This document shows, in pieces, positions 1 through 64,000 of a stretch of DNA of 64,000 nucleotides. Numbering within the stretch: position 1 is the stretch's first letter; each line of letters begins with the position of its first letter. Under the pieces are notes generated by a model. It did no database searches. It was not told where the DNA came from and saw nothing but the letters and a program-made list of their open reading frames with translations. The DNA comes from Acholoe squamosa (Eukaryota; Annelida; Polychaeta; Phyllodocida; Polynoidae): assembly GCA_949317995.1 (NCBI GenBank), contig OX439049.1, forward strand, positions 64,717,247-64,781,246. Direction: 5' to 3'. The translations under genes were made by a program, and so were the position numbers.

Positions 1-3000
1 GTATAAGGTGCACCCTGTGTATAAGGTGCACCAGTGTATAAGGTGTACCCTATGTATAAGGTGCACCCTGTGTATAAGGTGCACCCAGTGTATAAGGTGT
101 ACCCTATGTATAAGGTGCACCCTGTGTATAAGGTGCACCCAGTGTATAAGGTGTACCCTATGTATAAGGTGCACCCTGTGTATAAGGTGCACCCAGTGTA
201 TAAGGTGCACTCTGTATAAGGTGCACCCTGTGTATAAGGTGTACCCTATGTATAAGGTGCACCCTGTGTATAAGGTGCACCCAGTGTATAAGGTGCACTC
301 TGTGTATAAGGTGCAGCCTGTGTATAAGGTGTACCCTATGTATAAGGTGCACCCTGTGTATAAGGTGAACCTTGTGTATAAGGTGCACCCTGTGTATAAG
401 GTGCACCCTGTGTATAAGGTGCACCCTGTGTATAAGGTGCACCCTGTGTATAAGGTGAACCTTGTGTATAAGGTGCACCCTGTGTATAAGGTGCACCCAG
501 TGTATAAGGTGCACTGTGTATAAGGTGCAGCCTGTGTATAAGGTGCACCCAGTGTATAAGGTGCACTCTGTGTATAAGGTGCAGCCTGTGTATAAGGTGT
601 ACCCTGTGTATAAGGTGCACCCTGTGTATAAGGTGAACCTTGTGTATAAGGTGCACCCTGTGTATAAGGTGCACCCTGTGTATAAGGTGCACCCTGTGTA
701 TAAGGTGCACCCTGTGTATAAGCTGAACCTTGTGTATAAGGTGCACCCTGTGTATAAGGCGCACCCTGTGTATAAGGTGTACCCTGTGTATAAGGTGCAC
801 CCTGTGTATAAGGTGCACCCTGTGTAGAAGGTGCACCCTGTGTATAAGGCGCACCCTGTGTATAAGGCGCAACCTGTGTATAAGGTGCATCCTGTGTATA
901 AGGTGCAGCCTGTGTATAAGGTGCACCCTATGTATAAGGTACACCCTGTGTATAAGGTGCACCCTGTGTATAAGGTGCACCCTATGTATAAGGCACACCC
1001 TGTGTATAAGGTGCACCCTGTGTATAAGGTGCACCCTGTGTATAAGGCAAACCATGGTGCTTGTATAAGGCGCACCCTGTGTATAAGGTGCACCCTGTGT
1101 ATAAGGCGCACCTTGTGTATAAGGTGCATCCTGTGTATAAGGTGAACCTTGTGTATAAGGTGCACCTTGTGTATAAGGCACACCCTGTGTATAAGGCGCA
1201 ACCTGTGTATAAGGTGCATCCTGTGCATAAGGTGAACCTTGTGTATAATGAGCACCCTGTGTATAAGGTGCACCCTATGTATAAGGTGCACCCTTTGTAT
1301 AAGGTGCACCCTGTGTATAAGGCGCACCCTGTGTATAAGGTGCACCCTGTGTATAAGGCGCACCTCGTGTATAAGGTGCACCCTGTGTATAAGGTGCACC
1401 CTGTGTAGAAGGTGCACCCTTTGTATAAGGTGCACCCTGTGTATAAGGTGCACCCTGTGTATAAGGTGCACCCTGTGTATAAGGTGCACCCTGTGTATAA
1501 AGTATACCCTGTGTATAAGGTGCACCTTGTGTATAAGGTGCACTCTGTGTATAAGGTGCACCCTGTGTGTAAGGCACACCTTGTGTATAAGGTGCACTCT
1601 GTGTAAAGGTGCACCCTGTGTATAAGGTGCACCCTTTGTATAAGGTGCACTCTGTGTATAAGGTGCACCCTGTGTATAAGGTGCACCCTGTGTATAAGGC
1701 GCACCCTGTGTATAAGGTGCACTCTGTGTATAAGGTGCACACTGTGTATAAGGTGTACCCTGTGTATAAGGCGCACCCTGTGTATAAGGTGCACTCTGTG
1801 TATAAGGTGCACACTGTGTATAAGGTGCACACTGTGTATAAGGTGTACCCTGTGTATAAGGCGCACCCTGTGTATAAGGTGCACTCTGTGTATAAGGTGC
1901 ACACTGTGTATAAGGTGTACCCTGTGTATAAGGTGCACTCTGTGTATAAGGTGCAGCCTGTGTATAAGGTGCACCCTATGTATAAGGTGCAGCCTGTGTA
2001 TAAGGTGCACCCTGTGTATAAGGTGTACCCTGTGTATAAGGCGCACCCTGTGTATAAGGTGCACTCTGTGTATAAGGTGCACACTGTGTATAAGGTGCAC
2101 CTTGTGTATAAGGTGCACTCTGTGTATAAGGTGCACCCTGTGTATAAGGTGCACCCTTTGTATAAGGTACACCCTGTGTATAAGGCACACCCCGTGTATA
2201 AGGTGCACCCTGTGTATAAGGCGCACCCTGTGTATAAGGTGCACCTTGTGTATAAGGTGCAGCCCGTGTATAAGGCGCACCCTGTGTATAAGGTGCATCC
2301 TGTGTATAAGGTGCACCCTGTGTATAAGGTGCAGCCTGTGTATAAGGTGCACCCTGTGTGTAAGGTGCACCCTGTGTATAAGGTGCACCTTGTGTATAAG
2401 GTGCACTCTGTGTATAAGGCGCACCCTGTGTAGAAGGCGCACCCTGTGTATAAGGTGCACCCTGTGTATAAGGTGCACCCTGTGTATAAGGTGCACCCCT
2501 TGTACAAGGTGTACCCTGTGTACAAGGTGCACCCTGTGTAGAAGGTGCACCCTGTGTATAAGGTGCACCCTGTGTAGAAGGCGCACCCTGTGTAGAAGGC
2601 GCACCCTGTGTATAAGGTGCACCCTGTGTATAAGGCGCACCCTGTGTATAAGGTGCACCCTGTGTATAAGGTGTACCCTGTGTACAAGGTGTACCCTGTG
2701 TATAAGGTGTACCCTGTGTATAAGGTGCACCCTGTGTAGAAGGTGCACCTTGTGTATAAGGTGCACTCTGTGTATAAGGTGCACCCTGTGTATAAGGTAC
2801 ACCCTGTGTATAAGGTGCACCCTGTGTACAAGGTGTACCCTGTGTACAAGGTGTACCCTGTGTACAAGGTGTACCCTGTGTACAAGGTGTACCCTGTGTA
2901 CAAGGTGTACCCTGTGTACAAGGTGTACCCTGTGTATAAGGTGCACCTTGTGTATAAGGTGTACCGTTTGTATAAGGTGCACCCTGTGTGTAAGGCACAC

Positions 3001-3107
3001 CTTGTGTATAAGGTACACCCTGTGTATAAGGTGCACCCTGTGTACAAGGTGTACCCTGTGTACAAGGTGTACCCTGTGTATAAGGTGTACCGTTTGTATA
3101 AGGTGTA
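1..3107. repeat. 18-bp minisatellite array (about 172 copies)
   Basis: The stretch is an unbroken tandem array whose unit reads approximately GTGCACCCTGTGTATAAG. Variants carry GTAC, GAAC, GCGC or TACAAG substitutions. It is cut by the left edge, so the true length is unknown. Because 18 is divisible by three, several frames on both strands stay open for hundreds of codons as six-residue repeats (VHPVYK-like). I see no start context, splice sites or non-repetitive coding sequence, so I do not call a protein. From about 2660 to 3075 the TACAAG variant forms a locally homogenised block. Confidence 0.95.
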
Positions 3108-3119
3108 AGCTTTTTAGTG

Positions 3120-3301
3120 TCAACCTCATTTATGTATAAGTTTCCCAAAGGCAGGGTGCGGCATATAGGAGGGTTTTTGACACTACAGAATAATACTACC
3201 AATTTTTTAAGCCTAAAGAGCAGCTTATAGCTCTCTCCTCAAGTCAGGCTGCGGCTTATACGAGGGTGCGGCTTATAGTTATACAGGAGAATTCATGGTA
3301 C
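3120..3301. mobile_element. MITE-like fragment with GCGGCTTATA ends
   Basis: The segment contains repeated GTGCGGCTTATA-type motifs, the internal word TAGTGTCA or its equivalent, and ends in GAATTCATGGTA. This matches the right end of a family seen again near 20990, 29554, 31679, 31849, 32130 and 46140 (ends of the TACCGTAAATTCTC...CTTATA type). No coding sequence is present. It directly abuts the 18-bp array, whose complement (GTGCACCTTATAC) resembles the element's end motif. Superfamily is not assigned. Confidence 0.5.
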
Positions 3302-4087
3302 AGTTAGTTAGTTAGTGTTTTACGGCACGTCAGCTACTGGTGATGGCTATTTGTGCCTAAAGGTTTTATGGAAGAAAGTTTCTACTGTTTAAATTTGACT
3401 GTAGTATCCCAGGTTCTTGACATATGCAAGTATTGTATCCGGTCTGCAGGTATCAAATAACTCTTTCAGTGTTGTACATTGATGGTGTTGTGCCCTGATG
3501 GGGTGAAAATGTATGTGTAAGAAGGGGTGAAAGGGTTGTCTTTCTCATGTAGAAGGAAACAAGATAAATGTTAATGATCTATAAAACAGAGAGGGGAAGT
3601 AATGAATAAGATGGACCTCCTAAGTCCTGTTGAAGGTTTGTCCTGCTTTTGGTACTCTTTGGACCAGGCTGATCAGTACATAAGCCGGGGCGGAATTTGT
3701 TGACCCTCCAAGCCCCATTTGGAGGGGAATTCATGGTACATTTATATGGCAATACCAGGTACATGGTGGTACATGAGGCGTCTTTATCTGGGGCCTCTCT
3801 TTCCCTATGTTAAAATATATAAAAAATGATACAAAATCATAGCAGATACGGACAATACATACACAGACATACGGAGGTCACTTTTAGGATACCACCTGGT
3901 ACCCCCCCCCCCCCGTATATAACACAGACGTCCATATACATACATGTGTCCGTAAGATAAGGAAAAACAGGGCCCTGGTTATAGAGTTACACAAGTGTAA
4001 TGTAATTGTCTACTTTTGTACCTCTTGTTATCAGCCTTCTTATCTTTGTATTACACAATATCTCTCACATAACGGCTACCGTAAACC
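3302..4087. other. No gene seen; includes a poly-C tract
   Basis: I find no coding region, RNA gene or clear repeat boundary here. A run of about 14 C lies at 3901-3914. Short open frames are not supported by composition or similarity. Confidence 0.5.
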
Positions 4088-4116
4088 CACATGTGTACCA
4101 TGATACCTCGTGTTTC

Positions 4117-4234
4117 ATAAATTGTCTCGTACAAGCCGCACCCCCGACTTTGGAGGGACCTATACTATAAGCCTTATTTTGATTTGGACTATGGTATTAG
4201 CTGTGGCTTGTGCGAGAGAATTTACGGTATACGG
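4117..4234. mobile_element. Small MITE with CTCGTACAAGCCGCACC termini
   Basis: The left end reads ATAAATTGTCTCGTACAAGC. The right end is its near inverse (GGCTTGTGCGAGAGAATTTACGGT). The interior repeats TATAAGCC and TTTGGA words typical of the same non-autonomous family found elsewhere in the window. There is no coding content. Confidence 0.55.
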
Positions 4235-5702
4235 TGTGCCTTAAACACGAGGATATGCCGCTTGTGCGCCTTATAGAATGAGGAAATTTCAAGGTAAAAA
4301 CTTCTCAAAGCCTCCCCTGAATTCTAAAGTGTTTGTATGCTATTGGTGGAAGTCCCAGCTACCCATAGTTTTTTGAATTTCGAAAATCCATTGATTAGAA
4401 CCAAAGTTATTTCATTTTAGATTTTCTAGCAGATCCATAAAATCTGGGTGCAACTTAAACACGTGGTGCGCCTTATGTGTGGGGTATTAGGGTAGATCTT
4501 TAAAATAATGAAGGCGGGGCCAATTACAGGTCCAAAAAAATGAATTGGTTGTTTCAGGTCACCCAACTTTACCTAGCAAAATTGGGCCTAAAAAAGGAAA
4601 TTGTTATGTTAAGGTAAAGGGGTCAAAATAAATTAGGGTAGGTAGGTAGGGAATTTTGTTTTGGAGAATTTTTTATAGTCTGGTTTTAAATTTTCGCGCC
4701 TACGCGACGCAAATTTGATGTGCGAGATTGTGAAAAAAACTTTTATAAGTGCCAAAATATCAGATTTCCCCCCGAAATGCCCCAAAAAAAGTTAGGGTTG
4801 AGCTAAAAAATTAGGGTTGGTAGCATTACCTGAACAACAATTTTTTAGGCCTTGGGCCAACCCTAGATCTTTTTTCTTCATTTGCCTTATAATCTGCACA
4901 TCGCGTATTATAGTTCATTCCCACACCTAGTGCCCCCTTCCAACTGGATCCCCCCTCCCTCTCTTTGGTGCTGCCACCTGCGGCAGCGCCTCACAACTTT
5001 TACATATACTACACTACCTGCTTCAGTTTGTCATGGGCTTCTAACACATTCACATCTCTCCCCTCAAAAAGGAGCCACGGCATACACCACACGCCGCTCT
5101 GACACCTCCCCCTGTGGAGTGGGGACCTTCATGTGAGGGCATGGAGGAGCAGAATAACTTCATTGGGAGTCCACAAGGATCTCCTTCCATACTAACAGCG
5201 GGCATACCAGATTCTTAAAAGGCGACAAGCTTGGGGTTTCTTGTGTCTTGGGGTGAGCATGTGGGCAACTGGTGTCCATATGTGTGGGTGCAAAACGGGG
5301 GGGGGGGGGGCGTTGGGATGGCCGTCCAGAAAGGATTTGGCGCTTCACCCACTACATGTATTTTGACCAACAGGTTGGTGCCCGGACGGACGCACATTCT
5401 GACACACATTCAGACGATGGTTATGACATTTCTGATAAAGAGACAGTGTATTCACTTGAAGCCACAGTGAGTGGCATTGCAACACAGATGTTTAAACTGG
5501 TCCAGCATTTTCGTGATGGCGCCTTCCCGGCAAATTGTGCGCGCCAAAACACCAGCACGCCATTACAAGATGGCGGCTCACAGGACCGCCATGAGGGCGG
5601 CCATTTGCACAATGACAATGTACAACAACATAGCGGCCAATATGAAGAAGCTTCAATAGATAGGAGGTGAAACTCACAGCTTTACCTATGGACACAGTGT
5701 AA
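4235..5702. other. Unassigned sequence, no gene supported
   Basis: The first part (to about 4870) is AT-rich with scattered TTAGGGT words and GCGCCTTATGTGTGG motifs, suggesting decayed transposon ends. The part from 5150 to 5690 has several overlapping short open frames on both strands and a G12 run near 5298. None shows a recognisable domain, splice pattern or homologue. Confidence 0.4.
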
Positions 5703-6590
5703 CAGTCCCCCCCTCTACCCCCCCTTAAAAGTAGGCTCCCTTTTGTTTCAGTATTGAGTCCTATGTAGGATAAGGGGGTTTATAGAGATGTCAGGAATCG
5801 TTATCAGAGTGATATCAAATGGAATCAAGGGGCCACCTATACCAAAAAATCCTGCTGAATCCAAGATTTGTGATCTTGATTCTCAAATTTGACCAAAAGT
5901 ACCTAAAAAGGAGGTTTGATGATGAGAATATTTTAAAAATGTACAAAAGTTATATTGAAAATGATAGGAACTTTTTATAGATGCAACATGCTAATTAAAG
6001 TCAATACCTCAATCTACATATCCCAATGTCTGCCTGATAAGTACTCTACCTGTGTATGGCTCTGCCTCTCCCACATACTGCCTATCCCTTAGTCTACCTA
6101 TCACTCATACTACCTATCCCTTGAGACATCTAGAGTTTAATTAGGTTTTCCCTCAAATGGCTTAAAGGATTAAAGGTTACCCCTCACCTTTGTACCTAAT
6201 TTTCTCTGTACATTCTTACCATTATTTTACCTATCCTCAATATGCCTATAGGCAAACATTGGGATATGTAGATTGAGGTACTGACTTTGATTAGCATGTT
6301 GCATCTATAAAAAGTTCCAATCATTTTCAATATAACGTTTTTACAGTTTTAGAATATTCTCATCATCACACCTCCTTTTTAGGTACTTTTGGCCAAATTC
6401 TGAGAATCAAGACCACAAATTTTGGATTCAGCAGGATTTTTTGGTGTAGGTGGCCCCTTGTTTCCATTTGATATCACTCTGATAAAGATTCCTGACATCT
6501 CCATAAACCACCTTATCTTACATAGGACTCAGTACTGAACATAAAAGGTAGCCTACTTTTAAGGGGGGGGGGGAGGTAGAGGGGGGTGGC
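5703..6590. mobile_element. Fold-back element with ~0.33-kb inverted arms
   Basis: The left arm (about 5703-6030) and right arm (about 6255-6590) are inverted copies of each other with modest divergence. Examples are TCCTATGTAGGATAAGG near 5760 against its complement near 6520, and CTACATATCCCAATGT at 6014-6029 against ACATTGGGATATGTAG at 6256-6271. A ~225-bp spacer separates them. The outer ends are C-rich or G-rich runs. No transposase frame is visible and I could not identify target duplications, so it is a non-autonomous inverted-repeat element of unknown superfamily. Confidence 0.75.
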
Positions 6591-7343
6591 TTGCACTATA
6601 GGACTCTATGGAGTAACACATCCTGGGGAACCTATACTATTCTTGCCAATATTGGGGCGCCCATGCTGGACACCCGGAGTTTGTACCAAGGCAGCATCAC
6701 CCTAGGCCTACACCACAGACTGCCCCTGCCGATAGAAGTCAGCAAGCCTCACAGAGAAAAGTTCAACGTCCCAAGGACTGATGGTAAAAATGATAAAAAA
6801 CGTTGCTATACCATGTTCACTCTACTCAACAGCTACCGCGAATGAACCAATTCCAAAAGTTGGCTGGTTTTATAGTAGACCCCCTCTTTGCCATGGCGAC
6901 GTGATGTCATCAGGTGACATGGATACCTGGTAACATGGATACCTCTTGCTGTCAACAGATTTGATTTGTTGACATGGGAGAGGTGGGAAATAGGCCCATT
7001 GTGGGTGCTATTAATGAGGGAAGCGGTTTCATCATGTGAATCCTCAGGCTGTATATGAGTTTAAAATAAAAAAAAAAAAAAAAAAAAGGACTGATGGTAA
7101 GGATGACCAGATATCTGAGTTGCTTTCGGCTAGTGTATTTCGCAAACCGTACGTAAACTGGAAATGCAATCATCACTGCCGATCTTAGAGTACCTCCTAT
7201 GTTATGTGAGAATGGTTAGGGATCAAAAGGCCGAATTGCAACAAGAGTGGCCTGAATATCTAAAGCATTTAGAGGATGTGTTAGAGGAATCACTGGTTGA
7301 CGGTGACATAGTTCGTCTGTGGTCACAAGATATGTTAGACTGA

Positions 7344-7871
7344 ATGGACAATGAGGATATTGGGTGGGAACAGTACGTCGTAAGGTTCCAAAATGAGCGG
7401 TTGAGGGCCGCCATCAGGGGACGTACGGCACCCCCATCCCAACACAGTAACAACAACAACAGTAATTCTGACCACAAACATCAGACAACTTGCAATGATT
7501 TCAATTCACACAAAGGTTGCACATCAGCAAAACACTACAACAACAGTACCACGAGATTCCTACACTTCTACTCGCACTGTTACATTGCAGCAGGGGTGTG
7601 GAGAAAATACTCGCATCACAATGCCACTACATCATGTACATGTAGGAACAGGGGACCTCAGGGCCCATCACAGTATAACAACCAAGACCATCAGTTCCAA
7701 GGGTCAAAACACCAACAACAGTTTCCACATCCTATACCACAGCACATGGTGTTCCCACCGCCTGCTCAGTGGGGACCTCCACAAAACAACAGCGCTGTAA
7801 ACTACCAGTCAATGGCCTCCACCCTTAGACTGTTAGCCCCTGCCTCCTACCCGACAAAAAACACAAAGTGA
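7344..7871 (+). CDS. Doubtful hypothetical ORF, 175 codons, low-complexity
   Basis: This open frame is rich in Asn, Gln, His, Ser and Pro, with a run of Asn around residue 36. It follows an in-frame stop at about 7341; the sequence before the stop (7205-7340) is also open and acidic. The composition resembles the tail of a retroelement gag or a disordered protein, but I recognise no zinc knuckle or domain. It may simply be a chance frame or a decayed transposon coding region. No splice sites or neighbouring gene support it. Confidence 0.15.
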   Translation: MDNEDIGWEQYVVRFQNERLRAAIRGRTAPPSQHSNNNNSNSDHKHQTTCNDFNSHKGCTSAKHYNNSTTRFLHFYSHCYIAAGVWRKYSHHNATTSCTCRNRGPQGPSQYNNQDHQFQGSKHQQQFPHPIPQHMVFPPPAQWGPPQNNSAVNYQSMASTLRLLAPASYPTKNTK

Positions 7872-8033
7872 GTGCGCGATGTCCAGCGGGCGACATAGTG
7901 GTGCTCTATGACGTGCAGGAGGCTAGTAGTGATGTAGGTTGTAGTGTAGTGCCCCCAGCACAGTGTACAGTGCCCCGCCCTTCTGATAGTATTAACCTCA
8001 CTAGTTTCTATGAAAGGCCGGTGCCACATCCCA

Positions 8034-8275
8034 GTTGCCATTTGTTATTTGTCATTTGCCAATTGCCAATTGATACTTACGTCTTTCCAGTTGCCGATTG
8101 TTATTTAAAGTTATTGTCATTTGCCAGTTGCCATTTGCCAATTGCCACTTACGTCTGGCCACTTGCCAATTGTTATTTTCATTTGCCAGTTGCCACTTAT
8201 GTCTTGCCATTTGCCAATTGTTATTCTCATTTGCCATTTGCCAATTGTCACTTGCCAATTGCCATTTGCCAATTA
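8034..8275. repeat. Tandem repeat of CATTTGCCAATTG units
   Basis: Irregular copies of CATTTGCCA, ATTGCCA and ACTTGCCA follow one another for about 240 bp, with interspersed TTATT and TTACGTCT spacers. An echo in inverse orientation (AACAATTGGCAAGTGGCAAATG) sits at about 8569-8590, so this may be the inner part of an inverted-repeat element. Short open frames here are artefacts of the repeat. Confidence 0.75.
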
Positions 8276-8585
8276 ATAACCATTCATCAATTGTGGGTTA
8301 ACAACTGGCAAAGTGTACGCATAGTCAGCCAGTCGGTGCCACCTTACGATACCGAGATAAGGACGTAATGACTATTCCAGTTTACTCCTGACTATTAAAG
8401 ACACAATTAAAGGGGGGGCTAGCACGGACTTTAACAATATGGGTACTTGGCGAAAGATCATTGATAGATTCGCGGAAACCAGCGGAAAAGTTGTGACGAT
8501 CTGATTGGTCGAGGGGTGGTCACATGATTTTTTAATGCGGGTGTGCATAAGTGTTCTTGTCGCCCTTTAACAATTGGCAAGTGGC

Positions 8586-8714
8586 AAATGACATCACGCT
8601 AACAATTATTAACGATTATTTAAAATTATTAATATCTTTTAACAATTACTAATAATTATTTACAATTATTAATATTTTTTAACAATTATTAATAATTATT
8701 AACAATTATTTAAG
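8586..8714. repeat. AT-rich AACAATTATTAAT repeats
   Basis: Several imperfect copies of an AACAATTATTAAT-like unit, about 14-40 bp apart, make this an A/T-only stretch. No gene is present. It lies just left of the Gypsy insertion. Confidence 0.7.
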
Positions 8715-8812
8715 TTGACGCATCACTTACTGGTATCGGTGCTGCTGATCGTCATGTGGCATACCGTAAAGAGATCCTTCCACCCCCCTGGATATGAACA
8801 TAATATTATAAT

Positions 8813-9101
8813 TAAATGAGTATCTTCCTGTTTATTCCAAAGGGTGAATCTTTTTCCAACACATTGACATAGATCATCTCGACGACAAGCACATAAGTGA
8901 ACAGATATATACATAATACATGAATAGGAAAACCAAGAACACAGAAAGAAGATATGCTGGTTGCATGTACAATTTTCCATGAACTAAAATAATGTCCAGT
9001 TCTTTGAATATCACTCTCCTCCCCCCAGTTGATATGACCAGGAGGGGTGTGGAAAAGGATGACTGGTACCTGCGACACATGTATACAAGAATGGTTAGTT
9101 A
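8813..9101 (-). repeat. 3' LTR of the Gypsy element (289 bp)
   Basis: It starts with TAAATGAGTATCTTCCTG on the + strand and ends GAATGGTTAGTTA. Both ends recur in the other LTR at 16962-17041. It is directly followed on the + strand by TCTCCCCCCTGGG (9102-9114), which on the element's own strand is the polypurine tract immediately upstream of the 3' LTR. Confidence 0.85.
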
Positions 9102-9178
9102 TCTCCCCCCTGGGAAGCAAGTTTTTGAGGGTACGATAAAAATTTAATGCAGGCAAAAAAAATGTCAGTGTTGCATAT

Positions 9179-9895
9179 TTAAGCAGTCTCTTCACAATCC
9201 TGCGTACGTCCACGGCGCCCTCGCTGAGTGGCAGGTAGGAGCTCCCTGGCACCAGCCCTGTTATGAGGCTGTAGGCGAGAGAGGGCTCTTGGCAAGGTGG
9301 GACGCCCTGCAGTTGTTGGTGGAGCGCTGTCATCAGCTGAGGGTTCCTGACCCAAGGACTCTGGGGCCTGTGCAGAGCTAGGAGCAGGCAGTGGCACTGG
9401 ATCCATGGATGGCTGATCCATCCCTGGCTCGTCCCCAGACATAGACACAGGCGGTGTTGGATCTAATGAAGCAGTACTAGGGGGTTCCAAAGCCGAGTCA
9501 GTGGGCATGGTTGGTGCAGACATCGTTGGGCCGTGAGCTAACAAGGGACGTGACGTGGTGGGTGTGTGAAACGGGGTGAACTTGTGAAGATGCTGACGGT
9601 TGAGTAGGGTCACCCGCCCTGAGCCATCCACGCTGACAGCATACTGATGGAACCGGCGAACCTCAATCACTACACCAGTATGCTCCCAGCGTTTGGGATG
9701 GTTACCCAGCAAGTTCTGTATATAAACATGATCACCCACTTTGAGCTCAGGCAGCTGTCTGGTATGGGCACTCCAATTCTCACATTCTCGGGAGTGGCAC
9801 TGTGCAAGGGCCTTCTCACGGTGAGACATCAGCTCTGTCCATGTCTCATGAGGGGTATACCGGCCCATCAGGAGAGGAATGGCATCACATATGGG
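9179..9895 (-). pseudogene. Gypsy integrase C-terminal region, remnant
   Basis: The minus-strand frame from about 9895 gives GRYTPHETW, then a Lys/Arg-rich stretch and a segment (LKVGDHVYIQN...KRWEHTGVVIEV) typical of the C-terminal chromatin/DNA-binding part of Gypsy integrases. A Pro/Ser/Thr-rich tail follows. It is separated from the integrase core by one in-frame TGA at about 9896-9898. It is part of a dead element. Confidence 0.8.
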
Positions 9896-10300
9896 TCAAC
9901 CAAATAGAATCAGTGCTGGCGAGGCCTTTGTCTCGGGGTCAACAGAGTTCCTGTATATCAACATAGCACGCTGGAATTTATCAACATCTAGAGATCCGGT
10001 AGGCCCTGTGTTATCCATCAGCATATGTTTGACTGTTTTCACTGCTAGCTCACCCCGACAGTTAGCATGTGGGTTGGCAACTGATGTGAGGCGGTATCTG
10101 ATGCCCCATTCTTGAAGGAAGGCCTGTGTCTTCCCAGACTTAAACTGAGGGCCCCCATCTGAGGTCAGCTCTTCAGCTATGCCAAATGTGACAAATTGTA
10201 CAAAATGTCTCACAGAGTCATCTGACCAGACCATCTGCACCAGACTCTGACTTGAACACCATGGGCCAGTTAGAGTAACTGTCCACAACCACAACATAGT
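9896..10300 (-). pseudogene. Gypsy integrase catalytic core, remnant
   Basis: The minus-strand frame contains ELTSDGGPQF (second catalytic Asp) and, about 35 residues on, NCRGELAVKTVK (catalytic Glu), as in DDE integrases. The first catalytic Asp (CADYF) lies in a different frame at about 10318-10330, so a frameshift splits the core. Confidence 0.88.
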
Positions 10301-11291
10301 CTGTTCCTTTGAAAGTAAAGTAGTCAGCACACAGCATCTGGAATTTGTATACCAGGCGAGGGATCTCTGCTGGCAGTTGAATTGGGTTGGACTTGGCTAT
10401 ACGGTGGCAATGAGAGCACTGATCTCTGATTCTTGCAATGTCCAGAATGATATCTGGCCAATAGACAGAGTCCACAGCCCGTGCTCGCATGGCACTGACA
10501 CCCTGGTGGGCAGCATGAAGGGCATTTAAGATGGTTGGGCGGAGTGTGGGTGGAATGATAATACGTTGACCCATGAGAACCACACCATCTACCACACACA
10601 TGTGGTCAACATAGCGGTGGAATGGGCGTAAGTCATACGGAAGGTCACGTGAGTCCGAGGGAAACCCGTTTTCTAGTTGGCTGATAAGTTCCACAAAAGT
10701 AGGGTCAGATAATGTGGCCTGACGTACCATATCCCATGTGACCACAGGGTGGATGGCCTTTAGGGCAGATGTGGCAGCAGCCACGATAGACACATCATCA
10801 GCGGGCGATGTGTCCGTGCCCTCAGAGCACAGGCTGAGTAGTGTCTCATGGTGGGACTTTGGTGAGATGTGGACAATAACATCGGATTCAGGTGGTTCAC
10901 CGGGTATGTAGAGGCGATCAGGCTGGCCGACAGGATGTGTGGAGGCAGCATTGGGCCCCTGATTCTTTTTGCCAGGCACATGAACTACCGTAAACCTGTA
11001 GGCCAGGGTTTTCTCCTTTAGATTCAGAAGCTGCCGATTACTGATGTCTGTGAGGGATCTGTCATTGAGTATTTGTAGTAGTGGCTTGTGGTCTGTGGCA
11101 ACAAGTAGATCCTCACAGCCTAGGACATAATAGCATGTCTGATGGAGTGCATATGCCACTGCCAAAGCCTCCCCCTCAATAGGGGCATACCTGCTCTCGG
11201 CTCGGTGCGTGAACTGACTACCGACAAGACACAACTTCCAGCCATGATGGCAGCATGCAGGGGTGCGGGTGAGGCATTGGCAATACTTCTG
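10218..11291 (-). pseudogene. Gypsy RNase H and integrase N-terminus, remnant
   Basis: This is a 358-codon minus-strand frame. The first ~110 residues carry RNase H motifs (SRYAPIEGEALAVAYAL, VATDHKPLL), followed by the tether sequence HVPGKKN. Then comes an integrase zinc-binding region (HAAHQG ... YWPDI ... CSHCHR) and the first catalytic Asp (CADYFTF). The frame is lost just before the second catalytic Asp. A one-base shift near 11292 separates it from the preceding reverse transcriptase frame. Confidence 0.9.
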
Positions 11292-11293
11292 CA

Positions 11294-11787
11294 TTAAAAA
11301 TATCCAATGCCATCAACTGACCAGTCTGTGGCCAGGCATGTGATGCGGGAGGGGTCAAAGAGGCGAACATCCTCTTTCATCTCTGCGATTATAATGTCTT
11401 TGGACTGCTGGAATAGCTGGTCCAATTCTCTTGTCCACTGGAACTTAGTGGAGTGGATCTGGTGGGTCATGGCAAATACATAGGCTCCTTGGTTGATCAA
11501 ACCAAACCATGCTGGTGCTCCAGTGATGTCAGCTAGGGCGGGGAAGTTCCTGATGGCATCCAGGAACTTGGCGCTGGGACATATATTGGTCAAAGTGATT
11601 GTGAGGCCCGCAAAGTCAACAGTTTCTTGGGCAAACTGGAATTTCTTAGGGTTCAGGGTGATGCCATTGCGAGCACAGAGATCCAACCATTCGCAGGCCT
11701 GGAAAAAAGCTGCTTCAATGGATTCCGCACACATGCATGTGTCATCCACACATTTTACCTTGTTCGGGAAGTCAGTGATGATGGTAT
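11294..11787 (-). pseudogene. Gypsy reverse transcriptase, C-terminal half
   Basis: Read on the minus strand from the nested insertion outward, this gives ITDFPNKVKCVDDT, in which VDD corresponds to the x-x-D-D catalytic box. NGITLNPKKFQF, the primer-grip/connection region and the start of RNase H (CLATDWSVDGIGYF) follow. It joins in frame to the N-terminal half at 14814 if the nested element is removed. Confidence 0.9.
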
Positions 11788-12827
11788 TAGGATATATTTG
11801 CGTGGATTTGTTATGATGATGTAACATTATATAAATTGAAACTTATATATGTGGAATCATCTATGATATTGTAAGAATACTGTATTTTAATACATATTTG
11901 CTTGTTAACTTTGAAATGTTTGTGGTAGCCTGTGGTTACTACAGACTGCTTGGAGGTGGAGTTAGGAAAAGGTGTGAAAACTTGTCAGATTTAGCCATAA
12001 TCCATACAGGCTGTAGTGGTGCAAGCTGGGACTTACTTCAGGGTGTGGGAAGCTAGGTATAATGGAAGGTGTAATAGCAATGTGTGAAATCTCCTAGAGG
12101 AGGAGTATATATAGAGTTGACTTCTCAGTGGAGAGACACACCCCTTACCAGAGTCAGGACAGGATATTAGGACAGCACACAGCAGCCAAGAGCACCATGG
12201 AGGAGGCATGGTTGAGGTTTGGGTGTAGCTCTGTCCTGGGGCAGGAACAGTTACATAGGTGCAGTAGTCCCAACAAAAGGACCTTAGGCAGGTATGAGGT
12301 TGAGTTACACCTTGGAACTGAGGAGGCCAGCCTGGACTGTCTCGGGTGGGTGAGGTGCTAGGAAGGCATTTTTCCCAATAAGGTATTGTGATCTTTACTT
12401 TGATTCTGCTTTGTATTGTATCCTTGCTCTATGGTGTTGGAACAGTTGTTGTACATCCACTGTGCTAATGGTTTTGTAGGTGCAGATTGTTATAATCTGA
12501 GTGATATAGCTATGTGCTATGGAGATATTGTTTGACATTGGGAATGTAAATTGAGAGTTGTACATAATTGAAACTATTGAGAATAATTTGTGACATATTG
12601 ATAAAGATATCTCTCGAGATAGTGAATAACACCAATAAATGTATTATGAAACCGCATTCTAGCTCCCTTTTGATATGCAGTAATACATTTAGATCCTAAG
12701 GATTTTGAGAGTTATTAGTAACTGGAATATAGTATAAAGAGTAATATAAATGTTAAGGGGAAAGGACTTGATTCCACCCCCTAATCCAAATTTATTCGGA
12801 GTGGGTGGTTTCACCCTCCCCCTAACA
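11788..12827 (+). repeat. Left LTR of nested element (1,040 bp)
   Basis: It begins TAGGATATATTTGCG and ends CCCCTAACA. It is nearly identical to 13769-14806, with about a dozen differences by eye including a 2-bp indel near 12141. The low divergence implies a recent insertion. It contains a short open frame (12128-12361, 77 codons) that is shared with the other LTR; I do not recognise its product. Confidence 0.85.
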
Positions 12828-13768
12828 TGGCTGGTGGAGTTACCCGGAAGGTTATTCACAAATTTCAATATGTATTCAAAATTCAATAGGCCAAAGCACA
12901 AGTGGTTGAAAGATTGTTCAGAGCATGAAATAGAGCAGTGGTAGCAGTGCTATTATGGATACTAATAGGCAGAGTGAAGTAATCAATACTCTGAGAAAGT
13001 GGTATGGAGTTATTAATCAACCAGGGACATCATGGAGGTTGGCAGTACGTCAGGGAGGTTGGCAGTATGTCAGGAGGGCGAACAGTGCATCAGAGGACTG
13101 CCCAGTGCATCAGAGGGGCACCCAGTACATCAGAGGGGTACTCAGTACGTCAGGGGCATCCAGTGTTCCAGAGAGGCATCCAGTGTCCCAGAGAGACGTC
13201 CAGTGTTCCAGAGATGCATTCAGAGGGGTGTCCAGTGTTCCAGAGAGGCGTCCAGAGTTCCAGAGAGGTGTCCAGTGTTCCAGAGCGGTGCCTAGTACGT
13301 CAGAGGTGTGCCTAGAACGTCAGAGGGGTGTCCAGTGCATCAGAGGGGTGCCCAGTGTGTCAGAGGGGTGCCCAGTGCATCAGTCAGTCATCCAATACAT
13401 CAGAGAGGTGTGTAGACATTTCAAGGGTTATAGGACATCACACATGTATTCACAAATATCAGAGGACTGAGACTAAGAATATATTTTTATTGATTTATAC
13501 TAGGACAATGGAGATGTTTCCTGGTGAAGACATTAATTGTGTATAATTGTATTTATATTATTTGTGTGACAAGGTAGGATCTACAATAAGATCCCGGATG
13601 AGACGTTTTGTACAGAAAATGGGATTTTTTTTTTCTGATCAAGCCTAGTAACTTATATAAAAACAAAAAAAAAATTGAAAATTCTCATAAAAGCGGTAAT
13701 GTATAAAATAACGGTGTGATACTTAGCTTTGAGTGGAACAAAGCATTTTAGTTCCTGAGGTGTAATAT
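12828..13768 (+). other. Interior of nested LTR element, includes 21-bp repeats
   Basis: The 941-bp interior has no retroviral domain. From about 13036 to 13400 it holds an imperfect tandem array based on CAGTGCATCAGAGGGGTGCC and CAGTGTTCCAGAGAGGCGTC (21-bp period). The array is open in more than one frame, giving an apparent 171-codon ORF from 12955 that is repeat-driven. The rest is AT-rich and unassigned. Confidence 0.7.
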
Positions 13769-14806
13769 TGGGATATATTTGCGTGGATTTGTTATGATGA
13801 TGTAACATTATATAAATTGAAACTTATATATGTGGAATCAACTTTGATATTATAAGAATATTGTATTTTAATACATATTTGCTTGTTAACTTTGAAATGT
13901 TTGTGGTAGCCTGTGGTTACTACAGACTGCTTGGAGGTGGAGTTAGGAAAAGGTGTGAAAACTTGTCAGATTTAGCCATAATCCATACAGGCTGTAGTGG
14001 TGCAAGCTGGGACTTACTTCAGGGTGTGGGAAGCTAGGTATAATGGAAGGTGTAATAGCAATGTGTGAAATCTCCTAGAGGAGGAGTATATATAGAGTTG
14101 ACTTCTCAGTGGAGAGACACCCCTTACCAGAGTCAGGACAGGATATCAGGACAGCACACAGCAGCCAAGAGCACCATGGAGGAGGCATGGTTGAGGTTTG
14201 GGTGTAGCTCTGTCCTGGGGCAGGAACAGTTACATAGGTGCAGTAGTCCCAACAAAAGGACCTTAGGCAGGTATGAGGTTGAGTTACACCTTGGAACTGA
14301 GGAGGCCAGCCTGGACTGTCTCGGGTGGGTGAGGTGCTAGGAAGGCATTTTGCCCAATAAGGTATTGTGATCTTTACTTTGATTCTGCTTTGTATTGTAT
14401 CCTTGCTCTATGGTGTTGGAACAGTTGTTGTACATCCACTGTGCTAATGGTTTTGTAGGTGCAGATTGCTATAATCTGAGTGATATAGCTATGTGCTATG
14501 GAGATATTGTTTGACATTTGGAATGTAAATTGAGAGTTGTACATAATTGAAACTATTGAGAATAATTTGTGACATATTGATAAAGATATCTCTCAAGATA
14601 GTGAATAACACCAATAAATGTATTATGAAACTGCATTCTAGCTCCCTTTTGATATGCAGTAATACATTTAGATCCTAAGGATTTTGATAGTTATTAGTAA
14701 CTGGAATATAGTATAAAGAGTAATATAAATGTTAAGGGGAAAGGACTTGATTCCACCCCCTAATCCAAATTTATTCGGAGTGGGTGGTTTCACCCTCCCC
14801 CTAACA
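13769..14806 (+). repeat. Right LTR of nested element (1,038 bp)
   Basis: It begins TGGGATATATTTGCG and ends CCCTAACA, giving the expected TG...CA termini; the left copy has TA at its start. The internal promoter-like TATATATA (about 14086-14093), the AATAAA and the short ORF are conserved from the left copy. Confidence 0.85.
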
Positions 14807-14813
14807 ATGGCAT

Positions 14814-15146
14814 CAAACCGTTGGTTGTAGGCATCTCCACTCGACAGGAATCCTTGCGGGGCCACCTTGTACCTGTAGCGACCCCATGGTGTGATGAATG
14901 TGGTAATGTGATGAATGGGTACTGAGTGATAACCATTCCAAGCATCTGTGATGGTCTTCCTCATACCCTGTGGGATGCGGTCAGCCAGGTGGAAAGGTGT
15001 GGGGACATGATGGGTTTGGCAGACAGAGTGCCGGTTCTATGGCTGCAAGTCCACTGTCCTCCTTGGAGAGCCATCGGCTTTGCCTGTGACCACCATCCTG
15101 TAACACCATGTGGTGGGGGTGTGGGGACAGACCCGTTCAAGTACAC
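14814..15146 (-). pseudogene. Gypsy reverse transcriptase, N-terminal half
   Basis: The minus strand encodes GSPRRTVDLQP (fingers motif), then, after one in-frame stop (TAG near 15040), DAWNGYHSVP, FITPWGRYRYKVAPQGF and GDAYNQRFDAI. These are typical Gypsy reverse transcriptase motifs. The frame stops at the nested LTR element and resumes at 11787. Confidence 0.88.
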
Positions 15147-15659
15147 CTATGGGTACATCTTGTTCCAGATCAACAAATACTTTTTTTCCTGCCAGTGGAT
15201 GGGAACAAGAGCAGGTTTGTGTACAGCCACTGGTGTAGCATTGGGATGTAGCTGGAGAGGTTCACAACGCATGAGGGGTAGTGGCTGATGCTCACACAAA
15301 TTGAACGTGGTGGTGCTGTAGTAGTCAAGGAGCCAGTCTTTTAGAGCCCCCATGTTGTCCTCAGTCGGTGATAGGCCCAATGGCAAGCAGGTGGGTAGGG
15401 GTGGTGGCTGTTCTTGGCGTCTTGAGCATGAGCAATCTGGGTAATCAGAGTCCCCCATAGAGGCCAATGTAGAGAGAGCAGCCGTTGCCGGGAAGTCAGG
15501 ATGAATGATGCCCAGAGCAATCAGGGCCTCCCTGCAGAGGAAGGCTTTCACCATTGTGTCAGACACATAACAAATTAGCCAAGTAGAATGGATGGCCCCG
15601 CCTTGATGACAGGTTGGTGGCGTGTTCAATGGCGTGCCCAAAATTAGCATGATCACCAA
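15147..15659 (-). pseudogene. Gypsy pol N-terminal linker, protease active site not seen
   Basis: The 170-codon frame includes LCREALIALGIIHPDF and FNLCEHQPLPLM, which precede reverse transcriptase in this Gypsy lineage. I find no DTG/DSG aspartic protease triad here or in the overlapping gag frame, so the catalytic part appears to have been deleted around 15600-15660. The frame differs from both the gag and the downstream reverse transcriptase frames. Confidence 0.7.
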
Positions 15660-16887
15660 GAATTGGCGTCAGTTTCACCAAGAGCATCGGGTGAGGTTTG
15701 GATGGCCCGGCTATCCAGCGTCCATCAAACACATAGTGATCGATTGGTGGGGCATGACTACAGGCAGACTTGCGGTGACCAGTACCACTTGGGGAGTCCG
15801 GCAGGCCAGATGAGGCAGAGCACAACTGATCATAGGCATAGGAGGCACTATCATGGACTGAGTTTGTTTCGGGTTTTGTAGAAATGGCCTCTTTCTGGAC
15901 ATCCTTCCTACCCCCACCCTTGGGGCAGACTCTGGATGATTTGTCCCGATGGCCCCAAGCACCACAGGATATGCACTTGCTGCAGCAATTGGTGAAATGG
16001 CCCTTGACGCAGCATTTGCCACAGGTAAAGGTCCATGCTTCACAGCTCCGGGCCCTGGCTCTGCGATCATTTCTGGATGCATGGGCTGGGCTACCACATG
16101 CCCAACACTTTGACACACCTCCTGGACTAACGGGCTTAGCATTGTGGTACAAGGCACCTGTAGAATCCCCCACTGCACACCTGGTTAGTTTCCCTTGTTC
16201 CTTCTGGGCAATAAATGAAACAGTCTCCTCCAGTGTTCTGTCAGTTTTAGGGTCGCCAAGCAGGTCAGATAGAATTTCTGGATCAGCTATGCCCCGAATG
16301 AGATTGTCTCTAATAATTTCCTCACTGAAGTCGAATGTGTGGTCACATCCCGGTTGCTTGATCCCAGCCGAGTAATGACAAAGGGCTGCCTGACCTCTGA
16401 GGCTGGCTAGGAATGTCCAAATGCCTGTACCCGGAGACTGGGTCATCTTGCTGAGACGTATACGATGGACCAGAATGTTCTCATCTTTGACAGCTGGTCT
16501 CCTGATGGCATTCAGAAGATCTGCCTCTGCCATGGTGACCACATCATCTTGAATGTCCCGCATGATGTAGTCGCGAAGGTCACGGTCACAGCAGTAGAAC
16601 AGCGCTGTGGGGATCATAGTGTCATTGATGGTCATACCCACTTTATACATGTCCCACTGTTGTTTGAATGCAGACCACTGGTCAGGGTCACACCCAGCAG
16701 ACAAACTGGGAGGGTCCAGTTTGAGCTTGGGGGTGGCTGCGGGTGCTGCTGGAGGTGGGACTTGAGCCACTGGATGTGCTGACCGGTCATGGATCTGGAG
16801 CACAGCTGTTAGGGCAGCCGCAAAGGCGGCATCCATATCCTGTGACTCCCAGGGGCATCCATCAACCGGGCACTGTGATCCTGGCAT
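15559..16887 (-). pseudogene. Gypsy gag with zinc knuckles
   Basis: This 442-codon minus-strand frame starts at 16887. An acidic/Pro-Ala N-terminal region is followed by a helical capsid-like region (about residues 60-240, e.g. LRDYIMRDIQDD, IWTFLASLRGQAALCHY, RDNLIRGIADPEILSDLLGD). Cys/His motifs then follow: CGKCCVKGHFTNCC fits CX2CX4HX4C, while CWACGSPAH and CISCGAWGH are neighbouring, partly degenerate knuckles. The last ~60 residues run into pol-type sequence (HPMLLVKLTP). It is the longest intact part of the dead element. Confidence 0.88.
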
Positions 16888-16961
16888 CTTGACTATGGCA
16901 GATCAGGTCACCGCAGCTGCTCAGGTCAGGGTTGCTTGCTTATGACGAATAGTAGCAGTCA

Positions 16962-17041
16962 TAAATGAGTATCTTCATCTTCCTGTTCATTCCAAAGGAT
17001 GACTGCCACCTGCGACACATGTATACAAGAATGGTTAGTTA
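16962..17041 (-). repeat. 5' LTR remnant of the Gypsy element (80 bp)
   Basis: It begins TAAATGAGTATCTTCATC and ends GAATGGTTAGTTA, matching both ends of the 289-bp LTR at 8813-9101 but lacking about 210 bp of its middle. The ATAAT target duplication follows at 17042-17046. Confidence 0.82.
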
Positions 17042-17046
17042 ATAAT

Positions 17047-17806
17047 AACTGAACTCGAAGCAGCCAATATCATAATAGGGCTACACACCATGTTATCTAG
17101 GGCAAAACAGGGTTCCCACTATTTAATACACTGTGACCATAAAGGGGCGGTGGATGCCCTTAAGTGGGGCAAGGCAAAAAAAAACACGTTTTAAATGAGT
17201 GTGCATGCGCCACTCGGGCACCACAAGCAAAACTACAGGTCAATCTCACATTCACTTACTTATATCTTCATCATTTTCAAGAAAAGAATATCTGAAGACC
17301 TGAATCATGTGAACAAGTCCATGGTGCAATACCCTTTTGTTTCTATTTAATTCCATTATCAATTGTTGTTTTGACCTAATGACCCATTGAAAACCATATT
17401 GAAATGCTATTAGAACCCTATATTAGGCATGTGAGGCCTATTATGGTGCACTATTGAGCTATTTAGCGTTGTCGACACCAAAGACTAGAATCATAAGATG
17501 TGGCTAATTCTTCTCACACTTATTGTATCACTTAGATATTTCACATGCCTTTAAAGACGATCGAGTAGAATATAAAAATGGATAATTCTGGTATCAGTGG
17601 GTGATCACATGGCCATATATGGTGATCTATGTGGTCCCACATCAAAAACCAAGCAGAAATTTTGCTGAAAATCACAGTTTTTGCAAACTAACAAAAATCA
17701 CATGTCTCCCATAGTAATGAGCCACCATAGAGGTAGGAAAAAAAGCATACTCATTTATAAACTTGATGGGTCAGTATCATGCACTATCTATGAAAAACTG
17801 ATGGTT
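17047..17806. other. No gene seen
   Basis: AT-rich unique-looking sequence without a supported coding region, RNA gene or repeat boundary. Confidence 0.5.
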
Positions 17807-17817
17807 AGAATATTTGT

Positions 17818-17988
17818 GCGGGCTTCCCTAGCCCACTTAAAAGGGTCTATTTCTCCGCTTTCCTATCGCACATATGGGCGGGCACTGACACATTCCTCTG
17901 TGAAATTGTGTAATGTAGTTCTCGCCATGAATATGACCTTAGCTGTCGAAATGGCGTTAAACATCTATTAATCACTCACTCATTCACT
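17818..17988 (+). mobile_element. SINE-like element, copy 1
   Basis: The head is GCGGGCTTCCCTAGCCCACT, then GGGTCTATTTCTCC, GGGCACTGACACATTCCTC, ATGACCTTAGCTGTCGAAA and the tail GGCGTTAAACATCTATTA plus (ACTC)n. A perfect 11-bp target duplication, AGAATATTTGT, lies at 17807-17817 and 17989-17999. This copy lacks about 20 bp around CCCTCAGGATGTGTG. No pol III A/B boxes are evident, so the promoter origin is unknown. Confidence 0.85.
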
Positions 17989-18242
17989 AGAATATTTGTT
18001 CACAAAATATATAGGGCCAAACAGCAATTTTTTTAAACTAATGATTTTTAAATTTTTAATTTGTACTTCTGTGGTAAACTGTGCACTATATTAATGTAAT
18101 ACTATCTACCCTGGCCTGAAAGCGACGAGTTTCATCTTTCATTTGCTGCAAATATTGTGTAAATTGGATGTTTTTTGGCTAAACTACAGCATTTTTTAGC
18201 GAAAATTCGAGAAAAACTAAGTTTTAGGTTCCCAACGTACTG

Positions 18243-18433
18243 GGCTTCCCTAGCCCACTTAAAAGGGTCTATTTCTCCTCTTTCCTATCCCCTCAGGATG
18301 TGTGTGGTGCACATATGCGCGGGCACTGACACATTCCTCAGTGAAATTGTGTAATGTCGTTCTTGCCATGAATATGACCTTAGCTGTCGAAATGGCATTA
18401 AACATCTATTACTCATTCACTCACTCACTCACT
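18243..18433 (+). mobile_element. SINE-like element, copy 2
   Basis: Same head-to-tail structure as 17818-17988, ending in (ACTC)n. The flanking 12-bp duplication CCCAACGT(A/G)CTG is at 18231-18242 and 18434-18445, with one mismatch. Confidence 0.85.
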
Positions 18434-18496
18434 CCCAACGTGCTGCATCGAGCTATAGTTGTCAGCAATTAGTCAATATATGTCATTAATTACTCA

Positions 18497-18528
18497 CCAT
18501 TTGTCAGCAATTAATTGCTGACAAATGG
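18497..18528. repeat. Perfect 32-bp palindrome
   Basis: CCATTTGTCAGCAATT is followed immediately by its exact reverse complement. It would form a 16-bp cruciform or hairpin. It lies 176 bp upstream of exon a; function unknown. Confidence 0.8.
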
Positions 18529-18704
18529 CAATTAATTAAGCCCTTAATTTTTTTCTTTTCATTTTCGAAAAAATTATACAATTATTGGTGTATTTTGAGT
18601 CAATTTCAGTCATCCATGAGTCACCCCAACTGACCGAGACTCATCGTGAGTCATTGTAGCAATTGAAAAAAAATGTATTCATGTGTGTATTTTATATTCC
18701 ACAG

Positions 18705-18814
18705 GTAGAATACATGTTGGTGAAACTGCACCCAGAGGAACGAACTGCTCGCCTACTGCTCAGAGGCACCGAGGTGCTCAGGAAGCTCATCGAGATAGAA
18801 GCCGCCAACTCAGG
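18705..18814 (+). CDS. GCLC: Glutamate-cysteine ligase catalytic subunit, exon a (first visible)
   Basis: Glutamate-cysteine ligase joins L-glutamate to L-cysteine using ATP, the first and rate-limiting step of glutathione synthesis in the cytosol. This exon follows an acceptor (TATTCCACAG) and starts in phase 0 with VEYMLVKLHPEER. It ends with IEIEAANS plus two bases at donor GTGAGT (18815). It corresponds to about residues 51-87 of the human protein. The Glu of VEYM aligns with one of the metal-binding glutamates of the yeast enzyme (Glu52). The exon encoding the N-terminal ~50 residues, including the partner Glu50, was not found upstream. The last ~21 nt and the donor are repeated many times in the following intron. 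Confidence 0.95.
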
Positions 18815-19914
18815 GTGAGTCATAACTCATAGATAGAAGGCACCAACTCAGGGTGAGTCAAAGATAGAAGCCGCCAACTCCGGATGAGTCATAACTCATA
18901 GATAGAAGCCACCAACTCAGGGTGAGTCAAAGATAGAAGCCGCCAACTCAGGGTGAGTCATAACTCATAGATAGAAGCCACCAACTCAGGGTGAGTCAAA
19001 GATAGAAGCCACCAACTCAGGGTGAGTCAAAGATAGAAGCCGCCAACTCAGGGTGAGTCATAGATAGAAGCTGCCAACTCAGGGTGAGTCAAAGATAGAA
19101 GCTGCCAACTCAGGGTGAGTCATAGATAGAAGCTGCCAACTCAGGGTGAGTCAAAGATAGAAGCTGCCAACTCAGGGTGAGTCAAAGATAGAAGCCGCCA
19201 ACTCAGGGTGAGTCATAGATAGAAGCTGCCAACTCAGGGTGAGTCAAAGATAGAAGCTGCCAACTCAGGGTGAGTCAAAGATAGAAGCCACCAACTCAGG
19301 GTGAGTCATAGATAGAAGCTGCCAACTCAGGGTGAGTCAAAGATAGAAGCTGCCAACTCAGGGTGAGTCAAAGATAGAAGCCGCCAGCTCAGGGTGAGTC
19401 AAAGATAGAAGCTGCCAACTCAGGGTGAGTCAAAGATAGAAGGCACCAACTCAGGGTGAGTCAAAGATAGAAGCCGCCAACTCCGGGTGAGTCATAACTC
19501 ATAGATAGAAGCCACCAACTCAGGGTGAGTCAAAGATAGAAGCCGCCAACTCCGGATGAGTCATAACTCATAGATAGAAGCCACCAACTCAGGGTGAGTC
19601 AAAGATAGAAGCCGCCAACTCAGGGTGAGTCATAGATAGAAGCTGCCAACTCAGGGTGAGTCAAAGATAGAAGCTGCCAACTCAGGGTGAGTCAAAGATA
19701 GAAGCCACCAACTCAGGGTGAGTCAAAGATAGAAGCTGCCAACTCAGGGTGAGTCAAAGATAGAAGCTGCCAACTCAGGGTGAGTCAAAGATAGAAGCTG
19801 CCAACTCAGGGTGAGTCAAAGATAGAAGCCGCCAGCTCAGGGTGAGTCAAAGATAGAAGGCACCAACTCAAGGTGAGTTATAAGTCATAGATAGAAGTCA
19901 CCAACTCACTGTGA
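18815..19914. repeat. 31-bp array made of exon a tail plus 5' splice site (~35 copies)
   Basis: Each unit contains GATAGAAGCCGCCAACTCAGG, or close variants, followed by GTGAGTCA. That is the last 21 bases of exon a plus its donor. The basic period is 31 bp (e.g. 19084 to 19115). Some units carry an extra TAACTCA, as directly after the real donor. Variation is mainly GCCGCC/GCTGCC/GCCACC/GGCACC. Reading on from exon a gives an immediate in-frame stop (TCA GGG TGA), so none of the downstream donors would be productive. Confidence 0.93.
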
Positions 19915-20820
19915 GTGGAGCGTATATGGACGAAGGGATACATCTATGCTCGTTTTCCTTGTCATCATGGGTGAGCTACAATTTACAGAAGTTTGCCAAG
20001 ACTTTGCTGCTTTCATGTGAACACCAAGTATAGTACCATAAATGCTGTACCGCGCAGTGCCGCACTGCAAGATAACATGACGCGCAGTGGAAAAGGGCCT
20101 TGTCAGTGCCGCTCTAGGGTAACATACTGACCTGGTCGGCCTGTGGGGCCGCAGTAAAAGGTCAGCATGATGTATTAATGCACGGAAGGCTTGGGTGTTG
20201 CAGTACAAGTGGTGGCACCTCTGCACCAGGTAACAGCGGACCATATATTTGTAGTACTCGGTACGGTGGTACCCCTACTCAGTATGCGTGCAGTGTGGGC
20301 GTGTTTTTTTCAGGGTTACAACATTACATGTGTGTAAATACATGTGTGTGTTTTTACTGGGGTAGTGACATTTTTATTCAAAACAGTGCTTTTTATTCTG
20401 CACTTCTATGATGCGATAATGCATCATGCTTGTTGATGTTATTATGATGCGTGAATGCAGCCCTGGTGAGTAACTCACCAGGGTTCATGGATCATTCTAA
20501 TCCTCTTTATGCAGCACACACCAGGGGAGTCGTCATGATGCACCGATGCATCATGCACTGCATTGGTGCATCATGCATGCATTGGTGCATCATGATGTAC
20601 ATAGACCGCGAGGCATGATGCAATCCTTATTGAGCTAAACACAACACACTGTGTCTTTACATAGTTGTTTGTGAGTGTGTACAAACATTCATGTGTACCG
20701 CATCATACCGTCATCCATCAAACCACCATGTCACAAGACGTGAACTCTGTAAGGACAGCATGATGCATCAACACTTATTGTAATCAAACCCTGCAAGCAC
20801 TTTGTGCACCATGCCATCAG
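19915..20820. other. Intronic sequence with CATGATGCA motifs, no exon seen
   Basis: Up to about 20400 there is no recognisable feature. From 20400 to 20640 there are scattered TGCATCATG and GCATGATGC palindromes and CTGGTGAGTAACTCACCAGG, fragments of the piggyBac-like MITE family described at 28547. No coding exon of GCLC fits here. Confidence 0.5.
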
Positions 20821-20892
20821 TAACCCTTTAAGAGTGCATCATGACCAATGGGCATGATGCACTCTTGCATCAGCGGCCTTTAAAGGCTTAAC
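20821..20892. mobile_element. Compact copy of CATGATGCA piggyBac-like MITE
   Basis: This 72-bp copy starts TAACCCTTTAAGAGTGCATC and ends GCATCAGCGGCCTTTAAAGGCTTAA. The ends are inverse CCCTTTAA/TTAAAGG motifs around a GCATCATG...CATGATGC core. It is the shortest copy with both ends in the window. Confidence 0.6.
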
Positions 20893-20984
20893 CACTCACT
20901 ATAAAGGTACTGTAAAATAACCTGCACTTGCTGCCTGCTAAGTTTAGGATTAGAGCCCAAATTCGGTTTCCAGTATTTTCTCAA

Positions 20985-21190
20985 AGAGGGCGGGGGCTGT
21001 GGCTGCACCCTCGTAAAAGCCGCACCCTGAGTTAGGGGGAATGTTATAAGCCGCATCTGGGGGGCGTGAAAATTGATGGTTTAGTACTTCTCTATAGTGT
21101 CAGATAACCTCATATAAGCCACACCATGACTTTAGGAGCCTCCCTATAATCAACATTTTCATTTGGGTTCCATAAATCCATAATAGGGCA
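20985..21190. mobile_element. MITE-like fragment of the TATAAGCCGCACC family
   Basis: It contains CTCGTAAAAGCCGCACCCTG, TATAAGCCGCATCTGG, the internal TAGTGTCAGATAA and a later TATAAGCCACACC. This matches the order in the copy at 29554-29772. The right end is decayed. Confidence 0.55.
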
Positions 21191-21462
21191 TAGATGAAGC
21201 ACTTGTCAGTTACCCCTTTATCCACACATGAACACTTGTCAGTTACCCCCTTTATCCACACATGAACACTTGTCAGTTATCAACACATTAATCATTGCTG
21301 ATGTGTAGAAGTGCATCATGCCCTGGCTTGGCATGATGCACCAATCAGGTGCTGGTAAGTCAGCAGCACGTGATTGGTGCATCTTATGAGTGGTAGTTAT
21401 TAGGGTGAGATAGATGAGTGGGCTGCAGCTCCGTTGTAGGTTACTACAGTAGTGTACCTAAA

Positions 21463-21590
21463 GCGGCTATTCCACAGTCGTCAGTCAGCCAAAATTTGGC
21501 TGATCCTTTTATTTTTGATATTGCAAAAGTATCAAAAAAATCGTTCGGATCAGCAAAAATTTGGGTGACCAACGGCAGTGGAATAGCCGC
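21463..21590. mobile_element. 128-bp MITE with GCGGCTATTCCAC termini
   Basis: The left end GCGGCTATTCCACAGTCGTC and right end GGCAGTGGAATAGCCGC are inverted repeats. Inner GCCAAAATTTGGCTGATCC pairs with GGATCAGCAAAAATTTGG. There is no coding capacity. It lies 96 bp upstream of exon b, inside the intron. Confidence 0.75.
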
Positions 21591-21686
21591 ATTAGTACTG
21601 ATAATGCAGCAGCAGGTGCTGAGAGAATTGGTCAGACCCCAAGCTGAGGAAAGACTGAGTTAAAACTTTTGTACTTGTGTTTTCAG

Positions 21687-21806
21687 AGACAACCCGACAA
21701 AATGGGTTCCAGAGTTTGCGGAGTACATGGTGGAAGGGACGCCGGGCAAACCTTACGGACACCGCATCGCGCACTTCAACATGGTGGAAGCCAACATGAA
21801 ATACAG
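21687..21806 (+). CDS. GCLC: Glutamate-cysteine ligase catalytic subunit, exon b
   Basis: The acceptor is TTGTGTTTTCAG and the donor is GTCAGT at 21807. The phase joins exactly to exon a (GG + A). The product includes [20 protein letters not shown] and [12 protein letters not shown], corresponding to human residues of about 88-127. The two Glu of [10 protein letters not shown] are seven residues apart, as are Glu96 and Glu103 of the yeast/human enzymes, which bind the catalytic Mg. EGTPG(K/Q)PYG is strongly conserved in the family. Confidence 0.96.
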
Positions 21807-21854
21807 GTCAGTGTCTGTCATCATGATGAGCCTATGAAGTACTCGCTTGGACTG

Positions 21855-22772
21855 CATCGGCGCATCATGATGCACCAATGCATCATGATGCACCAATGCA
21901 TCATGATGCACCAATACAGCATGATGCACCAATGCATCATGATGCACCAATGCATCATGATGCACCAATGCATCATGATGCACCAATACAGCATGATGCA
22001 CCAATACAGCATGATGCACCAATACAGCATGATGCACCAATACAGCATGATGCACCAATGCATCATGATGCACCAATGCATCATGATGCACCAATGCATC
22101 ATGATGCACCAATACAGCATGATGCACCAATACAGCATGATGCACCAATACAGCATGATGCACCAATACAGCATGATGCACCAATGCATCATGATGCACC
22201 AATGCATCATGATGCACCAATTCATCATGATGCACCAATTCATCATGATGCACCAATTCATCAGGATGCACCAATGCATCAGGATGCACCAATGCATCAC
22301 GATGCACCAATGCATCACGATGCACCAATTCATCACGATGCACCAATGCATCACGATGCATCAATGCATCACGATGCACCAATTCATCACGATGCACCAA
22401 TACAGCATGATGCACCAATGCATCATGATGCACCAATGCATCATAATGCACCAATTCATCATGATGCACCAATGCATCATGATGCACCAATGCATCATGA
22501 TGCACCAATGCATCATGATGCACCAATGCATCATGATGCACCAATGCATCATGATGCATCAATGTAGCATGATGCATCAATGCAGCATGATGCACCAATG
22601 CAGCATGATGCACCAATGCAGCATGATACACCAATACAGCATGATGCACCAATGCATCATGATGCACCAATGCATCATGATGCACCAATGCATCATGATG
22701 CATCAATGCACCATGATGCACCAATACAGCATGATGCACCAATGCACTATGATGCACCAATGCACCATGATG
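21855..22772. repeat. 18-bp GATGCACCAATGCATCAT minisatellite (~51 copies)
   Basis: Tandem 18-bp units of GATGCACCAATGCATCAT alternate with variants having AATACAGCAT, AATTCATCAT or GCATCACG. It starts ~50 bp after the exon b donor and ends where a SINE-like element is inserted. The unit is built from the TGCATCATG/CATGATGCA palindrome of the local MITE family. Apparent ORFs on both strands (MHQCIM-type repeats, one of which reads through exon b) are repeat artefacts. Confidence 0.93.
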
Positions 22773-22781
22773 CACTTATGA

Positions 22782-22953
22782 GTGAGTAATAGATGTTTAA
22801 CGCCATTTCGACAGCTAAGGTCATATTCATTGCAAGTACTACATTAGCACACAGTTTCACAGAGGAATGTCCTTTTGTAAATGTACACCACATACATCTG
22901 AGGGGATAGGAAAGAGGAGATATAGACCCTATTAAGTGGGGTAGGGGAGTCGG
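22782..22953 (-). mobile_element. SINE-like element, copy 3 (reverse)
   Basis: Reverse-complement copy: GTGAGTAATAGATGTTTAACGC on the left is the tail and AGTGGGGTAGGGGAGTCG on the right is the head. The flanking duplication GATGCACT(T/G)ATGA is at 22769-22781 and 22954-22966. It separates two different CATGATGCA-type arrays. Confidence 0.8.
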
Positions 22954-22980
22954 GATGCACTGATGAAGGACACGCTTGGA

Positions 22981-23450
22981 CTATTGGTGCATCATGCTGA
23001 CTGTTTAGTGTTGCATCTTGCTGACTGTTTATTGGTGCATCATGCTGACTGTTTATTGGTGCATCATGCTGACTGTTTATTGGTGCAACATGCTGACTGT
23101 TTATTGGTGCTCCATGCTGACTGTTTAGTGGTGCATCATGCTGACTGTTTATTGGTGCATCATGCTGACTGTTTAGTGTTGCATCATGCTGACTGTTTAT
23201 TGGTGCATCATGCTGACTGTTTATTGGTGCATCATGCTGACTGTTTATTGGTGCATCATGCTGACTGTTTATTGGTGCATCATGCTGACTGTTTAGTGTT
23301 GCATCATGCTGACTGTTTATTGGTGCATCATGCTGACTGTTTAGTGGTGCATCATGCTGACTGTTTAGTGGTGCATCATGCTGACTGTTTATTGGTGCAT
23401 CATGCTGACTGTTTATTGGTGCATCATGCTGACTGTTTAGTGTTGCATCA
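22981..23450. repeat. 24-bp minisatellite, GGTGCATCATGCTGACTG (~20 copies)
   Basis: Units of TTATTGGTGCATCATGCTGA plus CTGT are tandemly repeated with TTAGTG/TTAGTGTT variants. It again contains the TGCATCATG word. It ends near 23450 with CAGTCCATTCAGGTCAGCATG. The open + frame across it is repeat-derived. Confidence 0.92.
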
Positions 23451-24305
23451 GTCCATTCAGGTCAGCATGATGCATGAATGCACACCAGGCGAGTTACTCA
23501 CAATTTGTGTATCATAATTATCAACTGGGAGAAAGCAATTGCTTGTTGCATATATCTAAAGGTTTTGGTTACCGGTACAGTAATGGCCTGATAGAGGGCT
23601 GGTGTAAACATGGGCTGGTATTGAATAAGTTCCAGGGTAGAGGGGTATTGAAAACAATCTTAAACACTAAGCCAGCGCCTGCGGCGCTGCTCGCACGAAA
23701 AGAAGTGGCACCACCACGTGCCAAAAGCATTGCAACTTCTACCGTTGTTACTCTGTGCTTGTCACACAACTTCTACTGTTTTCTATTTCACTGGGTCACA
23801 TTTGCTGGTTGCTATCAGACAGAGTGTGAGTTGCCAACTCCGGGAACATCCCACGTCAAAGCGGAAAACTTCCGGGGTAGCCGTTTTGGTAAAGTTAGTG
23901 GAATTAGCGTCTAATTGGAATAAGCGCCAGGGGTAGAGAGGTATTGAAATTAATGATTGCCTGGGCAGTTGATTGGGTTATTACAGTGTATGAAGGGGTA
24001 TTGTCACCATCACAAAGATACATGGAGTATTGAATATTGAGCATTGATACCGTAGTAAGAACACCTTGTGGAGGATCCACCATTTTGAATTTTGCTGGTT
24101 GAGGAGAAATCCACAGATAAGACATGCCAAGATGGATACCTGGTTCCCGGGGACCACACATTGTACTATGGCCTACTTCTACAACCAGTCCCCCTTTCTA
24201 CTGTGGCCTATTTATATATATATCTTAATGCCCGGGTGATGTGGAACATAAATCTTCTCCAAATACTAGGTGCAAAGTTATATAATTACTTTTCTGCTAA
24301 AGATG
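23451..24305. other. Intronic sequence, no exon recognised
   Basis: Short open frames on both strands occur but lack family resemblance. The exon order of GCLC is complete without this stretch (b joins c in phase). Confidence 0.5.
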
Positions 24306-24530
24306 TACCGTAAATCCCCGGTCATAAGCCGGATTTTTTTTTCTATTTTGGGCCCAAACCGGCTTCTAAATTTTTCCCAAAGTCCCCCCCCGGCTTATGA
24401 CCTTTTTTTTTTTACAATAGATTAAAGAGGAATTAGGGAAAATTATGCACCAAAATCGGCTTATAACATTTCCTGAAACTCTACCCCCGGCTTATGACCG
24501 GGGCCGGCTTATGACCGGGGATTTATGGTA
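24306..24530. mobile_element. 225-bp MITE with CCCCGGTCATAAGCCGG termini
   Basis: The left end TACCGTAAATCCCCGGTCAT and the right end ATGACCGGGGATTTATGGTA are inverted repeats of about 27 bp. CGGCTTATGACC motifs recur inside, and a T-rich tract sits in the middle. There is no coding capacity. The TACCGTAAAT...ATTTAYGGTA ends resemble the TATAAGCCGC family but the next bases differ. Confidence 0.82.
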
Positions 24531-24600
24531 TTAAGTAAGCCTAGGAGTGGTAATTTGGCCGTGTGCCAGGACAGCTAGCCGTAGTACCATGGAGTATGTA

Positions 24601-24850
24601 TAACACTTTAAAGGCCGCTGATGCAGAAGTGCATCATACCCATTGGTTGTCATGATGCACCAATGAAGAGCTGGCGAGACTCATTGGAGCATCATGCCGA
24701 CCCTCTGGGAGTATGCATCAACCCTGGAGGGTCGTCATGATGCACCAATGAAGTGCCGGTGGGCAGCGTTGCCTGCACTTCATTGGTGCATCATGATAAC
24801 CAATGGGCATTATGTTTTATTTAATGCATCAACGGCCTTTAAAGGGTTAA
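24601..24850. mobile_element. CATGATGCA piggyBac-like MITE, 250 bp
   Basis: The left end is CTTTAAAGGCCGCTGATGCA and the right end GCATCAACGGCCTTTAAAGG plus GTTAA. The interior has paired GCATGATGCACCAATGAAGTGC and GCACTTCATTGGTGCATCATG arms, making nearly the whole element self-complementary. No ORF. Confidence 0.78.
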
Positions 24851-24951
24851 TTAAAGGTACCGTACACTCCCGCATGTAAGCCACACTCTGAGTTTGTGAG
24901 AGAGCCACAACAGGGGTAAACTGTGACAAGCGGACTCACCAGAACTTCCCA

Positions 24952-25338
24952 TGTGCATCACACCGACCCATGGGCATGATGCACTCCTGCATCACACCGA
25001 CCCATGGGCATGATGCACTCCTGCATCACACCGACCCATGGGCATGATGCACTCCTGCATCACACCGACCTATGGGCATGATGCACTCCTGCATCACAGC
25101 GACCCATGGGCATGATGCACTCCTGCATCACACTGACCCATGGGCATGATGCACTCCTGCATCACACCGACCTATGGGCATGATGCACTCCTGCATCATG
25201 ACAACCCATGGGCATGATGCACTCCTGCATCACACCGACCCATGGGCATGATGCACTCCTGCATCACACTGACCCATGGGCATGATGCACTCCTGCATCA
25301 CACCGACCCATGGGCATGATGCACTCCTGCATCAGCCG
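24952..25338. repeat. 34-bp GGGCATGATGCACTCCTGCAT array (~11 copies)
   Basis: 34-bp units (24972 to 25006 and onward) contain GGGCATGATGCACTCCTGCA followed by TCACACCGACCCAT. The array ends CTCCTGCATCAGCCGCCCTTAAATG, which is the right terminus of the CATGATGCA MITE. It therefore looks like an internal expansion of one MITE copy. Confidence 0.92.
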
Positions 25339-25350
25339 CCCTTAAATGCT

Positions 25351-26893
25351 CACCATCTATGATATACCATTTTATTATCCCATAAATTCTAACATATTAT
25401 TGTATTAATCAAAGAATATCTAAGAAATTAATACATAGGTTGGTTCTAAGAGCTATAAGAGTGCTCAAACTTTGTATAAGAGCGTTCATGCCCCACTGCA
25501 CACCAAACCAAGTCAGTTAGACAGAGTTTATGACATCAAAGGGTCCGACCTAATGGTTCACTGCACAATATAATAAAAATGAGGGTCTCAGTGTGCGACC
25601 TCATGGTTCAGTGCACAAACTAATAAGTTGTAAGTGAATGCAACCGGCCGTCACGGGTGCCTGAGCACCGCTGACGCCGTCATGAGTGTCTGAGCACTCT
25701 AATAACTGAACAATGGGTTACATAAGCACGACGCCATAACCGTCCGGTCGCTCTAGCGTCGCTCCTGAGCGAGCTAGGTCAAATATCAAAGCATCTATGG
25801 AAAGCCCATAATTAGACGGTCAAAATGAGCCCAAGATCAAGGCGGAACTCCCATTATTAAGGAAGTTACGCCATGGAGACTGAATGGAGCTCCGAGTGCA
25901 CTACAGACAAACCGGCGCGAGTTACGCGCCTATCCAGCGGGCAGTTTAAACTTGGCATATTCAACTCGGCGCATGCGCAAAATGGCGGTTATAGCGGCGT
26001 AAACGACCGAGATATGAGGGTCTGAAGTCACAGAACCGACCAAGACAAAGGGGGACACAGCGGCGCCCATGGGGGTCCTTTGTGGACCCAGTGACACATG
26101 AAAGCCTCCCCTCAAACAATTGCAGAGTTAGGCAGATGCTACTGGCCCCAGTCAGTCTGGAGGTGCTTTTCCAAGATTTGCTACAAATAGCCTGTCTGCA
26201 CCTCCAAGAGGACAGAACACCAAGAACCGCTCTAGAGGTAACATCTCCAGCCATCTCCTGCTACCTGCTATACCACTGCACTATGGTAAAACTATGCTAG
26301 ACAGGCATTGGTTTCTATCATTAGTGGCCAGAGGGTATCTTCCTCAAGACTTCCACCAGAGGGTAAAGTTATTCATTATTACATTATTCCTCTAAGCAGC
26401 AGGTCAGGAGCTAGGTGTGGGAACCCACCTAGAACTATGCTGGACATTGTATTATTATTACCTCACAGGTGGAGTGGAACAGAACATTATACTTTATAAC
26501 TTACTGTATATTTACTGTATGTACAAATTACCTACATGCTAACTACTGTATGATTGATATTTCTTACATGTTGCCTAAAGCTGAATAAACCAGTGACAAC
26601 TGGAAATAACACTATTTTATGAGAGCTTAATGTATTTACACTATATACCACTAGTCTTGTGATATTTCTCATATGACAACTTGATCATGCACAATTACTA
26701 GTATGACACATCCATCACACATGTTGTATTCCTGCAGCCACCACAAGGTGACATTCTTGGCTTGATGAGGCTCTCTGATGCCTTTATTGGGTGTGTGCCA
26801 TTAAAGTTATATACCAGGGTATGTACCGGTAAATACAACTTCCAAGTGGTCGGATACCTCTCCACAGACCCAGCCATCCTTAAACCATTTGAA
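25351..26893. other. Intronic sequence, no exon recognised
   Basis: A 1.5-kb stretch with only short open frames. I see no GCLC exon and none is needed between b and c. It includes a GC-richer segment (25640-26080). Confidence 0.5.
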
Positions 26894-27003
26894 GGTGCAG
26901 GAGTGCATCATGCCCATTGCTGGTGCAGGAGTGCATCATGCCCATTGCTGGTGCAGGAGTGCATCATGCCCATTGCTGGTGCAGGAGTGCATCATGCCCA
27001 TTG
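26894..27003. repeat. 28-bp GTGCAGGAGTGCATCATGCC repeat (4 copies)
   Basis: Four near-identical 28-bp units of GTGCAGGAGTGCATCATGCC plus CATTGCTG lead into CATGATGCA MITE sequence (GTGCTGGCGAGACTCATTGG, CATCATGCCGACCCTCCGGG) up to about 27150. This looks like a small, early internal expansion. Confidence 0.85.
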
Positions 27004-27259
27004 GTCGGCATGAAACACCAATGAAGTGCTGGCGAGACTCATTGGAGCATCATGCCGACCCTCCGGGAGTATGTGTCACCCCAGTAGGGTTGGCATGATG
27101 CATGCAGGCCTGGCGAGTAACTCACCAGGGCTGCATTGACGCCCCCGGTAGGAGTCGAGAATTTTCACTAACCTATTTCAAATATAGTAGTAATATTTTG
27201 CTAAAAAGAGAACAAAGAGTAATTGTGTAGTGCTTCATTCATAAACTGTGTGACTGAAG

Positions 27260-27474
<215 letters not shown>

Positions 27475-27511
27475 AAATGTTGTACCCTTGTTGTATGCTG
27501 TCCTTTTACAG

Positions 27512-27577
27512 ACGGGAGGAAGTGCAGAAGTTGTTAGGTGAAAACGAGTTCCCCATGTCTATGACGTCATTCCCAAG
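27512..27577 (+). CDS. GCLC: Glutamate-cysteine ligase catalytic subunit, exon c
   Basis: The acceptor is GTCCTTTTACAG and the donor is GTAAGA at 27578. The phase continues from exon b (AG + A). It encodes [14 protein letters not shown] and PMSMTSFPR, matching about human residues 127-149; the TSFPR motif is a family hallmark. At 66 nt it is short but in phase on both sides. No duplicated edges are visible around this exon. Confidence 0.94.
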
Positions 27578-27830
27578 GTAAGAGTCCCTCAGAATGCTCA
27601 TCAAATCTAATTGTTGTTTCTCATATTTCTCTCTTATTAATTTTTGTTGGCGTTTTATTGAAATCCCATCAAGGGACCCGTATGGAATGTTCAACTCCTT
27701 TCCATGTGGCAAGCATTCTCAACATGATTCTACCAGCACCGTGAATTTCAGTTTTGTATGCAACTTCCAGATGCAGGGTTAGTATAGCGATGTAGATAAT
27801 ATAATAAGTGTACATTATTCATTTACCCAG

Positions 27831-28375
27831 GACAGGGTGTTCAAACTTCATGAATGTATATCATTTTATGTCCCTAGGACGGGGTGCCCAGACCTCGCCG
27901 ACACCCCCCTCCTACACTCAGAGATGTAGACATTACTATATAGATGAGTCCCAGTGGCCGATCCAAGATTGTCTAGAAGGGGGTGTTTAAGTGGCCGATC
28001 CAGGATTGTCTAGAAGGGGGTGTTTAAGTTGCCGATCCAGGATTGTCTAGAAGGGGGTGTTTAAGACTTGGATAGGGCTCATGAGGTACTATATGTGGCC
28101 CCGAGCACCACAAGCCCCCTGTTTGCGCCCCCCTCTACACTTTTCTTCTCCCTTTTTTTTCCTCTCTTTCTCCTTTTTCCCTCTCCTTTTTTCTTGTGGT
28201 GGGGGGGGGGCAGGCCCTGGATCCGCCACTGGATGATATATACGTGTGCATTATTTTATATATTTATGCACCTAGGACAGGGTGTCCAGACTTCACTGCG
28301 CCCCCTACACTCATATAGACATATACTATATAGATAATTTATAAATGTATATTGTTCATTCATTTCTGTCTCCAG
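27831..28375 (+). repeat. Three degenerate copies of the exon d start with its 3' splice site
   Basis: Copies begin after ...ACCCAG at 27831, after ...CCCTAG at 27878 and after ...CCTAG at 28276. Each has GACAGGGTGTCCAGAC-like sequence corresponding to the exon d start (GACTGGTTGTCCAGATTTC at 28376). The last copy is exactly 100 bp from the real exon start. The preceding ATGTATATTATTCATTTATG-like tract is also duplicated, so the unit is acceptor plus exon start plus a CACTCATATAGACATATACT-type trailer. The copies run into stops within about 15 codons. A hAT-like MITE sits between the second and third. Confidence 0.85.
27952..28231. mobile_element. MITE with CAGTGGC(C/G)GATCC termini (hAT-like)
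   Basis: The left end is CAGTGGCCGATCCAAGATTG and the right end CCTGGATCCGCCACTG. Near the left end a 36-bp piece (GGCCGATCCAGGATTGTCTA...) is repeated three times to about 28063. The termini resemble the CAGTGGCGGATCC ends common in hAT-type non-autonomous elements. I could not find a convincing 8-bp duplication. Confidence 0.55.
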
Positions 28376-28489
28376 GACTGGTTGTCCAGATTTCACCGAC
28401 CCACCGCATAAACCCACACCTGAGTCTGGAGCGTCCCGCTCACTATTCTTCCCTGACAAGGTCATCTGTGGAGGTCATCCGCGCTTCAC
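28376..28489 (+). CDS. GCLC: Glutamate-cysteine ligase catalytic subunit, exon d
   Basis: The acceptor is TTCTGTCTCCAG and the donor is GTAAGT at 28490. It encodes TGCPDFTDPPHKPTP, then ESGASRSLFFPD, then GGHPRF, aligning with about human residues 150-187. Phase agrees with exon c (AG + G) and exon e (AC + A). SLFFPD and HPRF are highly conserved. The exon's 5' end is the source of the degenerate copies in the upstream intron. Confidence 0.96.
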
Positions 28490-28546
28490 GTAAGTCTTAA
28501 TATAGGCATTGATGGTGTAATATAACATGTATTATATTATCTATGT

Positions 28547-28696
28547 TTAACCCTTTAAGGGCCGCTGATGCATTGATGCATCATGTCCATTGGTCGTCAT
28601 GATGCACCAATGAAGTGCTCGCGATCACTTCATTGGTGCATCATGCTGACCAATGGGCATGATGCACTCCTGCATCAACAGCCTTTAAAGGGTTAA
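28547..28696. mobile_element. Type copy of the TTAA-flanked CATGATGCA MITE (150 bp)
   Basis: It is bounded by TTAA on both sides, with termini TTAACCCTTTAAGGGCCGCT and its inverse ending CCTTTAAAGGGTTAA. Inside, GTCATGATGCACCAATGAAG pairs with CTTCATTGGTGCATCATGC. A TTAA target and CCCTTT start are hallmarks of piggyBac-superfamily elements. With no ORF it is a non-autonomous, nearly fully palindromic member. Related copies occur throughout the GCLC introns. Confidence 0.85.
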
Positions 28697-29026
28697 GGCA
28701 CATAACGTGACCTATCACATACCTCAGTAAGGACGAGACATGTTTAAACTTTCATCATTGCCAGGAGAAGAGTAATAAAATGACATTCCAACATAAAACA
28801 CCCTCCCCCCCATCTCTTGATATATATCACCCCAATCAAAGAACAATAAATTTGAGATCAACGTGTCTGATTTTGTGTGCATATTTGGTTTATTTAAGTT
28901 ATTTTTGATACTACCAAAGGTAAAATCACAAACTTGTTTCGAATCCCCCCACCCCCAAAAAAAAATAGTGCATTAAATGCTTCCCAAAAGATACCAAAGT
29001 ATGAGAGAATGTTTTTACTACTTTAG

Positions 29027-29085
29027 AACTTTAACACGGAATATCCGACAGCGTCGCGGAGAGAAGGTAGCCATCAATATACCAG
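29027..29085 (+). CDS. GCLC: Glutamate-cysteine ligase catalytic subunit, exon e
   Basis: The acceptor is TTACTACTTTAG and the donor is GTAAGT at 29086. The 59-nt exon encodes TTLTRNIRQRRGEKVAINIP, matching human residues of about 188-206 (LTRNIR and RRGEK are invariant-like). Phase fits exon d on the left and the real exon f (G + TA) on the right. The next intron is ~10 kb and holds the largest intronic arrays. Confidence 0.96.
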
Positions 29086-29130
29086 GTAAGTTTGATGACA
29101 ACTATCCTCAGAATTAATAAGTGTTATGTA

Positions 29131-29522
29131 GTGCATTCATGCATCATGCCGACACTACAGGGTTGATGCACTCCCGGAGGTGCATTCATGCATCATGCCG
29201 ACACTACAGGGTTGATGCACTCCCGGAGGTGCATTCATGCATCATGCCGACACTACAGGGTTGATGCACTCCCGGAGGTGCATTCATGCATCATGCCGAC
29301 CCTACAGGGTTGATGCACTCCCTGAGGTGCATTCATGCATCATGCCGACACTACAGGGTTGATGCACTCCCGGAGGTGCATTCATGCATCATGCCAACAC
29401 TACAGGGTTGATGCACTCCCGGAGGTGCATTCATGCATCATGCCGACACTACAGGGTTGATGCACTCCCGGAGGTGCATTCATGCATCATGCCGACCCTA
29501 CAGGGTTGATGCACTCCCGGAG
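29131..29522. repeat. 49-bp array with GCATTCATGCATCATGCCGA (8 copies)
   Basis: 49-bp units (29131 to 29180 and onward) contain GTGCATTCATGCATCATGCC, GACACTACAGGGTTGATGCA and CTCCCGGAG. The words match internal parts of the CATGATGCA MITE. It starts 45 bp after the exon e donor. Confidence 0.92.
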
Positions 29523-29553
29523 GGTCAGAGTGATGCATAGATGTCTTGATGAC

Positions 29554-29772
29554 TACCGTAAATTATCTTCTATTAGCCGCACCTCGTCTTTATAAGCCGC
29601 ACCACCTACTTTGGGAGACGCTATAAGCTGCATCTGGGGCTTGACATTTGGCAGTTCAGTTTTATAGTGTCAAATACCCCCCTATAAGCCACACCCCAAC
29701 TTTGGCCTATTCCTATAAGCCGCATTTTAATTTGGGTTCTGGTACTATTTGGGTTGTACATGAGAATTTAGG
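29554..29772. mobile_element. MITE of the TATAAGCCGCACC family, ~220 bp
   Basis: The left end is TACCGTAAATTATCTTCTAT then TAGCCGCACC. It has repeated TATAAGCCGCACC/CATTTTAA motifs, an internal TTTTATAGTGTCAAATA, and a right end GTACATGAGAATTTAGGATA. It is non-coding. Confidence 0.7.
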
Positions 29773-29867
29773 ATAGAAATATTTTTCTTTTGACAAATCC
29801 ACGAACTTGTGTTGCACCTTTCATGGAAAGTTTTTCAAGAAGTACAATATCTAATGTTCAGGAAGCA

Positions 29868-30081
29868 TTAACCCTTTAAGGGCCGCTGATGCATTAATGC
29901 ATCAGGCCCATTGCTCATCATGATACATGAATACACTCTGGTAATTTATGCATCATCCTCATAGAGTTGTCATGATGCATCAATGAAGTGCTGGCGAGCA
30001 GACTTGCCTGCACTTCGTAGGTGCATCATGACGACCAATGGACATGATGCACTCCTGCATCAGCAGCCTTTAAAGGGTTAA
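29868..30081. mobile_element. CATGATGCA piggyBac-like MITE, 214 bp
   Basis: Flanked by TTAA at both ends, with ACCCTTTAAGGGCCGCTGAT on the left and CAGCAGCCTTTAAAGGGTTAA on the right. It carries the GAAGTGCTGGCGAG...CTTGCCTGCACTTC arms seen in the longer copies. Confidence 0.82.
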
Positions 30082-30163
30082 ACATGAACACCAAAGCCCC
30101 GCGTGCGGCTGGTCTCATTGAGGGGGAGGTGGTATGCGGCTATGTATGGTATGTCATTACGTG

Positions 30164-31023
30164 TTAAACTGATGATGCATTAATGCATCATAATGACCAG
30201 GGGACATGATGCATTCATGCATCATGATGACCAGGGGGCATGATGCATTCATGCATCATGATGACCAGGGGGCATGATGCATTAATGCATCATGATGACC
30301 AGGGGACATGATGCATTGGTGCATCATGATGACCAGGGGACATGGTGCATTGGTGCATCATGATGACCAGGGGACATGATGCATTAATGCATCATGATGA
30401 CCAGGGGACATGATGCATTGGTGCATCATGATGACCAGGGGACATGGTGCATTGGTGCATCATGATGACCAGGGGACATGGTGCATTGGTGCATCATGAT
30501 GACCAGGGGACATGATGCATTAATGCATCATGATGACCAGGGGACATGATGCATTGGTGCATCATGATGACCAGGGAACATGATGCATTGGTGCATCATG
30601 ATGACCAGGGGACATGGTGCATTGGTGCATCATGATGACGAGGGGCATGATGCATTAATGCATCATGATGACCAGGGGACATGATGCATTGGTGCATCAT
30701 GATGACCAGGGGGCATGATCCATTGGTGCATCATGATGACCAGGGAACATGATGCATTCATGCATCATGATGACCATGGGACATGATGCATTCATGCATC
30801 ATGATGACCAGGGGACATGATGCATTCATGCATCATGATGACCAGGGGCATGATGCATTCATGCATCATGACGACCAGGGGACATGATGCATTCATGCAT
30901 CATGACGACCAGGGGACATGATGCATTCATGCATCATGACGACCAGGGGACATGATGCATTCATGCATCATGATGACCAGGGGACATGATGCATTCATGC
31001 ATCAGCGGCCCTTAAAGAGTTAA
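30164..31023. repeat. MITE copy expanded into a 34-bp array (~24 copies)
   Basis: The left edge is TTAAACTGATGATGCATTAA and the right edge GCATCAGCGGCCCTTAAAG plus AGTTAA, i.e. the CATGATGCA MITE termini. Between them are ~24 tandem 34-bp units of GATGCATTCATGCATCATGA plus TGACCAGGGGACAT, with TTAATG, TTGGTG and GGTGCA variants. This is the clearest case of an array lying entirely between the two ends of one element. Confidence 0.88.
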
Positions 31024-31078
31024 AGGGTTCTCTATGTTGACACCCAACATTACCTAAATAGGCCAACCCGAAATGATT

Positions 31079-31323
31079 TACCGTATTCATTCTAATAAGC
31101 GCACCTGCTCTATTAAGCGCACACCCCACCTTTTGGGACCTCAAATCATGCAAATGTAGTGCAATAACAGAGATTTTGAGGTCAAAATCAGCGATTTTGA
31201 GAGCAGAAACAACGATTTCAAGGCAGAAGGGGGTGCCCTTATTAGAATTAATTTTGTATTGATGTTTTGAGCATCTAACAATTAAATTTCCGCACATGTG
31301 AGCTTATTAGAATGAATACGGTA
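31079..31323. mobile_element. 245-bp MITE with TACCGTATTCATTCTAATAAGC ends
   Basis: The left end TACCGTATTCATTCTAATAA and right end TTATTAGAATGAATACGGTA are near-perfect inverted repeats of ~24 bp. The interior has AAATCAGCGATTTTGAG-like repeats. The short minus-strand ORF across its left part has no support. Confidence 0.85.
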
Positions 31324-31549
31324 ATTAGTTAAGCATCGCAGAAATTTATTTTGATATTTTCCACCCGACCGTCGTATCACACGTCTCATACCTTAGAAGG
31401 TAACCTCACTGGTGTAATTTACTGTAATGGTTAGCGCAGATGCTGTCCATAGATAAAGGAACCGGTCCAACATGCCATCTGGCCCATCCTACATCTCCCA
31501 TTTTTAAATGAAAAATTGTGGATGAAGTAAGTCAAATTATCAAATTACA

Positions 31550-32259
31550 TAAATTACTGAGTATTAGCAGCACCCTTTATAATAAGCCGCACCTTGAGTT
31601 TGTGGAAAAGTGGAAAAAATAAATAAATGGTTTACTTTTTTTTAATGAATGAATCTTCAAAATTCATATGGGGTCAAGGTGCGGTCTAAGTCGAAGTGTG
31701 GCTTATAGGAGGGCACTATAGAACAGTACTAAACATACCATTTTCAAGCGACAGATGTGCCGTATAACTTCCTCTGAAGTCAGGGGTGCGGCTTATAGGA
31801 GGGTGCGGCCTATACATGAGCATAAATTGACGGTATTAGGATATTTTGGAGTACCATAAATTCTCTCGTATTAGCCGCGGCTAATACATGTACTAGAGAA
31901 TCTAAATAAAAATTAATTTTGTAAGAATTGCTCAAACTCAGGGTGCGGCTTATATGAGGGTATTTCACACTGTGGTGGTCGCGAGTCATCCTCGAGTAAC
32001 ATTCGATATCTATCAAGGTTCCTCAACGGCCACATTTAGTGGTTAAACACTACTACTTGCAAACTATCATTGACAATAAAGTTTTAACTGGAACCTGATT
32101 AGTTGTTCTTAGTTGTCTATCAAAAGATTCGATTAGCATCGAGGGGTAGAACACTACAATACTATAAAACAGTACTAAATTGCCAATTTCTAAGCTTTAT
32201 CCATGCATATAGCTTCTCCCTAAGTAGAGGATGCGGCTTATACGCGAGAATTTATGGTA
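31550..32259. mobile_element. Cluster of decayed TATAAGCCGCAC-family MITEs
   Basis: Several pieces lie together: TAATAAGCCGCACCTTGAG near 31578; GGTGCGGCTTATAGGAGG to GACGGTA (about 31679-31834); TACCATAAATTCTCTCGTAT to GCGGCTTATATGAGGG (31850-31965); and a right end GCGGCTTATACGCGAGAATT plus TATGGTA at 32229-32259. Boundaries between copies are uncertain. No gene is present. Confidence 0.6.
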
Positions 32260-33516
32260 TTTCCTTTCTTCATGTGTTTGGATCATGTGGGGTATTGACA
32301 TGTCCCATATTGTGGAAGTGGGGGGGGGGAGGATGTGGGTTGTTCTATTTTGTTGAGTGAGGGGGGGGGAGGTAGGGAGGAGGCTTTGAGTGTTTACCAT
32401 ACTGTTGATATTAGAGCTAATTAACTCGAAAAGCGAGTTACAAGGAGACACCCTGGGGCCCTGCACTTTCAGTCATTTTGGTGGTGCGAATAAGTTTATA
32501 AAAAGATGGAAATTTTATATATAAGAGGCAGAATTACTTAATGAATTTGTAGTGCCATTAAAGGAGGAGATGTAGGGGACTTGCAGGAAAAGATATTGGT
32601 GAAGGTATATGATGTTGATCCATGTATCAACTTTCCCGCTTTTTTTTGCAATGTGGTGCGAATAGCACAGTTTTGGCGGGAGTTATGCGAATAGTGGCTT
32701 GTTGGTGCAAATAACCTGGATCAGAGAGTGCTTGACTTCATGTTAGGAGTGTCATTGACATCCAATATATATCGATGATGAATATCATCATTTTGGTCTT
32801 GATATTTCAAATATATCGATTATTGCTAAATAGAGCAAAATGGCCATGATATGAGCTTTTAACAGGGAAAGAATTTTTCATATACTCTAATTACTAGGCA
32901 AATTAGAGGGTGCGACTCTAATTAATAGGCAAATTAGAGTTATTATATTGCCCTGTACACAAGATTTACAGAATTATTTGATCTATTGGCAAAATGCAAT
33001 GACAAACTGAAATGAACGATGCATTAATTATAATTTAAATTGTTGGGCTTGGGTAATTCAAAATATATTTGAATCACAATACATTTTTTATCATAACTTT
33101 GGTTCTAATAGGAATTTCTGGAAATCTTTTTCAAATTTGGAAAGCCCAAATCCTGTGCATTTAGGAAAAACAAATGACTGTATCGATATAATGGTTTTAT
33201 CGATGCGATAATCGCGATTTCGTAAATCGCAACGTATCAATTTGGTAGGTATCGATGACACTCCTACTTCATGGCGTCCCCTGTAAAGGACAGCGTGACA
33301 GTCAAAGGGAGTGCTGATGCAACAGGATGAGTGCACAACTCATGGGAGCCAATCACAGGCTTTTCACTTTTCGAATTATCAGCAATTTACATTGCTACAT
33401 TATATTATTGAATATAGGCCCCTGGGAACTGGGTGGATTAAAGGCTACTTCACCCAAGGGAATGGAATTCAGTGTTGTTTATTGTGGTATTTTTAAAGGG
33501 AGATATGGGTTATAAC
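32260..33516. other. Intronic sequence, no exon recognised
   Basis: AT-rich with two short G-runs near 32320 and 32365, repeated GCAAATTAGAG words near 32900-32940 and ATATATCGAT words near 32770-32820. No coding exon or well-bounded element is visible. Confidence 0.5.
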
Positions 33517-33715
33517 CGGTTATCCTTGAAGGGCCGTTGATGCACTAATGTATCGTGCCCATTGGTCATCATGATGCACCCATGCTGGCATGGGGAGTAA
33601 CTCGCCACGGCTACATTCAACTCTGTAGGGTTGATGAACTCCTGCACGGTCGGCATGATGCTCAAATGAAGTGCTAGAGAGTAGACTTGCCAGCACTTCA
33701 TTGGAGGTCAACATG
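33517..33715. mobile_element. CATGATGCA MITE copy, left portion
   Basis: It starts near GTTATCCTTGAAGGGCCGTTGATGCA and carries CATCATGATGCACCCATGC, GGAGTAACTCGCCACGG and CAGCACTTCATTGGAGG. It is interrupted on the right by LINE-like coding sequence. A matching right end (GGCCCTTAAAGGGTTAA) appears only at about 38623-38639, after the 33-bp array. Confidence 0.65.
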
Positions 33716-33945
33716 ACCAAACCCTACAAGTGCAAGTCTAGAAATGAAGAGAAAACTATGAGCCGCCTCAGAATAGGTCACACAAGACTGACCCATGGTT
33801 ACAGAATAGGGAGAGAAAACCCTCCCAAGTGTGCCCGCTGTCAGAACCCCCTGACAGTGGAGCACATCCTCATCGATTGCCAACAGTGTCCCTACAGGGC
33901 ACAATACCACGCTTGTACAAGCTTGAAACAGCGCAGTACCCCGTG
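33716..33945 (+). pseudogene. Non-LTR retrotransposon (LINE) 3'-end coding fragment
   Basis: The + frame gives SRLRIGHTRLTHGY, then CARCQNPLTVEHILIDC, ending at a stop near 33946. The RLRxGHTxLTHxY motif and the CX2CX7HX4C finger are typical of the C-terminus after RNase H in Jockey/CR1-like LINE polyproteins. Only ~70 codons remain; no reverse transcriptase is present nearby. It is a 5'-truncated relic lodged inside a MITE. Confidence 0.75.
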
Positions 33946-34670
33946 AATAAGCCAAAGCTTATAAATAATGAGTCAGACGGGCAATTTGCCTCATAAAAGC
34001 AGCCCAAAGTCAGGGTGCGTCTTTTATTTCATGATGAAAGGAGTGGAATACAGACGTCCCATAGATTTAACATCTCACGCCCCCCATGAGATAACTCTGT
34101 ATCGCATAGCCAGTAAAAGCACCCCAAATGGTCCTAAAACTGATAGATTATCATTGTTTTACATTATCTAAGATGATTTTTGAACATTTCTGATTAAGAT
34201 AACATGAAGTAAATACAAAGGTTCACTCGTGTGGGTCTGACGTGAAGCCCAGACCCCACACTCGTGAAACCTTTTTCTATATTGGCCTCAACTGTGCCTT
34301 GATTATAGCATTTCTTTCAATGCATTATATATGCATGATATAAGGATAATTGGCACTGGTATGATGCATAAATGCAGCCCGGGCTAGTTGGCTGGTGACC
34401 TACCTCTATGTTGGAGACATCATAGAGGCAGCCCATGTCTAAGAAGTTACCAGTCAATCAGAGGGCACCCTTACACCCCAATGGTCAACCTGTCTCTCCT
34501 ATACAGATGTTTGGATATAGTCTGTGATTGGAGAATAGAAATACTCCCATCTAGTGGATTTCAAGAGTACTTCTCCATATTATCTTGGGAGAATGTCATC
34601 AGACATGGCCAGCGGGTATCATGCCCTCAAATACCTGTGGGGACCAGAGTACCCTGGCTACAAGACTCAC
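33946..34670. other. Unassigned, no gene supported
   Basis: AT-rich to about 34340, then a stretch with an open + frame (34388-34702) that runs into the 33-bp array. I recognise no domain in it. A fragment GGTATGATGCATAAATGCAG at 34358 again belongs to the CATGATGCA family. Confidence 0.45.
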
Positions 34671-37600
34671 CAGGGCTGCATTCATGTATCAGTGCATCAT
34701 AACCAGGGCTGCATTCATGTATCAGTGCATCATAACCAGGGCTGCATTCATGTATCAGTGCATCATAACCAGGGCTGCATTCATGTATCAGTGCATCATA
34801 ACCAGGGCTGCATTCATGTATCAGTGCATCATAACCAGGGCTGCATTCATGTATCAGTGCATCATAACCAGGGCTGCATTCATGTATCAGTGCATCATAA
34901 CCAGGGCTGCATTCATGTATTAGCATCATAACCAGGGCTGCATTCATGTATCAGTGCATCATAACCAGGGCTGCATTCATGTATCAGTGCATAACCAGGG
35001 CTGCATTCATGTATCTGTGCATCATAATAAGGGTAGCATTCATGTATCAGTGCCTCATAACCAGGGCTGCATTCATGTATCAGTGCATAACCAGGGCTGC
35101 ATTCATGTATCAGCACCATAACCAGGGCTGCATTCATGTATCAGTGCATCATAACCAGGGCTGCATTCATGTATCAGTGCATCATAACCAGGGCTGCATT
35201 CATGTATCAGTGCATAACCAGGGCTGCATTCATGTATCTGTGCATCATAACCAGGGCAGCATTCATGTATCAGTGCATAACCAGGGCTGCATTCATGTAT
35301 CAGTGCATCATAACCAGGGCTGCATTCATGTATCAGTGCATCATAATAAGGGTAGCATTCATGTATCAGTGCCTCATAACCAGGGCTGCATTCATGTATC
35401 AGTGCATCATAACCAGGGCAGTATTCATGTATCAGTGCATAACCAGCGCTGCATTCATGTATCAGTGCATCATAACTAGGGCAGCATTCATGTATCAGTG
35501 CATAACCAGGGCTGCATTCATGTATCTGTGCATCATAACCAGGGCAGCATTCATGTATCAGTGCATCATAACCAGGGCTGCATTCATGTATCAGTGCATC
35601 ATAACCAGGGCAGTATTCATGTATCAGTGCATAACCAGCGCTGCATTCATGTATCAGTGCATCATAACCAGGGCTGCATTCATGTATCAGTGCATCATAA
35701 CCAGGGCTGCATTCATGTATTAGCATCATAACCAGGGCTGCATTCATGTATCAGTGCATCATAACCAGGGCTGCATTCATGTATCAGTGCATCATAACCA
35801 GGGCTGCATTCATGTATTAGCATCATAACCAGGGCTGCATTCATGTATCAGTGCATCATAACCAGGGCTGCATTCATGTATCAGTGCATAACCAGGGCTG
35901 CATTCATGTATCAGTGCATCATAATAAGGGTAGCATTCATGTATCAGTGCCTCATAACCAGGGCTGCATTCATGTAACAGTGCATAACCAGGGCTGCATT
36001 CATGTATCAGCACCATAACCAGGGCTACATTCATGTATCAGTGCATCATAACCAGGGCTGCATTCATGTATCAGTGCATCATAACCAGGGCTGCATTCAT
36101 GTATCAGTGCATAACCAGGGCTGCATTCATGTATCTGTGCATCATAACCAGGGCTGCATTCATGTATCAGTGCATCATAACCAGGGCTGCATTCATGTAT
36201 CAGTGCATAACCAGGGCTGCATTCATGTATCTGTGCATCATAACCAGGGCAGCATTCATGTATCAGTGCATCATAACCAGGGCTGCATTCATGTATCAGT
36301 GCATCATAACCAGGACAGCATTCATGTATCAGTGCATCATAACCAGGACAGCATTCATGTATCAGTGCATCATAACCAGGGCTGCATTCATGTATCAGTG
36401 CATCATAACCAGGGCTGCATTCATGTATCAGTGCATCATAACCAGGACAGCATTCATGTATCAGTGCATCATAACCAGGACAGCATTCATGTATAAGTGC
36501 ATCATAACCAGGACAGCATTCATGTATCAGCATCATAACCAGGGCTGCATTCTATATCAGTGCATAACCAGGGCTGCATTCATGTATTAGCATCATAACC
36601 AGGGCAGCATTCATGTATCAGTGCCTCATAACCAGGGCTGCATTCATGTATTAGCATCATAACCAGGGCAGCATTCATGTATCAGTGCATCATAACCAGG
36701 GCTGCATTCATGTATCTGTGCATCATAACCAGGGCAGTATTCATGTATCAGTGCATCATAACCAGGGCTGCATTCATGTATCTGTGCATCATAACCAGGG
36801 CAGTATTCATGTATCAGTGCATCATAACCAGGGCTGCATTCATGTATCAGTGCATAACCAGGGCTGCATTCATGTATTAGCATCATAACCAGGGCTGCAT
36901 TCATGTATTAGCATCATAACCAGGGCTGCATTCATGTATCTGTGCATCATAACCAGGGCAGTATTCATGTATCTGTGCATCATAACCAGGGCTGCATTCA
37001 TGTATCAGTGCATAACCAGGGCTGCATTCATGTATTAGCATCATAACCAGGGCAGCATTCATGTATCAGTGCATCATAACCACGGCAGCATTCATGTATC
37101 AGTGCATCATAACCAGGGCAGCATTCATGTATCAGTGCATCATAACCAGGGCTGCATTCATGTATCTGTGCATCATAACCAGGGCTGCATTCATGTATCA
37201 GTGCATAACCAGGGCTGCATTCATGTATTAGCATCATAACCAGGGCAGCATTCATGTATCAGTGCATCATAACCACGGCAGCATTCATGTATCAGTGCAT
37301 CATAACCAGGGCTGCATTCATGTATCAGTGCATCATAACCAGGGCTGCATTCATGTATCAGTACATCATAACCAGGGCTGCATTCATGTATCAGTGCATC
37401 ATAACCAGGGCTGCATTCATGTATCAGTGCATCATAACCAGGGCAGTATTCATGTATCAGTGCATCATAACCAGGGCTGCATTCATGTATCAGTGCATCA
37501 TAACCAGGGCAGTATTCATGTATCAGTGCATCATAACCAGGGCTGCATTCATGTATCAGTGCATCATAACCAGGGCTGCATTCATGTATCAGTGCATCAT

Positions 37601-38590
37601 AACCAGGGCAGTATTCATGTATCAGTGCATCATAACCAGGGCTGCATTCATGTATCAGTGCATCATAACCAGGGCTGCATTCATGTATCAGTGCATCATA
37701 ACCAGGACAGCATTCATGTACTAGTGCATCATAACCAGGGCAGTATTCATGTATCAGTGCATCATAACCAGGGCTGCATTCATGTATCAGTGCATCATAA
37801 CCAGGGCTGCATTCATGTATTAGTGCATCATAACCAGGGCTGCATTCATGTATCAGTGCATCATAACCAGCACTGCATTTATGTATCAGTGCATCATAAC
37901 CAGGGCTGCATTCATGTATCAGTACATCATAACCAGGGCTGCATTCATGTATCAGTGCATCATAACCAGGGCAGTATTCATGTATCAGTGCATCATAACC
38001 AGCACTGCATTCATGTATCAGTGCATTATAACCAGGGCTGCATTTATGTATCTGTGCATCATAACCAGGGCAGTATTCATGTATCAGTGCATCATAACCA
38101 GGGCTGCATTCATGTATCAGTGCATCATAACCAGGGCTGCATTCATGTATCAGTGCATCATAACCAGGGCTGCATTCATGTATCAGTGCATCATAACCAG
38201 GGCTGCATTCATGTATCAGTGCATCATAACCAGGGCTGCATTCATGTATCAGTACATCATAACCGGGGCTGCATTCATGTATCAGTGCATCATAACCAGG
38301 GCTGCATTCATGTATCAGTGCATCATAACCAGGGCTGCATTCATGTATTAGTGCATCATAACCAGGGCTGCATTCATGTATCAGTGCATCATAACCAGGG
38401 CTGCATTCATGTATCAGTGCATCATAACATGGGCTGCATTCATGTATCAGTGCATCATGACCAGGGCTGCATTCATGTATCTGCATCATAACCAGGGCTG
38501 CATTCATGTATCAGTGCATCATAACCAGGGCTGCATTCATGTATCAGTGCATCATAACCAGGACTGCATTCATGCTTCAGCACATCATAA
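34671..38590. repeat. 33-bp minisatellite, 3.9 kb (~119 copies)
   Basis: The basic unit is GGGCTGCATTCATGTATCAG plus TGCATCATAACCA (33 bp). Shorter variants lack CAT (GTGCATAACCA) or read TATTAGCATCATAACCA. Higher-order blocks exist: GTAGCATTCATGTATCAGTG with CCTCATAACC recurs near 35031, 35351 and 35932 in similar neighbourhoods. The 33-bp period (11 codons) gives long artefactual ORFs on both strands (IHECSPGYDAL / YQCIITRAAFM). The right end joins the terminus of a CATGATGCA MITE at 38639. Confidence 0.95.
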
Positions 38591-38737
38591 CAACTTTAGG
38601 AAGGATGCATCAACATAGCATTGGCCCTTAAAGGGTTAAACCGTTTGGACTGCAGCTTGTAAAGGGTTAACGAGACGACATTCTGTTATACTTTGAAGTA
38701 CCTGGATAACAACGGACGATGACGCTGCACTTCTACC

Positions 38738-38869
38738 TTAACCCTTTAAGGACCGCTAATGTAGGAGTGCATCATGCCTATTGGTCGTCATGATGCACCA
38801 ATGATGTGCCGGCAAGACTGCTCACTAACACTTCATTGGTGCATCATGCCGACCCTCTGGGAGTATACA
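38738..38869. mobile_element. CATGATGCA MITE copy, truncated at the right
   Basis: It starts TTAACCCTTTAAGGACCGCT and has the GTCATGATGCACCAATG / CTTCATTGGTGCATCATG arms. It breaks off after GACCCTCTGGGAGTATACAT, where a degenerate copy of exon f begins. Confidence 0.7.
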
Positions 38870-38956
38870 TAGCCCTTCTTATTTAAATGACTTCACGACC
38901 GTGGGTGATGATGGTGAGTGGGGATGGCAGGCATTACCTTACTACATCTACCTTTA
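38870..38956 (+). pseudogene. Degenerate copy 1 of exon f 5' part
   Basis: The sequence ATTTAAATGACTTCACGACC, GTGGGTGATGATGG and GGCAGGCATTACCTTACTAC plus ATCTACCT aligns base by base with the real exon f (39127-39213). It lacks a good acceptor and the region corresponding to LDAMGFGMG. It looks like an old tandem duplication of the exon's 5' half. Confidence 0.75.
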
Positions 38957-38970
38957 CTGTTTTTTTATAG

Positions 38971-39074
38971 TATACAAAGATACCAATACACCGACCCTGT
39001 ACTTAGATGACGTCACAAGCCTGGGTGACGATGGAGAGCCGGGGCGCCAAGTGTTACCGGACCACATTAACTAA
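38971..39074 (+). pseudogene. Copy 2 of exon f 5' part, frame intact to a TAA
   Basis: It follows a good acceptor (TTTTTTTATAG) and reads in the proper phase [14 protein letters not shown], then LGDDGEPGRQVLPDHIN, followed by TAA at 39072-39074. This corresponds to the first ~33 codons of the real exon. No donor follows. If spliced from exon e it would truncate the enzyme at about residue 237, before the GFGMG motif. The absence of any other stop suggests recent origin or constraint; I favour recent duplication. Confidence 0.75.
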
Positions 39075-39102
39075 TTAATACATGATTTGTTGTTTCTTAC
39101 AG

Positions 39103-39320
39103 TATATAAAGATACCAACACACCGACCCCATATTTAGATGACTTCACGTTGCTGGGTGACGATGGAGAGCAGGGGCGGCAGGCGTTACCCGACCACATC
39201 TACCTGGATGCTATGGGGTTTGGGATGGGATGCTCGTGTTTACAGATGACCTTTCAAGCCGTCAACATTAACGAAGCCCGAGACCTCTACGACCAACTTA
39301 CGCCGCTCTGTCCTGTTATT
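39103..39320 (+). CDS. GCLC: Glutamate-cysteine ligase catalytic subunit, exon f
   Basis: The acceptor is GTTTCTTACAG and the first donor GTAAGT is at 39321. The 218-nt exon encodes [14 protein letters not shown]..., [37 protein letters not shown] and TPLCPVI, matching human residues of about 207-276. The [13 protein letters not shown] block is the most conserved part of the family. Human has Asn-Cys-Cys after GFGMG; here it is Cys-Ser-Cys, so the second Cys (human Cys249 position) is kept and the first is moved one place. Both edges of this exon are tandemly duplicated, with two copies upstream and four downstream. Confidence 0.97.
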
Positions 39321-39536
39321 GTAAGTAATACACGAGACCTCTACGACCAACTCATGCCGCTCTGTCCTGTTATTGTAAGTAATACACGAGACCTCTATGA
39401 CCAACTCACGCCGCTCTGTCCTGTTATTGTAAGTAATACACGAGACCTCTACGACCAACTCACGCCGCTCTGTCCTGTTATTGTAAGTACTACACGAGAC
39501 CTCTACGACCAACTCACGCCGCTCTGTCCTGTTATT
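39321..39536 (+). repeat. 54-bp in-frame repeat of exon f tail plus donor (4 extra copies)
   Basis: Units start at 39321, 39375, 39429 and 39483. Each comprises GTAAGTAATACA (the first 12 intron bases) and the exon's last 42 bases coding [14 protein letters not shown]. At exactly 18 codons (VSNT + [14 protein letters not shown]) with no stop, the exon can extend through any unit and splice at the next GTAAGT. Usable donors therefore lie at 39321, 39375, 39429 and 39483. The last unit ends GTTATTGCCG and has lost its donor. Copies differ at only a few bases. Confidence 0.93.
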
Positions 39537-39562
39537 GCCGTTCATTCTTAGGAATGAACGGC
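39537..39562. repeat. 11-bp perfect hairpin after the donor repeat
   Basis: GCCGTTCATTC, loop TTAG, GAATGAACGGC. It directly follows the last donor-repeat unit and precedes the 39570-41520 inverted-repeat element. Its role is unknown; it could sequester or terminate the repeat tract. Confidence 0.6.
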
Positions 39563-40059
39563 TAAAGGAGGGGACCCATTCTTAAATACAAGCTCTCAGA
39601 GTGGTGCTTCCTCGCTCTCCATGTATAATCCTGTCTCATAGGTACAGTATTGAGTATGCCTATACCTGGATTAAAATCTGCTAATCAGTCAAGCATAGAA
39701 GTGGTGGCAGTGGTGGTGTTGGTGGACATGTTATTGTAGACCCTGGGGACAGCCTGGGGGTAGACCTGGACACCTCAGGCAGAGCCATGGTATATAGTAC
39801 ATATATAGCCCCCCCCCCCCCCCCCACCCACCTCTGAATGGTGGTGGTGGCTGTGCTCCTGGGGTGGCCCCATACCTGCCTGCCACCACCTCCCCCAGCA
39901 CCATGTGGTTCTCTTCTGCTGGTGGTGCATTTCTCAGCACCACTGACTATTAACCCACTAAAGGCCACCTACATGTATTTATGTATACATGTACACATAA
40001 GTATGATGCACTTTTTTAGGAGTTTTAAGTGGCGTGGCATTGGATTATTTGGAGTCTTG

Positions 40060-41350
40060 GGACCGTTTTCCATGTGTGTCGACAGGGATCCAGGCCATAT
40101 ATGGTCAATTTTTATCTTAAAAAGTTATCAGATGGATGTCAGTGACCATTGGGACACCTCAACTACCCAATTTTATTGTTTGCCATGTGTGTCGGCCATC
40201 TTTGTTTTAGGAAACACAGGGATCCAGCTCATATATTGTCAATTTTAATCTTCAAAAATTATCAGATGGATGTTAGTGACCATTGAAAGACCTCAACTAG
40301 CTAATTCTATTTTTTTCAATATGTGTCGGCCATCTTTCTTTTAGAAAACACAGCGGGCTTCCCTAGCCCACTTAAAAGGGTCTATATCTCCTCTTTCGTA
40401 TCCCCTCAGGATGTGTGTGGTGCACATATGTGCGGGCACTGACACATTCCTCTGTTAAATTATCAACCTGTGAAGCACGGGATAGCCACTTAGTGCCGCT
40501 AAAGTGCTGTAAAACACAAATCAATCAATCAATCATTTAGAAAACACAGGGATCCAGGCCATATATGGTTTACTTTGATCTTCAAAAATTATCAGATGGA
40601 TGTTAGTGACCATTGGGAGACCTCAACTAGCCTATTTTATTGTTTTCCATGTGTGTCGGCCATCTTTGTTTTAGGAAACACAGGGATCCAGCTCATATAT
40701 TGTCAATTTTAATCTTCAAAAGTTATCAGATGGATGTTAGTGACCATTGGGACACCTCAACTAGCCTATTTTATTGTTTTCCATGTGTGTCGGCCATCTT
40801 TGTTTTAGGAAACACAGGGATCCAGCTCATATATTGTCAATTTTAATCTTCAAAAGTTATCAGATGGATGTTAGTGACCATTGGGACACCTCAACTAGCT
40901 AATTTTATTGTTCTCCATATATGTTATGGTTAGTGATCATTTGGACACCTCAACTACCCAATTTTATTGTTTTCCATGTGTGTCGGCCATCTTGGTTTTA
41001 GGAAACACAGGGATCCAGGTCATATGTGGTCAATTTTGATCTTCAAAAGTTATCAGATAGATGTTAGTGACCATTGGGACACCTCAACTTCCTAATTCTT
41101 TTGTTTTCCTTGTGTGTCGGCCATCATGGTTTCAGGAATCACAGGGATCCAGGCCATATATGGTCAATTTTGATCTTCAAAAGTTATCAGATGGATGTTA
41201 GTGACCATTGGGACACCTCAACTACCTAATTCTTTTGTTTTCCTTGTGTGTCGGCCATCATGGTTTCAGGAATCACAGGGATCCAGGCCATATATGGTCA
41301 ATTTTGATCTTCAAAAGTTATCAGATGGATGTTAGTGACCATTGTGACAC
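40060..41350. repeat. ~134-bp tandem repeat (about 8-9 copies)
   Basis: Each unit contains TGTGTCGGCCATCTTTGTTT, ACACAGGGATCCAG, GTCAATTTTAATCTTCAAAA and GATGTTAGTGACCATTGGGA. GTCGGCC recurs at about 40191, 40327, 40655, 40789, 40982, 41116 and 41250, and the regular spacing is 134-136 bp. A SINE interrupts the array at 40354-40535. Short frames (MDVSDHWDTS...) are repeat-derived. Confidence 0.9.
40354..40535 (+). mobile_element. SINE-like element, copy 4, with a different tail
   Basis: The head is identical in type to the other copies (GGGCTTCCCTAGCCCACTT to GACACATTCCTCTGTTAAAT). After that it switches to ATCAACCTGTGAAGCACGGG, GCTGTAAAACACAAATC and an (AATC)n tail. A perfect 14-bp target duplication, TTTAGAAAACACAG, lies at 40340-40353 and 40536-40549, so this head-tail combination inserted as one unit. 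Confidence 0.87.
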
Positions 41351-41520
41351 CACCACCACCAATACCACCACCACACTACTCCCAACCCTCACACACATTC
41401 CTTATTTGCATATTTTAATCCAGGCATAGGTTTACTCCATACTATAGCAATGGGACAGGATTTTACATGGAGAGCGAGGAAGCACCACAATCAGAGCATA
41501 TATTTAAGTATAGGTCCATT

Positions 41521-42746
41521 CCAAAGGCCATAGAGTTCATATATAATGATCTTTTTTCCTTGGATCAGAATAGGAATATGCACGGCATTACAGCATTGCT
41601 GTGTTTACTTTCCTGAAAGTATGTTATAGATTAATAAATTGCAAAACACACAACATATGAAGGGCTTTTAGATTCCGTATTAAAATAATATTTGTTCTGA
41701 AAATTTTGATCTAAGATCATATTAAAAATGTTGTAAATCAATTCTATACTTCTTAGAACATGATATGAATATGCACGGCATTACAGCTTTGCTGTGTTTA
41801 CTTTGCCGAAAATATGGGATAAATTTCTAATCCGGGAAACGCACTGCAATTTAACTGCTTTTAGAATTGATATTAAACTCAGAATTGATCGTCGAATTTA
41901 AATATGAAACCCTAATATCTTGATCATAGATGACAGATCCTAAATTGAATCCTCTCAATTGCATCCTTAACACGGGCCTCTTGATCATAGATCTTAGATT
42001 CTAAATTTTCAATTGAATCCTTAACATAATCTCCTAACCATGGACCCCTTGTTGTAAGTAATACACGGGACGCCGCTCTGTCCTGTTATTATAAGTAAAG
42101 GGGTCTGAACTTTGATATACAGCAAATTGTTGCACATGAATTGCATCTCACGGCTCAGGTGCCACAGCATTTAATGTAAATGAACAATGTCAGTGCAATC
42201 CCCCAATGACAATGTATTCAAAAAGAGTACTTCAGCTTGTTCCTGTTACAATACCAATAAGACCACCAGTCCTACAAAACAGTTTTCTCTTAGTTTATAC
42301 CAAAAAGGGTAACAAGAAATGTGGTTGTGACTGCGTAAAAAAACGCCTCCCGCCGTTAATGTCAATTTCTCTATTCAGAAATTTTGTATTGTGAGGCAAA
42401 TGCAATCATCATAGCGCACTCCCATACCGCTTCGCAGTACCGCCGCTACGCGGCGTGGGAGGCGCTAAAAAATCCTATTCCCTGTATTCTTTGGGGCTGC
42501 AAGGATGTATGATGTCTGAAAGATTAAAATTAATGTTTGGAATGGAGAGCAAAACAGTAGGGAGCCATCGATCTTTTAAAATAGCACCTTAGATATCTTA
42601 TCATCTATGATAATCTGAAAAGGAAAGGGAATGAGTTGAAAAGAGAAATAAGGTTGATAGGGGGTGTCCATTTAGATAAGATTTACCATAGAAGTGTCTC
42701 AGAGTTGTAGAACGTGACAGAAGTTTGTAAGAATGACTTGGAAAAC
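41521..42746. other. Intronic sequence; includes a ~200-bp-spaced duplication
   Basis: No exon is seen. AATATGCACGGCATTACAGC and TTGCTGTGTTTACTTT occur at about 41575 and again at about 41768, marking a degenerate direct duplication. A degenerate donor-repeat copy lies at 42047-42096 and is listed separately. Confidence 0.55.
42047..42096 (+). repeat. Distant degenerate copy of the exon f donor repeat
   Basis: TTGTAAGTAATACACGGGAC is followed by GCCGCTCTGTCCTGTTATTA plus TAAGTA. It matches the 54-bp unit but lacks CTCTACGACCAACTCA, and its second donor is mutated to ATAAGT. It lies 2.5 kb beyond the main repeat, on the far side of the inverted-repeat element. Confidence 0.85.
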
Positions 42747-42915
42747 TTAACCCTTTAAATGGTGCCGCTGCTGAAGTGCATCATGCCCAGAGGTCGGCAT
42801 GATGCATCAATGAAGTGCTGGCAAGCAGTCTTGGTGCATCATGCCGACCTCTGGGCATGATGCACCAATGAAGTGCTGGCAAGCAGTCTTGGTGCATCAT
42901 GCCGACCTTCCAGGA
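42747..42915. mobile_element. CATGATGCA MITE copy, right end missing
   Basis: It starts TTAACCCTTTAAATGGTGCC, followed by GAAGTGCATCATGCCCAGAG and two tandem GCACCAATGAAGTGCTGGCA plus AGCAGTCTTGGT units. It ends near GCCGACCTTCCAGGAGTG without the inverse terminus. Confidence 0.7.
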
Positions 42916-43104
42916 GTGGATCGACCAGAGATGCCACTTTTCCTGGTTTACCAGGAATTCCTGTTTTTGATTCCAAGATTTCTGTATTAGATTATGTTAA
43001 ATTCATGGGAAAAAGTCTTTTTTTTGTCGACCAGTGAGTGGCATTTCTGATCGACCCCATAGGAAAGTTGATGGTACCGTGATACCTCGTGGGTACTGTA
43101 ACAC

Positions 43105-45385
43105 ACTGTGTTTTGCTGGTACCTCATACATGGTGGTGTTTTGCTGGTACCTCATACATGGTGGTGTTTTGCTGGTACCTCATACATGGCGGTGTTTTGC
43201 TGGTACCTCATACATGGCGGTGTTTTGCTGGTACCGTGATACATGGCGGTGTTTTGCTGGTACCTCATACATGGCGGTGTTTTGCTGGTACCGTGATACA
43301 TAGCGGTGTTTTGCTGTTACCTTATACATGGCGGTGTTTTGCTGGTACCTCATACATCATGGTGTTTTGCTGGTACCTCATACATGGTGGTGTTTTGCTG
43401 GTACCTCATACATGGCGGTGTTTTGCTGGTACCTCATACATGGCGGTGTTTTGCTGGTACCTCATACATGGCGGTGTTTTGCTGGTACCTCATACATGGC
43501 GGTGTTTTGCTGGTACCGTGATACATAGCGGTGTTTTGCTGGTACCTCATACATCATTGTGTTTTGCTGGTACCTCATACATGGTGGTGTTTTGCTGGTA
43601 CCTCATACATTGTTGTGTTTTGCTGGTACCTCATACATGGCGGTGTTTTGCTGGTACCTCATACATGGCGGTGTTTTGCTGGTACCTCATACATGGCGGT
43701 GTTTTGCTGGTACCTCATACATGGCGGTGTTTTGCTGGTACCGTGATACATGGCGGTGTTTTGCTGGTACCGTGATACATGGTGGTGTTTTGCTGGTACC
43801 TCCTACATTGTTGTGTTTTGCTGGTACCGTGATACATAGCGGTGTTTTGCTGGTACCTCATACATCATGGTGTTTTGCTGGTACCTCATACATGGCGGTG
43901 TTTTGCTGGTACCTCATACATGGCGGTGTTTTGCTGGTACCGTGATACATAGCGGTGTTTTGCTGGTACCTCATAGATCATGGTGTTTTGCTGGTACCTC
44001 ATACATGGTGGTGTTTTGCTGGTACCTCATACATGGCGGTGTTTTGCTGGTACCGTGATACATGGCAGTGTTTTGCTGGTACCTCATACATCATGGTGTT
44101 TTGCTGGTACCTCATACATCGTGGTGTTTTGCTGGTACCTCATACATCGTGGTGTTTTGCTGGTACCTCATACATGGCGGTGTTTTGCTGGTACCGTGAT
44201 ACATGGCTGTGTTTTGCTAGTACCTCATACATGGCGGTGTTTTGCTGGTACTGTGATACATGGCTGTGTTTTGCTAGTACCTCATACATGGCGGTGTTTT
44301 GCTGGTACTGTGATACATGGTGTTGTTTTGCTGGTACCGTGATACATGGCGGTGTTTTGCTGGTACCTCATACATGGCGGTGTTTTGCTGGTGCCGTGAT
44401 ACATGGCGGTGTTTTGCTGGTACCGTGATACATGGCTGTGTTTTGCTGGTACCTCATACATCGTGGTGTTTTGCTGGTACCTCATACATGGCGGTGTTTT
44501 GCTGGTACCTCATAAATCATGGTGTTTTGCTGGTACCTCATACATGGTGGTGTTTTGCTGGTACCTCATACATGGCGGTGTTTTGCTGGTACCTCATACA
44601 TGGCGGTGTTTTGCTGGTACCGTGATACATGGCGGTGTTTTGCTGGTACCTCATACATGGCGGTGTTTTGCTGGTACCGTGATACATAGCGGTGTTTTGC
44701 TGGTACCTCATACATGGCGGTGTTTTGCTGGTACCTCATACATCATGGTGTTTTGCTGGTACCTCATACATGGTGGTGTTTTGCTGGTACCTCATACATG
44801 GCGGTGTTTTGCTGGTACCTCATACATGGCGGTGTTTTGCTGGTACCTCATACATCATGGTGTTTTGCTGGTACCTCATACATCATGGTGTTTTGCTGGT
44901 ACCGTGATACATGGCGGTGTTTTGCTGGTACCTCATACATGGCGGTGTTTTGCTGGTACCTCATACATGGCGGTGTTTTGCTGGTACCGTGATACATGGC
45001 GGTGTTTTGCTGGTACCGTGATACATGGCGGTGTTTTGCTGGTACCGTGATACATGGCGGTGTTTTGCTGGTACCTCATACATGTTGGTGTTTTGCTGGT
45101 ACCTCATACATGTTGGTGTTTTGCTGGTACCTCATACATCTTGGTGTTTTGCTGGTACCTCATTCATCTTGGTGTTTTGCTGGTACCGTGATACATGGCG
45201 GTGTTTTGCTGGTACCTCATACATGGCGGTGTTTTGCTGGTACCTCATACATCGTGGTGTTTTGCTGGTACCTCATACATTGCAGTGTTTTGCTGGTACC
45301 TCATACATGGCGGTGTTTTGCTGGTACCGTGATACATTGTTGTGTTTTGCTGGTACCTCATTCTTTGTGTGTTTTGCTGGTACCT
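43105..45385. repeat. 28/29-bp GTGTTTTGCTGGTACCTCAT array (~80 copies)
   Basis: The unit is GTGTTTTGCTGGTACCTCAT plus ACATGGCG (28 bp), with a 29-bp form having GGTACCGTGATACATGG. The two forms are interspersed. The array runs to about 35 bp before the exon g acceptor. Open frames (VFCWYLIHGGVLL...) are artefacts. The real acceptor region CATACATTGGTGTGTTACAG resembles the unit's CATACATGGTGGTGTTTTGC. Confidence 0.94.
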
Positions 45386-45419
45386 GTGAGTTTATATGTC
45401 ATACATTGGTGTGTTACAG

Positions 45420-45536
45420 TTGGCTCTGAGTGCGGCCACCCCGATACATCGCGGTCTGCTGGCGGACACCGACTGTCGTTGGGACATTATTTCTCAGTCT
45501 GTGGATGATCGTACACTGGAGGAGCGAGGACTAAAG
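45420..45536 (+). CDS. GCLC: Glutamate-cysteine ligase catalytic subunit, exon g
   Basis: The acceptor is TTGGTGTGTTACAG and the donor is GTACTC at 45537. Thirty-nine full codons in phase 0: [20 protein letters not shown], then [12 protein letters not shown] and LEERGLK, matching human residues of about 277-315. SAAxPxxRG and DxDCRW...SVDDRT..ERG are family hallmarks. Because exon f ends on a codon boundary and its repeat unit is 54 bp, exon g stays in frame whichever upstream donor is used. Confidence 0.97.
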
Positions 45537-45993
45537 GTACTCTCTACTTATCACTGTCTTTGTTTAACTCGCTTAACCCTTAATTAAAGACTAACGCTAC
45601 AATATCCCAGGATTTGGTGCTGCTACTGGTAATCTTACGTAATGCGGGTCATATTAGTATGATGTACTAACAATAAGAAAATGAAAAAAGTCATGTTGCT
45701 TACTTTTGCAGTATGACAATTTAAGTGTAAAATGCCTTAATGATAAATTCGAATGGGAAAACTGATTTTTCATATTATATTTCATATGTAATGCCCCTCT
45801 ACTGATTTTTCAAAAAGACTCACTGGATTCAGAGAGGACATCTATACAAACACTTGGTAAAAGAAAAATGGGGGGGGGGGTCATAGTCAAAAATATTACT
45901 TTTTTCTTAAATATAACATCCTATGGGTCGTCATGATGCACCCATTAAGTGCTGGTGAGCAGAGACCCTTATTTGTTCCTGTTTATCTTGCAG
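45537..45993. other. Intron g-h
   Basis: A 457-bp intron. It contains a G10 run near 45872 and a 50-bp CATGATGCA MITE fragment (GGGTCGTCATGATGCACCCA, about 45915-45960) just upstream of the exon h acceptor. Confidence 0.8.
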
Positions 45994-46132
45994 CCCCTTA
46001 AAGAGAACCGATTCCGTATCCCCAAGTCGCGCTACGACTCTATAGACAGTTACCTGTCAGCTAAAGGGGAGAAGTATAATGACACAGAACTACTGTACGA
46101 TAAGGACGCCTACCAACAACTCAGAGACGCAG
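45994..46132 (+). CDS. GCLC: Glutamate-cysteine ligase catalytic subunit, exon h
   Basis: The acceptor is GTTTATCTTGCAG and the donor is GTACAT at 46133. It encodes PLKENRFRIPKSRYDSIDSY, then LSAKGEKYND and ends DKDAYQQLRDAG (last G split), aligning with about human residues 316-362. KSRYDSIDSYLS is nearly invariant in animals. The phase (one base carried) joins to exon i, 5.7 kb downstream. Confidence 0.97.
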
Positions 46133-46139
46133 GTACATA

Positions 46140-46434
46140 ATTAATCTGACCATAATCTCTTGCGTATAAGGCGCATCTTATATGGAAGGTTTTAGGTCTC
46201 CCTTGGTCTGCAAGGGGGAGACCAAGACCTTTCCTTTCATATGTTACACTCCCACTAAATCATTATGTGATATTGGGGGGTCCAGGAGGTCCTTAGCTAC
46301 ACACAGGTTTATGAATTTTCAAAATCCATTCAGTAGAACAAAAGTTATGAATTTTTCATATTCTTGACAATATTCTAAAACTCTAGGTACTTCTTATATA
46401 CAGGATGCGCCTTATACGCGGGAGAAAATTGTAT
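46140..46434. mobile_element. MITE with GCGTATAAGGCGCATCTTATA ends
   Basis: Left CTTGCGTATAAGGCGCATCT and right GGATGCGCCTTATACGCGGG plus AGAAAATTG are inverted. It is a longer relative of the CTTATA-ended family, non-coding, starting a few bases after the exon h donor. Confidence 0.65.
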
Positions 46435-46458
46435 CTTTTATCCTAATTGAAAGTTGGG

Positions 46459-46596
46459 ATAACCTTTGAGGGCCTGCTAGTCTGATGATACGTCATTGGT
46501 CATTGTGATGTATAAATGCATCCCTGGTGATGAATTGACCGGCGATGCATACTCTATAGGGTTGATAAAGGCGTAATGGCACCTTTAAAGTGTTAA
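46459..46596. mobile_element. Old CATGATGCA MITE copy
   Basis: ACCTTTGAGGGCCTGCTAGT on the left and ACCTTTAAAGTGTTAA on the right enclose decayed GTCATTGTGATGTATAAATG and GGCGATGCATACTC words. The 39-bp array begins directly at its right end. Confidence 0.55.
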
Positions 46597-47413
46597 CATA
46601 GTGTCATCATGACACAGCAGTTCTAGTATAGATAACGTAGGGTCATCATGACACAGCTGTTCTAGTATAGATAACATAGGGTCATCATGACACAGCAGTT
46701 CTAGTATAGATAACGTAGGGTCATCATGACACAACAGTTCTAGTATAGATAACATAGGGTCATCATGACACAGCAGTTCTTGTTTAGATAATATAGGGTC
46801 ATCATGACACAGCAGTTCTATTATAGATAATGTTTTTTCATCATGACACAGCAGTTCTATTATAGATAATGTTTTGTCATCATGACACAGCAGTTCTAGT
46901 ATAGATAACATAGGGTCATCATGACACAGCAGTTCTAGTATAGATAACATAGGGTCATCATGACACAGCAGTTCTAATATAGATAACGTAGGGTCATCAT
47001 GACACAGCAATTCTAGTATAGATAACATAGGGTCATCATGACACAGCAGTTCTAGTATAGATAACATAGGGTCATCATGACACAGCAGTTCTAGTTTAGA
47101 TAACATAGAGTCATTATGACACAGCAGTTCTAATATAGATAACATAGGGTCATCATGACACAGCAGTTCTAATATAGATAACGTAGGGTCATCATGACAC
47201 AGCAGTTCTAGTATAGATAACATAGGGTCATCATGACACAGCAGTTCTAGTATAGATAACATAGGGTCATCATGACACAGCAGTTCTAGTTTAGATAACA
47301 TAGAGTCATTATGACACAGCAGTTCTAATATAGATAACATAGGGTCATCATGACACAGCAGTTCTAGTATAGATAACGTAGTTTCATCATGACACAGCAG
47401 TTCTAGTATAGAT
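46597..47413. repeat. 39-bp CATGACACAGCAGTTCTAG array (~21 copies)
   Basis: 39-bp units (46603 to 46642 and onward) contain GGGTCATCATGACACAGCAG and TTCTAGTATAGATAACAT. Thirteen codons per unit keeps a 251-codon minus frame open (LSILELLCHDDPM), an artefact. A supra-repeat is visible: the units with GTTTAGATAACATAGAGTCA near 47093 and 47288 sit in matching neighbourhoods 195 bp (five units) apart. Confidence 0.93.
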
Positions 47414-49087
47414 CTACAGGTGTGGTAGGGACATAGCGCACCTGTCGTCTTATCAAGTGTCGCTATATACAGATATTGAACTGTTACTATAAGTACACAC
47501 CATTACCGCTATACTTAGATATCACACAACACACATATACACGTTAACCCTTTAAGTACCGAGTTCGGTGCTCGGGGATTTTGCTACTCCCTATCTGTCA
47601 CAGTGTTAAAGAAGGTGTTCTTCTATGGGTCTGATTGACTAGTTAACGAGTCAAGTAATACCATAGATCTACACTTCTACGCCTAACGGCTCTGTTGGTT
47701 ACTTGAACTCGTTTTCTGAAGGGGCTTTTCAATATCAATGTTTTCTGTCCTATTTCTACATTTATGGATCTATGTCCTAGAAAATATGCATGTAACAAGT
47801 TGAAAATGATATATAGGTCATAGGATATTTGTTTTATCTTTCATTTCTTTTTTCTTTTTTTTTAAATTTTTTTAAAAAAAAAAGTTATTTTTCGAGTAGT
47901 TACCAAAAAATGTCACAAAGTAACGCTACTTAATGTGAAATAACACCCTTACAGAGACAGGGATACAGCCAAATTTTATTCTAAAGTTATCTCTATGAAA
48001 ATGACAACAGAAAGGTGCAGTCATTTTATTTTCATATATAGATTCCATTTTTTCCTGAAGGTCTAAAAGAAATGTCACTTTAATGTAAATTGTACTAGCT
48101 TTGAGTTCTAGTTCCTCTTCTCCCCATGAGATGGCACCACCAAGGAGGTTTTCTAGGTTCACTGTAGAGGGCAGCACAAGTCACCTACCTCTGTAGATAG
48201 CATCATAGACTGACTCAAGCCTGTCCCATCGTACACTGAAGGCCTATGGCCTATGCCTATGACCTCTATTATACAATCTATATATGCCCATTTACTTGAC
48301 TCGTTTTTTAATGGATTCCAGACACCCTTCTATTCTCTATTAAAGATAATGCACGGCACCTTGTTATGTTCCATGTTTCGCCATAGGCTACACATGGTTA
48401 AAAGGATAGATTATTCACCTCTGTAAATCTGCATGATGTAGCAGCTATCATGACATTTTCTAATATAAATAGATGACGGTGAGAATGCCTGCCCCGTGTG
48501 CTCTTTCAATAGTGCGTAGGGAGAATATAAATGTTACCAATGGGTCAAAAGTAGGTCTAAAATTAATATATCCAGATGAAATCACATGGGGTATGAGAAA
48601 AAATGGCTTTCTATTGATGTAATTATCTCATAATTTCCTGTATGTGAAGTACCTCATAAAGAGTGATTTTACCTGTATCTCAGTATGTGCCCCTAATATA
48701 GGTGATAGGAATCCACATTCCACAATTACTGTAAATGTAAGTGCATTATTGTGCAAAGCAACCTGCTCCAGGCTGTTTTCACCCCTCAGAGACCTTGGCC
48801 GGAGTGGTCACCCAGGCCCGTAGCTGTCATTGTGGTGATGGTCAGGGCTGATGGGGGCAGGGCCCTGTGTGTGCCTGGGGCTGCCTCTAGTCCCACTCAT
48901 GGCAACTGCTGCAGTGCTAGTATTGGCAGAAATCAGCGGTAGTGAAATTGAATGAAAAACAGCTAAAACTCCCAGAATTTATAATATCTTACATTATTTC
49001 TTTCAAACATCTTAATATCTGCATAGGTATTCTATAATGAAGTAAATATTATTTTGAAATGTATGAAATATGCATTTACTGCCGAAC
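47414..49087. other. Intronic sequence, no exon recognised
   Basis: It includes CGTTAACCCTTTAAGTACCG at about 47543, a piggyBac-like TTAACCCTTTAA end with no obvious partner, and an A/T-run near 47845-47885. Short open frames have no support. Confidence 0.5.
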
Positions 49088-49291
49088 CTGCTACTTTAAG
49101 TACCGCTAATTCAGCAGTGCATCGTGCCCACTGGTCGTCATGATGCACCAGTGAAGTGCGGGTGAGCCAGCACTTCATTGGAGCATCATGCCGAACCTCC
49201 AGGTGGGTTGGTATGATGCACCGGTGAAGTGCTGGCGAGATTACTGCCAGCACCAATGGGCATGATGCATTAGCGGTACTTAAAGGGTTAA
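49088..49291. mobile_element. CATGATGCA MITE copy, AAGTACCGCTAA subtype
   Basis: Left CTACTTTAAGTACCGCTAAT, right GCATTAGCGGTACTTAAAGG plus GTTAA; the inner GTCATGATGCACCAGTGAAG and CAGCACTTCATTGGAGCATC arms match the family. The AAGTACCG end differs from the AAGGGCCG type, so at least two subfamilies exist. Confidence 0.78.
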
Positions 49292-49311
49292 GGTCACCAG
49301 GCACTCTGGTA

Positions 49312-50043
49312 AATACACTCCTGTTTTATGGCGTTAAAACGTTATGATGAACCAAGGGTTAATACACTCCTGTTTCATGGCGTTAAAACGTTATGATGAA
49401 CCAAGGGTTAATACACTCCTGTTTTATGGCGTTAAAACGTTATGATGAACCAAGGGTAAATACACTCCTGTTTTATGGGGTTAAAACGTTATGATGAACC
49501 AAGGGTTAATACACTCCTGTTTTATGGCATCAAAACGTTATGATGAACCAAGGGTAAATACACTCCTGTTTCATGGCATCAAAACGTTATGATGAACCAA
49601 GGGTAAATACACTCCTGTTTTATGGGGTTAAAACGTTATGATGAACCAAGGGTTAATACACTCCTGTTTTATGGCATCAAAACGTTATGATGAACCAAGG
49701 GTAAATACACTCCTGTTTTATGGCCTTAAAACGTTATGATGAACCAAGGGTTAATACACTCCTGTTTTATGGCGTTAAAACGTTATGATGAACCAAGGGT
49801 TAATACACTCCTGTTTTATGGCGTTAAAACGTTATGATGAACCAAGGGTTAAAACACTCCTGTTTTATGGCCTTAAAACGTTATGATGAACCAAGGGTAA
49901 ATACACTCCTGTTTTATGGCGTTAAAACGTTATGATGAACCAAGGGTTAATACACTCCTGTTTTATGGCGTTAAAACGTTATGATGAACCAAGGGTTAAT
50001 ACACTCCTGTTTTATGGCGTTAAAACGTTATGATGAACCAAGG
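49312..50043. repeat. 49-bp ACACTCCTGTTTTATGGCG array (15 copies)
   Basis: 49-bp units (49321 to 49370 and onward): TACACTCCTGTTTTATGGCG, TTAAAACGTTATGATGAACC, AAGGGTTAA. Variants are TTTCATGG, GGCATCAAAACG and GGGTAAA. It starts ~20 bp after the TTAA end of the preceding MITE and ends at another MITE right-end fragment (to about 50116). Confidence 0.94.
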
Positions 50044-50249
50044 GAAGGGCTTCATTCACGCATCATGACGACCATCAGGTATGATGCATCGACGACATAT
50101 CAGACATTTTAAGGGTTACACGATTCAACTACATGTGTAAAAGGAATATTGATCTAGGAGTGAAAGGCATCAAAGCATCAAACACTCCCCAACTCAAGAT
50201 AAGCCACACAGATACGGCCACACCTCACCTGTCATGTCTCGAGTACATA

Positions 50250-50560
50250 TCTTACAGGACCCCATAGACCACCTATTGATGAAATTCATTTATTCCATGG
50301 CGGGTATCGAACACCTATTGATGCTACATATGGATGGAAGTCTTTAGGCATCTCTTTTTAGGGATTTTCAAGTCCTATATTTATTCATTCCATGTCAGGT
50401 ATCGACCACCTATTGATGTATAATACATTTATTCCATGTCAGGTATCGACCACCTATTGATGTATAATACATTTATTCCATGTCAGGTATCGACCACCGA
50501 TTGATGTATAATACATTTATTCCATGGCAGTTATTGACCACCTATTGATGTTTATTCCAC
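50250..50560 (+). repeat. Exon i acceptor-plus-start repeats, upstream block
   Basis: Copies of (CA)GGTATCGACCACCTATTGATG preceded by ATTTATTCCATGT lie at about 50258 (CAGGACCCCATAGACCACC), 50303, 50399, 50443, 50488 and 50530, on a 44-bp period in the better part. The real exon i begins CAG|GTATCGACCACCTATTGGCA. The repeat therefore carries the 3' splice site and about 20 exon bases. Units diverge from the exon at ...ATTGATGTATAATACA. Confidence 0.9.
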
Positions 50561-50651
50561 GATTTCTGGGATTCTCAGTGCTTTTCCTGGATATTCCCAT
50601 GCACATACCTGTCGATATTGCACACCATGAATGCTGTAGCATCAATTTTGT

Positions 50652-50720
50652 AAGGCGTGCGGTTATCCAAGGATAACAGGCACCCGGTGCGGTTATCCAT
50701 GGATAACCTGCACGCCTTCC
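50652..50720. repeat. Imperfect palindrome AAGGCGTGCGGTTATCC
   Basis: AAGGCGTGCGGTTATCC at the left is the inverse of GGATAACCTGCACGCCTT at the right, with a second GGATAACAGGCACCCGGTGC pair inside. It can fold into a long hairpin. It probably belongs to a short fold-back element. Confidence 0.65.
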
Positions 50721-50754
50721 ATGTCCTTACATGTCATATGTTACATGTTAAAAC

Positions 50755-51260
50755 CTACAAAATTTTCATGGCCAGGGTAGGGATCGAACTAGCAGTCTCA
50801 AATCCCAAGTCCAACTCCCTATGCAGTGCGCCACAGGGACTGACGAGAAATGCTTGGTTAGAACCACGTCTTGATATGATAGGCGGGACGAGTCCCGGTC
50901 CGGGCTGTCTGCTGCCATAACCGCGGGACGCATTCAAACATAGCCAAGCCGAGACAGGTGCCGCGGCGTTATACACGGTGGTTTAGTGGTTAGTGCATTG
51001 CGCTCAGCCGTCAAAGGTAGGCGGATCGAGTCCCGGTCCGGGCGCATCTTTTTTCGCCGTGTGCGCTGTAGCTGTCCGCTGCCGGGCAACGAGGTGTTTG
51101 TACCGATTGTACACAAACATAACCGGGAGACACATTCAAAGCAAGCCAAGCCGAGACGCTGTAGCTGTCCGCTGCCGGGCGCCGAGGTGTGTACCGGTGG
51201 TCTATTCGTTAGAATGCCAACCCACTATGACTGGCTTCGAGTCCTGGGGAGGGTGAACAA
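50755..51260. mobile_element. Cluster of tRNA-derived SINE sequences
   Basis: Three tRNA-like heads are visible: minus strand at about 50775-50840 (B box GTTCGATCCC, A box TGGCGCACTG); plus strand at about 50973-51044 (TTTAGTGGTTAGTGC and GGATCGAGTCCC); and plus strand at about 51191-51252 (GGTGGTCTATTCGTTAG and GGCTTCGAGTCC). Body fragments GCTGTCCGCTGCCGGGC and ACATTCAAAGCAAGCCAAGC recur between them. None folds as a complete tRNA by eye, so I call SINE remnants and not tRNA genes. The cluster splits the exon i acceptor array. Confidence 0.65.
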
Positions 51261-51325
51261 TTTTTGTTTTCAACTTGAATTTATTGATATTTTATTGATT
51301 ATCTATTGGTATTGTGGAATAAAAT

Positions 51326-51448
51326 AAGTAGTCAATGGATAATTCATGACTTGTGTGTGTTAGCAAAGGATAATTACACGCGGGCTACGCCCTCGTGTAA
51401 TTATCCTTCACTAGCACACACTCTTCATGAATTATCCATTGATTACTT
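51326..51448. mobile_element. 123-bp near-palindromic element
   Basis: AAGTAGTCAATGGATAATTC at the left pairs with GAATTATCCATTGATTACTT at the right. The centre AAGGATAATTACACGCGGGC / CCCTCGTGTAATTATCCTT is also palindromic. It is a short fold-back element without coding capacity. Confidence 0.75.
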
Positions 51449-51799
51449 GTTCAATAATACATTTATTCCATGTCAGGTATTGACCACCTATTGATGTATA
51501 ATACATTTATTCCATGTCAGGTGGGCTTCCCTAGCCCACTTAAAAGGGTCTTTATCTCCTCTTTCCTATCCCCTCAGGATGTGTGTGGTGCACATATGTG
51601 CGGGCACTGACACATTCCTTTGTTAAATTGTGTAATGTAGTTATCGCCATGAATATGACCTTAGCTGTCAAAATGGCGTTAAACATCTATTACTCACTCA
51701 CTCCATGGCAGGTATCGACCACCTATTGATGTATAATACATTTATTCCATGTCAGGTATCGACCACCTATTGATATATAATACATTTATTCCATGTCAG
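51449..51799 (+). repeat. Exon i acceptor-plus-start repeats, downstream block
   Basis: Further 44-bp copies of ATACATTTATTCCATGTCAG plus GTATCGACCACCTATTGATG lead directly into the real acceptor at 51799. One copy is split by a SINE at 51523-51702. The closest copies are essentially identical to the real acceptor and first ~17 exon bases. Use of any upstream copy shifts the frame, because 44 is not divisible by three. Confidence 0.92.
51523..51702 (+). mobile_element. SINE-like element, copy 5
   Basis: Full-length head GGGCTTCCCTAGCCCACTT to tail GTTAAACATCTATTACTCAC. The flanking duplication CCATG(T/G)CAGGT is at 51512-51522 and 51703-51713. It landed exactly on a CAG|GT acceptor repeat and so duplicated that site. 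Confidence 0.86.
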
Positions 51800-51912
51800 G
51801 TATCGACCACCTATTGGCACAGCATGTGGCACACCTGTTTATCCGTGATACAATCAGCGTGTTTAGTGAGAAGGTGAACCAGAACGATGAGGAGGACACA
51901 GACCACTTTGAA
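51800..51912 (+). CDS. GCLC: Glutamate-cysteine ligase catalytic subunit, exon i (last visible)
   Basis: The acceptor is TATTCCATGTCAG and the donor is GTAAGT at 51913. It encodes GIDHLLAQHVAHLFIRDTIS, then VFSEKVNQND and ends DTDHFE, matching human residues of about 362-399, including the LLAQHVAHLFIRD block and the His at human position 370. It ends on a codon boundary. The next exon, expected to begin with the NIQSTNWQ-type sequence conserved in animals, is not in the window; the following intron is at least 12 kb. Confidence 0.97.
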
Positions 51913-51930
51913 GTAAGTCAAGAAGCTTTA

Positions 51931-52109
51931 TCAACCCTTGAACGGCCCTGATGCACAAGTGTATCATGGTCGGCATGATGCTCCAATGAAGTGCTGGCGA
52001 GGCTGCTCGCCAGCACTTCATTGGTGCATCATGCCGACCCTCCGGGGACATATCAGCGCCATTGGGTCAGCATGATGCATTAATACATCAGGGGTCCTTA
52101 TAGGGTTAA
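51931..52109. mobile_element. CATGATGCA MITE copy in the intron after exon i
   Basis: Left CAACCCTTGAACGGCCCTGA plus TGCA, right ATCAGGGGTCCTTATAGGGTTAA. GGCATGATGCTCCAATGAAG and CAGCACTTCATTGGTGCATC form the arms. It is moderately decayed. Confidence 0.72.
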
Positions 52110-52481
52110 TATTACCATAATACCGGATGTAGAACGTGCAAGATATACGTGGGGTATCAGCAAAAGTTGGGGGTGCGCCTTATACATGACGTATTTCTAT
52201 TACCCTACATACCGTAAAACTGCACACCCGTATCTACTCTAAAATCTATTGAATATACCAGGGCTTAGACAATTTTGAGACTGAGACCTTTCTAGGATTA
52301 TATCGCTGTCTTGAAATTGCGGGGATGCGTATATGCCTGCTTTTGACAATATCTATCACATTGGTAGGGAAATGGATTCCCGTATGTAGTAGATCTACCC
52401 CCAGGGGCGGGTCGTCAGGGGTAAACTCAGTTCCCCTAGGGTATCACACCAATCCAGATATGAGTGGAAAGTGGAATTATT
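52110..52481. other. Intronic sequence, no exon recognised
   Basis: It contains a GGGGGTGCGCCTTATACATG fragment (about 52168) of the CTTATA-ended family and otherwise unassigned sequence leading into the 24-bp array. Confidence 0.5.
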
Positions 52482-55400
52482 ATGTATGTATAGGGTGTAG
52501 AGTCATGTATGTATAGGGTGTAGAGTCGTGTATGTATAGGGTGTAGAGTCATGTAGGTATAGGGTGTAGAGTCATGTATGTAGAGGGTGTAGAGTCGTGT
52601 ATGTAGAGGGTGTAGAGTCGTGTATGTATAGGGTGTAGAGTCATGTATGTATAGGGTGTAGAGTCATGTATGTATAGGGTGTAGAGTCATGTATGTATAG
52701 GGTGTAGAGTCATGTATGTAGAGGGTGTAGAGTCATGTATGTATAGGGAGTAGAGTCATGTATGTATAGAGTGTAGAGTCATGTATGTATAGAGTGTAGA
52801 GTCATGTATGTATAGGGTGTAGAGTCATGTATGTATAGGGTATAGAGTCGTGTATGTATAGGGTGTAGAGTCATTTATCTATAGGGTGTAGAGTCATGTA
52901 TGTATAGGGTGTAGAGTGATGTATGTATAGGGTGTAGAGTCATGTATGTATAGGGTGTAGAGTCATGTATGTATAGTGTGTAGAGTTATTTATCTATAGG
53001 GTGTAGAGTCATGTATGTATAGGGTGTAGAGTCATGTATATATAGGGTGTAGAGTCATGTATGTATAGGGTGTAGAGTCATGTATGTATAGGGTGTAGTC
53101 ATGTATGTATAGGGTGTAGAGTCATGTACCTATAGGGTGTAGAGTCATGTATGTATAGGGTGTAGAGTCATGTATGTATAGGGTGTAGACTCATGTACCT
53201 ATAGGGTGTAGAGTCATGTATCTATAGGGTGTAGAGTCGTGTATGTATAGGGTGTAGAGTCATGTATGTATAGGGTGTAGAGTCATGTGTCTATAGGGTG
53301 TAGAGTCTTTTATGTAGAGGGTGTAGAGTCATGTATGTATAAGGTGTAGAGTCGTGTATATATAGGGTGTAGAGTCGTGTATGTATAGGGTGTAGAGTCG
53401 TGTATGTATAGGGTGTAGAGTCGTGTATGTATAGGGTGTAGAGTCATGTACCTATAGGGTGTAGAGTCATGTATGTATAGGGTGTAGAGTCATGTATGTA
53501 TAGGGTGTAGAGTCATGTTTGTATAGGGTGTAGAGTCGTGTATGTATAGGGTGTAGAGTCATGTATGTATAGGGTGTAGAGTCATGTATGTATAGGGTGT
53601 AGAGTCATGTACCTATAGGGTGTAGAGTCATGTATGTATAGGGTGTAGAGTCATGTATGTATAGGGTGTAGAGTCGTGTATGTATAGGGTGTAGAGTCAT
53701 GTACCTATAGGGTGTAGAGTCATGTATATATAGGGTGTAGTCATGTACGTATAGGGTGTAGAGTCATGTACCTATAGGGTGTAGACTCATGTACCTATAG
53801 GGTGTAGAGTCATGTATCTATAGGGTGTAGAGTCGTGTATGTATAGGGTGTAGAGTCATGTATGTATAGGGTGTAGAGTCATGTGTCTATAGGGTGTACA
53901 GTCGTTTATGTAGAGGGTGTAGAGTCATGTATGTATAAGGTGTAGAGTCGTGTATATATAGGGTGTAGAGTCGTGTATGTATAGGGTGTAGAGTCGTGTA
54001 TGTATAGGGTGTAGAGTCATGTATGTATAGGGTGTAGAGTCATGTACCTATAGGGTGTAGAGTCATGTATGTTTAGGGTGTAGAGTCATGCATGTATAGG
54101 GTGTAGAGTCATGTTTGTATAGGGTGTAGAGTCGTGTATGTATAGGGTGTAGAGTCATGTATGTATAGGGTGTAGAGTCATGTATGTATAGGGTGTAGAG
54201 TCATGTATGTATAGGGTGTAGAGTCATGTATGTATAGGGTGTAGAGTCATGTATGTATAGGGAGTAGAGTCATGTATGTATAGGGTGTAGAGTCATGTAT
54301 GTATAGGGTGTAGAGTCATGTATGTATAGGGTGTAGAGTCATGTATGTATAGGGTTTAGAGTCATGTATGGATAGTGTGTAGAGTCATGTATGTAGAGGG
54401 TGTAGAGTCATGTATGTAGAGGGTGTAGAGTCATGTATGTATAGGGTGTAGAGTCGTGTATGTATAGGGTGTAAAGTCGTGTATGTATAAGGTGTAGAGT
54501 CATGTATGTATAGGGTGTAGAGTCATGTATGGATAGTGTGTAGAGTCATGTATGTATAGGGTGTAGAGTCGTGTATGTATAGGGTGTAGAGTCATGTATG
54601 TATAGGGTGTAGAGTCATGTATGTATAGGGTGTAGAGTCATGTATGTATAAGGTGTAGAGTCATGTTTGTATAGGGAGTAGAGTCATGTATGAATAGGGT
54701 GTAGAGTCATGTATGTATAGGGTGTAAAGTCTTGTATCTATAGGGTGTAGAGTCATGTATGTATAGGGTGTAGTCATGTATGTATAGGGTGTAGAGTCAT
54801 GTATGTATAGGGTGTAGAGTCGTGTATGTATAAGGTGTAGAGTCATGTATGTAGAGGGTGTAGAGTCGTGTATGTATAGGGTGTGGAGTCATGTATGTAT
54901 AGGGTGTAGAGTCATGTATGTATAGGGTGTAGAGTCATGTATGTATAGGGTGTAGAGTCATGTATCTATAGGGTGTAGAGTCGTGTATGTATAAGGTGTA
55001 GAGTCTTTTATATATAGGGTGTAGAGTCATGTATGTATAGAGTGTAGAGTCATGTATGTATAGGGTGTAGAGTCATGTATGTATAGGGTGTAGAGTCATG
55101 TATGTATAGGGTGTAGAGTCATGTATGTTTAGGGTTTAGAGTCATGTATGGATAGTGTGTAGAGTCATGTATGTAGAGGGTGTAGAGTCATGTATGTAGA
55201 GGGTGTAGAGTCATGTATGTATAGGGTGTAGAGTCATGTATGTATAGGGTGTAGAGTCATGTATGTATAGGGTGTAGAGTCATGTATGGATAGTGTGTAG
55301 AGTCATGTATGTAGAGGGTGTAGAGTCATGTATGTAGAGGGTGTAGAGTCATGTATGTATAGGGTGTAGAGTCATGTATGTATAGGGTGTAGAGTCGTGT

Positions 55401-58400
55401 ATGTATAAGGTGTAGAGTCATGTATGTAGAGGGTGTAGAGTCATGTATGTAGAGTGTGTAGAGTCATGTATGTATAGGGTGTAGAGTCATGTATGTATAG
55501 GGTGTAGAGTCATGTATGTATAGGGTGTAGAGTCATGTATGTATAGGGTGTAGAGTCATGTGTGTATAGGGTGTAGAGTCATGTATGTATAGGGTGTAGA
55601 GTCATGTATGTATAGGGTGTAGACTCATGTATGTATAGGGAGTAGAGTCATGTATGTATAGGGTGTAGACTCATGTATGTAGAGGGTGTAGAGTCATGTA
55701 TGTATAAGGTGTAGAGTCATGTATATATAGGGTGTAGAGTCATGTATGTATAGGGTGTAGAGTCATGTATGTATAGGGTGTAGAGTCATGTATGTATAGG
55801 GTGTAGAGTCATGTATGTATAGGGTGTAGAGTCATGTATGTATAGGGTGTAGAGTCATGTATGTATAGGGTGTAGAGTCATGTATGTATAGGGTGTAGAG
55901 TCGTGTATGTATAAGGTGTAGAGTCTTTTATATATAGGGTGTAGAGTCATGTATGTATAGAGTGTAGAGTCATGTATGTATAGGGTGTAGAGTCATGTAT
56001 GTATAGGGTGTAGAGTCATGTATGTATAGGGTGTAGAGTCATGTATGTATAGGGTGTAGAGTCATGTATGTAGAGTGTGTATAGTCGTGTATGTATAGGG
56101 TGTAGAGTCATGTATGTATAGGGTGTAGAGTCATGTATATATAGGGTGTAGAGTCATGTATGTATAGGGTGTAGAGTCATGTATGTATAGGGTGTAGAGT
56201 CATGTATGTATAGGGTGTAGAGTCATGTATGTAGAGTGTGTAGAGTCGTGTATGTATAAGGTGTAGAGTCATGTATGTATAGGGTGTAGAGTCGTGTATG
56301 TATAGGGTGTAGAGTCATGTATGTATAGGGTGTAGAGTCATGTATGTAGAGTGTGTAGAGTCGTGTATGTATAGGGTGTAGAGTCATGCATGTAGAGGGT
56401 GTAGAGTCATGTACCTATAGGGTGTAGAGTCATGTATGTATAGGGTTTAGAGTCATGTATGGATAGGGTGTAGAGTCATGTATGTATAGGGTGTAGAGTC
56501 ATGTATGTATAGGGTGTAGAGTCATGTACCTATAGGGTTTTGAGTCATGTATGTAGAGTGTGTAGAGTCGTGTATGTATAGGGTGTGGAGTCATGTATGT
56601 ATAGGGTGTAGAGTCATGTATGTATAGGGTGTAGAGTCATGTATGGATAGTGTGTAGAGTCATGTATGTAGAGGGTGTAGAGTCATGTATGTAGAGGGTG
56701 TAGAGTCATGTATGTATAGGGTGTAGAGTCATGTATGTATAGGGTGTAGAGTCGTGTATGTATAAGGTGTAGAGTCATGTATGTAGAGGGTGTAGAGTCG
56801 TGTATGTATAGGGTGTAGAGTCATGTATGTATAGGGTGTAGAGTCATGTATGTATAGGGTTTAGAGTCATGTATGTATAGGGTGTAGAGTCATGTATGTA
56901 TAGGGTGTAGAGTCATGTATGTATAGGGTGTAGAGTCATGTACGTATAGGGTGTAGAGTCATGTATGTAGAGGGTGTAGAGTCATGTATGTATAGGGTGT
57001 AGAGTCATGTATGTATAGGGTGTAGAGTCGTGTATGTATAAGGTGTAGAGTCATGTATGTATAGGGTGTAGAGTCGTGTATGTATAAGGTGTAGAGTCAT
57101 GTATGTAGAGGGTGTAGAGTCGTGTATGTATAGGGTGTAGAGTCATGTATGTATAGGGTGTAGAGTCATGTATGTATAGGGTTTAGAGTCATGTATGTAT
57201 AGGGTGTAGAGTCATGTATGTATAGGGTGTAGAGTCATGTATGTATAGGGTGTAGAGTCATGTACGTATAGGGTGTAGAGTCATGTATGTAGAGGGTGTA
57301 GAGTCATGTATGTATAGGGTGTAGAGTCATGTATGTATAGGGTGTAGAGTCGTGTATGTATAAGGTGTAGAGTCATGTATGTAGAGGGTGTAGAGTCGTG
57401 TATGTATAGGGTGTAGAGTCGTGTATGTATAAGGTGTAAAGTCGTGTATGTATAAGGTGTAGAGTCATGTATGTATAGGGTGTAGAGTCATGTATGGATA
57501 GTGTGTAGAGTCTTTTATATATAGGGTGTAGAGTCATGTATGTATAGGGTGTAGAGTCATGTATGTATAGGGTGTAGAGTCATGTATGTATAGGGTGTAG
57601 AGTCATGTACGTATAGGGTGTAGAGTCATGTATGTAGAGGGTGTAGAGTCATGTATGTATAGGGTGTAGAGTCATGTATGTATAGGGTGTAGAGTCGTGT
57701 ATGTATAAGGTGTAGAGTCATGTATGTAGAGGGTGTAGAGTCGTGTATGTATAGGGTGTAGAGTCATGTATGTATAGGGTGTAGAGTCATGTATGTATAG
57801 GGTTTAGAGTCATGTATGTATAGGGTGTAGAGTCATGTATGTATAGGGTTTAGAGTCATGTATGTATAGGGTGTAGAGTCATGTATGTAGAGGGTGTAGA
57901 GTCGTGTATGTATAAGGTGTAGAGTCTTTTATATATAGGGTGTAGAGTCATGTATGTATAGGGTGTAGAGTCATGTATGTATAGGGTGTAGAGTCATGTA
58001 TGTATAGGGTGTAGAGTCATGTACGTATAGGGTGTAGAGTCATGTATGTAGAGGGTGTAGAGTCATGTATGTATAGGGTGTAGAGTCGTGTATGTATAGG
58101 GTGTAGAGTCATGTATGTATAGGGTGTAGAGTCATGTATGTATAGGGTGTAGAGTCATGTACCTATAGGGTGTAGAGTCATGTATCTATAGGGTGTAGAC
58201 TCATGTATGGATAGGGTGTAGAGTCATGTATGTATAGGGTGTAGAGTCATGTATGTATAGGGTGTAGAGTCATGTATGTATAGGGTTTAGAGTCATGTAT
58301 GTATAGGGTGTAGAGTCATGTATGTATAGGGTGTAGAGTCGTGTATGTATAGGGTGTAGAGTCATGTATGTATAGGGTGTAGAGTCATGTATGTATAGGG

Positions 58401-61400
58401 TGTAGAGTCATGTGTGTATAAGGTGTAGAGTCATGTATGTATAGGGTGTAGAGTCATGTATGTATAGGGTGTAGAGTCATGTATGTATAGGGTGTAGAGT
58501 CATGTATGTATAGGGTGTAGAGTCATGTATGTATAGGGTGTAGAGTCATGTATGTATAGGGTGTAGAGTCATGTATGTATAGAGTGTAGAGTCATGTATG
58601 TATAGGGTGTAGAGTCATGTATGTAGAGGGTGTAGAGTCATGTATGTAGAGGGTGTAGAGTTATGTATGGATAGGGTGTAGAGTCATGTATGTATAGGGT
58701 GTAGAGTCATGTACCTATAGGGTGTAGAGTCATGTACCTATAGGGTGTAGAGTCATGTATGTATAGGGTGTAGAGTCATGTATGTATAGGGTGTAGAGTC
58801 ATGTATGTAAAGGGTGTAGAGTCATGTATGTATAGGGTGTAGAGTCATGTATGTATAGGGTGTAGAGTCATGTATGTATAGGGTGTAGAGTCATGTATGT
58901 ATAGAGTGTAGAGTCATGTATGTATAGGGTGTAGAGTCATGTATGTAGAGGGTGTAGAGTCATGTATGTAGAGGGTGTAGAGTTATGTATGGATAGGGTG
59001 TAGAGTCATGTATGTATAGGGTGTAGAGTCATGTACCTATAGGGTGTAGAGTCATGTACCTATAGGGTGTAGAGTCATGTATGTATAGGGTGTAGAGTCA
59101 TGTATGTATAGGGTGTAGAGTCATGTATGTATAGGGTGCAGAGTCATGTATGTAGAGGGTGTAGAGTCGTGTATGTATAGGGTGTAGAGTCATGTATGTA
59201 TAGGGTGTAGAGTCATGTACCTATAGGGTGTAGAGTCATGTATGTATAGGGTGCAGAGTCATGTATGTATAGGGTGCAGAGTCATGTATGTAGAGGGTGT
59301 AGAGTCGTGTATGTATGGGGTGTAGAGTCATGTATGTATAGGGTGTAGAGTCATGTATGTATAGGGTGTAGAGTCATGTATGTATAGGGTGTAGAGTCAT
59401 GTATGTAGAGTGTGTATAGTCGTGTATGTATAGGGTGTAGAGTCATGTATGTATAGGGTGTAGAGTCATGTATATATAGGGTGTAGAGTCGTGTATGTAT
59501 AGGGTGTAGAGTCATGTATGTATAGGGTGTAGAGTCATGTATGTATAGGGTGTAGAGTCATGTATGTAGAGTGTGTAGAGTCGTGTATGTATAAGGTGTA
59601 GAGTCATGTATGTATAGGGTGTAGAGTCGTGTATGTATAGGGTGTAGAGTCATGTATGTATAGGGTGTAGAGTCATGTATGTAGAGTGTGTAGAGTCGTG
59701 TATGTATAGGGTGTAGAGTCATGCATGTAGAGGGTGTAGAGTCATGTACCTATAGGGTGTAGAGTCATGTATGTAGAGGGTGTAGAGTCATGTACCTATA
59801 GGGTGTAGAGTCATGTATGTATAGGGTGTAGAGTCATGTATGTATAGGGTGTAGAGTCATGTACCTATAGGGTTTTGAGTCATGTATGTAGAGTGTGTAG
59901 AGTCGTGTATGTATAGGGTGTGGAGTCATGTATGTATAGGGTGTAGAGTCATGTATGTATAGGGTGTAGAGTCATGTATGGATAGTGTGTAGAGTCATGT
60001 ATGTAGAGGGTGTAGAGTCATGTATGTAGAGGGTGTAGAGTCATGTATGTATAGGGTGTAGAGTCATGTATGTATAGGGTGTAGAGTCGTGTATGTATAA
60101 GGTGTAGAGTCATGTATGTAGAGGGTGTAGAGTCGTGTATGTATAGGGTGTAGAGTCATGTATGTATAGGGTGTAGAGTCATGTATGTATAGGGTTTAGA
60201 GTCATGTATGTATAGGGTGTAGAGTCATGTATGTATAGGGTTTAGAGTCATGTATGTATAGGGTGTAGAGTCATGTATGTAGAGGGTGTAGAGTCGTGTA
60301 TGTATAAGGTGTAGAGTCTTTTATATATAGGGTGTAGAGTCATGTATGTATAGGGTGTAGAGTCATGTATGTATAGGGTTTAGAGTCATGTATGTATAGG
60401 GTGTAGAGTCATGTACGTATAGGGTGTAGAGTCATGTATGTAGAGGGTGTAGAGTCATGTATGTATAGGGTGTAGAGTCATGTATGTATAGGGTGTAGAG
60501 TCGTGTATGTATAAGGTGTAGAGTCATGTATGTAGAGGGTGTAGAGTCGTGTATGTATAGGGTGTAGAGTCATGTATGTATAGGGTGTAGAGTCATGTAT
60601 GTATAGGGTTTAGAGTCATGTATGTATAGGGTGTAGAGTCATGTATGTATAGGGTTTAGAGTCATGTATGTATAGGGTGTAGAGTCATGTATGTAGAGGG
60701 TGTAGAGTCGTGTATGTATAAGGTGTAGAGTCTTTTATATATAGGGTGTAGAGTCATGTATGTATAGGGTGTAGAGTCATGTATGTATAGGGTGTAGAGT
60801 CATGTATGTATAGGGTGTAGAGTCATGTACGTATAGGGTGTAGAGTCATGTATGTAGAGGGTGTAGAGTCATGTATGTATAGGGTGTAGAGTCGTGTATG
60901 TATAGGGTGTAGAGTCATGTATGTATAGGGTGTAGAGTCATGTATGTATAGGGTGTAGAGTCATGTACCTATAGGGTGTAGAGTCATGTATCTATAGGGT
61001 GTAGACTCATGTATGGATAGGGTGTAGAGTCATGTATGTATAGGGTGTAGAGTCATGTATGTATAGGGTGTAGAGTCATGTATGTATAGGGTTTAGAGTC
61101 ATGTATGTATAGGGTGTAGAGTCATGTATGTATAGGGTGTAGAGTCGTGTATGTATAGGGTGTAGAGTCATTTATCTATAGGGTGTAGAGTCATGTATGT
61201 ATAGGGTGTAGAGTCATGTGTGTATAAGGTGTAGAGTCATGTATGTATAGGGTGTAGAGTCATGTATGTATAGGGTGTAGAGTCATGTATGTATAGGGTG
61301 TAGACTCATGTACCTATAGGGTGTAGAGTCATGTATCTATAGGGTGTAGAGTCGTGTATGTATAGGGTGTAGAGTCATGTATGTATAGGGTGTAGAGTCA

Positions 61401-64000
61401 TGTGTCTATAGGGTGTAGAGTCTTTTATGTAGAGGGTGTAGAGTCATGTATGTATAAGGTGTAGAGTCGTGTATATATAGGGTGTAGAGTCGTGTATGTA
61501 TAGGGTGTAGAGTCGTGTATGTATAGGGTGTAGAGTCATGTATGTATAGGGTGTAGAGTCATGTATGTATAGGGTGTAGAGTCATGTATGTATAGGGTGT
61601 AGAGTCATGTACCTATAGGGTGTAGAGTCATGTATGTATAGGGTGTAGAGTCATGTATGTATAGGGTGTAGAGTCGTGTATGTATAGGGTGTAGAGTCAT
61701 GTACCTATAGGGTGTAGAGTCATGTATATATAGGGTGTAGTCATGTACGTATAGGGTGTAGAGTCATGTACCTATAGGGTGTAGACTCATGTACCTATAG
61801 GGTGTAGAGTCATGTATCTATAGGGTGTAGAGTCGTGTATGTATAGGGTGTAGAGTCATGTATGTATAGGGTGTAGAGTCATGTGTCTATAGGGTGTACA
61901 GTCGTTTATGTAGAGGGTGTAGAGTCATGTATGTATAAGGTGTAGAGTCGTGTATATATAGGGTGTAGAGTCGTGTATGTATAGGGTGTAGAGTCGTGTA
62001 TGTATAGGGTGTAGAGTCATGTATGTATAGGGTGTAGAGTCATGTACCTATAGGGTGTAGAGTCATGTATGTTTAGGGTGTAGAGTCATGCATGTATAGG
62101 GTGTAGAGTCATGTTTGTATAGGGTGTAGAGTCGTGTATGTATAGGGTGTAGAGTCATGTATGTATAGGGTGTAGAGTCATGTATGTATAGGGTGTAGAG
62201 TCATGTATGTATAGGGTGTAGAGTCATGTATGTATAGGGTGTAGAGTCATGTATGTATAGGGAGTAGAGTCATGTATGTATAGGGTGTAGAGTCATGTAT
62301 GTATAGGGTGTAGAGTCATGTATGTATAGGGTGTAGAGTCATGTATGTATAGGGTTTAGAGTCATGTATGGATAGTGTGTAGAGTCATGTATGTAGAGGG
62401 TGTAGAGTCATGTATGTAGAGGGTGTAGAGTCATGTATGTATAGGGTGTAGAGTCGTGTATGTATAGGGTGTAAAGTCGTGTATGTATAAGGTGTAGAGT
62501 CATGTATGTATAGGGTGTAGAGTCATGTATGGATAGTGTGTAGAGTCATGTATGTATAGGGTGTAGAGTCGTGTATGTATAGGGTGTAGAGTCATGTATG
62601 TATAGGGTGTAGAGTCATGTATGTATAGGGTGTAGAGTCATGTATGTATAAGGTGTAGAGTCATGTTTGTATAGGGAGTAGAGTCATGTATGAATAGGGT
62701 GTAGAGTCATGTATGTATAGGGTGTAAAGTCTTGTATCTATAGGGTGTAGAGTCATGTATGTATAGGGTGTAGTCATGTATGTATAGGGTGTAGAGTCAT
62801 GTATGTATAGGGTGTAGAGTCGTGTATGTATAAGGTGTAGAGTCATGTATGTAGAGGGTGTAGAGTCGTGTATGTATAGGGTGTGGAGTCATGTATGTAT
62901 AGGGTGTAGAGTCATGTATGTATAGGGTGTAGAGTCATGTATGTATAGGGTGTAGAGTCATGTATCTATAGGGTGTAGAGTCGTGTATGTATAAGGTGTA
63001 GAGTCTTTTATATATAGGGTGTAGAGTCATGTATGTATAGAGTGTAGAGTCATGTATGTATAGGGTGTAGAGTCATGTATGTATAGGGTGTAGAGTCATG
63101 TATGTATAGGGTGTAGAGTCATGTATGTTTAGGGTTTAGAGTCATGTATGGATAGTGTGTAGAGTCATGTATGTAGAGGGTGTAGAGTCATGTATGTAGA
63201 GGGTGTAGAGTCATGTATGTATAGGGTGTAGAGTCATGTATGTATAGGGTGTAGAGTCATGTATGTATAGGGTGTAGAGTCATGTATGGATAGTGTGTAG
63301 AGTCATGTATGTAGAGGGTGTAGAGTCATGTATGTAGAGGGTGTAGAGTCATGTATGTATAGGGTGTAGAGTCATGTATGTATAGGGTGTAGAGTCGTGT
63401 ATGTATAAGGTGTAGAGTCATGTATGTAGAGGGTGTAGAGTCATGTATGTAGAGTGTGTAGAGTCATGTATGTATAGGGTGTAGAGTCATGTATGTATAG
63501 GGTGTAGAGTCATGTATGTATAGGGTGTAGAGTCATGTATGTATAGGGTGTAGAGTCATGTGTGTATAGGGTGTAGAGTCATGTATGTATAGGGTGTAGA
63601 GTCATGTATGTATAGGGTGTAGACTCATGTATGTATAGGGAGTAGAGTCATGTATGTATAGGGTGTAGACTCATGTATGTAGAGGGTGTAGAGTCATGTA
63701 TGTATAAGGTGTAGAGTCATGTATATATAGGGTGTAGAGTCATGTATGTATAGGGTGTAGAGTCATGTATGTATAGGGTGTAGAGTCATGTATGTATAGG
63801 GTGTAGAGTCATGTATGTATAGGGTGTAGAGTCATGTATGTATAGGGTGTAGAGTCATGTATGTATAGGGTGTAGAGTCATGTATGTATAGGGTGTAGAG
63901 TCGTGTATGTATAAGGTGTAGAGTCTTTTATATATAGGGTGTAGAGTCATGTATGTATAGAGTGTAGAGTCATGTATGTATAGGGTGTAGAGTCATGTAT
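52482..64000. repeat. 24-bp satellite, >11.5 kb (about 480 copies), runs off the window
   Basis: The unit core is GTGTAGAGTCATG followed by TATGTATAGGG (24 bp). Variants include GTCGTG, TACCTATAG, GTAGAGGG, GGATAGTG and CTTTTATATATAG. Occasional 20-bp units read GTGTAGTCATG. Higher-order structure is strong: from about 53540 to 56000 the sequence matches 61540-64000 at an offset of exactly 8000 bp, and shorter blocks repeat elsewhere (e.g. 58578 and 58890, 312 bp apart). Stops in most frames rule out coding. It is the intron after exon i, or its start. Confidence 0.96.

Follow-up and report, generated by a model that had tools for sequence, protein, structure and literature searches.

Introduction

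The closest described counterparts of the repeats reported here are the 'mirage' minisatellites of amphioxus, which occur in Adh3, in the globin genes BflGb6 and BflGb9, in troponin C and in PGBD5, for which RT-PCR suggested normal splicing and which are further marked by copy numbers that are unstable between haplotypes or cells. In humans, the accessible part of the description of the CBS gene gives a polymorphic VNTR (c.1444_1467+7) with a unit of 31 bp and 16–21 repeats, while tandem repeats at exon-intron boundaries, with 27 intron modifications, were reported for genes of segmental duplications (De Grassi and Ciccarelli, 2009). Tandem duplication of AGGT sites has also been proposed as a route of intron gain (Rogers model), with cases in ATP2A1, in a potato RdRp and in fission yeast 24-bp repeats.

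Two of the features that characterize mirages were found in the GCLC gene in one assembly of Acholoe squamosa. The duplicated units span an exon-intron boundary, in tandem at the donors of exons a, f and k and the acceptor of exon i, and as dispersed or diverged copies at the acceptors of exons d, f and n; the copies carry the AG or GT of the splice site. The first-pass annotation of this DNA had regarded several independent cases in one gene as unfamiliar; repeats of this kind are published as the amphioxus mirages and the human CBS VNTR.

Results

Coordinates of GCLC, a glutathione-making gene, are given as positions in the window, i.e. the whole stretch of 64,000 nucleotides that was analysed, and all listed features lie on the + strand. 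Fifteen exons with 29 boundaries were mapped, of which nine are inside the window (a, 18705..18814; b, 21687..21806; c, 27512..27577; d, 28376..28489; e, 29027..29085; f, 39103..39320; g, 45420..45536; h, 45994..46132; i, 51800..51912) and six (j to o) beyond it. When exons a to o were joined at their outermost sites, a single open frame of 620 residues up to the stop was obtained, and thus the junction copies look like intronic decoys. Use of a decoy would keep the frame open for only three of the 53 copies, all of them at the exon f donor.

Copies were counted with the 30 bases centred on each junction, searched within 1.6 kb and excluding the true site, with a cut-off of at least 20/30 matching bases for the acceptors of d, f and n and at least 21/30 for the other boundaries. 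This analysis revealed copies in the adjacent intron at five window boundaries of four exons (a donor, d acceptor, f acceptor, f donor and i acceptor), all supported by blastn, the d acceptor weakly (one copy, 69% identity, E 3e-5). These are the five boundaries at which the first-pass annotation had claimed duplication of exon edges with their splice sites; two further ones beyond the window, the k donor and the n acceptor, extend its claim of several cases in one gene to 7 of 29 boundaries. At the remaining 22, no junction copy was found, the best match being 16–19/30. The 53 counted copies are without exception on the intron side, and GT or AG is intact in 50 of them, a proportion to be read with the fact that copies were chosen by their match around the junction. 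Unit lengths range from 31 to 67 bp, and units vary in length and side among boundaries, with no common design.

The largest array is that of the exon a donor (18793..19916), where a 31-bp unit of 22 exonic and 9 intronic bases is repeated as 33 decoys, 31 of them with an intact GT. The donor score equals that of the true site in 29 decoys and exceeds it in 2, while GT was lost in the other 2. At the exon f donor (39279..39537), the 54-bp unit (42 exonic and 12 intronic bases) occurs in 4.8 copies, including three decoy donors, which are open, in frame and equal in donor score to the true site, and one further copy truncated at the junction; a remote copy of 21 exonic and 8 intronic bases (96.6%) lies at 42070..42098. 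The eight decoys of the exon i acceptor are distributed between a remote block (50264..50551) with five copies of a 44-bp unit (17 exonic and 27 intronic bases; AG intact in four), an additional unit copy (51447..51522) and an array adjoining the exon (51685..51816) with two decoys and the true junction. Outside the window, the exon k donor has a 67-bp unit in 3 copies and the exon n acceptor has 2 copies. The exon d acceptor has three old, diverged copies (27816..28305; junctions at 27830, 27877 and 28275), all with AG intact. The exon f acceptor has one copy, which includes the exon's first 97 bases (38961..39067; 84% identity), besides a partial copy of exonic sequence only (38880..38953; 80% identity). 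The numbers agree closely with those of the first-pass annotation for the a donor (about 35 claimed), the d acceptor (3) and the i acceptor (about 9); its two f acceptor copies proved to be one junction copy plus the exon-only partial copy, and its four f donor copies plus one remote copy to be three plus the truncated and the remote one.

Arrays of the f donor, i and k are young (94–97% matches by TRF; 89% at a), and their presence alongside the old diverged copies at d, f acceptor and n indicates that the duplication process recurs. Third codon positions hold 40 of the 78 differences in the seven old copies (summed by hand), a share that would fit purifying selection on the exon alone. That the old copies were once coding was considered, as four of the seven are strongly third-position biased (25/36 differences), but all seven together are consistent with plain purifying selection on the exon.

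It is very improbable that selection favours the duplicated sites as decoys or alternative splice sites regulating GCLC, with isoforms carrying in-frame 18-residue inserts made at the f donor. The three 54-bp f-donor copies, in frame and open, would suit such a role, and the dinucleotide was kept in 50 of 53 decoys, among them all six at the old acceptors of d, f and n, but young arrays keep signals merely through their youth and the copies were picked by junction match. Moreover, splicing at any of the 33 a-donor, 3 k-donor or 14 acceptor copies would cause a frameshift or introduce stop codons, and the differing unit lengths and sides argue against a shared design. The weaker proposal of the first-pass annotation, that decoys are tolerated, is supported both by the open frame at the outermost sites and by the intact dinucleotides.

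TRF arrays make up 51% of the GCLC gene body; in the 32 stretches sampled around myosin exons of this genome, they account for 5.8% of the DNA outside exons. The argument of the first-pass annotation that arrays starting at unrelated positions would not so regularly include boundaries overlooks this density. Under a null in which every array was counted as one founder, 1.9 duplicated boundaries were expected against the 7 seen (P 0.002, post hoc), or 2.2 when the null was limited to 500 bp (P 0.005); at a stricter match, 5 were seen against 1.56 expected (P 0.018) or 1.95 within 500 bp (P 0.04), and all these P values are affected by GCLC having been picked because of its pattern. Boundary-spanning TRF arrays numbered 3 (4 counting exon a) against 1.35 expected (P 0.15, or 0.04). 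Arrays are also crowded at exon edges, with 6 within 60 bases (1,376 bp) and 3 spanning, compared to 22 in the remaining 32 kb. Local hyper-duplication alone leaves this crowding unexplained, but it could result if the ends of arrays accumulate next to exons under selection.

Five exon flanks were compared with the neighbouring array unit. A 28-bp array of about 80 copies precedes exon g (43108..45415); its TRF end is at 45385, and a further 17 unit-like bases (16 matching) stop 4 bases before the exon, an approach that had gone unnoticed in the earlier annotation. The exon g acceptor flank resembles its array unit (P 0.01; 0 of 200 shuffles against the whole array), as do the donor flanks of exon b, where an 18-bp array begins 56 bases downstream, and of exon n (P 0.002 each), and thus these arrays may come nearer to the exon than TRF reports. 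No resemblance was detected for the exon k acceptor flank (P 0.9) or for the exon e donor flank (P 0.54), the latter with a 49-bp array beginning 46 bases downstream.

Boundaries elsewhere in the genome were sampled independently with myosin-head exons (79 matches from 65 scored of 210 candidates), of which 74 were used, the other five being outside the examined DNA stretches; a dynein search (83 matches) was left out of the boundary tests. In the blastn test, which used profile-match edges in place of exon edges, a spanning array was found at 1 of 148 edges, with about 1.7 expected. Of 36 matches, 10 were wholly intronic and 26 had bases on both sides of an edge, in three exons: one mirage (locus L025, 24 matches) and one pair of duplicated whole exons. 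The 30-base test, restricted to the 84 of 148 edges placed by splice-site score and hence lacking the 64 unplaced ones, gave 1 of 84 edges at 22/30 or better. TRF found a second donor array (L049), short, missed by the blastn test and beginning exactly at the junction. Arrays within 60 bases of myosin exon edges were 2.6 times denser than elsewhere (5 in 8.8 kb against 28 in 129 kb; P 0.045). The sample is small, its one case fitting any observed/expected ratio from 0.01 to 3.2, and a genome-wide boundary excess of up to about threefold is compatible with it.

These results bear on the suggestion of the first-pass annotation that tandem duplication in this genome starts preferentially from splice-junction sequence itself (e.g. 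through R-loops, paused transcription or short AGGT homology). It received moderate support within GCLC, as well as from the denser arrays near myosin edges and the L049 array; the independent myosin edges showed no excess, and GCLC was chosen for its pattern. Paired CAGGTAAGT motifs occur 1795 times genome-wide against 102 for the reversed motif, a count uncorrected for single-motif frequency; most of the places listed belong to one repeated sequence on C1 or to a small number of large arrays on C2. Taken together, such seeding appears doubtful. The same low standing is given to the view that junctions are favoured birthplaces of minisatellites, with duplication starting there oftener than elsewhere in the gene, at different times and on both exon sides; if it were true, genes would steadily accumulate full-strength decoys, and the splicing machinery would have nothing but position by which to disregard them.

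Assembly of long arrays is difficult, and an assembly or collapse artefact might be suspected. This is extremely unlikely, given that units differ by substitutions, exons are intact, an array of the same kind is present at the unrelated myosin locus L025, and assembly errors would hardly produce the old diverged copies. A subtelomeric cause was also considered, GCLC lying about 1.5 Mb from the end of a 66.3 Mb contig, but it was not supported: no array was found in three 800-base samples, two on C15 (64.6 and 65.2 Mb) and one on C2 (1 Mb from its end), which are few.

Discussion

The GCLC repeats are probably mirage-type minisatellites, by-products of local hyper-duplication filtered by a selection that tolerates intron-side copies, with no machinery seeking splice sites. 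The local rate of short tandem duplication in this gene would be very high, in exons and introns alike. Duplications inside an exon would usually break the frame and be lost, while in those straddling an exon edge a complete junction would stay beside the exon and the extra copies would be pushed into the intron, where slippage or unequal exchange could raise their number. The outermost site (first donor, last acceptor) would have to stay in use, because a short exon and an unbroken frame result.

The arrays might instead be intermediates of intron gain through duplicated AG|GT sites. The exon i acceptor unit contains CAG|GTAT, so one copy could act as acceptor and the next as donor, and this step was proposed in the amphioxus paper. 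The Rogers model, however, puts new introns inside exons, whereas all GCLC units adjoin existing introns and no new intron was identified in the gene, which makes this reading quite improbable. The Rogers-model cases and GCLC share tandemly duplicated splice signals, and the GCLC copies extend introns that already exist.

The GCLC arrays offer an opportunity to examine how perfect decoy splice sites are ignored by cells. At exon a, 31 decoys with intact GT follow the true donor and the frame requires the first, a natural test of first-donor/last-acceptor choice where local sequence offers no basis for the decision. Should mirages prove common beyond amphioxus, they would be a steady raw material for alternative splice sites and AGGT intron gain, and their rate across a genome can be counted in chromosome-scale assemblies.

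The repeats are thus of a known kind, apparently unreported in lophotrochozoans and exceptional in number per gene. Those of human segmental duplications share the boundary position but vary between recent paralogs, whereas here one gene has many boundaries affected. As far as the accessible CBS description goes, that VNTR has a unit of the same length as that of exon a (31 bp, 24 exonic and 7 intronic bases at a donor, compared to 22 and 9 with 33 decoys), and it affects one boundary compared to seven in GCLC. The likeness to amphioxus mirages is in the tandem duplications spanning the exon-intron boundary, at donor or acceptor, in the many copies that keep AG or GT, and in overlapping unit lengths (10–72 bp in Adh3; 31–67 bp in GCLC). 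Unlike them, GCLC has seven such boundaries in one gene, its host is annelid-like, and use of the outermost sites is here a prediction from the reading frame.

Gene model of GCLC

The assembled genome comprises 1.48 Gb in 63 contigs, and the window (C15:64717247-64781246) carries the 5' part of GCLC, the gene for the glutamate-cysteine ligase catalytic subunit. Exons were mapped over the window and 30 kb beyond it (94 kb in all) using an approximate human GCLC query, and exon edges were then placed by splice sites. Exons a-i lie inside the window and j-o past its end, while human residues 1-49 found no match in this region with that query. Joining the outermost splice sites across exons gave a single open frame of 620 residues followed by a stop. 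The top protein match, within the best 120 of 4691, was from the annelid Laeonereis acuta (68%). A tree built from 16 selected proteins, in which 6 of the 13 internal branches are weak, grouped the GCLC protein with Laeonereis and Capitella (support 94/98, slightly under the tool's star), and the annelid Owenia fell outside this group. An annelid origin of the DNA is probable.

Duplicated exon-intron boundaries

Boundaries were analyzed by blastn of every exon plus 80 flanking bases against the GCLC gene, and by comparing the 30 bases centred on every junction with their surroundings. Both analyses confirmed the five multiplied boundaries reported in the first-pass annotation (a donor, d acceptor, f acceptor, f donor and i acceptor), of which the d acceptor was the weakest (blastn 69%). 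Two further duplicated boundaries lie past the window, the exon k donor and the exon n acceptor (2 copies, 78-83%), giving 7 of 29 mapped boundaries; at the other 22, the top match in the 30-base test was just 16-19/30. The duplications are real, and on two defining features, a boundary-spanning unit and AG/GT copies, they belong to the mirage kind of minisatellite published from amphioxus.

The repeated unit measures 31 bp at the exon a donor (22 exonic + 9 intronic), 54 bp at the f donor (42 + 12), 67 bp at the k donor (31 + 36) and 44 bp at the i acceptor (17 + 27). All 53 counted copies lie on the intron side; GT or AG is intact in 50. Scored with a matrix of general consensus values, the decoys came close to the true sites: 29 of 33 exon a decoys equalled the true donor, two scored higher and two had lost GT, while 2/3 d acceptor copies scored clearly below, and 2/2 n acceptor copies above, their true sites. 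Only the three f-donor decoys would leave an open frame on being used. Divergence from the exon was 15-43% in the exonic parts of the d, f-acceptor and n copies, and third codon positions accounted for 40 of the 78 differences (hand sum). These copies are old and the a, f-donor, i and k arrays (TRF 89-97%) young, so boundary duplication has recurred over time.

Other repeats in and around GCLC

A 28-bp array of ~80 copies stops 34 bases upstream of exon g, and 17 more bases like its unit (16 match) stop 4 bases upstream; the exon g junction is not spanned by this array. Directly after the exon f donor array (window 39538-39563) lies a perfect hairpin (GCCGTTCATTC ... GAATGAACGGC), perhaps the end of a small mobile element. 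Many places in window 20400-52040 carry a partly palindromic, dispersed sequence that includes the motif TGCATCATG; 94 + 98 exact copies were counted across the 94 kb, against 0.36 expected per strand. Several intron arrays with periods of 18-49 seem to derive from this sequence. A strongly strand-skewed 23-bp satellite (~800 copies, 18.5 kb; window 52482-64000, running on to window coordinate 70962; GC skew within the window 0.65-0.75) takes up the greater part of the 25.9 kb intron i-j. Upstream of GCLC, an 18-bp satellite of ~170 copies (window 1-3105) touches the left window edge.

Genome-wide counts were 1795 for paired CAGGTAAGT motifs and 102 for the reversed motif, both raw rather than per single motif; the places listed, a first portion on C1 and C2, belonged largely to a handful of large arrays and to one repeated sequence. 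On C1, at least six places share an identical stretch of 50 bases that has a strong donor motif at either end (CAGGTAAGTTTCCC...CAGGTAAGT).

Chance expectation and the myosin sample

The outcome of the excess test hangs on the null chosen. By raw coverage, local repeats take in 53% of GCLC intron points, so a boundary within a repeat is unremarkable. A founder null, which enters every array a single time, puts the duplicated share of intron points at 6.5%, and the seven boundaries compare with 1.9 expected (P 0.002), or five with 1.56 under a stricter match (P 0.018); within 500 bp, the values were 7 vs 2.2 (P 0.005) and 5 vs 1.95 (P 0.04). TRF arrays alone contained 3 boundaries against 1.35 expected (P 0.15), and 4 (P 0.04) with the exon a array, whose TRF start is 12 bases late. 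All of these P values are post hoc because the gene was chosen for showing the pattern. Since exons keep their own copy recognisable, old duplicates are also more visible at boundaries than within introns.

An independent sample came from 79 myosin-head exon matches in the same genome, of which 74 with surrounding DNA (148 edges) were used. Blastn detected one boundary-spanning array in the 74 exons, on C7 (locus L025, C7:61174119-61177430; exon match 1501-1812, reverse strand), where the acceptor, CTTAACTACAG before and GCCTGCTGGACATC after the junction, has 24 blastn copies upstream; it is a second, independent mirage of this genome. A 22-bp array starting precisely at a donor junction (L049) and a marginal 18-bp array (L043) were missed by this test. 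The founder-weighted duplicated fraction here was 1.2%, or ~1.7 of 148 edges expected, and the single case thus showed no excess at myosin edges, allowing a ratio of 0.01-3.2. GCLC differed from this sample (7/29 vs 1/148, P 1e-5; vs 3/148, P 1e-4), in line with the contrast in array coverage (51% vs 5.8%).

Local hyper-duplication filtered by selection would best account for the GCLC junction copies, with splicing presumably at the outermost sites. Junctions may in addition have a moderate preference for seeding duplications: this part of the first-pass proposal, the less likely reading, is favoured by the GCLC excess over the founder null, but the myosin edges stand at expectation. Given gene annotation of this genome, such a preference would be directly countable. 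In both sets, exon edges were somewhat crowded by arrays, which may reflect array ends halting where selection guards the exon. At another myosin locus (L050, C6:5866500-5871000), adjacent exons are 90% identical across 91 bases, a whole-exon duplicate that may be spliced in a mutually exclusive manner.

Comparison with known systems

In a search of the openly accessible literature, "mirage" in this sense led to two papers, both on amphioxus, and no listed title or abstract start named a boundary-spanning array in an annelid or mollusc. Within that scope, an occurrence in lophotrochozoans and a gene with as many as seven affected boundaries both appear unreported. PMC4974935 summarizes the AGGT model together with its cases, and PMC2891723 covers novel Drosophila introns arising via tandem duplication. 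Earthworm metallothionein introns contain minisatellites, with boundary spanning unmentioned in the accessible text (PMC12783039). A 2009 survey dealt with tandem repeats located at exon-intron boundaries in human (PMC2812944), and a 2013 paper added troponin C and PGBD5 to the amphioxus mirage cases (PMC3902484). Human CBS carries a 31-bp VNTR (c.1444_1467+7, 16-21 copies), whose unit joins 24 exonic and 7 intronic bases (PMC2630376).
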